Positions 1-64,000 of a DNA stretch of 64,000 bases are shown here, piece after piece. The position numbers and the translations under genes were made by a program. Origin of the DNA: Liolophura sinensis (Eukaryota > Mollusca > Polyplacophora > Chitonida > Chitonidae); contig NC_088302.1 in the NCBI RefSeq assembly GCF_032854445.1, positions 17,231,338 to 17,295,337 on the forward strand, read 5' to 3'. Every line of letters starts with the position of its first letter. Position 1 is the stretch's first letter. The notes beneath the pieces were generated by a model. That model was given only the letters and a program-made list of their open reading frames with translations. It ran no database searches and was not told where the DNA came from.

Positions 1-2300
1 ACATCGTGAGAAAGAATTTTGGGTAGGTCACACCTTTTTCTCCTGGGAGAATGCATCACCAAGAACTACACTGATGGTGCGACCAAATGTCATGAACTGT
101 GCTTAGTGGATTAAATGGACAACTTGAGATGTACATGCGCATAATTTTCCACTATTGTGGAGGTATTTGGGAATCTGGACTCTAGGACGTGCCGTATACA
201 CTTGTCACAAGGAATAGTCTCTAACTATCTATATGTCGTTCTTCAGTGAATACCAGGATCAGCCCGTATGTTACAAAACGTATTCTTGTCATTTACCCCG
301 TTTTATTCCAAGTTATTCCATGCATGATACCGGTGGTGGCAGCACCCAATATCTGTGTCCATAGCGTACCATAACAAGTTGTTCAAATGCACTTTAATGT
401 GAAAAGAATTGAATATATGTCTCATGTATTTCTCATTAAAGTCATCTAGCATGTAGAGGATTGAGTCTTTGTCTCATGCCCGAACGTATAAACATCCTCT
501 GTGTCATTTTAGAGGACAAACTGCGTGTTTACATGGTAACATATTTTAGCTCACGTCCAGATGTCAAAGAATTGTTAGAGTTGTTGCCCTTGATAAATTC
601 TTTGTATACAGTTTCAAAACCTTGTCTGATATTATCACAAGAAATTAAGAACAACAGTTAATTCAAAGCATGATGAAGTGAGAAATTCATACGAATTTTA
701 GAACGTATGAAAGCTTTTACGTGCACAGGTGAACAATATCATCCACACATGTGATCGTATCAATACGGATGCGTAAGAATCTCCTAACTTTGGGGGAAGG
801 GGAATTAGATACAACTGTGACAAATCACCGGGAAATTAGAACACCCAGTTCGTATTTGTTACACTCACTGTAGGTCTAGTGAATAATGAATCTACTCAAC
901 CTATGTTGACGTAACGTAGTTCTTAGCCATTTATAAATGGAAACATCAGGACCGTACGTAATAACATTAGTCTGCGGTTGAACAATCGCGAGTAAAGTTC
1001 TCTCTCAGAGTATAGTGGGTGTCACTTCGAAAGATGTCTTAAAGTAACAGTATCATCGCTTGTGCTATATCCCAGATAACTATAATACTGTTAAATTTAT
1101 CCGTATTAATAAAATAAAACGACATGTTCCATCTAGAAACTTCTCATTTGGGCCAGTGTTAACTGGGATGTAAGGGGAATGTGCTAGCCGTCTACACGGT
1201 TATGACTGTCATATTCTATGCCTGATCTTCCTTGTCTATATTGTTGTATACATGCGGTATTAAAACATAATGTATGTTATCAATTTTCTCCTCATTTTGT
1301 ATCAGCTCACCTGTACATTCATATATTCATACTTATTGTGTAAAGGAGAAGGTTTGGGATTAAGGACAAAAACGCTAAAATGTCAAATGAAGGACCCCTG
1401 AGCACTGTGAGGAAAATAGTTTATTTGTTTTCCAAAAAAGTAAAATTCTTTTAAACCATCGGATTTTACGGCGGTATCAATATCACGTCCATATGCCTGT
1501 GTGAAAATAGGTCCATTCGGTGAATGCATAGGTCTCCACGTATTTTGCACTTTAAACGCACAAGTGTAGCAATCTTTGTGTATTAAACGTAAAGATGGCA
1601 AAAAAGGAGGAAAAAGAAAATCAAACTGTATATTTTCTCGACAGTTTTTTGTCTTTGATGTAGCATACAGTTCATGTATGTTCATGTATCTACCACCACC
1701 ACTTTACTGGATTTGTTGTATGGACCCCCTGACAAAGCTGCAGGCGAACCAACAAGAGTTGACTTCGAGGCTGAGGCTTTATTAGTCTATACTGGGCCGA
1801 TAGTCTGTGGCGAGAAGAACACCTTAGTTGACTATGTCACTGAGTGACTCTGTTACTCTTCCTGTGCCAGCGATTATTAAAACATGCGTGTATACTGAGC
1901 AAAGAGAGACGGTTTTGGCTTAATGTGTACTTCACAAAAACTGGTGGGAAAGAGTCGTGTGACAGATAGAAGGACCAGGGTAAAATTTTTATCTCTAATG
2001 TTAAATGTTAAGATCATGATTCAAACAATCAAAGTAAAACTCATACTTATGTTGGCAAGAATCTTTGTCGAACAATCGAAGCATCCTACATACATGTAGC
2101 ATGAAGACTTCGTATAGGCAAGAAAAAGGCTGGTGGGTAGATAATATACCAGCAAACGGTTACTTAGTTTGGTTTCGACAGGAAAGAGCAGGTTTCCTTT
2201 AGCTTCGTCACGAATAAATACATTGGAATAAGGAGACTTTTAAATAAAACTTAACTGGTGCATGCAAATCTGTTTTCGTAATTTTCTTTTATAAATTTTT
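1..2300. other. No gene recognised
   Basis: AT-rich sequence with only short open frames lacking recognisable domains or paired splice sites. The distal 3' UTR of gene A (minus strand) might extend into it. Confidence 0.4.
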
Positions 2301-2303
2301 GGG

Positions 2304-2590
2304 AGGCCTATGTGGATGAGGTGGATAGCGTGACAGTGCAACGCAATGACCCAGAAGCCTCTCACCATGCGCTCCCTGTGAGCTGAAGTCCAGCTCGATC
2401 GTGTGCGTTCTCTCTGTCCGTACCCGAGAAAGTCACTAACCTGCGGATGGTCGTGGATTTCCCCCTTCCCCCCGGGCTCTGACCGGTTTCCTCACACCAT
2501 AATGCTGGACGCCGTCGTATAAGTGAAATGTTCTTCAGTACGGCGTAAAACACCAAGCAATTAAATATATAAATAAAAAATAAATAATGG
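2304..2590 (+). mobile_element. SINE of the main family, diverged
   Basis: A head beginning 'ggaggcctatgtggatga' and a body to 'gtaaaacaccaagcaatt' with an AT-rich tail. It lies downstream of gene A's stop codon. Confidence 0.8.
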
Positions 2591-2795
2591 CACCAGAAAG
2601 GAGAGTATCTATAAGATTACTTAATACAAGTTTGAATTTGACAAGACAGAGCGGCAAGAACGTTTGTGGGCAGTTTTGTCTTTGTAACACTGATGAAAAC
2701 AACGACAAGAATTAACGAACACAAAATTTGCTCATTAGTCCAATATATATATTATTTATAATATATTTTTTCTTTTCGGCTGTATCTCAGTAGGG

Positions 2796-2960
2796 GCCCT
2801 CCATGTCCTAGTGGTTAGCGTGTTTTTGTTGTGCAACAACCCAGGAGCCTCTCACCATTGCGGTCGCTGTGAGTTCAAATCCATGCAACTAATATTGGCT
2901 TCCTCTCCGGTCATACTCAATAGACATAAATGGTGAAACTGTCCAGGAAATCTCGGTCGG
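2796..2960 (+). mobile_element. SINE of the main family, 3'-truncated
   Basis: The tRNA head ('ctagtggttagcgtg', 'gcggtcgctgtgagttcaa') is present and the body breaks off after about 150 bp. Confidence 0.7.
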
Positions 2961-3034
2961 ATATATAGGTAATGATAACATGCCAAATCAGTTTTCATTA
3001 TCGTCTACAGTGTGTTTTCCTGACTTTAAACACG

Positions 3035-6000
3035 TCATATTTGTTTTCCGGTCACGGACTGTCTCCACGAAGTTCCACTGCGCATGCGTAGCTTATCTTT
3101 AAGCAACTCCGATAGTGCCGCAGTCATGTCGACCTCCCCACGCTGTCTTCTTTTCGCCGCTTTTCGGGCGTAATCTTTTTGACCGACAAGAAGTTCCCTA
3201 TAAAAAGAAAGAAAGAATGGTTATAGCTGCTATACACGACAATATTTCAGTCATATGTTGCGGCGATTCAACCTTGCAAATAAAGTATCGGCGATAAACG
3301 TAATCGCTCTGGACATTTTATTGAATCAAGACGTAGTTGTAAGCAAATCCTGGTATTACTTTATAAGACCTATGGGAAAAGACCAATAGATTGTCGAGAA
3401 TGCGCGAGACAGTGCCACGTGCGCTGTTAGGAAATATCCACATTAGTATCCCAAATCGTGAAAAATCTCCTAATGACTGTGAAATAATGCACTATTGCCA
3501 ATGTGAAATATTAGTAAGGTGAGAGAAATGACAATACGCACAACAATATTGAATGAAGACTATGATTCATCCATTCTAAACAACAAAAATGCATATATCA
3601 AAGACAAAATTAAGTAGGCCTACATCCGCCATAATCAGCCTTCTTTGGATACACCATCATTAATTATCCATTATTGTCCCGGGGTTTATTTATGGGTCAA
3701 GCAAACAGGCGCACCTTGTCAGCTATCTGAAAAATCTGTTTTTTAAAATCGCAACCCAAACGGCTAGAGCGGGATTCGAACCTGCGACCTCATTGACCAA
3801 GGATTTCAACGTCTGGCAAAAGCTCTTAACGCTATGGGTCAACAAGAGACTTTTAGAGGTCTCAGTATAGTATTCTGGTATGTAATTTGCCTGGGCAATC
3901 GTAAAATCACATCTTAGTGGGAATACATACGCTAAAGATGCTCTACAAGTGATTTTTTGGGGCAAATCCAATCAAATTTTAATTCTGTTATTTTAGAATA
4001 TTCCAAATATATACCGTTCACAAAGTATCAGCCTCACCCGTGCGCGTTCCTATAACGAGGGTCGCATTACAAATTTAAGAATCATTTTAACACTGTAAAT
4101 AGTACAGGTACGAATCTGATATCTACCGAATGACAATACTTTGAGCTTCTCTTGGAAAATAAAAAATAATAATTTGACTTGTACAGCCATTATTTTTTCG
4201 TTGAGGTATGAATCGAATTATTTAGGAAAAATGTGAACATCCTAAATCCCTTCATGCATAAGGCCTGTTGTTGTTCTAGGACAGCATCGTGAATTCACAT
4301 AATGTGGAACTGGCATGTGTTTGACATCATGGTGCTTTTTAATGATAAGACTGAAATTGCACGGAAAAAGAAGTCCAATAAACTCATATAACCTACAAGA
4401 TTATATCAGAATTAATCATAACTTACTCGAAGTCAACATGGCCGTCTCTGTTAAGATCGAGGCGTTGCATCAAAACATCCAGGGACTGATTACTAAGGGT
4501 GAGACCTACACTCTGTGAAAAAACAGAAGGAGCCACAAGTTCTGATTTTAAATTTTGCCAAATGATTTTAACAAATATATATATTTATAGACTATAAAGT
4601 ATAAATCTACAATTTATACAGATCATACTTAAGTGTTTATAGACTAATATACAACTAAATAATTTTTATACATATCAATATACCACCACGCTGTGGTTGT
4701 TTTTAGTTAACTACGATCGCAATACTTATTTTTCCATATGGAAAAGAGGTTATGGTCACAAGAGAAGTGGAAATTGACGACATTTGGATTTAACGGATAT
4801 AAGGAAGAAAAAAAGATACTCGTCCATTCCACAAGCCGGTTTACCCCATTCTCTGAACAAAATGTCACTAAATCTGAAAACTAACCTTGAGCCCATTTCT
4901 GAATTCTCCTCGAGTGATGGTCTCGCTCTTGTCTTTATCCAAGGATTTGAAGAGGTCAATCAGACGTAAGTTACGTCCCTTTGTGTACTCGAATAGAAGT
5001 AGGAGCGGATCATCTGTATTCATCACTTCAGGGCCCAGTGACATTTGAGGGTCCAACCCACTGACGATATGTCCGTGCGTGACCTTAACAGGTCGCTGTG
5101 TTTGAAGGTCTTTCAAAGCTGATAGAAACCTTTGATCTACTGAAATGTCCTTCACACGAATAAAAACATAAGAGTAACTATCGTAAAATTTATAGCATGC
5201 ATTATTACTAAAGATTGTTTGGGGCAATAACGCCGTGTACACGTATTATTTCCCTTATATGACGGCGGTCAGGTTTATTGATTGAGGAAACTTGAGTGCC
5301 AGGGGTAAACCAGCGATCACTCAAACTTATGGGCAAAGAAAACACTGAAGTGAGGTATATGTCAGGTCTAAGACCATTAAACACTGCCCACAAAATAGTT
5401 CCATTTATTTTTTTAGAATTTTTTCAACTTGGTAAAATGCATTTGGAAGTTTGAAATCTTCGGTGGGCTTTTCTGACAATATTGGGACAAGTGACGTCAA
5501 TTCAGGTTTTTGCCACTTAACACATACAAACTGCTAGATTTCTTCATTAAAAATGCATATACATGTAGATTTATGAATACTTTCGCAGAAAGGACTTTGA
5601 AATGGGCTATTTCAAGCAAAAATGTGGATGTGACGTCACTGATACGATCTGATTCACAACAGAGAACCATAGTATCTGATCTTTTAACACAATTTTACTC
5701 GGTTAGAAAAATTCTAAAAAAAATGCAACTGGAAAATTTAGAGTGATCTAAAACAGACAACAGCAAAATCTGATGTTTTAAGACCATTTTACTCTGTTGG
5801 AAAAAATCCTAAAAGACATAAATCGAACTATATTCTTGGGGAGTTTTAATGGTCTTTCATCTGACATATAGTTCATTTTAGTGTTTTCTTTACCTTTAAA
5901 CTGTAACCTGCTGTGATTACAGACTTATATCAGATATTTAATGAAATAGGGTGTAAAAAGAGTATTCTGAAAATAATGATGGTTTAAGGAAACCAGCTTT

Positions 6001-9000
6001 ACAACATAAAAGCTTCTAATTTGAGTAAAATAGAACTACTTTGATATATTATTTAAAAGGATTTCATGTGGATTAATGGTGCTTACATATAAGTCAAGTT
6101 CTTGAATTCCATATGTAGGCTGGTGTAGAAGGGTTTGCAAAATGGCCGCAGCTCCATCACAGGTTATAGGGTTTTGTCCAATCTGTAAAAAAGAAGTGGA
6201 AAGTCCTCAGTCTTTTTAAATTATCTCTGTAATTTATGCATCAGTATTAATTCTTAATAAAATCGTATATCATGCAAATATTAAATATTGAATGAGACAG
6301 AGGTTGTTAATAAAATTCTTCGCAGTGTTTTAGACCCTTTGAAGCAATCGTTGTAATTTAAGGAAAAATGAATATCTTTGCGCTAAACTCACCCTCAAAA
6401 CTTCCAGCGTTATGTTGTGCGAAAGCCCATTCAAGAGAAGAGAAAAGGCGTCAAAATTGATCCGATTGGAACTCAGATCTAGTTCAATTAGTGTTTTATT
6501 CAGCTTTAAAGATTTTGCCATTTGATAGCAGCCGTCCAGACCAAATCCATTCCAGGCCAAATTCAACGTCTTCACCATTGTGTTGGACTGTCCAAACAGA
6601 AAATGCGATGAAATACTAGCATAGAAAAATATAGATATTGTAACTTTATTGGTGCTCTGTGATTATCGGACCCTTTATTAATGAGGTTGCTCATTTGAAT
6701 CCAATTGTCAGTTTTAGATCAGGAGGTTTTCCAGAAGCCTAACGTACAGCATAATTCCTCCCTCAATCCATAAACCGGACCACCATAAAATAACAATGTG
6801 ACATTAAACACCAATCAATTAATGAATAAACTTTACGTTTGAGTTTGATTTAGTTAAAACTTTCTTCTAACACAGTTTTGTTCATATTTCCATGCAATTC
6901 ATGGTCCAGTCACAGTATTCTGACACCAGGTCAATGGTTAGTATAAAACATCATATTCAACATGAAAATGAATCGCCTGAATTACCAATTCTAATCTTGG
7001 AGAATTCATGAGCTGTAACGATACGCGGGCTTTGTTTCTAACCCCGTTTGGACTTTATGGATATCACAGCTGTGTAGTGTCGCGAACTTCAATGGCATTC
7101 GTTCACCACGTTTCACCTAAACTGTTGGATATGAGTTTAAGGATGTGGACTCGGCGGTGTATGTGTTGTGCGGATTGTTGAGAATGGAACAAATACCTCC
7201 AAAAATCTAGCAATAGCCACCGATCCTATATGCCTTAAATGATTCCAGCTTAAATCAACCTTCAACAGGGAGGAATTTCTAGCTAGAAAATGAAAACAAA
7301 AAAGAACAAATATCGGTGATAGAAAAACCCTTGTTACAGGTAGACATAAATAAATAAATAAATAAATACATGTAAATAAATACGTTTCATGGATTTCAAA
7401 TGGTATTACATAAGTAGAACGAATTTATCCGATGGTATATAAGATGTATTCCTTGAATGTCTTAAAGGCTAAGTTGTCCAGTTAAGTGCATGGCATGATG
7501 TTGTTACTGATCTCGATAGATCATCTGAATATCGGATATTTTCAAAATGACTCTTTTGACTGAATTCTTAAGATTTTAAATTTTGAAGCTTCAAGTTTAA
7601 ATACCTTATTTTGAATAAATTTAATAGGCAATGCTCTTCCGCTTTGAAGAGAAGCTATATATACGGTGTCGACACAGTCAACTTTCTGCATATAGCTACA
7701 AACCCAAGGCCTTCTCTAAGAGAACACCGCCTTGTTCTCGGAATCTGTTTTTGCTAAGCCCCAATTCCTCAAGACCCTGGTTCTCCTGAAACAAGCCATA
7801 TAAACAAATGAAACACATCATGTTTTATAAGACAAAACATTTATTAAACTCCATAAAGTATGAATGTGATAAAGCATAAAGTCATAGTAACGTTCGGTTA
7901 TCTCTTTAAGTTCGCAAAATATTGCCTCCTTGTTTTGTTTCAGCATTGTTTTCAGGAAACGGTGTTGGAATATACATGTTTAAATCTGACTAAAGCTGTA
8001 TGAGGCTTGTATTTTATATCTCTGAGTGGTACCTGTAATCCCTCAGCAAAGTATCTAGCATCTTGGTCTTCAAAATCATTCTCTGAAAAAAGATGAGAAC
8101 AGAAATTAACAAACAAACAATTAAGTTTTTAAGTAGTACTTAAAAAAAACAGCGTCACAGAGAGAAAGAAATTTGATTTGATTTATTTATTTGGCGTTTT
8201 ACGATTAACTCAAGAATATTCCACATAGACGAAGGCGGATGGCATTATGGTGGGAAGAAACCTACAACCATGTGCATGTTGCTGACAGACCTTTCCATGA
8301 ACCAAAGACTGGAGAGGAAGCCAATATCATCTGGATTTGAACACACAGCTATCACATTGGTGTGAGGCTCCTGGGTCATTGTACTGCTGTGTTATAAGGT
8401 ATTAAAATTTAAACATTTACGTGTTATTCCCCATGCAAGATGTTAGGAAAGGCAGGGAAATATGCATGAAAATAATCCACTAGAAGCACTCGATGGCATG
8501 CTTACCACCAACATCCAGGATTCGCAGACTTTTGTTTGTCTTCAGAAACCTTCCTATCATACGTGCTCCGGCTGATTTTAGGTGATTTCCAGGTACTTTC
8601 TGTAACGGACCACAGACGACAAATCTATCAAGCAAACCTTTGTCAAGCAAATCTTTGTTCAACAAGGGGAAGATGTCAGTTTGTACAAAGCTATAGGACT
8701 AATGAAGCAACTTTGAAGGCAAAATACGCCTTTGGGCAATATCTCCGGTCAAAAACATATTAGAGGGACAAAACAATGAATAATACTAACTCATTAATAA
8801 GTTGATTGAGTGATGAATAATCATTTGGGGAAAACAGTCTTGGTATAACGTTTTGATTTATTTATTTGGCGCCACAGGTAAACGTACAAATCTCCCATCT
8901 ACAAGTAAAGGGAAGTACTGCATTTCTGACGTAGTTGTTAATAGTTGTGAAGAACTATTCTCGAAGCAGATCTCCGCCAACATTTAAAGGGTTGATACGT

Positions 9001-10803
9001 ATCTTAAGACAAACAAACAGACACATTAACGTCGGCAAAAACGTAACCTGCTTCGCAAATGTAACAAATACTCGATACAGTTACCATATGGATGATGAAT
9101 ATTTTTCGAACAAAGTTAACGATCGTTAATTCCCTTGATACAGAAAAGTACATTTATCTCTCAGAATACACTTACCTTTCAGAATTTAACTTCTGACCTT
9201 ACTTACCAGGATGCTGACAAAACTATTTTCCTCCAAGGCTTCCAATAGGTACTGCAAACCCTCTGGTTGGATATGACACTCCCTTAGTTCTAAACTTGTG
9301 ATTGTTGAATTATACTACAAGTACAAATAATAATGGTTTATTATAATAATATGTATAATAAAAGCTTAAAGATTAAACTATTTAGAAAAGTAAATTTGTG
9401 GTTTGTCAAACATCTTAAATCATAAGGAATAGTAGATTAAAATCGATTGTAAGTTTCTCATATTTACCAATCTAAAGTCTTTCATAGCGCAAGCGAGACA
9501 TTTACACCTATAAAATGGCATCATTGAAAAGGCAATAAAACAGAAAATGATAACAGTGCTCGACAATTTCCTATTTCAGCGGAAAGATGAAACTACTCAC
9601 TACAAGTGCAACAGCTAAGGCCTTTGTTCCCAGGGGACCGATTTGGTGGTGGTCAAGTAGAACAGACGACTTATGTAGCTGGCGCCATAATTGTCGTGAC
9701 GTCACGACTGACGCACGTCTGCAAGCTGAGAGATACACATTCTGGCAAGAAAAGCACGTAGGTTTTGCTGAATCTGTGAAAAAAAAAACACCCAACAATA
9801 CACAAATTGATGAATTGAAATCGGCACTTGTTCCAGCTCCAAAAACAACTCATTAATGTACACAATACAGATGTACTGTCCGAAAGCAACTGAATACAAA
9901 ACATACACACACACATACATCAGGTGCACATCTGTTGTAAGAAACTGACATATACACATTTATGTGTACCTTGCATACACGTCTTTTTATACCTACACTT
10001 TAGAATGTACAACCTTTATGGATTTTGTGTAAGTGTGAATTTAACTCAATAAAAGCTTCACCAATTCTGCTAATGTGGCCAAACGATGCCCAGATTTACT
10101 CACCTAGAGGGAAACAATTACGTTAGTACTTTAAATACTTGGCAATACCAATGGCGATAATGCGAACTATATCCTATAAAGGGACATATAGGTCATATAG
10201 ATATTAAAATTATCTAATCTACCTCCATGCCTATGCAATTAACGTCAATCTCGATAAGCCCCGTTTTTTAACTATTGAAATAGTTCAATTATTACCTATA
10301 CCAGTACACACACCTTAACCAAAATCGGTGCAGCCCAGCTACAACTTTTTCCACGGTTTACCACATAGCTTTTACATGGGATACTTCAAATATGTACCAG
10401 ATTTTGCACACCGTGCTCATACAAACTACACAAACATGTGTACTTAACAATACACATTCACTTTTTCAAAATACACACTTCATGTACATGGGCTAGACTT
10501 TGTACCAAGTTCGTCGTCTTCAAAGTTCCACGCGTCGAGGTCAAAGTTACAATCTGACAAGGGAGATAACCGCTTCACGTCTTTCTGTTTTTCGAGCGTC
10601 CGAGATAATTTCCGTTCGGGGACGAGCATGGTCCTCTCGCGTGTTGTGCCTGGATTGCGTATTACTGGGAGGGTGTGCCGCTTCTGCAGTTGGAGCCGTT
10701 TAGATGCAAGTGCTCCTGAATTTCCGACAGTTTCCGAGTAATTCCGTGTCGTAATACCCACGGCCAACTTTGGGACTGTAGGTTCAGCCATTTTAAGGTG
10801 ATC
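3035..10803 (-). CDS. Gene A: leucine-rich repeat plus EF-hand protein, LRRC74-like (intact, 12 exons)
   Basis: Coding exons on the minus strand: 10803-10506 (ATG at 10791), 9773-9601, 9314-9207, 8599-8506, 8082-8033, 7785-7704, 7282-7197, 6587-6393, 6182-6087, 5149-4886, 4512-4427, 3197-3035 (TGA at 3037-3035). All introns are GT-AG and the 1683 coding bases stay in frame, giving 560 residues. Residues 1-95 are a basic, probably disordered head. Residues about 110-390 hold ribonuclease-inhibitor-type LRRs, for example TLNLAWNGFGLDG and ELDLSSNRINFDA. Residues 391-560 carry two EF-hands, with loops DKDKSETITRGE (461-472) and DLNRDGHVDFEE (497-508) that have canonical acidic ligands, then a basic tail. 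RI-type LRRs are protein-binding scaffolds and the intact loops suggest calcium binding; the partner and cell role are unknown. An acceptor at 10804-10805 just before the ATG suggests an upstream non-coding exon. The last exon has no ATG and was found by homology to genes B and C. The LRRC74 name rests on domain order and is not searched. Confidence 0.88.
3765..3850 (-). repeat. tRNA-derived SINE head remnant in gene A intron 11
   Basis: The reverse strand reads 'ggtcgcaggttcgaatcccg', a perfect Pol III B box (GGTTCGAATCC). No convincing tRNA cloverleaf could be drawn. Confidence 0.55.
8174..8395 (-). mobile_element. SINE of the main family in gene A intron 4
   Basis: From the tail 'gatttatttatttggcgttt' to 'gaggctcctgggtcattg', reverse orientation. 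It is the same strand as gene A. Confidence 0.75.
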
Positions 10804-11004
10804 CTGCAAACATATTAGCATACGCATAAGCATGAGATTACATTACGGTCTTGTATTAAACACTAATATCATTTCTTGTACCAATCATACCATTTTTAAA
10901 ATCCTATTTCACGTATGATGCTGGCATTTTCATGAAAGGTGTCTTATATCCCATTTATTAATTTCTATGAAATATTAAAGTCTTACCTTCAAACTATTTT
11001 ATTC

Positions 11005-11330
11005 AGGAGCGGTAGATCTATGGTTAATCCTGGGTCGGTTCACACATAAGACTTTAAGGAGGAAGTTGTAGCTTCCTCGCTTGGCGTTCAACATTAAGGG
11101 GATAGTGCAACAACTTGTTGACCTGTATCAGTATAATGGCTCGGGTGGGATAGCTTACTTGCTTACGGTAAGTGGTCTCAGTGAAGCAGCACTAGATAAA
11201 AGAGCGACGGAAATACGCCCTTTATCAAGGAGACACATTACATACACTCTAAGGACTCCTTCGTCGTCATCTGACTAAAAGTGGTTAAGTACGACGCTAA
11301 ACCCCAAGCACTCAAGCACCCAAACTATTT
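11005..11330 (+). mobile_element. Second SINE-like family, uninterrupted copy
   Basis: It matches the 61.9-kb element block for block and shows the pre-insertion state: 'gcgttcaacattaagggg' is continuous here where that copy is split. It lies just upstream of gene A's first coding exon. Confidence 0.8.
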
Positions 11331-11479
11331 TGAATATGACTGCGTATTAAACAGGATTACGGCCTTTTCTGGCTCACCTGATGTATATGGTATATAAACT
11401 TTCATTGCATCCATGTATGAGTGTCGTTTGATTACATGTATAACCATGTTAATGTTGTAGCAGATATGGTTTTTACTGA

Positions 11480-11645
11480 CCACTCTCTGACCCTACGCGT
11501 TAAGGTCTGACAGCAAAACCTGCAGACAGTCCTGGCTTTCGCCCGGGGACCTTCCGGGTTTTCATACACAACAATGCTAGCCGCCGTTGATTAAGTGAAA
11601 TATTCTTGAGTATGTCGTAAAACACAAAGCCAATAAAATAAACTA
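11480..11645 (+). mobile_element. SINE of the main family, 5'-truncated
   Basis: Body and tail only ('aaggtctgacagcaaaacct' to 'gtaaaacacaaagccaata'). Confidence 0.7.
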
Positions 11646-12597
11646 CTGGCCACATAAATGCGATTTACCAACCGTGTAGGGAAGCTGACCGGTTATTCTC
11701 GGCTGTCAAAAGGCCAAAATTCTTCCGTCGTGAATTCACTAAGACAGCTACGTTTGCACCACGCACTTCGTCAATTGCAGACATTTCCACAAGATATCCC
11801 AGCCCATTTATATAACCTCAAGCCTAATTCCCAGTATGCAATACGACAATTGGATCGAATGAGATCGATATCTATTGTGGTCTGATAAAACAAGCTCTTT
11901 GTGGAGATCACAGGACACAAACTGCGTCGGCGCTAAACGGTTGTATTGTCAGCGTTGTTGTGCCAAGGTCACTTGCTGGACTAACGAGGGCTACGGCCTG
12001 TGAAGCCATGGGTCTTGTAGCTCCTGTAGTGATTATAGAGGTACAGATACAATTGCCTCCACGTTAAAAACGATTGTTATGACTCATCGATAATTGGACC
12101 TAGACAATATGTAAAAGGTTGTGTCCTTCCAACTCTCAAGGGTGCCGTTCCTGAATTCAAACTTGGATGTCGTGAGTAGATTTGATCATTGACTGGTACA
12201 AAGCTGATAACTCCGTGGATTTCTTCAGAAATAAAACCTGTACAAAGTGAATTTTAAACTAAACATTGCATTTCTTTTGTTTTGCCGATGTGACTCACTA
12301 ATTGTGAGTAAGATGTATTTTAGCTCTGGGGCTGGTCAATTTCATGTCATGTTCAAAGGAGCAGTGAGACTTCTCTTTGTAACACATATTTAGAAATCAT
12401 TAAAAACCATAAAGATTCAACATTGTGTGCGTTAGCTGGCAAATCTCGTCGTTCCACGATAGAGAATTTCTTCAGCTTAACCAGCATCTATAGAAAGGAA
12501 TATGACATGGCTTTGGATGACACATTTCACATATGTTTCCAGAAAAATTTCGGGCAAAAGCGCAAATATAGTTTCGAGATAATAGAGATTGCAGATA

Positions 12598-12770
12598 ACT
12601 TATTTATTCATTTTATTTATTTGATTGGTCTTGTCACTTATGCGACGACGGACAGCACTATGAAGGGAGGAACCGGGCAGAGCCTAGGGGAAACCCACAA
12701 CCATCCACAGGTTGTGACAGGCCTCCCCACGTACGACCGAGGGGGAAACCAGCGATATGTAACTTATTGT
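12598..12770 (-). mobile_element. SINE of the main family, partial
   Basis: Tail and body ('tttatttgattggtcttgtc', 'ggaaacccacaaccatccac'); the head is lost. Confidence 0.7.
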
Positions 12771-13206
12771 ATATGTACATTTTGCATTATTTTGTCAATT
12801 ACGAAAAATGTACATGTATTATCATTGTAATTACATAACATCCTATCAGATAAACACATGGCTGCGGCCTGGAGTCGGGATGTTTGTCGAATACCTGGGA
12901 AGGTGCAGTGTATGGTCTGTTTTGCCAGGTTTTCCTAATATACACAAATGAATTATTCTTGAGAATGGTTTTAAACATAAATCAAATCGAATCATGACCA
13001 GTGATCAATGTGTAGATGCCATATTGAAAATTCATCACTGACTTGCCAAAGGTGGGTGGTTTACTCCAGGCACTCCGGTTTCCTCTACCCATAATACTCA
13101 TCGTCACCGTATTCTATATCGTGGTGATCAATTGGGAATTACAGTAAATGAGTGATACATATAGAAACCATAGAACCTACAGAGACTGTAGGTGAAATTT
13201 ACAAAT

Positions 13207-13405
13207 TTTTGGAGACTCCTTCATCCAATGGTTAGCGTTCTAGCGCAACACATTGATTTCCGGACATGTCACCAATGATGCCGTCTTCCTCGGTCGAACG
13301 TAGGAAAGGGAGTTTCCCCCGGACTCTGTCCGGTTTCCTCCCATCATAGTGATGGCCGCCGTCGTATAAGTAGAAAATCGCAGTGCTCGGTGTAAATCAC
13401 TGATG
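13207..13405 (+). mobile_element. SINE of the main family, internally deleted
   Basis: The head ('atggttagcgttctagcgca') is joined to the body near 'ttcctcggtcgaacgtagg' without a clear B box. Confidence 0.65.
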
Positions 13406-13419
13406 CCTAATAAACTTCC

Positions 13420-15820
13420 CGAAGCATTGAGGGTTGGATTCGGACTCGCGAATAAATGTAAGCAAATACGGGATATGAATAATGAAACTCAAATTTTCCG
13501 TAGTTTCAATGTATTAAATGTAGTTATTTATTTGAGAGTTGTTTTAACGCCGCACCCAGGAATATTTCTCTTAAATATGGCGGCTGTCAGTTTTACGGTG
13601 AAAAATAAACCATCTGCATTTAGCACGTAGCAGACAAACTTTCACAAACAGAAGGAGTTCAAAGTGCATGTAGTATTGGTGGATGACAAATGGTCTCCAG
13701 CGTTACAACTGCAGGCTTGTTCGTGTAAACTTGGAACCTACGTCCAACATTCCGGTGTCCCGATCGTCAAGCAGAAAACGAACTGTACTGTTCGCCACCT
13801 TCTTGGAAGATGAGTTCTACCGGAAATGTACGAACTGCACTTCGGCGGTTTTCGAAGGCAATTCTCCTCCTAACACAGAAGACTTCAAGACTAGTTCTTA
13901 GGCAAAATGGAGTCGCCCACAGCGGATTTTGCCGCTGACTTTTTTTTAATAATTTATCAACTTGAGGTACATATTAGAATTTTTTATGGCATGCATCTGC
14001 GAGGAAATGCATAGTCTTTTCCATGGTATTTGACTGATATTTAAAATTTCTTCTCCTTTAAACACCATCCTCTCTACAAGGTTGATACTGAGCTGTAGGC
14101 TTGTCCGACATCGCTAGCTTGATTACTAGTAACTGAAGATTTTTTTTGATCATCTAAAAGTGAAAATGAAGTTGGCCTGTATTTACCTTCCTGTCATCAA
14201 ATAAATGAATTTATTGTTGTCAGGATGTGATGTAAGGCGAATCAAAAATCGAAAACGACCTGTACCAATATTTAAATATATACTAAGACTGAAGTAATAG
14301 GAGTTCGTTGTTTTCCTTGACATGCTCTCTTAACGGCACTCCCCAACCCCACTGCATACTTTGAAGTTCTGTCCATAATGCAGGCGTTTTTTAAATAAGG
14401 GAAAACAATATAACTTTAACAGGATTACCCTAAGGTCACTTTTAGGGAGCCGTTAATGTGGCACTTGTTCACTGGGGATATAAAGTGACTGTCATTACTA
14501 TTTCTGTCTTTTTGTATCTTTAAATGTTAGTAGAGTTCGTTGGCGATTTCTTATTGGTCCCACGTCACAGCCGGGCCACAGCAAATCACACATTTGATTA
14601 AGGGAAAGTAAATCAGGACAAATTTACTTTTAGTTTTAAATTATAAAAAAATCTCTACCCAAGGGGGATTTGCCTATTTTGGCACGTACCGGCTCAAAAA
14701 GTAACATTTCGTATTCACTACCAGAAAGTCAATGCTTAAAGTAGGCTATGACCGGCAAGCGTGCAGGGGCATTGGCATTTAGAGTCAGATCAGATCGCCT
14801 TGTGTTAGACACATCAAATCATGATGCAGTTTTCAATAACTTTCAATGGAGCAATTCCAGTTATTAAGGTAACATAGAAATGAATTATTTGAATCATGCC
14901 TTAGACAGAATTCTTCATTATACATGACAAGTTATTTATGGGGGAAAAGGAGGGCCTTAATCATATCTTGTCTTAAATGTATATAAATTTTTACCTGTGT
15001 ACAACGCAGAGTGTATTAAATAATATCCACATATTCAGATGCCCAAATATATTGAGAAATGCTGATCTAAAAACAAAATGGTGACTAATGATGCGTAAAT
15101 AATGCTAAGGCATTTTGTACTAAAAATAGTTTTTCAACACAGATAAAGGAGTAGATAGGACAGTTCCTGTTTACGATAACCTATCTACATCACAGCCAGG
15201 GATATTCACTGACCACATGTATAAAATGACTGGCCTCACGCCCGTGATCTCTATTACAGAAATTGTGAAACTGAGATGAAGTCAGGTGTTTTTAACCTCA
15301 CAAAATCAACAACAAAGACGGTGAGTAACAATCTCCATGTTATTTGTTTGTCACACAAATCTGCAAAGAAGTGTTTTGTATAAATTGAATATATACTTTG
15401 CTTTGAAAATGTGCAATACGTTATACGATGTTGTAGTCCTTGTCTGGAATATGCACATTTACACAGTTACTGAATGTTGGGGCAGTATAATTAGAATTTT
15501 ATTTCATTTGGTCCACACTTTTGATTCCATACATTAATTTCATTCACTGGAAAAACTCACAGATTGGAATCAGCTTTCTTGTGACAATTATTATGTTTTT
15601 CAATGACACTACATAAGTTATCAGTGCTAATTCATACAAAAATCAGGAAACGTGACACGAAACTAACCTTAGTGGCTAATGACCCTAGAGTTAATGAATG
15701 TAATCAATATTATTTTTTATTTCATTTGTTTTTTTTATTCTTGTGATTGAGAGGGGGACTGGTTGTCGAATATCAATATGTAAATTTTCTTTCTATCATT
15801 CGCCTTCGCGTCTGTAAACA
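13420..15820. other. No gene recognised (gene A to gene D spacer)
   Basis: It contains a SINE-like fragment near 13,527-13,610 ('tttaacgccgcacccaggaa'). An open frame at 13,683-13,901 has no recognisable domain. The 5' ends of genes A and D diverge across this spacer, so promoters should lie here; none could be assigned. Confidence 0.4.
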
Positions 15821-15827
15821 GGACAAC

Positions 15828-18800
15828 ATGACGGACAGCATGACAAGCCGACGCAGTCACGTGATAGTGGGAATGGCTGCCAGCATCGTCACGCTAGTCG
15901 TGGCCGTTGCCGTGGTAACTTCGATTTTCTTCGGGACTCAACTTTGTAACAGAAGGGACAGCATTCTGCATGGGCGAAATCAGGTACATGGTCCAGACAA
16001 AATGAGTTTTTTTGTATTTGATTGATGTTAAACGCCATTCTTTGTCAGATAGAGCCTACAGTGTTTCACTAAATTTCGCTTGGCTCTCTTCACTAAAAGG
16101 TTAGAGCAAAGGAAAATAACTGACTGGCTCAGTGTCAGTATAATGTTACCGGAGTTTGGTTTCATGTCTGGTGTCTTCGGCATGATACTTCAGCGTCGGC
16201 AGCACTTTGGCGACATGGACTCGCCCGGCCACAAGACGACACAGTATATAAACACTCGTCGTCATATGACTGAAAATAGTTCGTCGTTAAACCCCAAGCA
16301 TTCGTTTAATCATTCATTCGAATCCAGCTGTTGATGGTTTGGCTGAGCCAGGCTTGTGAAGTACTTAGTGAAGTTAGGTTGGTGTACTTCCATTCCTTCC
16401 ACCCGTACACCCGACCGCCGTAAAAACGAAAACGATGACGTAAAACACCAATCAAACAAACAAATGACAAAAAATGCGTGGCGCCGCTACTACTATAAAG
16501 AGTATGGAAATGTGTCCGAAAACTGCAGTCGTTTGAAACCCGCACTGTTAGTAGTATCTAAGTGGTTCTAAAATTGCAGTTATTGAATCCTGGAGAGATA
16601 AAAAAGCCGCACAAAATAAAAAAATTCACTTTTATAGAAAACCACAGTGACCCGGATGTAGATATTATCTCTGTCTCACACTGATCGCTGATCGGAACCA
16701 TCAATACTGCAGGCCGTTTTGATTAGAGAAATGGACGAGTCAGGCAAATAGACCGGAACTATCTGATTACAGAAATGGACAAGCCAGGCAAATACACACT
16801 TAAATAACCTGTTATATATAGATGACTCGTCTAACCCGACTGGCGAATCTAATGAAATTTGTTTCCCTGTTGTCTTAGGCTTAGGCCTACATAAATTTAG
16901 TCCAATTTTAGTTATATTTACAGGTTTTTATAATTATTCTTCATTTATGACATTTCGACTCAAATTACGGGGAAAACAACGTTGAATTTTTAAGACCTTC
17001 AAACTGATAAGGATGGGCATTTCACTGCCAACATGTGCAATAATGTTTTAACCAGATGAAGGCGGTTGGATACACGGACACATCTGTATGAATGTTGAAC
17101 GTGAAACATGGAGCAAACTTCAGATTTTACGTCATGAAGTTCTGATAATTCATCCAGGTCCTGATTTCGCTCACCCATAACCTGATCATTGTGATCCAAG
17201 TAAATACTGTGAGTAAGATGTAAAACAGGAATATAATACAATCAATAAAAAATAATAATCCAAGCATTTAGCTCTTGTGGCTGCAGTAAAAATATTTGCT
17301 ACCAAACATTATGTAAATTAACTAAAGCTTGAATGATTATTGGTTAACGCCATACTCAAGAATTTTTCATTTATAAGATGGCGGTCAGCTTTATTGGTGA
17401 AGAAAATAGAAGTGTCCGGGGAAAACCACCGGAAAGCTAATATTGGTGGAAGACAAGTATTCTTCAAGGAACGAAAGACTGCGGGAAAGACTGCGGAAAA
17501 GTCTTTGTCACCAAGGCCCGTACGAACAGAAAGAATCTGCAAATATCTTGTCCAAAACCGGAATTGGACTCTCAAGAACAAATGAAACCAATGACACGAC
17601 TTTATCGATATAAATGTACATTATACACTGTTACATTTCAAACTGACACATCTTAAGCTTTGAAGAATAACAATAAATCAATAAGCATTGCTAGCGCCAT
17701 GAATAAATTGAGCAAATGAATTAACCAATCCGATTTTCCCACAGAAATTCGCCGTTCAGATTTCCGACTCCCCTTCCATGGCTCGTTTGGCGGTACAAAG
17801 AGGGCGTCGGCTGATTAAGACAGAAACCCTGCCCACGGGCCAACTGGACCACACAGTCACACTACAGGATTACAACACGGTAAATACAGTTTTCAGATCG
17901 AGCAATCCAGCCTTCAACCCAGGCCTCTAGCCCTCGAAAGATGAGGTTGCGCTATTGAGTCCAACTCCTGAGTCATTTACCAAGGTTCGCTTTGCACCCT
18001 GGTGTCCGTTGACATAGGGCATGCGGTCAGATAACAGCTGTATTCTGTAGCCAATTATAATTCATATGTTTGGTGTACAATGGACAAGAAAATAGAAACA
18101 CAATCTATTTCTACATATAATAGATGACTTACAGCGTAGAGAATAAATTCAGAGCAACGACGACAGTGTGAAGACCTACTTGATAAATGGTCACACGTAA
18201 CGGCTGACAATACGACCTCTTGTCAAATCACTTCATTTAGGGTTTTGTTGTGACTGTTCATAACAATGCTTAAAAACTAGTAATATACAGGTCCACTAGC
18301 AACATGGCTTAAGGAGTAAACGTCTTTTAATTAATTAAACACGATAACAGATGACTACACCAGTTGACTAAAATTGTTTTGTGAGAGATCCAACAGGGTC
18401 GCTAGCGCAAGTCATCCATATAGGTAAAATAGGTGTTTTAAGAAATCTTTTTAAGGGTGTCAGACAAATGATGATATTTTGACATGCATCAAAACACCAA
18501 ACAGAATGAATGAATTTATATTCCCGTTTTTCTGTATTATTAAAGAGTTTTTTGTTGTTCATATATATATATCACAGGGTCTCCAGGCCATCAAAGACTT
18601 GGACCGCAACGCATGTTTCGTACTTCCGGTTTTCGGCAGTTTTGAGGAAGCTGTCAAAGTGACTGAAGGAAACTCTGTAAGTGGGGCAACTGTCAAAATG
18701 TAGATTTCACTGTTTATACAGGAACCAATCAAAACAAGACGACTGAAATCATCGGGAGTGTCTATTGTTGACGAGGAATGTTTTAAGACAGAGAGAATCA

Positions 18801-19512
18801 TACAGGCACATATTTTAGTCTAAGTAAAAAAAAATTTCCGTTTCTTTGCTTTTTTTGTGTGTTATTGAAATACTTCGCCGATGCTGAATGATGACAAGAG
18901 TTGTTCCCCATTAATTTGAAACTTCCTATTCCAGACTACTCAGAATAATACCACTCTTCGCATGGAGATGTCATCCTCGACTACACCCATTCCACAGGAG
19001 GTATTACCCTGGGCTGTGGGAGAGAACATAACAGAGCTCTGTGCTGGGCTGCCGACTTATTGGCTATATGAAGAAGGTACAGTACACTCGCCAAGCTGCA
19101 TGTATTGACTTATTAGGATGAACGCGAAAACCAAACTTTAAAACCAACAAACACAAATTCACAACATCTGCGCACCACGCAAAAGTCCATGCCTTCTTGC
19201 ACTCAGGACCCAGGTTATGCGAATGATCCATGTCAAACTATACAGTTTATACCGCCTTAAGAAATGCATAATAGCTCTACGATCCAATATACTGACGAAT
19301 CTATATTTAATGTTCAAAACCCAAGAAGTATGACCCAGTACATCTGCTCAATGTAACGTCCCCTGCATCTCAAGCAAGTGACATTAGTAAATTGCTCCAT
19401 ATAGAGTAACAATATCTTTCTTTTTTATGTATTTCCAGGTATGGCGTCTCGAAAAAAACGGGGAACGATCATCATTCAGTATAAGAACGTACTTATTGTG
19501 ATCAGATACTGA
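15828..19512 (+). CDS. Gene D: BRICHOS-domain type II membrane protein with a releasable C-terminal peptide
   Basis: Five exons, all GT-AG and in frame: 15828-15983, 17745-17879, 18578-18676, 18935-19076, 19439-19512, giving 201 residues. The ATG at 15828 is the first in its open frame. A short N-terminal segment with several Arg precedes one hydrophobic span (about 13-37, IVGMAASIVTLVVAVAVV) with no cleavable signal, which predicts type II topology. The lumenal part reads TVTLQDYNTGLQAIKDLD, then Cys110 in NACFVLP, and later ELCAGLPTYW with Cys166. The Cys pair 56 residues apart and these flanking motifs are characteristic of BRICHOS domains (ITM2/BRI, tenomodulin, gastrokine, annelid antimicrobial precursors). 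NNTT and NIT are possible glycosylation sites. RKKR at 182-185 fits furin-type cleavage and would release residues 186-201, a cationic Ile/Val-rich stretch with beta-hairpin pattern and no Cys. BRICHOS domains chaperone such aggregation-prone segments. Whether the peptide is antimicrobial, structural or other is unknown. Confidence 0.83.
16030..16335 (+). mobile_element. Third SINE-like family (copy 1), in gene D intron 1
   Basis: Marked by 'gttagagcaaaggaaaataa', 'ggtgtcttcggcatgata' and 'catggactcgcccggccaca', ending 'cgttaaaccccaagcattcg'. The 3' end resembles the second family's, suggesting a shared tail. Confidence 0.65.
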
Positions 19513-19550
19513 ATGATAAATTTTTCTTTTTTTTTGGCTGTAATCAATTT

Positions 19551-19556
19551 AATAAA
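19551..19556 (+). terminator. Likely poly(A) signal of gene D
   Basis: AATAAA lies 39 bases after the gene D stop codon, in T-rich sequence. The match is exact; its use is inferred. Confidence 0.55.
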
Positions 19557-19559
19557 CAT

Positions 19560-21215
19560 ATATATTTTTTATTAAGAAATGATTTGTTTTCCTTTTTTAA
19601 TTACTTTGTCAATGCTTTGTCTACGAATACATTCTAGACCGCGGCATCAAGTACTAATCAAAATTATATATAAATTAAAACTGCTAGAAGACAGTATTTC
19701 CGGGGATTAAGTTGTTCTTCGGGTAAGGATACTGTCATTTCTACATGTATTTGAATATCGACAGGTTTTACTCTCATGCCTCTAGAATTATTTCAAAAGG
19801 AGATACGATCGCTTCCAATTTTTTAGAAAAATTATAAAAAGGTAATCACACGGTTGTAGACATAACTGCAACAGTGGAGTTCATGCTGGTATTATAGTTA
19901 CGTATCTTCACTTGAGGTTTTACGTCGTACTTATCAATTTTTCAGTTATATGACGACAATGAATCTTTAGAACAAACTCGTTTTAAGCAGCAGAACTGAA
20001 AGAAAAATCAAAGTGAATTCCAGCGTTCCACATTATTGCGCAAAAGGTTCGGACGGCTAACTGTTTATGTGGGGTGTGTCATTCACATACGCCCATAATA
20101 CACAACCTTTATATCTTCAGATTTCTGCATACTGGTGAACAGTAAAACCCCCCTCTCCCCCTTCTCACTGATTGTGGGGCCCTGGGCCCACTTGTATGAA
20201 GCCTTCTTAACTCTACGAGCACGCAACTGCCATGGCAACCAGCAGTGTAGGCATTACGTCACCATGGCCGTTACGTGTTTGTAATGTTATGGGTCTTCTG
20301 ATGTCAGATTTATGGCAAATTTATTTTCGACCATATCTTGCTTTATTGTTAAGACAGAACACTAATAAAGAACTCAAAATAATCTATCAAGCAATGACTA
20401 TATGCAACATATATAAAACCATCAGCAATTAAGATTAATCTAATTATGTTGTAAGACAATGGCAGGAAGTAAAGTGTGCATACCTCTTTCTGATTCCCGT
20501 ATAGATGTATAAAATATGTGTCAACCTGTCACTCCACCTGTGCTTCTTGAAAATATCATATTTTATACTACTAAACAGGTAAGAAATGTAATTAACATAA
20601 GCAGTAAATTGTGAGTGATTAATGTGACATTGCTTCTGTCAGAAATTTGCAAAAATGTGGCAAGGGTGCCCCAGAGGATATACAAGGCTTGTTTTGTGTC
20701 GCCGTGTGGGTCATTCAGTTGAAAAGTCCTCATGTTCTAGTCCATATGCCATTGTCTTGCAAGATAATCCCGCTTAATTAGAAAAGATTTAATTAGTGCA
20801 TATTTATATTTTCTGTGGTCTGTATACTATGGGGATGATTTTGATGGGTTAATTGTTGTAATAGGTACAAAGGTACAGTCTCATAAAGATACATTTTCTG
20901 ACAAATGTCACATCAGGATACCCTTAAGTGGGCTTCGTACAAGTGGGCCTAACTGGTCGACGAATTTTGCGTGTGGCCGTTTGCGTGCCCTAACGTTTGT
21001 TGAACACCAGTTTTCTCCCACCAGTATGCTGTGCATATGGGAAAGCTCATCAGTAACTTGCCAGAAGTCGATATGCCGGGCACTCCGGTTTCCTGCTCTC
21101 AAAAAACTGACCGCCATCATTAAGTAGAAAATCCTACAGTATTACGTTAAAGAGACCATACCGTACACTTTTTTTGGCAAAAACTCGAGCAATCAAAATA
21201 TAATCAAAGTTTTGC
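19560..21215. other. No gene recognised (after gene D)
   Basis: A T-rich, low-complexity stretch with no domain-bearing open frame. A short SINE-like tail lies near 21,090-21,150. Confidence 0.4.
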
Positions 21216-21343
21216 TATGATTTTAGAATAGCCCAAACAATTAGCTTTCACACAATATCAGCCTTGTCTGTACACGTGTTACTAAAATCGGCGATAAAAC
21301 TGGTAAAATTTATAATGCGGTTCGCTTTATAAATTTCTCAAAC

Positions 21344-21934
21344 TTAAAGGTGGAGAAAACATAAAAATGACATTAAGTTCAGATGAAAGACTTCGAAAAG
21401 TTATTCCTAAATGTGGTCTTCAATATTTTTCCGATTTTCCCTTAAGGAGAAAAAGCCAATTAAAAAAAAAATTTTTGTATGATGGGTATTTGGGATCACC
21501 TTTTGGTATTTATAGTCTTTAATAATGTCATAAATGAGGATGTAACACTGGTTAAATAAAGAGTTTTGCACTAGAATTTATTCTCTTCAGCTGACAAATT
21601 TATTAAATCTCAATTTGGATCATATTTATATTTTAAATATGTTCATAAATATTATCATAATTTAGGTTAAATGCATGTGTTTCGATATAAACCACAAACT
21701 GACATTCAGATATATTTATTAAACAAGCATCACATCCTTGTTTAAAAGATCATTATGCAACATCAATAAATACCTGAAGTTGGTCCCAAATATCCACCAT
21801 ACAAAAATATTTTTAACTGCCCTTTTCTCTTGAAAAAAAAAATTCAAAAAAATATTAAAGATCGTATTTGCAAATAAGTTTCGACGCTCTTTCATCTGAT
21901 TTTGGCAACATTTTTATGTTTTCTTCTCCTTTAA
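21344..21934. mobile_element. MITE with long inverted repeats, TTAA-flanked (copy 1)
   Basis: TTAA at 21344-21347 is followed by AGGTGGAGAAAACATAAAAA. The other end is its near reverse complement, ending TTTTCTTCTCCT, then TTAA at 21931-21934. The arms extend about 150 bp each (GATGAAAGAC on the left against CTTTCATCTGA on the right). No transposase is present. TTAA duplication is typical of piggyBac-type elements; family assignment is inference. Confidence 0.78.
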
Positions 21935-22004
21935 GCATAACTGTAAATAGTACAAGTACGAGTCTAATATACGTATATACATGCCATAATCCATATCTTA
22001 CCAT

Positions 22005-22385
22005 AAAATCGTGTCTTAAACCAGATCTTAGTTCATGTTTTACCACAAAGCCAGATCTTACCATAAAACCAGATCTTACCATAAAACCAGATCTTACCAT
22101 TAAACCATGTTTTACCATAAAGCCAGATCTTACCGTAAGACCAGATCTTACCATGAAACCATGTTTTACCATAAAACCATGTTTGGCCATAAAACCATGT
22201 TTTACTATAAAACCACGTTTTACCATAAAACTGTGTTTTGCCATAAAACCACGTTTTATCATAAAACCATGCCTTACCATATAACCATACTTTACCATTA
22301 AACCGCATCTTACCATATAAGCATGTCTTACCATAAAACCGTATCTTACCATAAAAGCATGTCTTAGCATAAGAGATGGAGCGCC
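22005..22385. repeat. 18-bp minisatellite, patch 1
   Basis: About 20 tandem units of the form 'ttaccataaaaccagatc' or 'ttaccataaaaccatgtt'. The two unit types alternate in blocks. The 18-bp period gives six-codon open frames on both strands, which are by-products. Confidence 0.9.
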
Positions 22386-22489
22386 GTTGAAACTTCGTGG
22401 ACTGATTTTCAGCTTTGAACCGCGTAACATTTGTAATGATGGTACTTAAGTTATTTCAGTAACCATCGTGACAGTTGCGGCCATGGCTT

Positions 22490-22570
22490 AGGGTAAAAAC
22501 ACGGTTTTGTGGTAAGACACGGTTTTATGGTAAGACACAGTTTTACGATAGAACACAGTTTTATTGGGAG
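22490..22570. repeat. 18-bp minisatellite, patch 2, inverted relative to patch 1
   Basis: Four or five units reading 'ttttatggtaagacacgg', the reverse complement of the neighbouring patch's unit. It lies about 100 bp downstream, so the two could pair as a long hairpin. The spacer 22,390-22,470 is partly copied at 22,680-22,750 (shared 'cagctttcaaccg', 'taacatttg', 'cagtaaccat'). Confidence 0.75.
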
Positions 22571-22739
22571 ATATTTGAGCAGCCAAGTGGGGAAAATATC
22601 AGGGAACGGATTTTTCCAGTCATTCAGCTTCACGCGGAGCGCGGTTGTAGCAACGCCAAGCCTAAACTGAAATGTGCGAGGACGAACTTACAGCTTTCAA
22701 CCGGATAACATTTGCGACAATGGTACATACGTTACTACA

Positions 22740-23400
22740 GTAACCATAAACCCGTGCCTTACCATTGAACCATGTCTTTACATAAAACTGTGCCTTATCA
22801 TAAAACCACGTCATCCCATAATAACGTATCTTACCATAAAACTGGGGCCTCCGTGGCTCAGTTGGTTAGCGCACTAGCATAGCGTAATTACCTAGGAGAC
22901 TCCCACCAGTGCGGTCGCTGTGAGTTCAAGTCCAGCTCATGCTGGCTACCTCTCCGGCCGTACGTGGGAAGCCCTGCCAAAAATCTGCGGATGGTCGTGG
23001 GTTTCCCCCGATCTCTGCCTGCTTTCCTCTCACCATAATGCTGGCCGCCGTCGTATAAGTGAAATATTCTTGAGTATGGCGTAAAACACCAATCAAATAA
23101 ATAAAAAAACTTACCATAAAACTATGTCTCTACATAAAGCTGCATCTTGTCATACTACGGTACCTGTACATAAAACTTTATCTTATCATAAAACCGTGTC
23201 TTTACATAAAACTGTATCTTATCATACTACCGTATCTTATCATAAAACCATGTCTTTACATAAAACTGTCTTGTCATACAACCGTTTCTGTACATAAAAC
23301 TTATCTTGTCATACAACCGTGCCTGTACATTAAACTATATGTTATTATAAACCGTGTATTGACATAAAACTGCATCTTATCATAAAACCGTGTCATACCA
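22740..23400. repeat. 18-bp minisatellite, patch 3, split by a SINE
   Basis: Diverged units ('taccataaaactg', 'tacataaaaccgtgtc') run 22,740-22,843 and resume 23,110-23,400. The gap is exactly the SINE at 22,844-23,109, whose 14-bp target duplication cttaccataaaact is itself array sequence. Confidence 0.8.
22844..23109 (+). mobile_element. Same SINE family, full length, inserted in the 18-bp array
   Basis: Head to (aaat)n tail complete. Target duplication cttaccataaaact at 22830-22843 and 23110-23123 is perfect. Confidence 0.92.
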
Positions 23401-23404
23401 AGAC

Positions 23405-24510
23405 AGCCAAACATAGGTAATCGAATGTCCGAATTTTTTTCAGCGCATTTAGATCATGTGTTTACAAAATTCGTTTGTAGTCACATTTAGTTGTTTTTAT
23501 CACCTGTATCCACATAATTCTAGGATGTGCATATAATGGCCACAAAAACCTTGCCCCGGGATTACGAACCGATCTTAAGTAAAAATTCAGACATTAATTT
23601 TGATATGCTTCTTTCCATTATTCTAGCTGAAATTTGTTATACAATTACTTACCCAGAATTTACGTTGTCAAGCAATATTTTGACCTTGAGAAGTAACAAT
23701 ATTTAAAGTGATTTGAAATTTTGACTTAAGTCTAAGATCGCTTCGTGATCCCGGGGCCAGGTCTAGGTGCTCTGTGACGTTATCTCGTCATTAGTATTTT
23801 ATGTATGTGGCCATTTTCAGGCTTCTGCTTTCACACAATCACGGTAAGAGCAAGTCGTTAAACAATAATGGGCCTGGAGTTTACGGCTTACCAAACCATT
23901 ACGCGCAGCATAATTTATACATAGACGTCACGATCCCAGGCAGAAAAAGAAGAATCACCGCATGTTGAGAGGGAAAAGACTCATGTTTAACTAGAACTTC
24001 TGACGATATTTGCTTTGGCTCTCTCCATAATACATGTTCTAGGTGTGCCGGAAAGCGCTTGTGCTCGGCCAATCCACTTGAAAGCGATTAAGCCATTCAG
24101 GTTAGAAATCTTGGTTAGTGTGATGGGGAGGGGGTGCTAGGGAGAGGGAAAACGATTTATGTAAGTATGTTTTCGCATGCCGTCCCCACACGACAGGAGC
24201 TACCTAAACAATATAACAGTAATAAGACTATATTGCTCTCGACTTTTAATCCACTCAAATTCTATTTTAAGCGTCTCCTAACGGACAAAATTAAGCTACA
24301 TACAGACTGGCGCCTCAGTAAGAAGGCTGTATGTCACCATAGCCACAGTGCACTGGGGACTCGGAGTGTTCGCCTGCTTACGGCTAACATGGACAATCTC
24401 TTACAGAAGACATCGCCGGCCTCATAGCACTCGCTTCCTAACATAGCGCCCCAACCGCGTGGTTTACACGGAGGTAATACCGTATACACGTGCTAAAGGT
24501 CCTCACCAGC
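23405..24510. other. Region immediately upstream of gene B, no coding exon recognised
   Basis: An open frame at 24,134-24,427 has no recognisable domain. 'ccccgggattacgaaccgat' (23,556) and 'gatcgcttcgtgatcccggg' (23,737) are inverted copies about 180 bp apart, suggesting another small inverted-repeat element. The promoter of gene B would be expected here. Confidence 0.4.
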
Positions 24511-24511
24511 T

Positions 24512-27500
24512 ATGAACTGTGAAGTTCTTCTCGGTGCAGACAGCTACAGAAAACCAAAGCCCCCCCGAAATATATTAAGAAACCACTATCAATGTCCATC
24601 ACCACCCAAAACAGGACGAACCAAAGAAGCGGAGGATTCACCGTTTCGCTTCATAACAGAATTTGATTTACCAGGACATCCGGAGGAAGATGGAGTCGGT
24701 GGCCACATGCCTAAAAGGAGCGTCTTGCCGGATCACTTGCAGACTGAGGATCCTCCATTCGATGGTAATGTAATATCGTTCTTCTTAATTGGGTTCATCT
24801 TATAAAACGATAACTATATTCTGAATTTTAAAGCTAGAGCTTCATCTTATTTCATGTTTTACCACAAAACCAGATCTTACCATAAAACCAGATCTTACCA
24901 ATAAACCATGTTTTACCATAAAACCAGATCTTACCATTAAACCAGATCTTACTATTAAACCATGTTTTACCATAAAACCAGATCTTACCATAAAACCAGA
25001 TTTTACCATTAAACCATGTTTTGCCACAAAACCACGTTTTACATAAAACCAAGGTTCACCGTAAAACCATGCCTTACCATAAAACGATATCTTACCATTA
25101 AAAAAAGTCTTACCAGTGTCTCTGTATGAAACGATAATTATATTCTGAATTGCAAATCTAGAGCTTTAAGTTGACGCCTGAAACACAGGAGCCTAATATA
25201 GCCTTTCACCATATTCAGGCATTATATATTACTCAAAATGATATTTCTGTGTGTAACAGCAGACGACATTTGGACTCAGTCATGTGACTTGACAACAACA
25301 AGATTTTCCTGCGTCAAACGTTCTCAGATATAGCGGACCTATGGAACTTGCCTTTTTAACATAAGAAAAACCGTATATCTGTACAGTTATAGCAAATCCT
25401 CATGTCTGAATCAAATGAAGGTTTTCAGTTCGTTTCTTGCTCGGGGGTTTAACGTAGCTTTTCGGCGTTATTTCAGCCATTTTGGTATCACATTGTAACT
25501 CGTCCGTTCCTATGACGCCATAGTATGGGGCCAGGATGTGCTTACACCATACCTTTATGCCACGGGCCCAGCCAGGGAAATACCAAGACTGTTGTCTTGT
25601 GCATGACTCGTGGGGTTCCAATTGCCATGTAATCAGACAAGCAAACATATAATTAACATAAATACTAGCATTTAGAAAATTGGTGTATGCCAAAATTATT
25701 TGCCAAGTCTGTGTGCTATTTTAAAAAAATCGAATGACCTAGAGTACGACATTTTCATGAAGCATAATAATAAGTATTCTTAAGTATTCTTATACACTAG
25801 AATAAAGTATTCACATAAGATCTACAATAGCAGGTGTGCAAAACTGTACTACAAATGTACGGATAATCTGTTCTTAGTGAAATTTAAGCAATATGACACA
25901 AAGTGTGCAAATGAGCTTAATTACAGGAACTCATGAAAGGTTTGTTTCGAGCATGAATGATAAAAGAATGGCAGATGAGACTACACCTCATAAAAAATCT
26001 AGTTTGGCCCAGTCATTGCCATTAAGTCAATAATTTCTGTTTAACAGATGACCTTAATGAAGAGACTAAGGAACCAAGGCCATCACCCAGTCAGCTGTGT
26101 TATTCAGCAGCCTGTAAAATGATGAAAGTCACACCGATAAAATATTTCTTTGACGGTCTACGCAAAAATTCCATCATCATGAAAAACCATCTCCTTGGTT
26201 ACTCGGGAGCTAGGACATGCGCAATAGCTTTAACGGTAAGATTGATGACACTGTGGAGTTTGTGGCACTTTCCAGTTCTTGATGACATATGGCTGTAAAA
26301 TCAAAACCTCCAGGGGGCTCTCATTATGTGACTATTGAAGTAATACCTCACTGTAATTATGCTATCAAAACAGATTTTACCTCTATTTATAGTTAACATC
26401 TGTAGATCAAGTTAAACGGTTGTAACTAGCTCTGACCTAGGTTTTAATGGAAAAATATACAATAAAATTAAAAGAATAATTAGTTTTTATTTTACTTTCT
26501 GTTGTATGAAATCAAGCTATTATATTACTTGGTTTATTTTTGTCTGTGTGTCTTTGTTTTCATTGTAGAAAAACTGTAATGTGAGTACTCTGACTCTGGA
26601 AGGGAACAAGATCGGAGGTCGTGGTGCGGCATGTATAGGCCAGACTATAGGGGAAAACTTTTGTATAACAGAACTGGTAAGACAGCTGTGTAAGGAATGA
26701 ACTTCAGCTACATCCTGATTAAAATCAGATCTAACAACCGCTATCTGTACTGACTTGTAGCTCATTAGATCTGAAGCAAGGTCTGCTTGCAACACGTATC
26801 ATGATCCCGCTGGAGATCTAAGGGTGTAAGGTCTTCAGATCTATTTAGCCATAAGTGAGTATATACACAGCGGACTGTGGTGCGGCTTAGGACATCCGTA
26901 TTAAAGAAGAATAATTTTCCTCAGTATCGTATACGTGATTTTGTGATTCCTTCGATGAAATCTGTGCTTTATTACATCAGAAATTGTCTGCTTGCCCTCA
27001 AGGTACAGATCTGTCTTTTACTGGTGCTGATTTAGTTGGTGTTCAAGAGCATCAAGACAGAACTCATAATGAGAAGGATTTGTAGAACCTGATCAATTAT
27101 CTCTCAAACGTCCTAACATAAGGCTACGGTCGAATCAGCCACGTCTGGAAAACAAAATCGCGACTAAGTGTTTCGATAACTTGTGCATGGTAAGCCCTAT
27201 CTTTGTTAATGATATTTATTGGATTTATGTCATTGTGCTTTTTATCCGGTCTAGTTCTTCTCAATGGATTAATGTTATTTACTTGATTTTATTTATTTTT
27301 TGATGGCTGTTTAACGTACTCTTACTCGAGGATATTTCACTTATACGACGGCGCCCAGTGTTACAGTGGAGGAAACCGGACAGAGCGCAGGGGAATTCCA
27401 CGACCATCCATTGCTGGCAGACATTCCCACGTATTTTTCATTGAGGCAAGACGTTACAAATCAGTGTAGGCTTAATTCGATAAGGCTTATCAGAACCAAA

Positions 27501-30500
27501 ATATTTACAATTATGCTGTTTTCCATGTATAGAGTTGATTCCTTCCTAACTTCGTAAACACGACTGTTTCAGTCGCTGGCAGATAATGGCTTATGTTCAC
27601 TTGGGGCTAAATCTATCTGTGAGGCTCTACGTACAAATCGAAGCGTCCGGAAACTGAACTTGGCAGGTCAGTGCTGGAAAAATAAAAATATGCTATTTAT
27701 ACAATATGTAACGTAAGCAGAGTTAATCGCTAAATTTGTGTGTTTCGTTTCTTAAGAAGGTTTTATATTCGTTTCTGCTGGAACATAGTACAACCGATCA
27801 TCGAAAGGAATTGATAACGAAGCAAGAACTGTACATTAAAGGAATGAAATCGAACGAAAAGTTTTAGTGCAGTAACATCAGCTTTTTAATACTAATTACA
27901 AGTCATTATTGAATATTTGAATTCACTTTGTCATTTCAGGGAATGGTTTTAAAGAGAGAGATGCCGTTCACTTCCGGGAACTGCTTGAAGTAAGTGAACG
28001 ATATAAAAATGTGCACGAAATAAAATTCAATTAATCCAAGTTTTGGTATTAAGGCCGATTGAAAGATTAGTGTCTCCCGCCACAAGGTTTAATGAACAGT
28101 TTCAACCAGTCATACCTACTCAGTGGCTAGAGGACAGCAAATGGAGGGTTCAGATTGATTTTCGTCACTCGTGAGCCATACTGTGTAATCCTGTCGGCCT
28201 TTTCACATCAACACTAACTTTAGAAACCGGGAAAAACATATTGTCTCATAACAACACAGAGGCAGAGGACATGTAAGCTACTGAATTTGTATCATTTTCA
28301 AAAGAGAGATTTAGAAGTGGGTGGATCCGTGAAAAGCGCCAGTTAGCACACTTGCGCTGAGGCTTCTCTTGTTGATTACCATGGAAACCGAATGAGGACA
28401 TCTCGCGCGCGAATGGTACCGTCATCGTCCCTTCGCCCCCGCGCTCCGTGGGTCGCAATTTGCGCCGTCCTCGTGCCGTGGGGCCGCCGAGACCGGAAGG
28501 GTGAGGGGACGAGGACGCTCACCATTCGCGTGCGATGCGTCCTTTCTCGTCACCTCGTGTCGCGGCCCGCGGGGCGAGATGTCCTCATCCAGCTTCCATA
28601 TACTACAGTATATTAAACATCACAGTATCGTTTGTGCACAGAATCTGCTAGTTTATTGTTGGAACTGAATTCCTCCAAGATGAATGAGACTACATTTGCG
28701 TTTTTTTTTTTTAGCTTTAAATGGAATGAAAATTTGATAACCTTTATTTAATCGTCCATAATCGTAAGTTATTGTCGTTTTCAATCTAACCATAAACCCG
28801 TGACGTCATATATATCTAGGCACAGGTCTATCATAATGGCAGAAAACAAACCGATTACAAGAATCCCCTTGTAGACACAAACAATATACAGAGGCCTAAG
28901 CATTCTTTTATTTTAATTTTTTTTTAGATAATGTTCTTTTCCTATCCTACAAATCATGTGTCATTAACAGGATTACCTTGAGTTAGTTTTAAACGCCATT
29001 TTGATCGTACCAGAAATTCATCACGATTAACCGTGACTTTTTGAAACAGAAAGAAGTAGTTTCTGAAAAATGAAAGGTTGATATGTATTATAAAATAAAG
29101 ATTGGTATTTCTCTACTAAATGTCTCCTTTCATTTCACCACAGGAGAATAACGTTCTAATAGAGCTGAACATCAGTCATAACGAGTTCCGAGAAGTAGGC
29201 GGAGAAACACTGGCGGAAGGACTGTGTAAGTTAAAATGTGAAAATATGACAGAAACGCTGCGGAAGGAGAAGTTAAAGCATGAAATTAGAATACAAATAC
29301 TACCGGAAAAATTATGTAAGTTACGGTGGAAAAGTGGAAGAGAGCCGCTGGTGGAAGGATTATGGAAGTCAAAGTAATAAAAGTGGGAGGGAGACACTGA
29401 TTATGTAAGTTAAAGTTCTAAAGATTGAAGAGAATCGCTGACGAAGGGATTATGTGATTTAAAGTGTAAACGTAAGGTGTAAAAGTAGAAGAGAGACGCT
29501 TAAGGAAGGAGTATGTAATTTAAAGTGTACGAGTCGGAGAGAGACGTAAAAGTGGGAGGATTATGTAAGTTAAAGTGTAAAAGTAGGGGAGAGAGCCGCT
29601 GCTGAGGGATTATGTAAGTTAAAGTTTAAAAGTGGAGGAGAGACACTGTTGTAGGATTATGTAAGCTAATGTGTAAAAGTAAGAAAGAGGCTCTTTGCGG
29701 AAGAACACCATCGGAAGGAGAAACGTAGTTCAGGTATGAAATAGGAGAGGGACTCTGGTGGTAGCTAAAAGTTACCCTTAGAGCAACAAACACGGAACAT
29801 TTCTTTTTGGTTAGTATTTCACGCCGTGCTTAAGAGTTTTGCACTTATACTTTAGAGGTGAGGTGCTTGGGTGGATGAAACTTTCCTTCCCTGACCAGAC
29901 ACCAAAAACCTTGTCACAATGTTTAGTTTTCGGTAATGGAAGTTGAAATTTTGACACATTTGTCTTAAGGTAGCATTGATGAGGTGATCAAAATGTTAAT
30001 TTACAGGATTCAAAAATAATCTCTAAAATCATATTTCAAATTTTTAACTTAAGTCACAAACCGGCTTTTTGGAATCGGCCCCTGATGCATGTAAACCTCT
30101 TAGCGTCATACTGTGACGAAGCAATCGTAACTCGTGCCTAGCGCAAAGTCCATAACAACACATAAAAGTATTAGTTTTTCCTGAATGACCCCTTTGGGGC
30201 CTCCGTGGCCAAGGGGTTTAGCAATGACCCAGGAGCCTTTCACCAATGCGATCGCTGTGAATTTACCTCCAGCTTATTCTGGCCTCATCTTTAACCATAC
30301 GTGGGAAGGTCTTACAGCAACCTGTGGATGGTAGTTCATCGGGCTCTGCCCGGTTTCCTGCCACCATAATGCTGACCGGCATCGTGTAAGCGAAAACTCT
30401 TGAGTACAGCATAAAACACTAATCAAATAAATCAAATAAATGACTGACGCGTATTGCTTTTCCGGTGACAGGTTACAACGACAGCTTACAAAGCCTGAAC

Positions 30501-33500
30501 CTTAGCTGGAATCACTTACGACTGAAAGGGGCCATCGCAATTGGGAATAGCTTACAGTAGAGATATGCGACCATCATGATATGATTAATTTTCCTTAAAA
30601 ATAAAAAAATTGATTATGAAATTTCCGTCAAACAAAAATTACTGGAATACGAGAGCTGCTTTAGTGAAGTGGATGTCTTAAATTTTTAAATTATGAAACC
30701 TTACTGAAAGTCAGTTTCTCTTTGGTACGTTTTACTAAGAGGAGACTGTATTCTAATTTTTGTAGTTATTTATTTATTTGATTGGTGTTTTACGCCGTAC
30801 TCAAGAATATTTCACTTATACGACGGCGGCCAGAATTATGGTGGGTGGAAACCGGGCACAGCCCGGGGGAAACCCACGACCATCCGCAGGTTGCTGGAAG
30901 ACCTTAATTTTTTGTAGTTAAGGTTAAGTGTGATCACCTTTTTGTGACAATTCCATTCTTCAGGAAAACAACGGTCTAGAAAATCTCAATCTGGCATGGA
31001 ACGGTTTCCACATTGAAGGCTCCACAGCCTTGGGACATTCCCTGTGTTGTAATAAAACCCTGAAGGAGCTCGATTTGACGTGTAATCGGATTTATGAGTA
31101 CTGTTTACCTCCCCTTGTAGACGCCTTGGAGAAAAACAACACCTTGGAGGTTTTAAGGGTGAGACATAAGTGTACTAGATACTGTGTCACAGCATACTTG
31201 ACATGCTTGATTGAAATTCTTTTTGAAGCAGCTTGTGCGAATCAGTTCATTTTGACGTTTGGCGGTATATGTAAGCTTCAGAGTTGTATTTGTCTCAATT
31301 TGTGTTCCATACTGAATACGCTCAGCTCAAAACGTGATATTCTTTTACCTGTTAACCATCTGAATTTACTACGTTGTTATTATTGTTTCACAGCTGGGGT
31401 ACAACTCTCTGGGAATGGACGGGTCTATGTCTATTATACAAGTTATAGAGTCCGGTTCCTCTATTATAAACGACCTTGACCTCGGTGTAAGTAAATCAAC
31501 TTATATTCTTTATTACTTTTGGTGTCTTCATCTGATCTTTGAGGTGCATGACACTTTCCCGAAAGCGACAGCTTCCACCATAACGTCTGGTTTGAATTTG
31601 CTTTACAGTTGCTTTTTACAGTTTTAACTTCGTGGGAGCACTGACTGGCTCAGTTGTATAAAGCATCTTTCTCACCGGAGCTTATCGACCATTGACCAGT
31701 GAAATCTCAGGCTCGAATCCACCCCTGGCGGTTATTTACTCCACCCATAAATCTTGTTGTCGTTTATATATGTGAAACTTCTAATTAGCATAACTCCATG
31801 TACCTATACACGATATGTCGTATGCCTTATAGCAATAATTGTTCTTAGGTTTAACGTTTAATTAGTTTTATCTTCTCTGAGGAAACCATTACATTACTTT
31901 TTTTACGGCATCCTGAAAGAGAAACGTGCATTTTTTGTACAGTCCGTACATAGAATTAATCACTTGTAAGCTAAGTTTATTGTAACTGTCACGGTAACAT
32001 ATTTCTTCAGCATACGTAACCATAGTGGTTACAGTTAACTTAGCCCTGAATCGCCTTGTGGGAAAAATTCAGCCTGTTCCCGTCACGTGACAGTAAATTA
32101 CAACAGAAGGATTTTCATTCACCAGATGCAGTGTGTCTCGACGGAGTTCGTGGACTCGGAGAAGAGGATAGCCATTCGCAGACCGTTCAGAACCACCCAC
32201 GGGGTTGTGCTTAGCCCCACAGCCACGTATGACGGAGAGAATCAGAGAGATTCCCGCTTGTTTGAGGGGGACAATCCCATGTTGGTACTCATGGAGTTCA
32301 TGAGGCTCCAAAACCTGAGACTGGTAGATCTGTTCTCGACTTTGGACAAAAATAGCGACCATCAAATCACCCACGACGAGATTAGAGCAAAACTTCAGGT
32401 AAAACTAGAATGCATCCCAAAAGGGGCAAGCACCGTTATAGCTATACAAGTTCCCGCACTACAGCCAAAGGGGCAATACTCTGCATTTTTCTCTATTATC
32501 AATTAATGGGGAAGAATCGTTTGAAACAAATCCTGTATCCGGGTTTTGATGGGGATGACCCACCAAAATTTTAATGCATTAACCCTAAGCCTAAGGATAG
32601 CATGTGCACAAAATTTTATCCAAATTGCAGCAAAACTGTTTCTGTAAAGTTTCTGAGAGAGAGAAATAGGCAATTTTGTATTTACGTCGGTTTATTATCT
32701 ACTGATGAAAACTGTTCTCCATACAGGAGCTCAGTTATGTGGAAATCCTCAGAAAAACCGTTACTGCAGTGAAATAACATTAAGTAAAGTGTGAAACAAG
32801 TATAGATAACATATCTGTTTTATTAATTTATTGAGCCAGGGTAATCCAGGTGTCTAATGTAGCAATACTCTGAAGAACCTTGCGATATTTCCATGTCATT
32901 GTTTGTTAAATGTGATGAAAACGCAGCACTTTGAGTAATTCAAGCCAAGAGAGTTGCTACTGTCTAAACATTTACATTAACGTTGAGAATAAAACTCTGA
33001 CTGTGGTAAATCAACAAAATGCTTGATTTCTGCGTTTACTTATGGGTATTTGCCAACTACCTGTAGTGTTTTTCTATTGCGACATTTGGTTTAACAGCGA
33101 TGTAACCAAGCAAGTAAATAAGAAATCTCTGATCTTGTTTTCCCACAGTCGACCAGTGTACCGCTGTCCGATACGGCCATCGAACGGTTGATAGTTAGGC
33201 TTGATACAGACAATTCGGGAACAATAGATTTTGGGTAAGTTGTGTACCCGCAAATGCATCACACGTGGGAAGAATCGTTGTAAGATGCTCAAGGTCCAAG
33301 GTTCGGACGCTCCAATTTGTTCCATCCTATGGCGTTAAACAACAATTAAAGAAATAAAATAAAATAAATAAATAAAATAAATAAATATATAAACCAATAT
33401 GAAATATGTAAATGGGCCGTGTGGAAATTCCTTTATGTATGTTAATGGAAGAGATAGGAATGATTGCCAGTGCACAAGTATCGAAATTTTCCTTTATATA

Positions 33501-34118
33501 TGACGGTTCCTGTGCGAGACCAATCTTATACACAAACTTCTACACTAACTAAGAATTATCATAGAATCGACCGGGACAACAAACCAAAAATGGAATACAG
33601 CTGATATGCACAAACTGTCAGAACAAATATAGAAAATAGCTACACTTTGACTGGTTCTAAAATTGTCAACAGTGTATTCTGTCTTTGTTATGAGGCTATT
33701 AGCTTTCAAAAACAGGAGGAGTTTGTAGCGGTTACTTTTTCTGTGGGTTCGTCGGTTCGCTCCAGCCAAGGCTCCCTATACTTGCGATAAAAACTAAAAT
33801 GAAATTCAAATTTGTTGTTCTACTTTTCACAGAGAACTGTTTGCCGGACAAAAAGAGCATAAGATAATGGTCCAGAAACTTTTGTCCAGAGCGGAGGGAA
33901 CCTGGGAGGACACGACTATCGGTAAAATTAGCATAAAACTGCAACATGTGATGGACAAACAGCTGATCATGCGCAGTAAGGAAAGGGCTGCCGCGGAGCG
34001 TTATCAGCGGGAGGATGAAGAGAGGAGGCTAAGACTAAAGCGGCGCCAAGACGAAATAGAGCGTGTCAAACGAGAAGCCGCGCAACAACAGCTTCTCATG
34101 AAAGAGGCACAACATTAA
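24512..34118 (+). CDS. Gene B: LRR plus EF-hand protein, LRRC74-like (12 exons; exon 7 donor defective)
   Basis: Exons: 24512-24764, 26048-26235, 26569-26676, 27573-27666, 27940-27989, 29144-29225, 30472-30557, 30964-31158, 31394-31486, 32126-32398, 33149-33234, 33833-34118. Exon lengths 108, 94, 50, 82, 86, 195 and 86 and the intron phases equal those of genes A and C, so the three are paralogues. The product would be 597 residues: a variable head, RI-type LRRs (about 100-383; for example SLNLSWNHLRLKG, NLNLAWNGFHIEG), EF-hand loops DKNSDHQITHDE (457-468, position 6 not Gly) and DTDNSGTIDFGE (493-504, canonical), and a tail rich in Glu, Arg and Lys that should form a coiled coil from about residue 540. 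The start at 24512 has an in-frame stop 18 bases upstream, but a 'ccag' just before it could also be an acceptor. Exon 7 ends CAG followed by TAGAGA, with no GT in the needed phase, so the gene is either damaged or has a lost base. A donor-copy array fills the start of intron 6. Confidence 0.82.
24845..25110. repeat. 18-bp minisatellite, patch 4, in gene B intron 1
   Basis: About 14 units of the same 'accataaaaccagatctt' / 'accataaaccatgtttt' type as near 22 kb. Similar direct sequences flank the patch (about 24,805-24,843 and 25,129-25,170; shared 'tatattctgaatt' and 'ctagagctt'), so the block looks inserted or copied as a unit. Confidence 0.85.
27288..27435 (-). mobile_element. SINE of the main family in gene B intron 3
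   Basis: 'tatacgacggcgcccagtg' and 'ccacgaccatccattgctgg' in reverse orientation; partial. Confidence 0.7.
28392..28588. mobile_element. GC-rich foldback element in gene B intron 5
   Basis: Perfect 15-bp inverted ends atgaggacatctcgc (28392-28406) and gcgagatgtcctcat (28574-28588) enclose about 165 bp of very GC-rich sequence. This has further inverted pairs, such as gcgaatggta near 28,411 against accattcgc near 28,521. Base composition is far above the AT-rich surroundings. A foldback or MITE insertion is my reading; a CpG-island promoter is the alternative. Confidence 0.6.
29226..29760 (+). repeat. About 50-bp minisatellite copied from the gene B exon 6 / intron 6 junction
   Basis: Exon 6 ends GGAGAAACACTGGCGGAAGG plus ACTGT and then GTAAGTTAAA. 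Downstream, variants of 'gagacgctg..gaaggattat/gtaagttaaagtg' recur with GT at 29316, 29405, 29454, 29515, 29565, 29614 and 29661. Most retain GTAAGTTA; the copy at 29454 reads GTGATT. Spacing is 47-61 bp after two longer steps of about 90. Confidence 0.82.
30197..30440 (+). mobile_element. SINE of the main family just upstream of gene B exon 7
   Basis: Full head ('ggcctccgtggccaagggg') to 'aaaacactaatcaaataaat'. It ends about 30 bp before exon 7, close to its acceptor. Confidence 0.85.
30764..30905 (-). mobile_element. SINE of the main family downstream of gene B exon 7, inverted
   Basis: 'tatttatttgattggtgttt' to 'catccgcaggttgctgg'. With the copy at 30,197 it forms an inverted pair around exon 7. 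Confidence 0.83.
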
Positions 34119-34299
34119 CAAGACGAGAAAAAAAAAACTGTTCTAACAGAATCACCCCGGTGCAACAACAACATGCCATAATTTTATATCCAATCGGTCC
34201 ATATCATACATGTATGCAGGTCTCAGGTGGCAAAGAAAATAGAAAAATTCACTGGCTCAGGATGTAGCGCACATAATTAGGTTAAGATTTTCCAACGTT

Positions 34300-34680
34300 T
34301 TCAGTCGTGGGTTTCCCCTAGGCCCTGCTGTTATGGACTGTGTCTCGTGTTGTTACGGGTAGTGTCGCGTTACGTTACGGGTTCATCTCGTCGCGCTATG
34401 GATTGTGTCTCGTGTTGTTATCGATTGCGTTACGTGACGTTATGAGTTGTGTCTCGTGACGGTATGGGTTGTGTCTCGTGACGGTAATGGTTGTACGTCG
34501 TGTTGTTATCGGTTTTCTCATACAGCTAAAGGTTGCGTTTGCCACCCTTTTGAGATTTGTCTCCTTACGTTGTTTTGTGTCTCGTGACGTTATTGGTTGT
34601 GTCTCGTGACGATATGTGTTGTCTCGTGCCGCTATTGGTTGTGTCTCGCTCCATCAAGGATTGTGTTTGAATGGACGTGC
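34300..34680. repeat. About 20-22 bp minisatellite downstream of gene B
   Basis: Irregular tandem copies of 'gttgtgtctcgtgacgttat' with variants 'gtgtctcgtgttgttacggg' over some 350 bp, starting about 180 bp after the gene B stop codon. Confidence 0.75.
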
Positions 34681-35069
34681 TATAGAAACCATGACAATGT
34701 CAAAGTGGAGCCTGTTTAATTCATAAAATTAACATGAACATATTTAGCAGCGCCATACTTACAATATTCCGCTTACGATGGCAATAGAGTTATGGAATCT
34801 AACAATAAGCCTACGATATGGTTAAGATCATTATGTTTTGTATTCATCAAACGAAATCTATTCCTTCATATTACTGTAAAGTAAGTAAATCATTTGTCAT
34901 GAAGTCATTTAACACAAATTTGTACCATGATGCCAATTTTTCTGGAATGTGGTATTGATAAAATTTAGCCCATTAAAACCAATTATTTTCTTTGCAATAT
35001 AGGTGTGTATTTTTTTTACAGTGAATGAGTGGGATCGTTTTTGTTTTGTTTTGGTATATGTGCTAGAGG

Positions 35070-35232
35070 TTTGCATTTATTTATTAATTTGACTGGTCTT
35101 CTACGCCATACTCGAGGATACTCCGGGGATGAAGCCAGCATGAGCTGGACTTGAACTCACAGCGACTGCATTGGTGGGAGGCACCTGGGTCATTGTGCTA
35201 CGAGGGCGCGTTAATTACCTCTGCCACGGAGG
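35070..35232 (-). mobile_element. SINE of the main family, internally deleted
   Basis: The tail 'ttattaatttgactggtctt' is joined directly to the head 'catgagctggacttgaactc' through 'gccacggaggtcc'. Confidence 0.75.
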
Positions 35233-35522
35233 TCCCACGGGAGTTTAGCTGTGGTCCGAAGATCGTGACAAATTCCTCGGGATATTTTCTCGGTATGGAA
35301 CGTTAAACAAAATAAATTTGTTAGAGCCGCTCTAAACATTCCCTGGCAGAGTACAGTTGCGTATCTGATTTCCTCTACTTTATCAACAATCACAAAACTG
35401 GACAATGTATATAAATGCCGGACATATTTTGCAGCGCTGGTACCTAACTTTCTTACTCAAAAACATTGACAAAGTGACCAATAAATTCAGATGGATGTTT
35501 TAGAACAAGATATCACTCATTA

Positions 35523-35765
35523 AGGTCTCCGTGGCCGAGGTGGTTAGTGTGCCAGCGGCCCAATGACCCACGAGCATGCGGTCGCTGTGAGTTCAGGTCC
35601 AGATCGTACTGGCTACCTCTCCGGCCGTAGGATGTCTTCCAGCCACCTGCGGATGGTCGTGGGTTTTTCCCCGGGCACAGCCCTGTTTCCTCCCACCATA
35701 ATGCGGGCCGCTGTCGTATAAGTCAAATATTCCTGAGCACGGCGTAAAGCGGCAATCAAATGAAC
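35523..35765 (+). mobile_element. SINE of the main family, near full length
   Basis: 'ggtctccgtggccgaggtgg' to 'cggcgtaaagcggcaatcaa'. It lies 290 bp from the reverse copy at 35,070. Confidence 0.82.
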
Positions 35766-35769
35766 AAAA

Positions 35770-37125
35770 TCCCTTATTAACCTTTAGAGCTGTTTATTAT
35801 CTACTTTATTTCATCAGCATACTTTTCTAATATAATACACTAGAAAACATAAACGCTAGAGCATTCTTTTCTATATAATGGAATACTGAATTATCCCGCG
35901 CACGGATGGCCAAGTTCAGTTGATCATTCATCTTTATTTTGTAATTCATGCATTTACCACGCTACCAATTTCCCCATAATTCGTCAACGCATACAAACGC
36001 AGGGATGGACATATACTATTCAGCTTAGTCCGAATAATTTCTAGTGAGAAAAGTTTGCTTATATGACGGAGAACGATTCAGTCTTTTCAACTATAGTTCT
36101 AAGCAAATGAGGTCTCGGGTTCGAATCTACCTCTCGTTGGTCTTGGGGGTGGTTTTGGGGTTTCTCAGGTACTACGGCGAAAAAAAAAAAGCAAAAAAGG
36201 CAATCATTAGACGGATAAGAAAACTATACAGTGAACTTAGGCTTAGAGGCACTTCGCCATCTTACCTGTCAGCTGGTTATTGATATCCTGTCTGGGCGTC
36301 AGGTTGGGTGCCTCAGGTGAAATTGAATTTTTATTATTAATGTGGGCTTAATTACACCTGTGCTATGATTGACGGACAAGTATATAACACAAGCAAGGTT
36401 AATCAATACACTGACTCTTGCCTGCTGAGAACGTTCCTGCTACTCACTTTCCTCTGATACTATATAGCTTGCAGAAAGCCCAGCTAAAGCAATAATTGTA
36501 CATTGTGACCAATGCTCTTGCCCGATGCTAGAGATTTTCGTTGAATAACTGAACAAGACTCACGTATATTGTTGGAAACAGTTGCAGATCGCCTGGTTTT
36601 TTCTGGACAATTGCGTGGCACACATTTAGGCTCTAAACTGATTTTCATGCTTTTCGACAATTCAGACACGCGCACCCGTACAGCAAATAGCTAACAGTTC
36701 TTTGGGGCACTTCTTGTATTGGTAAGTTTTTACTGCTGATCTGAATACTGGACACATTGGTGTTCATTTCACGTATACATGACGATTTGGTACGAAAACA
36801 GCCTGGGCAAATAGCTCAGTTTAAGCTGGAGATAAATTGTTTGAGGCTGTTACAACCCTCCTGTGGATTCCTCAAAAGAGACCGGATTCTGCATAAGTTG
36901 TCAGCATCAGGATGAACAGCACCACAGACATCTCCGAAAAGGTAAGCTATACCAGACATTTGTCAAGCCAGGACAATTTTCATTGAAACAGGCATTGAAA
37001 CATGGAACATTTGGAAGCATTGGAAAGAGGAATATTATTCTTCTTTAATAATACTTGTAATAACACTTTTGATAGTCATTAGTCATTATTCAATACCAGT
37101 GTAATTTGTCCCATCAAATCAGCCT
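35770..37125. other. No gene recognised (gene B to array spacer)
   Basis: Unique-looking AT-rich sequence. Open frames up to 79 codons carry no recognisable domain. Confidence 0.4.
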
Positions 37126-37129
37126 TGGC

Positions 37130-40100
37130 GGATTTTATAAATTATGTACACCCTGGCATTTTTTCCATATGTGAACTGAGTGCATGATTTGAACGTATAG
37201 AATTGGGTGCACGCTTCTAACATGTACACCAATGCATATTTGTCTATTTTTGAAACTAAGTGCGTGATTTAAATAAGTAGAATTGGGCAAAAGCCTCCAA
37301 CATGTACACCCATGCATGTTTGTCTATTTTAAACTGAGTGCGTGATTTCAATGAGCAGAATTGGGTACATACTTCTAACATGTACACCCATGCATGTTTG
37401 TTTATTTTAAACTGAGATCATGATTTCAATGAGCAGAATTGGGTGCATGCTCCTAACATGTACACCCATGCATGTTTGTCTATTTTAAACTGAGTGCGTG
37501 ATTTCAATAAGTGGAATTTGGTACATGCTCCTAACATGTACACCCATGCATGTTTGTCATTTTAAACTGAGTGCGTGATTTTAATGAGCAGAATTGGGTA
37601 CATGCTCCTAACATGTACACCCATGCATGTTTGTCTATTTTAAACTGAGTACGTGATTTCAATAAGTGAAATTGTGTACATGCTCCTAACATGTACACCC
37701 ATGCATGTTTGTCATTTTAAACTGAGTGCGCGATTTCAATGAGCAGAATTGGGCACACGCTTCTAACATGTACACCCATGCATGTTTGTCTATTTTTAAC
37801 TGAGTGCACGATTTCAATGAGCAGAATTGTGTACATGCTCCTAACATGTACACCCATGCATGTTTGTCTATTTTTAACTGAGTGTGTGATTTCAATGAGT
37901 GGAATTTGGTACATACTTCTAACATGTACACCCATGCATGTTTGTCTATTTTAGGCTGAGTGCGTGGTTTCAATGAGCAGAATTGGGTGCATGCTCCTAA
38001 CATGTACACCCATGCATGTTTATCTATTTTAAACTGAGTACGTGATTTCAATAAGTGAAATTGGGTACATGCTCCTAACATGTACACCCATGCATGTTTG
38101 TCATTTTAAACTGAGTGCGCGATTTCAATGAGCAGAATTGTGTACATGCTCCTAACATGTACACCCATGCATGTCTGTCTATTTTTAACTGAGTGCGTGA
38201 TTTCAATGAGCAGAATTGGGTACATACTTCTAACATGTACACCCATGCATGTTTGTTTATTTTAAACTGAGATCATGATTTCAATGAGCAGAATTGGGTA
38301 CATGCTCCTAACATGTACACCCATGCATGTTTGTCTATTTTAAACTGAGTGCGTGATTTCAATAAGTGGAATTTGGTACATGCTCCTAACATGTACACCC
38401 ATGCATGTTTGTCATTTTAAACTGAGTGCGTGATTTTAATGAGCAGAATTGGGTACATGCTCCTAACATGTACACCCATGCATGTTTGTCTATTTTAAAC
38501 TGAGTACGTGATTTCAATAAGTGAAATTGGGTACATGCTCCTAACATGTACACCCATGCATGTTTGTCATTTTAAACTGAGTGCGCGATTTCAATGAGCA
38601 GAATTGGGCACACGCTTCTAACATGTACACCCATGCATGTTTGTCTATTTTTAACTGAGTGCACGATTTCAATGAGCAGAATTGTGTACATGCTCCTAAC
38701 ATGTACACCCATGCATGTTTGTCTATTTTTAACTGAGTGCGTGATTTCAATGAGTGGAATTTGGTACATACTTCTAACATGTACACCCATGCATGTTTGT
38801 CTATTTTAGGCTGAGTGCGTGGTTTCAATGAGCAGAATTGGGTGCATGCTCCTAACATGTACACCCATGCATGTTTATCTATTTTAAACTGAGTACGTGA
38901 TTTCAATAAGTGAAATTGGGTACATGCTCCTAACATGTACACCCATGCATGTTTGTCATTTTAAACTGAGTGCGCGATTTCAATGAGCAGAATTGTGTAC
39001 ATGCTCCTAACATGTACACCCATGCATGTCTGTCTATTTTTAACTGAGTGCGTGATTTCAATGAGTGGAATTTGGTACATACTTCTAACATGTACACCCA
39101 TGCATGTTTGTCTATTTTAGGCTGAGTGCGCAATTTCAATGAGCAGAATTGGGTCCATGCTCCTAACATGTACACCCATGCATGTTTGTCTATTTTAAAC
39201 TGAGTACGTGATTTCAATGAGTGAAATTGGGTACATGCTCCTAACATGTACACCCATGCATGTTTGTCTATTTTAGGCTGAGTGCGCAATTTCAATGAGC
39301 AGAATTGGGTGCATGCTCCTAACATGTACACCCATGCATGTTTGTCTGTTTTAAACTGAGTACGTGATTTCAATGAGCAGAATTGGGTACATGCTCCTAA
39401 CATGTACACCCATGCATGTTTGTCTATTTTAAACTGAGTGCGCGATTTCAATGAGCAGAACTGTGTACATGCTCCTAACATGTACACCCATGCATGTCTG
39501 TCTATTTTTAACTGAGTGCGTGATTTCAATGAGTGGAATTTGGTACATACTTCTAACATGTACACCCATGCATGTTTGTCTATTTTAGGCTGAGTGCGCA
39601 ATTTCAATGAGCAGAATTGGGTGCATGCTCCTAACATGTACACCCATGCATGTTTGTCTATTTTAAACTGAGTACGTGATTTCAATAAGTGAAATTGGGT
39701 ACATGCTCCTAACATGTACACCCATGCATGTTTGTCTATTTTAGGCTGAGTGCGCAATTTCAATGAGCAGAATTGGGTGCATGCTCCTAACATGTACACC
39801 CATGCATGTTTGTCTATTTTAAACTGAGTACGTGATTTCAATGAGCAGAATTGGGTACATGCTCCTAACATGTACACCCATGCATGTTTGTCTATTTTAA
39901 ACTGAGTGCGCAATTTCAATGAGCAGAACTGTGTACATGCTCCTAACATGTACACCCATGCATGTTTGTCTATTTTTAACTGAGTGCGTGATTTCAATGA
40001 GTGGAATTTGGTACATACTTCTAACATGTACACCCATGCATGTTTGTCTATTTTAGGCTGAGTGCGCAATTTCAATGAGCAGAATTGGGTACATGCTCCT

Positions 40101-41720
40101 AATATGTACATTCATGCATGTTTGTCTATTTTAAACTGAGTGCGTGATTTCAATGAGTGGAATTGGGTACATACTTCTAACATGTACACCCATGCATGTT
40201 TGTCTATTTTAAACTGAGTGCGTGGTTTCAATGAGCAGAATTGGGAACATACTTCTAACATGTACACCCATGCATGTCTGTCCATTTTAAACTGAGTGCG
40301 TGATTTCAATGAACAGAATTGTGTACATGCTCCTAACATGTACACCCATGCATGTGTGTCTGTTTTAAACTGAGATCATGATTTCAATGAGCACAATTGG
40401 GTACATACTTCTAACATGTACACCCATGCATGTTTGTCTATTTCTACACTGAGTGCGTGATTTCAATGAGCAGAATTGGGTACATGCTCCTAACATGTAC
40501 ACCCGTGCATGTTTGTCTATTTTCAGCTGAGTGCGTGATTTCAATGAGCAGAATTGTGTATATGCTCCTAACATGTACACCTATGCATGTTTGTCTATTT
40601 TAAACTGAGTGCGCGATTTCAATGAGTGGAATTGGGTACATACTTCTAACATGTACACCCATGCATGTTTGTCTATTTTAAACTGAGTGCGCAATTTCAA
40701 TGAGCAGAATTGTGTACATGCTCCTAACATGTACACCCATGCATGTCTGTCTATTTTAAACTGAGTGCGTGATTTCAATGAGCACAATTTGGTACATGCT
40801 CCTAACATGTACACCCATGCATGTTTGTCTATTTTAAACTGAGTGCGCAATTTCAATGAGCAGAATTGGGTACATGCTCCTAACATGTACACCCATGCAT
40901 GTTTGTCTATTTTAAACTGAGTGCGTGATTTCAATGAGCAGAATTGTGTACATGCTCCTAACATGTACACCCATGCATGTTTGTCTGTTTTAAACTGATT
41001 GCGTGATTTCAATGAGCAGAGTTGGGTACATGCTTCTAACATGTACACCCATGCATGTTTGTCTGTTTTAAACTGATTGCGTGATTTCAATGAGCAGAAT
41101 TGGGAACATGTTCTTAACATGTACACCCATGCATGTCTGTCTGTTTTAAACTGAGTGCGTGATTTCAATGAGCAGAATTGGGAACATGCTTCTAACATGT
41201 ACACCCATGCATGTTTGTCTATTTTAAACTGAGTGCGTGATTTCAATGAGTGGAATTGGGTACATACTTCTAACATGTACACCCATTCGTGTGTGTCCAT
41301 TTTTAAACTGAGATCATGATTTCAATGAGCAGAATTGGGTACATACTTCTAACATGTACACCCATGCATGTTTGTCTATTTCTACACTGAGTGCGTGATT
41401 TCAATGAGCGGAATTGTGTACATACTTCTAACATGTACACCCATGCATGTTTGTCTGTTTTAAACTGAGTGCGTGATTTCAATGAGCAGAATTGGGTACA
41501 TGCTTCTAACATGTACACCCATGCATGTTTGTCTGTTTTAAACTGAGTGCGTGATTTCAATGAGCAGAATTGGGAACATGCTCCTAACATGTACACCCAT
41601 GCATGTTTGTCTATTTTAAACTGAGTGCGTGATTTCAATGAGTGGAATTGGGAACATGCTCCTAACATGTACACCTATGCATGTTTGTCTGTTTTCACAC
41701 TGAGATCATGATTTCAATAC
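37130..41720. repeat. 78-bp tandem array (about 4.6 kb, some 58-60 units) with higher-order duplication
   Basis: Each unit holds 'aacatgtacacccatgcatg' followed by a 'tattttaaactgag' and 'gatttcaatgagcagaattg' segment. The first block contains an AACATG...CATGTT inverted repeat that could form a small hairpin in every unit. Outer units at 37,130-37,320 are degenerate and central ones nearly identical. About 37,450-38,150 recurs 855 bp later (about 38,305-39,005) almost unchanged, an 11-unit higher-order repeat. Because 78 is divisible by three, long open frames arise on the minus strand (up to 393 codons, 26-residue periodicity); nothing else supports coding. Confidence 0.93.
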
Positions 41721-42265
41721 ATGTTTAGAACTGGCACATCACCCGTAAACATCACTTCAGGAAGACAAGCGATTTGGCATGCATAATTGTAGTGAATGAT
41801 TAAAGGATAAATCCAACGCATTAAGTAAGATTAATCCACTGGATTGGTTTCCCTTTGTACAGCACAATCATCAGTGCGTCCAGAATGATAACAATGCTTG
41901 TCAAGTTTCGAGTCCAAACTGCCCTATTTACACTTCCTTTGACCGTCAGAAAATGTATCTGTGTTATTGAAGGGAGCAAAAAATCAACCACACTTGCAGA
42001 CAAGCTCTTAGAAGCTCATTGTAAAATTTTATCTAAATAACTTTCTGAGTTGAACATACCCCGCCTCCCCAACATATCTAAACAGATTAGACCGTCATCT
42101 GTCATTCTATCATTTAAGTAAACTATAATTTAAATTAGGGCGAACCACTAATCAAATATTATTAATGTAGTTTACAACTGATCGAATTTACAACATGGTC
42201 AAAAGTCTAAACAACTTTATATAAGGTGTGTAAAACACCATACGGTGGTGTTTCAAATCACCTTA

Positions 42266-42539
42266 GGGGCCTCCTTGGCTCAGTCGGTTAGCGCGCTAGC
42301 GCAGCGTAATGACCCAGGAGCCTCTCACCAATGCGGTCGCTGTGAGTTCAAGTCCAGCTCATGCTGGCTTCCTCTTCGGCCGTAAGTGGGAAGGTCTGAC
42401 AGCAACCTGCGGATGGTCGTGGGTTTCCCCCGGGCTCTGCCCGGTTTCCACCCACCATAATGCGGCCGCCGTCGTATAAGTGAAATATTCTTGAGTACGG
42501 CGTAAAACACCAATCAAAAAAAAAAAAAAAAAAAAAAAA
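42266..42539 (+). mobile_element. tRNA-headed SINE, full length, young
   Basis: The head 'ggctcagtcggttagcg' is an A box and 'gtgagttcaagtccagctc' a B box. The body runs through 'gatggtcgtgggtttccccc' and 'gccgccgtcgtataagtgaa' to 'gtaaaacaccaatc' and about 24 A. The 13-bp target duplication tcaaatcacctta is perfect (42253-42265 and 42540-42552). It serves here as the reference copy of the family. Confidence 0.93.
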
Positions 42540-43065
42540 TCAAATCACCTTACTGTTAAAAAGGTTTCAAATATTGGATGTAGAAAAGGTAGATTTGACC
42601 TCAAATTTCGGGCAGCTAACATTTAATGTAGGATCCTGGAAAGTTTGTTTTTCAGTTAATGGGTGTTTTTGTCAATGTGTGATTTTTTGTCACTTTAATA
42701 TTATCATGTTGAATACCACATAATACCAATCAATCAAAACTGTACACATTTCAAGTTCTACAGTTGACACCAGATCATCCCAACTGCAATAATATAACGA
42801 CATTCCCAAAGGTTAAAGAAAACTTGTGCAAAAAAATCCGGATATGCATGACTTATCTTTATCTGACTATTTTACTTAAACTGTTCACAAATGGTGAAGA
42901 ATCCCTAGTACACACAAGGTGCGGGTTCAAATCTGGCCTTGAACAGGGACGTTGTAGATTTCCACACTCTCACAGCTTTAGTGACCTTAGTGACAATAAG
43001 CGATCAACGAGGCCCGTTTACACAGTCTAAAGTTTATGGGAAACCACTTGCCTTCCACGAATATA

Positions 43066-43292
43066 CAGGGTGTCCCACAAGTCGCGCACCATCCAGATTG
43101 AGGTTGAATTCTTGAGCTACAGAGCGGCGTGTTGCCCCATCTTTTCTAAACATAAAAACCAATTCAGCTCTTTCTTGTACTGTTAGTTTATTAACCATAA
43201 TTAACTCTGAAAGAGAGAAAAAAAGTTTAAAATCAGTATTAAATCTTAAACACAGAAAAAAAAAATGAAAATCAGGATGGTGCACGACGGTT
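43066..43292 (-). mobile_element. Mariner-like transposon remnant with the start of a transposase
   Basis: It begins 'cagggtgtcccacaagt', a terminus common in Tc1/mariner-type elements. The minus strand from 43198 encodes MVNKLTVQERAELVFMF followed by a helix-turn-helix-like ATRRSVAQEFN, as in the DNA-binding head of these transposases. The frame then runs into the terminus. 'gcgcaccatcc' near 43,085 and 'ggatggtgc' near 43,276 are inverted internal ends, so this is probably a MITE with only the N-terminal coding part. Confidence 0.6.
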
Positions 43293-43983
43293 TACTCCAC
43301 GCATAAAAGTGACCTCCATTGTATAAGTCAAACATTCTCCAGTATGGCGTTAAGCAGTCGAACAAATTCAAACCTTGCAGAAAATTTGAGCGACAAATCC
43401 AGATATATTGACTTAACACCACGTAATTTGGTGAAAAAAAAACCCGTAAAGAATTATTGTCGGATTAACGTGAGATTAACGTCAAATCACATCGAAACGC
43501 TAGGAGTTGGCACTGGGATTATCCCATTAGCTCTTAATCGGGATTTTGGAGCATTATACAATATATGAGGTCATATGAAGTTTAGTTAATGGATAAAACT
43601 ATTGTTAACCGAGTTCACCTGCAATATATACATATATATATATGTATAGGTTATCGGTGATTGTAGAATAGCCGTGTACATGTACATACATGTTCTAATG
43701 ATAATAATGGAGGCGTTCGGCTATAGTCAAACGATCAAACAAACTTGAGAAATGGTGTCTTAGCAGGCATATTGGCTGTGAAATTACCCTGCCTTTGTGA
43801 CTGATGGCCTAGGTATAAATGGCTCCATCTGTTGTTCAGCGGACTTTACTGAAAGTTGCGATCGAAACAGCGATATGTATAACTTGGAAGCGTAACATGG
43901 CGTTAACAGGATACCATTGGATGAAATACGCCCTATATAACTGTCAACATTGTCCGCACGTGTGTTAATTCTCATTTTACGCA

Positions 43984-46900
43984 ATGTGGAGCCTATCTAT
44001 TTACCAAAAGGTAAGAAAGAGGCATGAGCATCAACATTATCTTAGTCATGGCAAAACATCTGCTGACCGCGGATATATTTAGCAAATTATTCATTAGTAA
44101 CAATGTAAGTATCGATTACTTCGAAAAAATTCGAAGAAATCCAGTATTAAACCACCTGACCGTTTCCGTTTATGTAGTACATCATATGTGTTTCCGTTCA
44201 TTTCTTTTATTTTCTAATTAGTGAGCTTTTATTTTCTTTTCCTTGTTTTAAATTTCTAACCCGCTTTATCGTGGCCTAAATGTTAATAGTAATATATACA
44301 GCCGTCAAGTCTGGGTAAAAAACAATAATATAGTGTGCTTAGCTGGTTTGCCTATTTTATTTTCAGCCAAACTTCGAGGCCTTGACTCGGCGAGGCTGTG
44401 AACGAAAAGACCCTTGGCTTTTAGCGGCCCGTTATCGAGTATGCCAGACACCCATACATTTACGAAGACCAAAGAGCACGCCAGTAGGACGCGTGCGCAG
44501 ACGAAGACCGGTATCACGAGCCGGAAGTGAGGGTGGCGAGTCGTCAGTGACTCACGTGACCGCATCGTCTGACGTCACACAAGACGCCACTAAAGATTTC
44601 CCAGAGGATTACGACTTTGACGGTGTGAATGTTCATTGCTCATTTTTTTTTTTGATGTGCGAAGATTGACTTTTTACACACCTATACAGCATCTCCCCAG
44701 GGAAATAACAACTTGCCACATTTTGCTCAGTTTCTTGGCAGTTTAATTCGGAATCTCTAACAAGAGGAATTCCTCTGTTGTATATTGTAGCTATGTGACA
44801 TTTTTATTGTGCTCCCAAAGTGGTATGTCATCCCGAAGGCCTCTGGGCATGCCATGGGTATTGCGATATACAGTAGCCGAACATGTTTGAAACTTTATTC
44901 ATGATTCCAAGCGTTTATAAGATCATGTAAGATGATGACTTTACCACCTGAAGTATGGAAGCGAGTTAAGGTCATCATCGTGAAGTCGTTCCATAGTATA
45001 ATTTCGCTCAACAATGCATGACGAGAAGCGATTGTCATCATGCTATCATGACATCGTTTCGTGTCATCTTGTCATCTTTTCGTGTCACCGTGTCATCGCT
45101 TGGTGCCAACAACACTAAAATGGAACGATGGCACAATGATGATCTTACTCGGCTTCCTTAATCGAAATTGCTCATTTTAGAGACTTACAAATGATCGATT
45201 ACTCGATTTCGACCTGAAGGCTCAAACTACTTGGCCGTCACACTATGGACGCACATCCTATTTTTATTATTTAAAACATTAAATGTTTTGCAGAAGATGA
45301 CAAAACTGCGGAAGAAAAGACAATCCGGTTTGTCTCTTTGTCACAGCGGATCTACCTTGATGCATGTCGAGAACTTTCGGTTACCCCGGCAACGTATTTC
45401 GTGAAAACACCTCTCTATGGATACGCTGGTCATGCGCAATCATGTGCTTGGGCCAAAGGGCGCGCGCGCTTGTGCCATTGCATTAACTGTAAGTTGAGTA
45501 AAAACTGTAAATAGTATATATATCTAATGTGGGATAAACAAAGAATCGATGATGTTGTTTAACTTACATGAATGCAATTTAAGATTCCAAGATGAAAGGT
45601 TGAGGCCTATTTTTCTTGCTGGAAATGCTTAAATTATTCTTTTCGATCAATGCGCTTTTTATCGTTTTTCTGGAAAACTGTAAATTGCAGCTATTAAAAT
45701 TTTTGCGGTCATACTGAAATTAGAGCAAAACCTATAAACATGTTTTCTGAAACTTGATATCCAAACACTTTAACACTTTATAAGTTACAAAACATTCCAT
45801 GAAACTATAAAAAACAATAAACAAACAAAGAAAAAAAACACCCCTCAAAGAAAAAAAACAAAACAGAAAAAAAACCCCAGAAACTCGAGTGAGTGGCTAT
45901 TTGCGCTGAGTTATGTTTTGAAACTTGTAGGAAAATGCAGAAGTAGAAGTACTGGACATGAGCGCAAATGGGATTGGACCGATGGGTGCAAAATATTTTG
46001 CTGATATGCTGGAGGATAACTATTTTATCAAAGAGTTGGTAAGTGTGTTGGAGCCTCTTTTGCGGAATTTGCCTATGTATTATTTCCGTGGCCTAGTGGC
46101 TAGCGTGCTAGAGCAGGACAACAACACAGGATTCTCTCATCAAAGTGCCCAGCGTGAGTTCAAGCCCAGCTCTCGCTGGTGTGGCTCTAGGGTGTGTGTG
46201 AGTGTCGGTCCCACTTATCTTAGTCTCCGCATAATACGGCAATGCAAATAAAAGGGCATGGGTTCTAAAGCGTTTAAAAATCTTTAAAGATACAAAATGG
46301 CGAATAGGCAATATCAGCTATTTTCATAGAAACTGATGCTATGCAATTTTGCGTTATAAATGATAAAAAAGTGTTCTAACTTCGTTTTCCTTGTAAGAAT
46401 GTGAACTTCAAAAAGATCCATGTGTTGAGCTTGTGTTGCTACGTGTCGTTGACTAAAGGAAGGTTTTTGATAGGCTGTATGACTTATGTTACATACATAT
46501 AAATGAGTGGTAATAGGTGCCTTTAACTCAGTTTTTATGACATATTAATTCTCCACTTATTTCCACAGATCTAGTTTGGAGGCGAATCAAGATTTAACGT
46601 GTGCAAGCAAATTTAGTTACCTAACTTTTCCAACAAAATGATTGTTTTCAGAATCTTGCGGATAACAATTTAGGTTCAGCCGGAGCAAAGCTGATCACAG
46701 ACGCTCTGCTGCTGAATTCTTCTGTCAAGTCCCTCGATTTATCAGGTAATGTCAAAGGTCTGGATTTATCAATTACAATTCACTAGGAATACAATGCTTA
46801 AATACAGAAAGCAGTTTAAGGGGGTATAATGCTAATTACATATTTTGCATAAATATGAATAGTGTAATGCTAATTACATGTTTTGTATAAATATGGTTCC

Positions 46901-49900
46901 ATCCTTCGGTGAACTTTTATGAAAATCCACATTGAGATTTGGGCATCCTTTGTTAAATACGCAGAATGTATTGATTCATGGCTTACTTAATACTGACTTT
47001 TGCATTCATCCTAATCTGGAAGCCAAATGGCTTCCAAAGATACACCTGTACCTGTACATATAATAATCGTACGTACATTATATTTTTTCCGACCCAGGAA
47101 TCTTTCACCAATGCCGTCGCTGTTCAAGTTCAGCTCATGCTGGCTACTTGCGGGTGGTTGAGTGTTTCCCCCCCCCCCCCTACCCCACCATAATGTTGGC
47201 CGCCGTCGTATAAGTGAAATATTCATGGATATGGCGTAAAATACCGATCAAATAAATATATTATATTCCTGTAATTCTATTGTATGTTTTTTTCTTGGTC
47301 ATAGATTTATATGTATGGATTACGTTTTGTCTGAAATACAGATATGAATATATTAGCTGTTATTAGCCATGAATGTTTCTTACAACGATGAAGACAAGCT
47401 TTTCCTCATAAGACAGTGGACGTTGTCCAGGCCATTAAATTTGCATACATGTACTACATGTTGTCATTTTTGCCTCAGACTTTTATATTTATTTATTTGA
47501 TTGGTGCTTTACGCCGTACTCAAGAATATTTCACTTATACAACGGCGGCCAGCATTATGGTGGGGAAACCCACGACCATCCACCGAAGTTGCTGGCAGAC
47601 CTTCCCACTTACAGCCGGAGAGGAAGTCAGCATGAGCTGGACTTGAACTCACAGCGACGGCATTGGTGAGAGGCTACTGGGTCATTACGCTGCGCCAGCG
47701 CGCTAACCGACTGAGCCACGGAGGCCGCTCAGACTTTTATATTATGTTGTGACTACCTACGTTTGGTGCACGCACCAAATTTAGAATGAAAAAAAATTGC
47801 AACATAGAGAGAAAAACCAGAAGAGTGCCGACAATATGATAGTTGGCCCATGATCACAAGTAACCGGTGAATCTTGTCGGGTCAGTTAGGGTTTTATTTC
47901 CACTGTTCATGTCTTTACTTAAAAAGTAGCAACAAATCAGCGTTTTCAATTATTATTTAGAATTGAACAGTTATCGCAAACGCAGATAAATCTATTTCAG
48001 TTTTTCCTTTTGAATCAAATCAAATTGTGTACATAACTGATGTTTTTAGGAATGTAGGCATATAAAGGTAGTTAACTATCGCAAAGTAGGGGGAGTATAT
48101 GCAAATTTTTGGAAACTCTTGACAGTTCTAGGATTTAAATTTTTTCAATGTCTTGACGTGAATGGCGTTTATCTGCTTTGTATCTGAACTCTTCAATTAT
48201 ATCTGCTAAATCAACAACATTAAACACATCTCTTTTGCAGGGAATGGCTTTAGTGAACCAGACGCCTGCCACTTTAGAACACTTACTGCTTGTAAGTAAG
48301 TTATTATATCATAAACTTTAAATGTAAATTTCTGAAATGAATTGTTTCCCACGAAGAAACAAAACGGTGAAATTATTGATAAAATCTAAATAATGATCAG
48401 ATTACAGACTTGTATTCCCGACAGAAATTTGGTCTGTATATAAAACTAACCTGTGTTTGAAACAGCAGAATCAGAAGGGGAACAATGTGTATAAAATCTG
48501 GATGCCTATTTGGATTATAGGATGACACGTGGGTTACTGTATCACGACATGATCTATTTCAGAGTAATTCAACTATACGCCACCTCATCCTCAGCAATAA
48601 CAGCTTCAGAGAAAAAGGCGGCGAAATCTTCGGGGATATACTAGGTATGATTGCGCACAACAATTTGCTTTCCCAGCAATACATGTATGTTTGTAATCTC
48701 AGTAAGAGAATTGAGTGCATTTGGACTCATCAGAGTTGTTATAAGTCTCCACTATGATCTCTCCCACTACACTAATCCATCAATTGTCAGGTCAAAATAG
48801 TTTTAAAGTGTATCATAAAAACAGCCAAAGCCCGTTATATATCTACATTAGTCAGAGTCAGGAACAATAGCATGTGCTAAAAAGATGGTATACCTGGATG
48901 GTATACTCTGATTCACGTCTTAATACTGCATGACTGAAATGAGTGTACCAACGAATCAACGAAATCAACCAAAATAATACAAAAGGTTTAAAGGAGGAGA
49001 AAGCATAAAATTACACAGACTTAAGATGAAAGAGTGAGAAAAGTTATATGTAAATGGGGTCCTCAATATTTTTTTCAATTTTTCTTTAAGAGAAAGACAC
49101 TTGGGAATATTTTTTTGTATGGTGGGTATTTTTTCTCTTTTATCCTTCTAGCAAAAATAAAACAAAAAAATATTAAGGCCAAATTTGCAAATAAGATTTC
49201 ACAACCTTTCGTCTAATTTTGGCATTATTTTTAGGTTTTCGTCTCCTTTAACCTGGGCACTTATCACCAATTATGCACCATTTCGTTTTAATACCGTAGC
49301 CCGTGGCATGAAGTTGCTTTTAATTGATTCGAAATAGGAACAGGCACTGAATAATTATGATTATCTTTCCATTTTTGTGTTTATGCCGTAGCGTCCATTT
49401 ACCTGTAATAATACTGGTCTTCAACAGCTGTAACTCAGTGCATTGTATTTTGCTATTATGTAGCCAAGAACAAGACGCTGACAACCCTGAATCTCAGCTG
49501 GAACCATTTAAGACGACGAGGTGCGGTGGCTATAGGAAAAGGCCTAACTGTAGGTACTCCCAGCTGTATATGGATGTAGAACAAAATGTCTCCGTAGTGT
49601 TTTATTACATAATTTAGAACTTAATATTCCGACATGCATTTGAGTTGTAAGAGACAAAGACTCCAATAATGTAATACGTTTCAGAAGAGACCTGTTGCGG
49701 CGGAAGGCTGCCTCAGCATATTATACCAGAAAAATTTAATGCGAACATAGTACATAGTTCAGTTTCACTTTACATTCCGTCAACTGGTTGCGTCGAGAAA
49801 ACAATATGCAGAGAGAGTGGTGTGTTATAAAGAATAAACATTTACATTATCCACAAAATGCCTTTTGAAATACTTTTTGGAAGTTTATACTCCCTAAGCC

Positions 49901-52900
49901 GAATTCACGCTTTGGGATTTTTCGTATCAGTTCGTAGAATTTGACTTGGAATTCTACAAGTCGTACGAAGTAGAGTCTGCCCATATCGAGATCTACGCGT
50001 CAATGCGACAAATAGTACTGTGTGAACGCGGTTTTACCAATACTGGGCCTTCAAAATACCATCCAAACGTCGACATGTTGAAATGATATGGTGCAACGAC
50101 TATTAAACTGCTTCGGTGGCTTGATGGTTTGAGCGTTCGCGTCATAGTCGCGAAGCCTTGGATCAGACTCGGATCATGTCATACCAAAGAATTATTTGCT
50201 GCCTAACATGGCGCTCAGTGCTGGGAAGTTAGAGCAAGGGAACAGGATTGGGTGAGGTGTCGTGCCTGATATCTTCGGCATGATGTTTCTGTATAGCTGA
50301 ACATAGCGGGCATAAAACACAAGACAACGCAGTACATGTAGACTGATCTAATGATTCCTCGAAGCTAAATGACTGTTCATAACTACACAAAAACCAAAAC
50401 ATACATACATACAATTATGTTATTTTTGTAGAATAAAGCAACAGCAGCTACAAAACTTTTATGAATAGATTCAAACCACAATCATTATCATAAAAAAATA
50501 TGAATTTGAACGTAGAAGCAATCATGTATTTTCAGCGGTGAAGGAAAAGCAAAGATGATCAAATATTTTCTGTTCTCATTCCCAGAGCAATCATTGTGTC
50601 CGTTTTCTGAATGTGTCTTGGAACGGCTTCTACTTGGAAGGTTGTCGTGCTTTGTCAAGAGCTTTGGACAGGAACAAGACGCTGATGGAACTGAACCTAG
50701 AGGCAAACCGAATCAACAAAGAGTGTTTGGACGAACTACTGAAAGGACTGAAGCGAAACAAAACGCTCACCTCACTAAAGGTATATCGTACTACCTCTGA
50801 CATATAGCAGACTATATTTTTCTTAAGCCCCGGCATTTGCTATTATTTATTCGTTTGTTGATCTAGGTGTTTTTTATTCAGTTATTTGATTGGTGTTTAA
50901 GCCGTATGCAAGACTATTTTACTTATACGAGGGTTGCCAGCATTATGGTGAGAGGAAACGGGCAGAGCTGGGGTTTTTAACGCCGTACTCAAGAATGTTT
51001 GACTTAAATGGCAGGCGATCAGGTTTACGGATGTAGGAAAACAGGATTCCAAGTGTAAACCAACGCCCCTTCGGTAGTCATACATCATACATTTTGATCC
51101 GCACAGCGAGCTCGTTTGTGCCATTAATTGAAGACAAAACAATATTAGACGGAAATAGACCTGACTACTAGCGCGAAAAGAGAGATAACTCACTTTCGGG
51201 AAAAAGCTATAGCTGTGGACCTCTTTGTTACACTAAAAACACAATACCCTATTAGTTTAATAGAATCTTTGTGTTGAATTCATAGAATATGTATGTTTTA
51301 TTTAACAGAACAATCTGCGGCAATAGCAGAATACATCACTCAGACAACAGACTTTCTGTTAAAATTAACAGATTAATTTTTGGAATGTATATTTGGAAAA
51401 GGAGTTTTAAAAAGATTCCCATCATCGTTCATATAAATTAATGGCTGGAAATTGTGATGTTTTGAGATTATTGTATCTGATAGGCTACCTTCTGTTTCCT
51501 TCTCAGTTATCCGACAACCCGATAACGACAGAGGGCGCCATGGCTCTGCTGAAGAGCATTCAAGAAATCACAACAATGTCTCTCATCCGACTCGATCTGG
51601 GCGTAAGCTTAATTTGCTGGAGTTTTCGTAATGATTTTTTCTTCAATAATTAAGGTAAAATCATGTATACCACTAGCATTAAGTTAAACGCAGAAACTTT
51701 TTCTATTTATTTATTAACCACACTGGTTTGCCGTTCCTGTACTTCTGTTTCTTGAATCCCAAGGACACAGCGTATTGTCATAAATTTTTTTGTGTCATTT
51801 TAATTTTTTTCTCGGGAATATAGGAGCAGTGCGTTGATAGAGAGTTCATTGACGTGCTGATGCAGATCCAGTCGGAACGCCCTCTGGAGGTGAAGTACGG
51901 CGTTGTTCTGAGGGATGAGGCGCCCCAACAATGTAAGGAACAGGCCCTGGTCTCTGAAGACCCCATCCTTGTTCTCATGGAATTCATGAAACTTAAAAAC
52001 CTGCGCCTCATCGATCTCTTCCAGTCCTTGGACAAAGACGGTAGCCGGTCTCTGAGCAACCAGGAGCTTAAGGCAGGTTTACTGGTGAGTGTAATCTGGT
52101 TTAGTATAGTCATCTTTCGGGTAACCTGTAGCTTAGGAAAGTTTACTGGTGAGTGCAATCGGGTTCTAGTACCCAAGAGATTAAGGCAAGTTTTCTGGTG
52201 AATGCAATCGGGTTCTAGTACTCAAGAGATAAAGGCAAGTTTACTGGTGAGAGCAATCTGCTTGTAGTACCCAAGAGATAATGGCAAGTTTACTGGTGAA
52301 TGCAATCGGGTTCTAGTACCCAAGAGATTAAGGCAAGTTTTCTGGTGAGTGCAATCGGGTTCTAGAACCCAAGAGATAATGCCAAGTTTACTGGTGAGGG
52401 CAATCGGGTTCTAGTACCCAAGAGATTAAGGCAAGTTTACTGGTGAGCGCAATCGGGTTTGAGTAATCAGTGGCTTATGGCAGGTTTTACTGGTGAATGC
52501 AATCGAGGACAGGCTTATCGATGAGTGAAATCAGGTTTCGAGTAACTATGAACTTGAGGCAAACTTGGGACTTACATGAACAGTTAGAATAAAACCTTAA
52601 ATGAGCTAAGCTGACGAGGTGGTATTTCAACCGTTACGTATAGGTGCAAAAATAAACATGGTTTATTCTATTTTAATTACGGGTTGCTTGGTTGAAAGAA
52701 AGCCAACCCAAAGTTCTTGTGCAATATCAAGAAATTAATAAGTGAAAGGTGTGATCGTTTATCAATATAAAACGTTTGTATGTACTGTCAAATAATGAAA
52801 TTCTCACCGGGATAAACTGGCCGAAAGTTGTTAAACTGACGACATCATTCATTCGCTTATCGCCAGCTTGACGGTGTCACGTGATCAAATATTTTCACCT

Positions 52901-54163
52901 GATATGATATGCTTGCTTTCAGGATGAAGGAATGCCGTTGTCAGAGAAATCTCTCAACAAGCTACTATCACGGCTTGACAGGGACAAGAATGGTGAGATT
53001 GACTTTGGGTAGGTGTTTTCATACAACTCTATAATTTGCTCCGTCACTGTGAGTTCAAGTCCAGCTTATGTTGGCTTTCTTTCAGGCCGTACGTGGGAAG
53101 GTCTTGCAGCAACCTGTGCATAGTCGTGGGTTTCCCCCGGGCTCTGTCCGTCGTATAAATGAAATATTTTGGTATGGCGTAAAACACCGATCATCCGGTT
53201 GTTTTTTTCACATCCTGAACGTCTTTGAACATGGACTACTCACCTAACGTTGCGCCTGCGTGCAAGACGATACTAAAAAACACATAATCGATTGGTCAGT
53301 TTTGTATTCTGTTGGTTCTAACAATTGGTTTGATTTACAAATTGCTAGCTGTCTGTTCAGAATACCGATTAGTTTCGATTTAGCGCAAGACTAGTCTTCA
53401 AAACAGTATGAAACTTAAATCACCGAAGAACGAACAAAATATTTATAGCTATATACTTCACGGATTCATGCAATCCGAGAAGCATTCAACAGTTTCATTG
53501 ATGTCGGAAAGACGCAAGGAAGTTTTAGTTGCATTCTTGTATACATCTGCATGGGCCCAGTTTCACAAAGCGATGTACAACATTTTTCTTATCGTACATT
53601 TGTCGTACAATATTTTGTACGTCACTATTACTGTACCAATGTCCTATATGTGCGATTATCGTACATGTACGACATCTTTGTGAAGCTGATTGTTGCTTAA
53701 CGCCCTACTGAAGAATTTTCACAAAAACGACAGCGGTCAGTTTAATAAACTTAATCAGTAACCAGGTCATGTACCAAGCTAGTGTGCTGGTTGTTTCACT
53801 ACGAATTATCTGCTTAGAAAACCCAAATTTGAGTACAAACCATTTTTTGTTGTTTTTGTTGTTGTTTTTTTTTTGTTTAGGGAACTAATGTTTGGCCATA
53901 AGAATCACAGGCGGCGGATGAACACGCTGGTGGAGATTACGAAAGAGAAAGACGGGTCAAGCAGGGAGGGGGACGTGGCCAGGGTCAGAGCTCGGCTTGC
54001 CGATCTCATCCGGAAGAAAGACAGAGAGATCCTGAAGCGAGTCCAAGAGAGAAAACTCGTTAGTGCTTTTCCCGGAGATAGAAAGTATATTTTCGGCACC
54101 GGAGTACGGAAAATGGTGCGTCCGGCATCCACCGAGCCAACCATGGCCACACTTCCGGAGTAA
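43984..54163 (+). CDS. Gene C: LRR plus EF-hand protein, LRRC74-like (13 exons; two single-base frame breaks)
   Basis: Exons: 43984-44010 (tentative first exon, ATG to AAG/GTAAGA), 44367-44622, 45294-45488, 45931-46038, 46652-46745, 48241-48291, 48563-48644, 49464-49549, 50586-50780, 51507-51602, 51824-52084, 52923-53008, 53881-54163. Apart from two one-base excesses, lengths and phases match gene B exon for exon, and about 605 residues would be encoded. The head (about residues 10-95) is Arg-rich. LRRs include TTLNLSWNHLRRRG and FLNVSWNGFYLEG. EF-hand loops are DKDGSRSLSNQE and DRDKNGEIDFGE; the second is split by the phase-2 intron seen in all three paralogues. The tail is basic and ends at 54163. 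Exon 45294-45488 aligns to A and B in one frame up to VTPATYF and in another frame from MRNHVLG onward, with an AAAA run at 45404-45407 at the switch. Exon 48241-48291 is 51 rather than 50 bases. No nonsense substitution is seen, so assembly error and young pseudogene both remain possible. Confidence 0.8.
45010..45110. repeat. Short degenerate tandem repeat in gene C intron 2
   Basis: Repeated 'tcatc.tgtcatcgtttcgtg' motifs of about 17-18 bp over 100 bp. Confidence 0.5.
47090..47262 (+). mobile_element. SINE of the main family, head-truncated, with a C-run
   Basis: Starts at 'cccaggaatctttcaccaat'. It contains a run of 12 C near 47,168-47,180 and ends 'gtaaaataccgatcaaataa'. Confidence 0.75.
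47490..47727 (-). mobile_element. Same SINE family, nearly full length
   Basis: Reverse copy, from the 'tatttatttgattggtgctt' tail to 'ccgactgagccacggaggcc'. Target duplication ctcagacttttatatt at 47474-47489 and 47728-47743. It lies in gene C intron 5. Confidence 0.9.
48988..49251. mobile_element. MITE, TTAA-flanked (copy 2) in gene C intron 6-7 region
   Basis: TTAA at 48988-48991, then AGGAGGAGAAAGCATAAAAT. The right end reads GGTTTTCGTCTCCT, then TTAA at 49248-49251. It is related to the 21.3-kb copy but shorter, with the central segment missing. It lies between gene C exons 7 and 8. Confidence 0.75.
50105..50390 (+). mobile_element. Third SINE-like family (copy 2), in gene C intron 8
   Basis: A tRNA-like head 'cggtggcttgatggtttgag' precedes 'gttagagcaagggaacagga', 'atatcttcggcatgatg' and a diverged tail. 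It complements copy 1, whose head is missing. Confidence 0.6.
50870..50975 (-). mobile_element. SINE fragment of the main family in gene C intron 9
   Basis: 'ttatttgattggtgtttaag' to 'gaggaaacgggcagagc'. A second tail-like 'aacgccgtactcaagaatg' follows at 50,978. Confidence 0.65.
52085..52560 (+). repeat. 49-bp minisatellite copied from the gene C exon 11 / intron 11 junction
   Basis: The exon ends with CTTAAGGCAGGTTTACTG and then GTGAGT. The intron repeats 'AAGGCAAGTTTACTG' followed by GTGARN and an interspersed 'caatcgggttctagta'. Donor-like GT positions are 52149, 52198, 52247, 52296, 52345, 52394, 52443 and 52493, a strict 49-50 bp step after the first 64 bp. Several copies keep a good donor, such as GTGAGT at 52149 and 52345. 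Confidence 0.9.
53036..53195 (+). mobile_element. SINE of the main family, 5'-truncated, in gene C intron 12
   Basis: From 'gtcactgtgagttcaagtcc' to 'ggcgtaaaacaccgatca', starting about 30 bp after the exon 12 donor. Confidence 0.75.
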
Positions 54164-54387
54164 GCAGCCGTGAACGAAGTGTTAGACATCATTTAGCATA
54201 ATATGTAATGGCACTGAAACAACTGTGGATGTGACAAGCAGGTCTTTCGATCTGTTGTTCGGTCGTTTTGTCATCTGTTGACAATTTTAAAACAGGGGCT
54301 ATTGACTGAATGAGGAGACTGTGTGCAACACGACATGGGCTTTTTGCGAAATGCGCGAATCTGTGGTTGTTGTATTTAGCTCAAACG

Positions 54388-54635
54388 GAGGCCTCCGTGA
54401 CCAAGGTAGTTTGTGTGCCATGAACCTCCCAACAATGAGGTCGCTGAGAGTTCAAGTCCAGCTCTTGCTGTCTTCCTCTCCGGCTGCACGCGGGAAGGTC
54501 TGTCAGAAACCTGTTGATGGTCGTGGGTTTCCTCTGGGCTTTACCCCGTTTCCTCCCAAGATAATGCTGGTCACAGTGGTTCAAATGAGATATATTCTTG
54601 ACTACGGTGTAAAAAACAATCAAATAAAGAAATGA
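54388..54635 (+). mobile_element. SINE of the main family downstream of gene C
   Basis: 'aggcctccgtgaccaaggta' to 'gtaaaaaacaatcaaataaa', diverged but complete. Confidence 0.82.
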
Positions 54636-54639
54636 ATAT

Positions 54640-56535
54640 TTAGCCCACGTCGTTTGTTAAAAACTCCATGGGTGTGGTTGATTTCTCAGGAGTTCATTAT
54701 CGTAACAGACTATCAGATTTTTGTTACAACTACTTGTTAAAATTTGAAATCTTCAGAGACAGCATCTTTGCTAGCCAAGGGTATAGCATATACTAAATAT
54801 GAGATGATGCGGTGATAGTGATTCATGCCGGAATTCATGCTATACAACTGTATCGTAATACATGTATTTTGGTTTCAGCTAATGAACAATGACGTCATGA
54901 ATCAAAGAGCTACTTATCCTTAATTAGATTTCCACACACGTTACCAAAACATTCCGGGAAGCATTTTGATTATCTTTTGGCCATAGTGGTGTGGAATATA
55001 TGAACTTGGGAATTAAAGCAATTAAATATGTTAATTACCAGAATTGATCGATTGATACATATGCAATTTTAGAAATTCATTTTGGAATCATTGGTGTTTT
55101 TATGCAATATAATAAATAATATTTAACATTTACAACAGCCACTGGACTTATTTATTTATTTATTTATTTCTTTATTTATTTATGTGATTATTGTTTAAAG
55201 CTATTCTCAAGGGGTTTTCGCTTATACAATGGATACAAGTTTTGGAGAAAATTGCGGATATATGGATAAGAAAACTTGACAGATCTGAGAAGAAACCATT
55301 GTGGTATATTTATTTACTTAGCTATTTATTTGATTTTCGTTTTACGTCGTACTCAAGAATATTTCGTTTATACGACGGCGGCCAACATTATGGTGGTAGG
55401 AAATCGGGCAGGATTATGGTATTAAATGATATATGGTATTAAGCCAAAGAGACACCAACAGGTGACCAATCCTTTCATTGGTTTTACATATGCGCGAGGG
55501 TAGCATGGACTCGGCCTGCCACAAGAAGGCATGGACTCGACCTGCCACAAAAAGACATATTATATGTATGCACGTAATGCGCCCTCGTCGTCACACGACC
55601 CCACGCATATATCCATCCATACCTACATATACGATAGTAGTTATTCCAATTTTGTACGCCATACACACACTCCAGATATAAAATTGGAATAGTGCAAACT
55701 ATGTCACATGGATGTCAGACTGACAAATCTGCACGCCTACTGGACCTACCATAATTCCATGGATGTCCAATTCGTGCCAGACAAACCAGACGAAAGCGCG
55801 TTTCCGTCAGCTACGGTTTCCGGTATGTGAGCGAAAATCGGTCATCGTACTGCCCTGTCTCTATGCTGTACACGCTTTTCCAGGATCTAATACAACTCCG
55901 GTAGCCTATCCTTCAAAATATTTGTTGTAAAACTGTTTTACTTATGTGATCTCCAGGGTGGTTAATTAAGATGTGTATACGTAGGAGCAATTATAGATTA
56001 AGTCATACAATGGCTTCTGGAAAAGCACACAGTGGATAGGCGGAATGAATGGACTGGACAATGCTTTGCCGGGCTTTTCGATACACAATATCGACAGGTC
56101 TTACTGATATGACGTCACCCGATCAGAGTACAGCGGTCGACAAGATAGACAAAGGGTCCAATTTTAATGTTTTTTTTTTTAAATGCAATTTTCAGACTAA
56201 CATAGCATAAATATTATGTTTAGGAAATATTTAAAAAGTAAAGTGGTTAGAGATCTTTAATCCCATTCAACATGCACAAGCAATAGTGTGGGTGTGGTGG
56301 CCTAGTATTGGCCTAGTATTTCCTATATGTGAATAGCGGGAGGTTATTGATTGTGTAAGCCGCTTACCGTACGGGTACATCGTGTTTACGCCCCTGTACA
56401 TTTACGGCCTCGACTGGAAGGTGTGGGTGGGGTGTGTGCGGAGAGATGACAACTCATATACCCTCCTGTCAGTTCGTGTGCTTGTCGTAATGGATGAGGG
56501 CTGAACATGACCCCTGTGTCCGCAGCTGACAACGT
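54640..56535. other. No gene recognised (gene C to opsin spacer)
   Basis: It contains (ttta)n near 55,150 and a fragment related to the third SINE family near 55,500-55,680 ('catggactcggcctgccaca' and a second copy 31 bp later). Confidence 0.4.
55310..55412 (-). mobile_element. SINE fragment of the main family
   Basis: 'ttatttgattttcgttttac' to 'attatggtggtaggaaatcg'; a (ttta)n run precedes it at 55,147-55,185. Confidence 0.7.
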
Positions 56536-56539
56536 ATCT

Positions 56540-56945
56540 TGTTCGAAGCGAACAACAAACAAACTGTTGAAGGTAGGTTACATGCTGAACTATCTTTGAA
56601 GGCTTAAAAACCAAAGTATTATTTCCATAGAAATAATCTTCTTCATGGGCAATTTTGAAACAAACAGTGAACTAACTGTTCAAGGTACTTTTATGTCACA
56701 TGATGAACTACCTTTTGTGGCTTAAAAACCAAAGCATTATTTCCATTGAAATAATTATCCGTATACAGAATTTCAACATAGACAGTAACCAAACTGTTAA
56801 AGGTACTTGTATGTTACAAAGCATTATTTCCATAGAACTAATTATCCGAAAAGCCAAAAACAAACAGAAAACAAAACTGTTAATGATATATTATTTTGCT
56901 GAACTATCATTCTCGGCTTAAGAAACATAGCATTATTTTCATGGC
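56540..56945. repeat. About 118-bp tandem repeat, four units, upstream of the opsin
   Basis: Units begin near 'aaactgttgaaggta' (56,545) and restart at about 56,677, 56,788 and 56,877. Shared blocks are 'gcttaaaaaccaaagcatt' and 'atttccatagaaataat'. Unit 3 has an internal deletion and unit 4 is diverged. The first unit starts at a sequence resembling a splice donor (GAAG/GTAGGT). Confidence 0.7.
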
Positions 56946-56949
56946 ATCT

Positions 56950-58515
56950 TTTGTTAGAAGAAGAGAGAAAAGGTTCGTTTTGATTTTGTTCTGTATTCTT
57001 GAATAATAACAGCCTAGACCTAACATCTGTTTCATTCTTCCCAGCTTAGACTCAAACGTCTTTACTACAGCTGATACCAACACAGACTATTTCAAACAAC
57101 GTCAAAGAGAAGTCATAAAACCTTCTGAATCTAGGTTTCCACTTTACGTCATCATAGTCCCTCAGTGCATTTTAACATGAGTAGGTTATGCAATGATGGA
57201 ACAATCCACTAAATATGACTCAAACTACCACACTTACCATGACAATCCTCTGTTGTACATATTTTCGGAAGTAAAAGTCGTCGTTTGTGGATAAGTTTTA
57301 TTATTTTTATAAATCAAAGAATGGTAAATGACTGTAAATCAGGCACATGTAGTTTTTTTTGACCGACAGTTAAGTAATAGATCAACAGAGACGACATATT
57401 TGCAACAAAGTTAGAATCCTGTCTGCACCATTTTCCAAAGGAACCACCAACTAGTTAAAGAGTGATATAAACTCTCGTTCTAACTTAAATAAATATGTTG
57501 TTGGGCAGGTCACCCATACAGAATATACAATAATTCTGTTTATGCTCCTGATAAATCTTTACCATTTTAACCATTATAATGTGTTTCATACAATCGGGGT
57601 TAGGCCTTACATGTGTAGTTCCGGAACTTAGCAATGGTAAGCCGGTCAAGGGCAGGATATATTGGTATACACACGGTAAATGTCAGGTAAATGTTGTCGT
57701 TATCTGGCGATTGTGATGAGCAATAATTCTGATATCAATATCAGCTATAGGAGCAAAACCGAAAATAGTCAGTAATCCGATTATAAAGGGCTGGAATACA
57801 TCGATTGATGTTTCGTAACCGTTCGTTTTACAAGTGGTACTAGCAGGCTTAAAGGAATCGCACAGTAATCATTAATATGGATATGTCCTGCTTATTTTGG
57901 TCACAACATGGGTGGCGCCCATTTCCCGCCACGTTCATGCTATCACGTTTTTTGGGTGTAATCATTTCTGTCAGCAGGCGCTATCTCACCAGTCCACCTA
58001 CTATATAGCTGCTGTTATTATAATGGACTGTATCAATCCATTCTGTTCAATATATCAGATAAACTCCATAGTTGATGAGTTATCATTATCACCCAGTATT
58101 CGCAAAATTTAAGATGGGACTGGGAAAATCTGGGCTACGTTAAATCACCTATCAGTTCATGACATCGTATCAATTTATGTGTTTACCAAATCTGACGCAT
58201 CCTCAACACTTTTTTAAAATTAATAATGTAACGTTTTTATAAGCTGAACTTCTGGTTTAAGCTGTTTCCCATTTGCACTGTTAGTTGGTTAGCCTTCTAG
58301 CCGATGTTGCTGTTGCTATTGCTCGAAATGGTGTTTTTCTTGTTCTTGATAGAAAGGTGCATTTTGAAAATGCGCATGCGTCCCGGCTTGTAACAGCGCA
58401 AGGTCATATTTTTGTTTTGCTCCACTGATTACCGATATGAATCATTCATCACAACAGCACGGTAGTTTTCTCATGTAGTGCTATGTTCCAGAATCAAAGC
58501 TCTAAGGACCTTGCT
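56950..58515. other. Region upstream of the opsin coding start
   Basis: No coding exon is recognised. Opsin promoter and 5' UTR should lie here or further upstream; no TATA box or known motif could be assigned with confidence. Confidence 0.35.
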
Positions 58516-58519
58516 CAAA

Positions 58520-61500
58520 ATGATGGAGAATTCCTCGATCTACGCGAATTTGTCGGAATACCAGATGAGCTATACTGCTTATTTAGGGACAGGAATATAT
58601 GTGGCATTTGTAGGTAAGTGCAAGAATAAGGGGTTTTTTTTAGATTCACAAAAGCAGGACTTTAAAGGGGACGGACATGATTGTAAGCTAATAAGCCAGA
58701 GAATCTTTTAATATTAGGTTTTAAGTTTGTGAATATGCTGTCAATATTATAGAGAGGTTTGACAAAATGAACAGAAGGATATGATTATACGATAGCCGCA
58801 ATCGTTTGCATTCACACATGAAAAAACTCCTGATTCGCAGTTTCCGACGTAATTCAAATACGTATGTATGCTTTTATGAAATTCATTTTTTTGCTCATTT
58901 TTCAGTCAGAAATTTCACTCAGTTTTATTACTAAGGACAGAAACTGTGCTTTGACAATAGTTTCCTTACAAATCATAGCAGGGTAACAAAACTCACAGGA
59001 TACTGGTGTCCGTCATGACGTGCATGGCGACTGATATCCGTTACGCACACACATGAAACATCTGTGTACAGTGGCTATACGTCAGACTGCACAAAGTGAT
59101 GACGTATAATAGCGTATACGTGACGGTACGAAACTCATCTGTTGTGTAGGCTATCATCCCACTGATATAATGCGGGTTTATTCATTTAAATCATTTATGT
59201 TATTGGTGTTTTACGTCGCACTCAAGAATTTGTCACTGAATATACGACGCTGATCAGGAAGCTATAATGTACATGTACTCAAAGTAAATCATCGGCCTTC
59301 GCCACGTGCCTGATTGAAAGCCGCAGTCTAACCAAATGAATTCGAGTTTACAAAATTGTCCAAGAACGACTGACTGCGGCGAAACTCAGGTTTCAGCCCC
59401 TTGAGCTATGCGTAGACCTACATGAAATTCATATTCACCTATCCGCACATTTGCCTATTTTATCATGAGAAAATGCAAAGATTCCCGATGACGAAATTAT
59501 CAACAAATAAACAAGCGTGTCGTTTATCAGAAAATGCATCAGTCAAGTTACCCATTTGGGAATGACCTTCCGATCTTTACCACATTGTCCTGGAACTACT
59601 ATATTCCACAGGAATCTTGTCCACCTTTGGGAACCTTATCGTGATTGTGGTGATATGCGGGAAACGCAAAGAAATCAACTTCCAGAAGAAGCAGCACATT
59701 CCTCTTCTTCTGAACCTGGCCGTCGCTGACATCGGCGTGTCCTTGTTTGGTTACCCTTACACCAGTCTGTCCGGGATGGCCGGAAGATGGCTGTTCACGG
59801 ACGAACTCTGCACGATGGCCGCCTTTTTCTGTTTCCTTCTCTCATTGGTCAGTCTGAGCAGCTTAGTAGTCGTTAGCATCATCCGTTACATCGTCATCTG
59901 TAAACCCGGCCTGAGTGAGTATTATACACGTCGCCGTGATACACGTGTTCATGTATAGGTTAAATGAGATGATGGCGAGGATTTTTGTTTTGAATCAGTC
60001 AGCTTTTGTAGTTTCACTGGTTCTCCTTGTTACCGGTACATTTACAGAACTAACTCATAGGGGACACTTTTAAAGCATTTCGAACCAGGGGCTCGTTTTG
60101 TACAATATGTGTCATGTGAATATACAACTTACATGATTAGGAGCTCTGCAAACTGTCGTCATGGTAACGGTCGTGATCTCTTCATAAGTTGGTTTCATTC
60201 TGTATAAAAACACATCTTTCTTTGCTGTTACGTTGCAGTGTCTGTGATCTACTTTTGCACAAGTACACAGAATCTGTGACGTATTACAATAAAAGGAAAG
60301 CGTACCCTGCCTCTCCCGACTTATTTTAGTAATCAATGTTCCCCCTTACGATAAGTGTGCTTTGTAAGACGGGCCATATTGCACACTGGCTTTCCATCAC
60401 ATTTTCTTTCCAAGAGCCTCGGTTGACTTCCCGGATGATCAACTACACTGTACTGCTGACCTGGCTGTACGGGGTGGCCTGGGCGGTGATCCCGTTGTTC
60501 GGACCTGCTGCCTACACGTACGAAATGTTTGGAACGTCCTGCAGTATTAACTGGACGAGAGGGCTCCTACAGGACACCATCTTTATCATCTGTATCGATG
60601 TCTTCTGCTTTCTGATTCCTCTAGCTATCATTGCCACGTGCTATGTTCAGGTATATATTCTTGATATACGTCTTCTGTTCCAAATTTGTGAGTCTATCAT
60701 AGCCACTTGCCATGCTCAGGTTTTTTTGTTGATATATGTCTTTTGCATTTTAATTCCTCTAGCTATCATCGCTACGTTTTACGTTCAGGTTTTTCTTCTT
60801 GATATATGTTCTAATTCATCTAGCTATCATCGCTACTTTCTATGTTCAGGTATATCTTTTTTATATATGCCCTAATTCATCTAACGTTCATCGCCACTTT
60901 CTATATTCGGGTATATTCTTGATATATGCTCTAATTCATCTAGCTATCATCACTACTTTCTATATTCAGGTATTTCTTCTTGATATATGCCCTAATTCAT
61001 CTAGCTATCATCGCTACTTTCTATATTCAGGTATTTCTTCTTGATATATGCCTTAATTCATCTGGCTATCATGTCCTACTTTCTATATTCGGGTATATAT
61101 TCTTGATGTATGCTCTAATTCATCTAGCTATCATCACTACTTTCTATATTCAGGTATTTCTTCTTGATATATGCCCTAATTCATCTAGCTATCATCACTA
61201 CTTTCTATATTCAGGTATTTCTTCTTGATATATGCCCTAATTCATCTAGCTATCATCGCTACTTTCTATATTCAGGTGTTTCTTCTTGATATATGCCTTA
61301 ATTCATCTGGCTATCATGTCCTACTTTCTATATTCGGGTATATATTCTTGATATATGCCCTACTTCATCTGGCTATCATCGCTACTTGCTGTATATCTTC
61401 TACTAGAATAACACGTACATATTTTTACTTTTCCGAAAAGTAAAATGAGATAGAAATATCTGTCCTAAACAATTACAGTATGTGATCTTTTATACTCTTT

Positions 61501-63608
61501 TCATCCCTTTTGTGTTGTAAGAGTAAACATAACTCTGAATATGGCGAAAATGAATATGGCGCAGTACTTTCTTTTGTATGCATATTTTATATCTAGCATA
61601 TAAAAAATTTACCATCATGGCTGATTTTTTTTTAGATTATCCTTAGGTACCGCATGATTTCTGCCCCATCTACAACAGGATATGACAACTCTGACGGTTT
61701 TACAAAAATGAAAGCCCGACGTGACATGCGCGTTACCTGGGTACGTACTACTGTATTCGGGTTTTTATGTCTTAATTTCATCAAACCAATACTGATTACA
61801 ACACATTTCTATGTGTCACAGGTATTTTAAGTACATTTGTCTCTGCGTCCACTCCTGGGGCGGTAGATCCAGGGTCAATCCTGGGTTGAGTCACACTTAA
61901 GACCTTAAAAGAGGAAGTTGTACCTTCCTCGGATGGCATTCAGCATGAAGTTATTTATTTATTTATTTTTTTGATTGGTGTTTTACGCCGTACTCAAGAA
62001 TATTTCACTTATACGAGGGCGGCCAGCATTACGGTGGGAGGAAACCGGGCACAGCCCGGGGGAAACACATGACCATCCGCTGGTTGCTGGCAGACCTTCC
62101 CACTTACGGCCGGAGAGGAAGCCAGCATGAGCTGGACTTGAACACACAGCGACGGCATTGGTGAGAGGCTCCTGGTTCATTACGCTGCGCTAGCGCGCTA
62201 ACCAACTGAGCCACAGAGGCCCCCCTTCAGCATGAAGGGGATAGTGCAACGACTGGTTGACCCTTATCATGGCTTGGGCGGGGCGGCATACCTGCCTTCG
62301 GTAAGGCGTCTCAGTGAAGGAGCACTAGATAAAAGAGCGGTAGAAATCTATCCTGCAACAATGAGGCACATTACATGCACTCTAAGATTTCCTTCGTCGT
62401 CATATGACTGAAAAAATTGTTAAGTACGACGTTAAACCCCAATCACTAACTCATTCTCTCTCCGCGCTTTTGTATAATGCTTTTCTGTATTTTTCACTAT
62501 TCCTCTGTTGGTATTGTTTTAGGTCTTCCGATATAAATTTTTATCATTTTATCATTATTAGTTCATATACTAAGCTCTGCATATGCAAATTCCCCTCTGG
62601 GTTCCATACAGCTTATTGCGAATTATTGCATACATGTACGACAACATTTTGTAACTGTTGAGTAATGTGAACCCCATGATAGCTATGACTTATATATACA
62701 GATTCCATGAATCTCCAAACCTGCTTTTTATAGTCACAGCGTTTTGATCACATGGCCACAGGAACTAAATAACTTAGAAGTACCATACCTAACATTCCAT
62801 ATGAACTCTGTGCTAATTCTGTACTCTGAACTTTTTCGTCAGGCAGCAACAACTAATACCGGTACCTTCAAAAATCTTCCGTTACATCCGTTCCTTGAAA
62901 GATGACGGATTGTATTTTTGCTGATATAATGGCCAGGGATCGCTCTGAGTTCAAATCCAGCTCATGCCGGCTTCGTCTTCGGCTGTATACGTGGAAAGGT
63001 CTGGCAGCAACCTGCACATGGTCGTGGGCTTACTCAGCACTCCTCCCATCATTATTACACCGTCGTATAAGTGAAATATTCTTGAGTACGGCGTTTATTT
63101 ATTATTATCGCACACTTAAGACCCAGCTTAAGATCCAGTACATCTGAAAACCAGTCACCTTCACAATTCTCCACACAATAGAGATGAATTACCTCCCTTG
63201 ACTATGCCTTGTACACAGGCCAAACAACACAAATATATACTGCAGCAATACTGGGTAATTCCTTCACGACACATTCAAGATGAAACCGTTACTAACTGAT
63301 GATATATGTGAATATGGACAAAAGCAGTTTTTTTTAACCTGTTTCAGCTGGTTCTGGTTCAGGTGGGGTCTTTCATCACCGTCTGGACACCTTATGTCGT
63401 GGTTTCGGGCCTCTCCTTGGTATATTCTCTCCCAGTTTGGGTCACTGTCCTCCCAACCATGTTCGCCAAGCTGTCATGCGCAGTCAATCCTATCACATAC
63501 AGTCTACTCAACAGAACCTTCCGGCGCATGTCCAGAGACATTTTATGCAAATGTGCACTGCGCAAAGTTAGCCACAGCTCGGACAAATACCGCCCTACTA
63601 ACAGGTAG
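58520..63608 (+). CDS. Gene E: opsin, tetraopsin group (Opn5/neuropsin- or peropsin-like), complete
   Basis: Exons 58520-58613, 59612-59914, 60415-60650, 61636-61740 and 63363-63608 (TAG at 63606-63608), all GT-AG, give 327 residues and seven membrane spans. A light-sensing GPCR is shown by Lys282 in MFAKLSCAVNPITY, six residues before the NPxxY Asn, which is the retinal Schiff-base site (bovine 296). Cys98 and Cys175 are the disulfide pair. Glu169 lies six before Cys175, the bovine 181 counterion site, whereas the 113-equivalent is Ala101. LNLAVADIGVSLFGYP (TM2) and EMFGTSCSINW (loop 2) recall Opn5/peropsin. VWTPY keeps the TM6 Trp. N-glycosylation sites lie at Asn4 and Asn10, and Cys308 and Cys310 are possible palmitoyl sites. 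Oddities: the D/ERY triad reads Ile-Arg-Tyr (122-124), and the 310-312 tripeptide is NRT. Tandem ATGs at 58520 and 58523 leave the exact start open by one residue. Subfamily needs a phylogeny. Confidence 0.92.
60651..61400 (+). repeat. Minisatellite of about 61 bp copied from the opsin exon 3 / intron 3 junction
   Basis: The unit repeats the last roughly 35 bases of opsin exon 3 (coding LIPLAIIATCYVQ) plus its donor and about 25 intron bases. The donor-equivalent points fall after 60719, 60788, 60849, 60910, 60969, 61030, 61092, 61153, 61213, 61275 and 61337; the real one is after 60650. Eight copies read CAG/GT and three (60910, 61092, 61337) read CGG/GTATAT. The last, degenerate copy fades near 61390. 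Membrane-like open frames across this stretch are echoes of TM5 and not a separate protein. Confidence 0.9.
61850..62455 (+). mobile_element. Second SINE-like family, interrupted by the nested SINE
   Basis: Blocks 'ggcggtagatccagggtcaa', 'gaggaagttgtaccttcct', 'gatagtgcaacgactggtt', 'agcactagataaaagagcg' and 'cgtcgtcatatgactg' end in 'cgttaaaccccaatcac'. The same order occurs at 11,005-11,330. Confidence 0.8.
61951..62225 (-). mobile_element. Same SINE family, full length, nested in another SINE
   Basis: Perfect 12-bp target duplication ttcagcatgaag (61939-61950 and 62226-62237). It interrupts the element described at 61,850-62,455, in opsin intron 4. Confidence 0.93.
62925..63100 (+). mobile_element. 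SINE of the main family, ends lost, in opsin intron 4
   Basis: 'ggatcgctctgagttcaaat' to 'cttgagtacggcgtttattt'. Confidence 0.7.
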
Positions 63609-64000
63609 CTGTAATCTACTATTTGCATTTATTTTAACTTTCTTTCAGTCAAAGAATTTTTATTTTCATGGGAACGGTGGTCCGTTTTGTGGATGGACAA
63701 GGCTGGAGTGATCGACGCAAACAAATCATTTTTGGGAAGTTGCTTTCCCACGTGTGACGTACATGTATAGAAGCGCATGACATATTGATGGAAGACGTGG
63801 AATTCAGCTTAGTCTGCCAAAAATGGCCACAGGAGCGTTGTCATTCGCTTAATGTCACCAAGGCAACATAAACAGACAGAACATGCAGATAGCCCAATCT
63901 ATATTTCATTTTGAACGCCAATTAAGATATAAGGTATCCTGATCGCAGACAGCTGTGCAGTGTCAACCGGTATTGAAATACCGTTATGGAATTTTTACAA
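63609..64000. other. 3' flank of the opsin
   Basis: AT-rich sequence after the stop codon, presumably 3' UTR. No AATAAA occurs before the window ends. Confidence 0.4.

Follow-up and report, generated by a model that had tools for sequence, protein, structure and literature searches.

Minisatellite-like arrays spanning exon-intron boundaries in the chiton Liolophura sinensis are commoner at donors than at acceptors

The stretch of Liolophura sinensis DNA analyzed here (64,000 nucleotides, hereafter the window) contains an opsin gene and a cluster of three related EF-hand/LRR genes, at 4871-9311 on the minus strand and at 29141-32413 and 48560-52084 on the plus strand, with an additional relative immediately upstream of the window. 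The opsin gene, gene B and gene C each have an intron that begins with a tandem array of units spanning the exon-intron junction, as had been proposed from reading the sequence and as was confirmed by TRF and by junction-anchored alignments (Table 1). The assembly, built from HiFi reads according to the available text of the genome report, was first published as that of Liolophura japonica, in 632 scaffolds (PMC11068029), and the species name was amended to L. sinensis in a published correction (PMC12441733). Our genome-wide searches covered 609,464,459 bases in 632 contigs, the array search passing over simple repeats and very common words, and the whole analysis concerns the DNA sequence of one assembly of one animal.

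Table 1. Coordinates of the three junction-spanning arrays and their surroundings (mirage, array of the amphioxus type discussed in the text; a slash marks a splice junction)
Feature	Position	Strand	Basis
Opsin exon end (TM5, ...CYVQ)	60598..60650	+	alignments, TRF row 60598-60809, Pfam, reading frame
Opsin intron	60651..61635	+	first donor 60651, acceptor end 61635
Opsin mirage array	60694..61394	+	11 junction-spanning copies and 1 partial; TRF, alignments
Gene C exon end (...ELKAGLL)	52050..52084	+	alignments, reading frame; EF-hand_6 below cut-off
Gene C intron with array	52085..52922	+	acceptor cag/GATGAAGG
Gene C mirage array	52123..52544	+	8 copies of about 49 bp and a weaker ninth; TRF, alignments
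Gene B LRR exon end (...GGACTGT), array template	29191..29225	+	alignments; LRR_6 below cut-off
Gene B degenerate mirage array	29252..29688	+	about 7 copies of about 50 bp; TRF, alignments

The opsin gene was recognized by a Pfam 7tm_1 match on 60414-60650 that lies above its cut-off (E 5.8e-9). Its exon ends in ...TATGTTCAG/GTATAT, with the junction between 60650 and 60651, and at least the last 45 bases of the exon end form the template copy of the array. By junction-anchored alignment, 11 further junction-spanning copies were found at 60694-61355, in agreement with the number predicted, and these score 53-73 against a maximum of 29 over 200 shuffles. The predicted period of about 61 bp applies after the first two periods, which are 69 bp. 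The reading frame is kept across the first donor into the next exon (CYVQ/IILRYRMI). In three opsin paralogs (L150-L152) we found no intron clearly at the corresponding place.

The gene C exon, in which an EF-hand_6 match falls under the Pfam cut-off (E 0.00022), ends in ...GGTTTACTG/GTGAGT at 52084/52085, and approximately its last 26-35 bases are reproduced in the array. The eight copies of 49 bp that had been predicted were all recovered, and score 30-60 against a shuffle maximum of 25; CTG/GTGA is kept in all eight, and the reading frame continues across the first donor (ELKAGLL/DEGMPLSEK). In five paralogs of gene C a donor lies at the corresponding position or a few bases away from it, and none of the five was found to have an array at that donor, which indicates that the intron is old and the array younger. 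This bears on Rogers-type intron gain (Hellsten 2011; potato RdRp case), which resembles the present structures in that tandem duplication involves splice signals but which, as described in the available part of the account, creates a new intron (PMC4974935), whereas gene C has an old intron that gained copies of its boundary. For gene C, such a gain was rejected because the intron is present in five paralogs without the donor array. More generally, the arrays could mark introns born by tandem duplication of an exonic AGGT segment, and many units do read AG/GT, so that each could provide both a GT and an AG. Given the age of the gene C intron, and given that the opsin and gene C arrays stop 241 and 378 bases short of their acceptors, we consider an origin of this kind highly improbable. 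Human introns in the 2007 work of Zhuo are likewise said to be linked to tandem arrays of direct repeats, and the two boundaries of those introns, 5′ and 3′, reportedly match; in contrast, neither the opsin nor the gene C array extends to the acceptor.

The gene B array is the weakest and most decayed of the three. The exon, whose LRR_6 match is under the Pfam cut-off (E 0.0031), ends in ...GGACTGT/GTAAGT at 29225/29226. Seven copies of about 50 bp had been predicted, and seven degenerate matches scoring 25-38 were indeed found, but three of them (28, 27 and 25) are not above the best shuffle (28). TRF detects the array solely at 29473-29689 (50 bp, 4.5 copies, 72% matches), and the first donor of gene B scores below its copies. 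In gene A, a GTAAGT-bearing 18-bp repeat of two copies (9149-9185) does not extend into the exon.

The view that the three arrays are unrelated in sequence was upheld, as neither the opsin array, nor the gene C array, nor the first part of the gene B array had a match beyond its own locus in the genome-wide search (simple repeats and very common words skipped). Introners are single dispersed sequence families that carry splice signals, and the arrays resemble them in being recurrent structures with such signals; an introner element was nevertheless rejected, since each window array matches its own locus only, very common words being skipped. The window also holds repeats of other kinds. Between the regions of genes B and C lies a 78-bp satellite (37144-41718) of 58.7 copies with 89% matches; its unit length is a multiple of three, and on the minus strand it has an open frame of up to 393 codons. 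An 18-bp unit (TTACCATAAAACCAGATC) forms two separate arrays, at 22034-22372 and 24853-25115, with higher-order periods of 36 or 54.

Beyond the window, we analyzed a sample of conserved exons of five protein families (CCT, myosin, kinesin, ABC-membrane and SNF2). The first set consisted of 20 contiguous CCT and myosin regions, picked by hit density and containing 92 exon hits. The second consisted of 146 exons, taken with 330 bases on either side, that were selected randomly (seed 42) among 222 hits of the kinesin, ABC-membrane and SNF2 families, these 222 being a hand-copied subset of 239; the 17 omitted were mostly multi-stop or very long single-exon hits, and their omission by hand could have removed array-bearing exons. 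Junctions were called by a simple generic donor or acceptor score beside the exon hit, which gave donors for 198 of the 238 exons and acceptors for 227. In the first set, alignment identified an extra copy of the junction in the adjoining intron at 7 of 78 donors and 4 of 87 acceptors; the respective figures for the second set are 10 of 120 and 4 of 140, and those for both sets together 17/198 donors versus 8/227 acceptors. When at least two extra copies were required, 17 donors and 3 acceptors were retained. With TRF, junction-crossing arrays were detected at 16 of 198 donors and 4 of 227 acceptors, in line with the anticipated preponderance of donors over 3′ junctions. Another 15 arrays start at other points within the 330 bases of intron sequence next to the donor, one of the 15 in fact starting 7 bases within the exon. 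Junction-spanning arrays are thus found genome-wide and are commoner at donors than at acceptors. The original picture of arrays at donors was right as to the commoner site but incomplete, as acceptors carry arrays too, less often. An assembly artefact or chance is almost certainly not the explanation: divergence between copies of an array runs from several per cent to more than 20%, the assembly is HiFi-based (PMC11068029, available text), and in the first set, where the controls were run, false positives numbered 0 in 495 shuffles and 0 in 330 cross-locus tests.

Manual correction changed the TRF counts to 17 of 197 donors (95% interval 5.1-13.5%) and 5 of 226 acceptors (0.7-5.1%). On the donor side, L083 and L084 were merged as the same locus, L011:9189 was added on the basis of alignment, its TRF array beginning 59 bases into the intron, and L110:1062 was added with 7 exon bases in the array. 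On the acceptor side, L065 (14-bp, T-rich) and L084 were removed, while L004:348 (1 exon base), L033:336 (7 exon bases) and L021, whose acceptor had been called 32 bases too far downstream, were added. The acceptor alignments at L010:1394, L020:673, L033, L071 and L087 rest on a single extra copy, and that at L010:1394 resembles a duplicated exon. At L010:296-400 and 1392-1487, two similar myosin exons lie about 1 kb apart and resemble alternative exons. Arrays on the acceptor side include L012 and L017. The array at L012:985-2806, with a 32-bp unit (TRF 42.9 copies) and its end 9 bases into a myosin exon, is a large acceptor-side mirage. At the kinesin locus L083/L084, neighbouring exon copies lie in an array of 67-73 bp units, and the unit seems to contain both acceptor-like and donor sequence.

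The p-value for the excess of donors over acceptors ranges from 0.0004 to 0.037 depending on the counting rule (TRF raw, 0.0024; alignment raw, 0.037; corrected counts, 0.0037), and is 0.058 when the randomly drawn set is taken alone with raw alignment counts. The original prediction also implied an excess at donors over other intron positions, and this was observed in the exon sample. Counting one start per locus, by TRF start, and taking the interior density from the first 330 intron bases, we found 14 array starts in the last 80 exon bases versus 3.4-4.0 expected from the adjoining intron, a density 3.5 to 4.1-fold that of the intron (p 8e-5 or less). The corresponding figures are 14 versus 2.6-3.0 for a 60-base exon-end zone and 16 versus 4.2-5.0 for a 100-base zone. 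Start positions were used here instead of the alignment-based interior control, in which the 28 of 240 positions include donor-starting arrays. At the other edge of the exon, 25 arrays are confined to the intron. Nine of these end no more than 60 bases from the acceptor and the other 16 in the preceding 270 bases, and because of this distribution it is possible that the effect exists at both exon edges and is trimmed by selection at acceptors. The nine arrays in question, from among the sampled loci L001-L149, have their ends near the pyrimidine tract, 15-59 bases before the acceptor, and stay outside the exon.

These distributions may be indicative of a local DNA process seeded at donors or exon ends, such as polymerase pausing at 5′ splice sites, R-loops, or fork stalling and template switching. 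Such a process would account for the greater density of array starts in the last 80 exon bases and for the numerical excess of donors over acceptors by either method, and seeding at both exon edges would fit the intronic arrays that end in the last 60 bases before the acceptor. However, the exon portion of the unit ranges from 7 to 90 or more bases across arrays, and hence no fixed breakpoint is apparent, and a single genome cannot separate mutation from survival. Slippage and microhomology repair had also been put forward as seeding mechanisms; in old arrays the unit has no defined edges at which microhomology could be sought. We therefore treat seeding as a possibility that deserves consideration but falls short of being probable.

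Although we had initially known of no named class to which such elements would belong, their structure is that of the amphioxus "mirages". In the available portions of the reports, these are described as minisatellite-like duplications of exon-intron boundaries, in the Adh (Adh3) and globin genes (PMC3087553) and also in PGBD5 and troponin C (PMC3902484), and as leaving regular splicing undisturbed (PMC3087553, PMC3902484). Mirages are minisatellite-like, with units of about 10-160 bp and with array lengths that are unstable between haplotypes; the chiton arrays have basic periods of 31-109 bp and 2.3 to 18 TRF copies. As in amphioxus, the unit spans the exon-intron boundary of a protein-coding gene, the arrays of different genes are unrelated in sequence (the three window arrays), and either exon boundary may carry an array. 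On these tested features, the chiton arrays are mirages. They differ from the amphioxus ones in their host, a mollusc, and in that their frequency (about 8% of sampled donors) and donor bias have been measured, whereas the amphioxus accounts, in the parts available, describe single genes. Among the literature matches listed, which covered few subscription papers, there was no report of mirages outside amphioxus. An abalone intron is described as containing a 27-bp minisatellite, with no mention of a junction span in the available text (PMC6905558), and a word search of the accessible part of a chiton comparative genomics paper yielded nothing on such arrays (PMC12005716). Within the literature searched, then, the occurrence of mirages in a mollusc, their frequency and their donor bias are new.

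We analyzed the quality of the repeated donors in 19 arrays, namely the three in the window and 16 of the 17 sampled (L110 was left out), giving copies without GT a donor score of -5. The score of the first donor exceeded the average for its copies in 13 of the 19 arrays, matched it in 5 and fell below it in 1 (Wilcoxon p 0.0019), although the donor caller selects high-scoring donors near the exon hit and could favour the first. Selection for several donors, giving robustness or efficiency of splicing, had been offered as one explanation of the arrays. In its favour, GT is retained in most copies, and in 13 of 19 arrays the donor core shows slightly higher conservation than the remainder of the unit; but identity among copies (0.946 for the core, 0.933 for the remainder) does not differ significantly (p 0.33), the first donor is on average stronger than those downstream, and there is no frame bias of the second donor in the 19 arrays, its distance being a multiple of three in 7. 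Since the first donor is usually the best one, the core is not significantly better conserved and frame bias is absent, the data argue against selection for multiple donors, which we judge improbable, and in favour of near-neutral duplication. Judging from the reading frames, later donors might still be used in some cases, as in 4 of 19 arrays, opsin included, splicing from the second donor would extend the exon in frame without a stop.

The arrays are thus probably mirage-type minisatellites, near-neutral tandem duplications that are tolerated through use of the first donor. A short tandem duplication, of the size of the basic periods given above, would by chance span a donor, with the result that each repeat comprises the end of the exon, the donor and the first intron bases, and more copies would be added via ordinary minisatellite turnover (slippage, unequal exchange). 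Splicing would presumably continue from the first, exon-attached donor, so that the extra intronic copies would be removed with the intron, and a donor duplication, being close to neutral, would persist. An acceptor-spanning duplication, by comparison, would set a competing AG upstream of the real one; it may be harmful more often, and fewer would survive. While one would expect equal densities of array starts at exon ends and in introns under pure tolerance, an excess at exon ends was seen, and a bias of seeding or retention must be added to the near-neutral scheme. In a stronger and more speculative form, which we think rather unlikely, exon ends, and above all 5′ splice sites, would be hot spots of tandem duplication in the chiton lineage through a transcription- or splicing-coupled DNA process that has given approximately one in twelve introns a donor-spanning array, and the same process would have produced the amphioxus mirages.

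The presence of mirages at about 8% of sampled donors implies that introns in a phylum distant from that of amphioxus can commonly grow in this way. The chiton genome thereby provides many natural cases of competing, near-identical donors in which the rules of donor choice can be tested. Furthermore, the excess at exon ends makes a duplication process linked to splice sites directly testable with long reads and several haplotypes.
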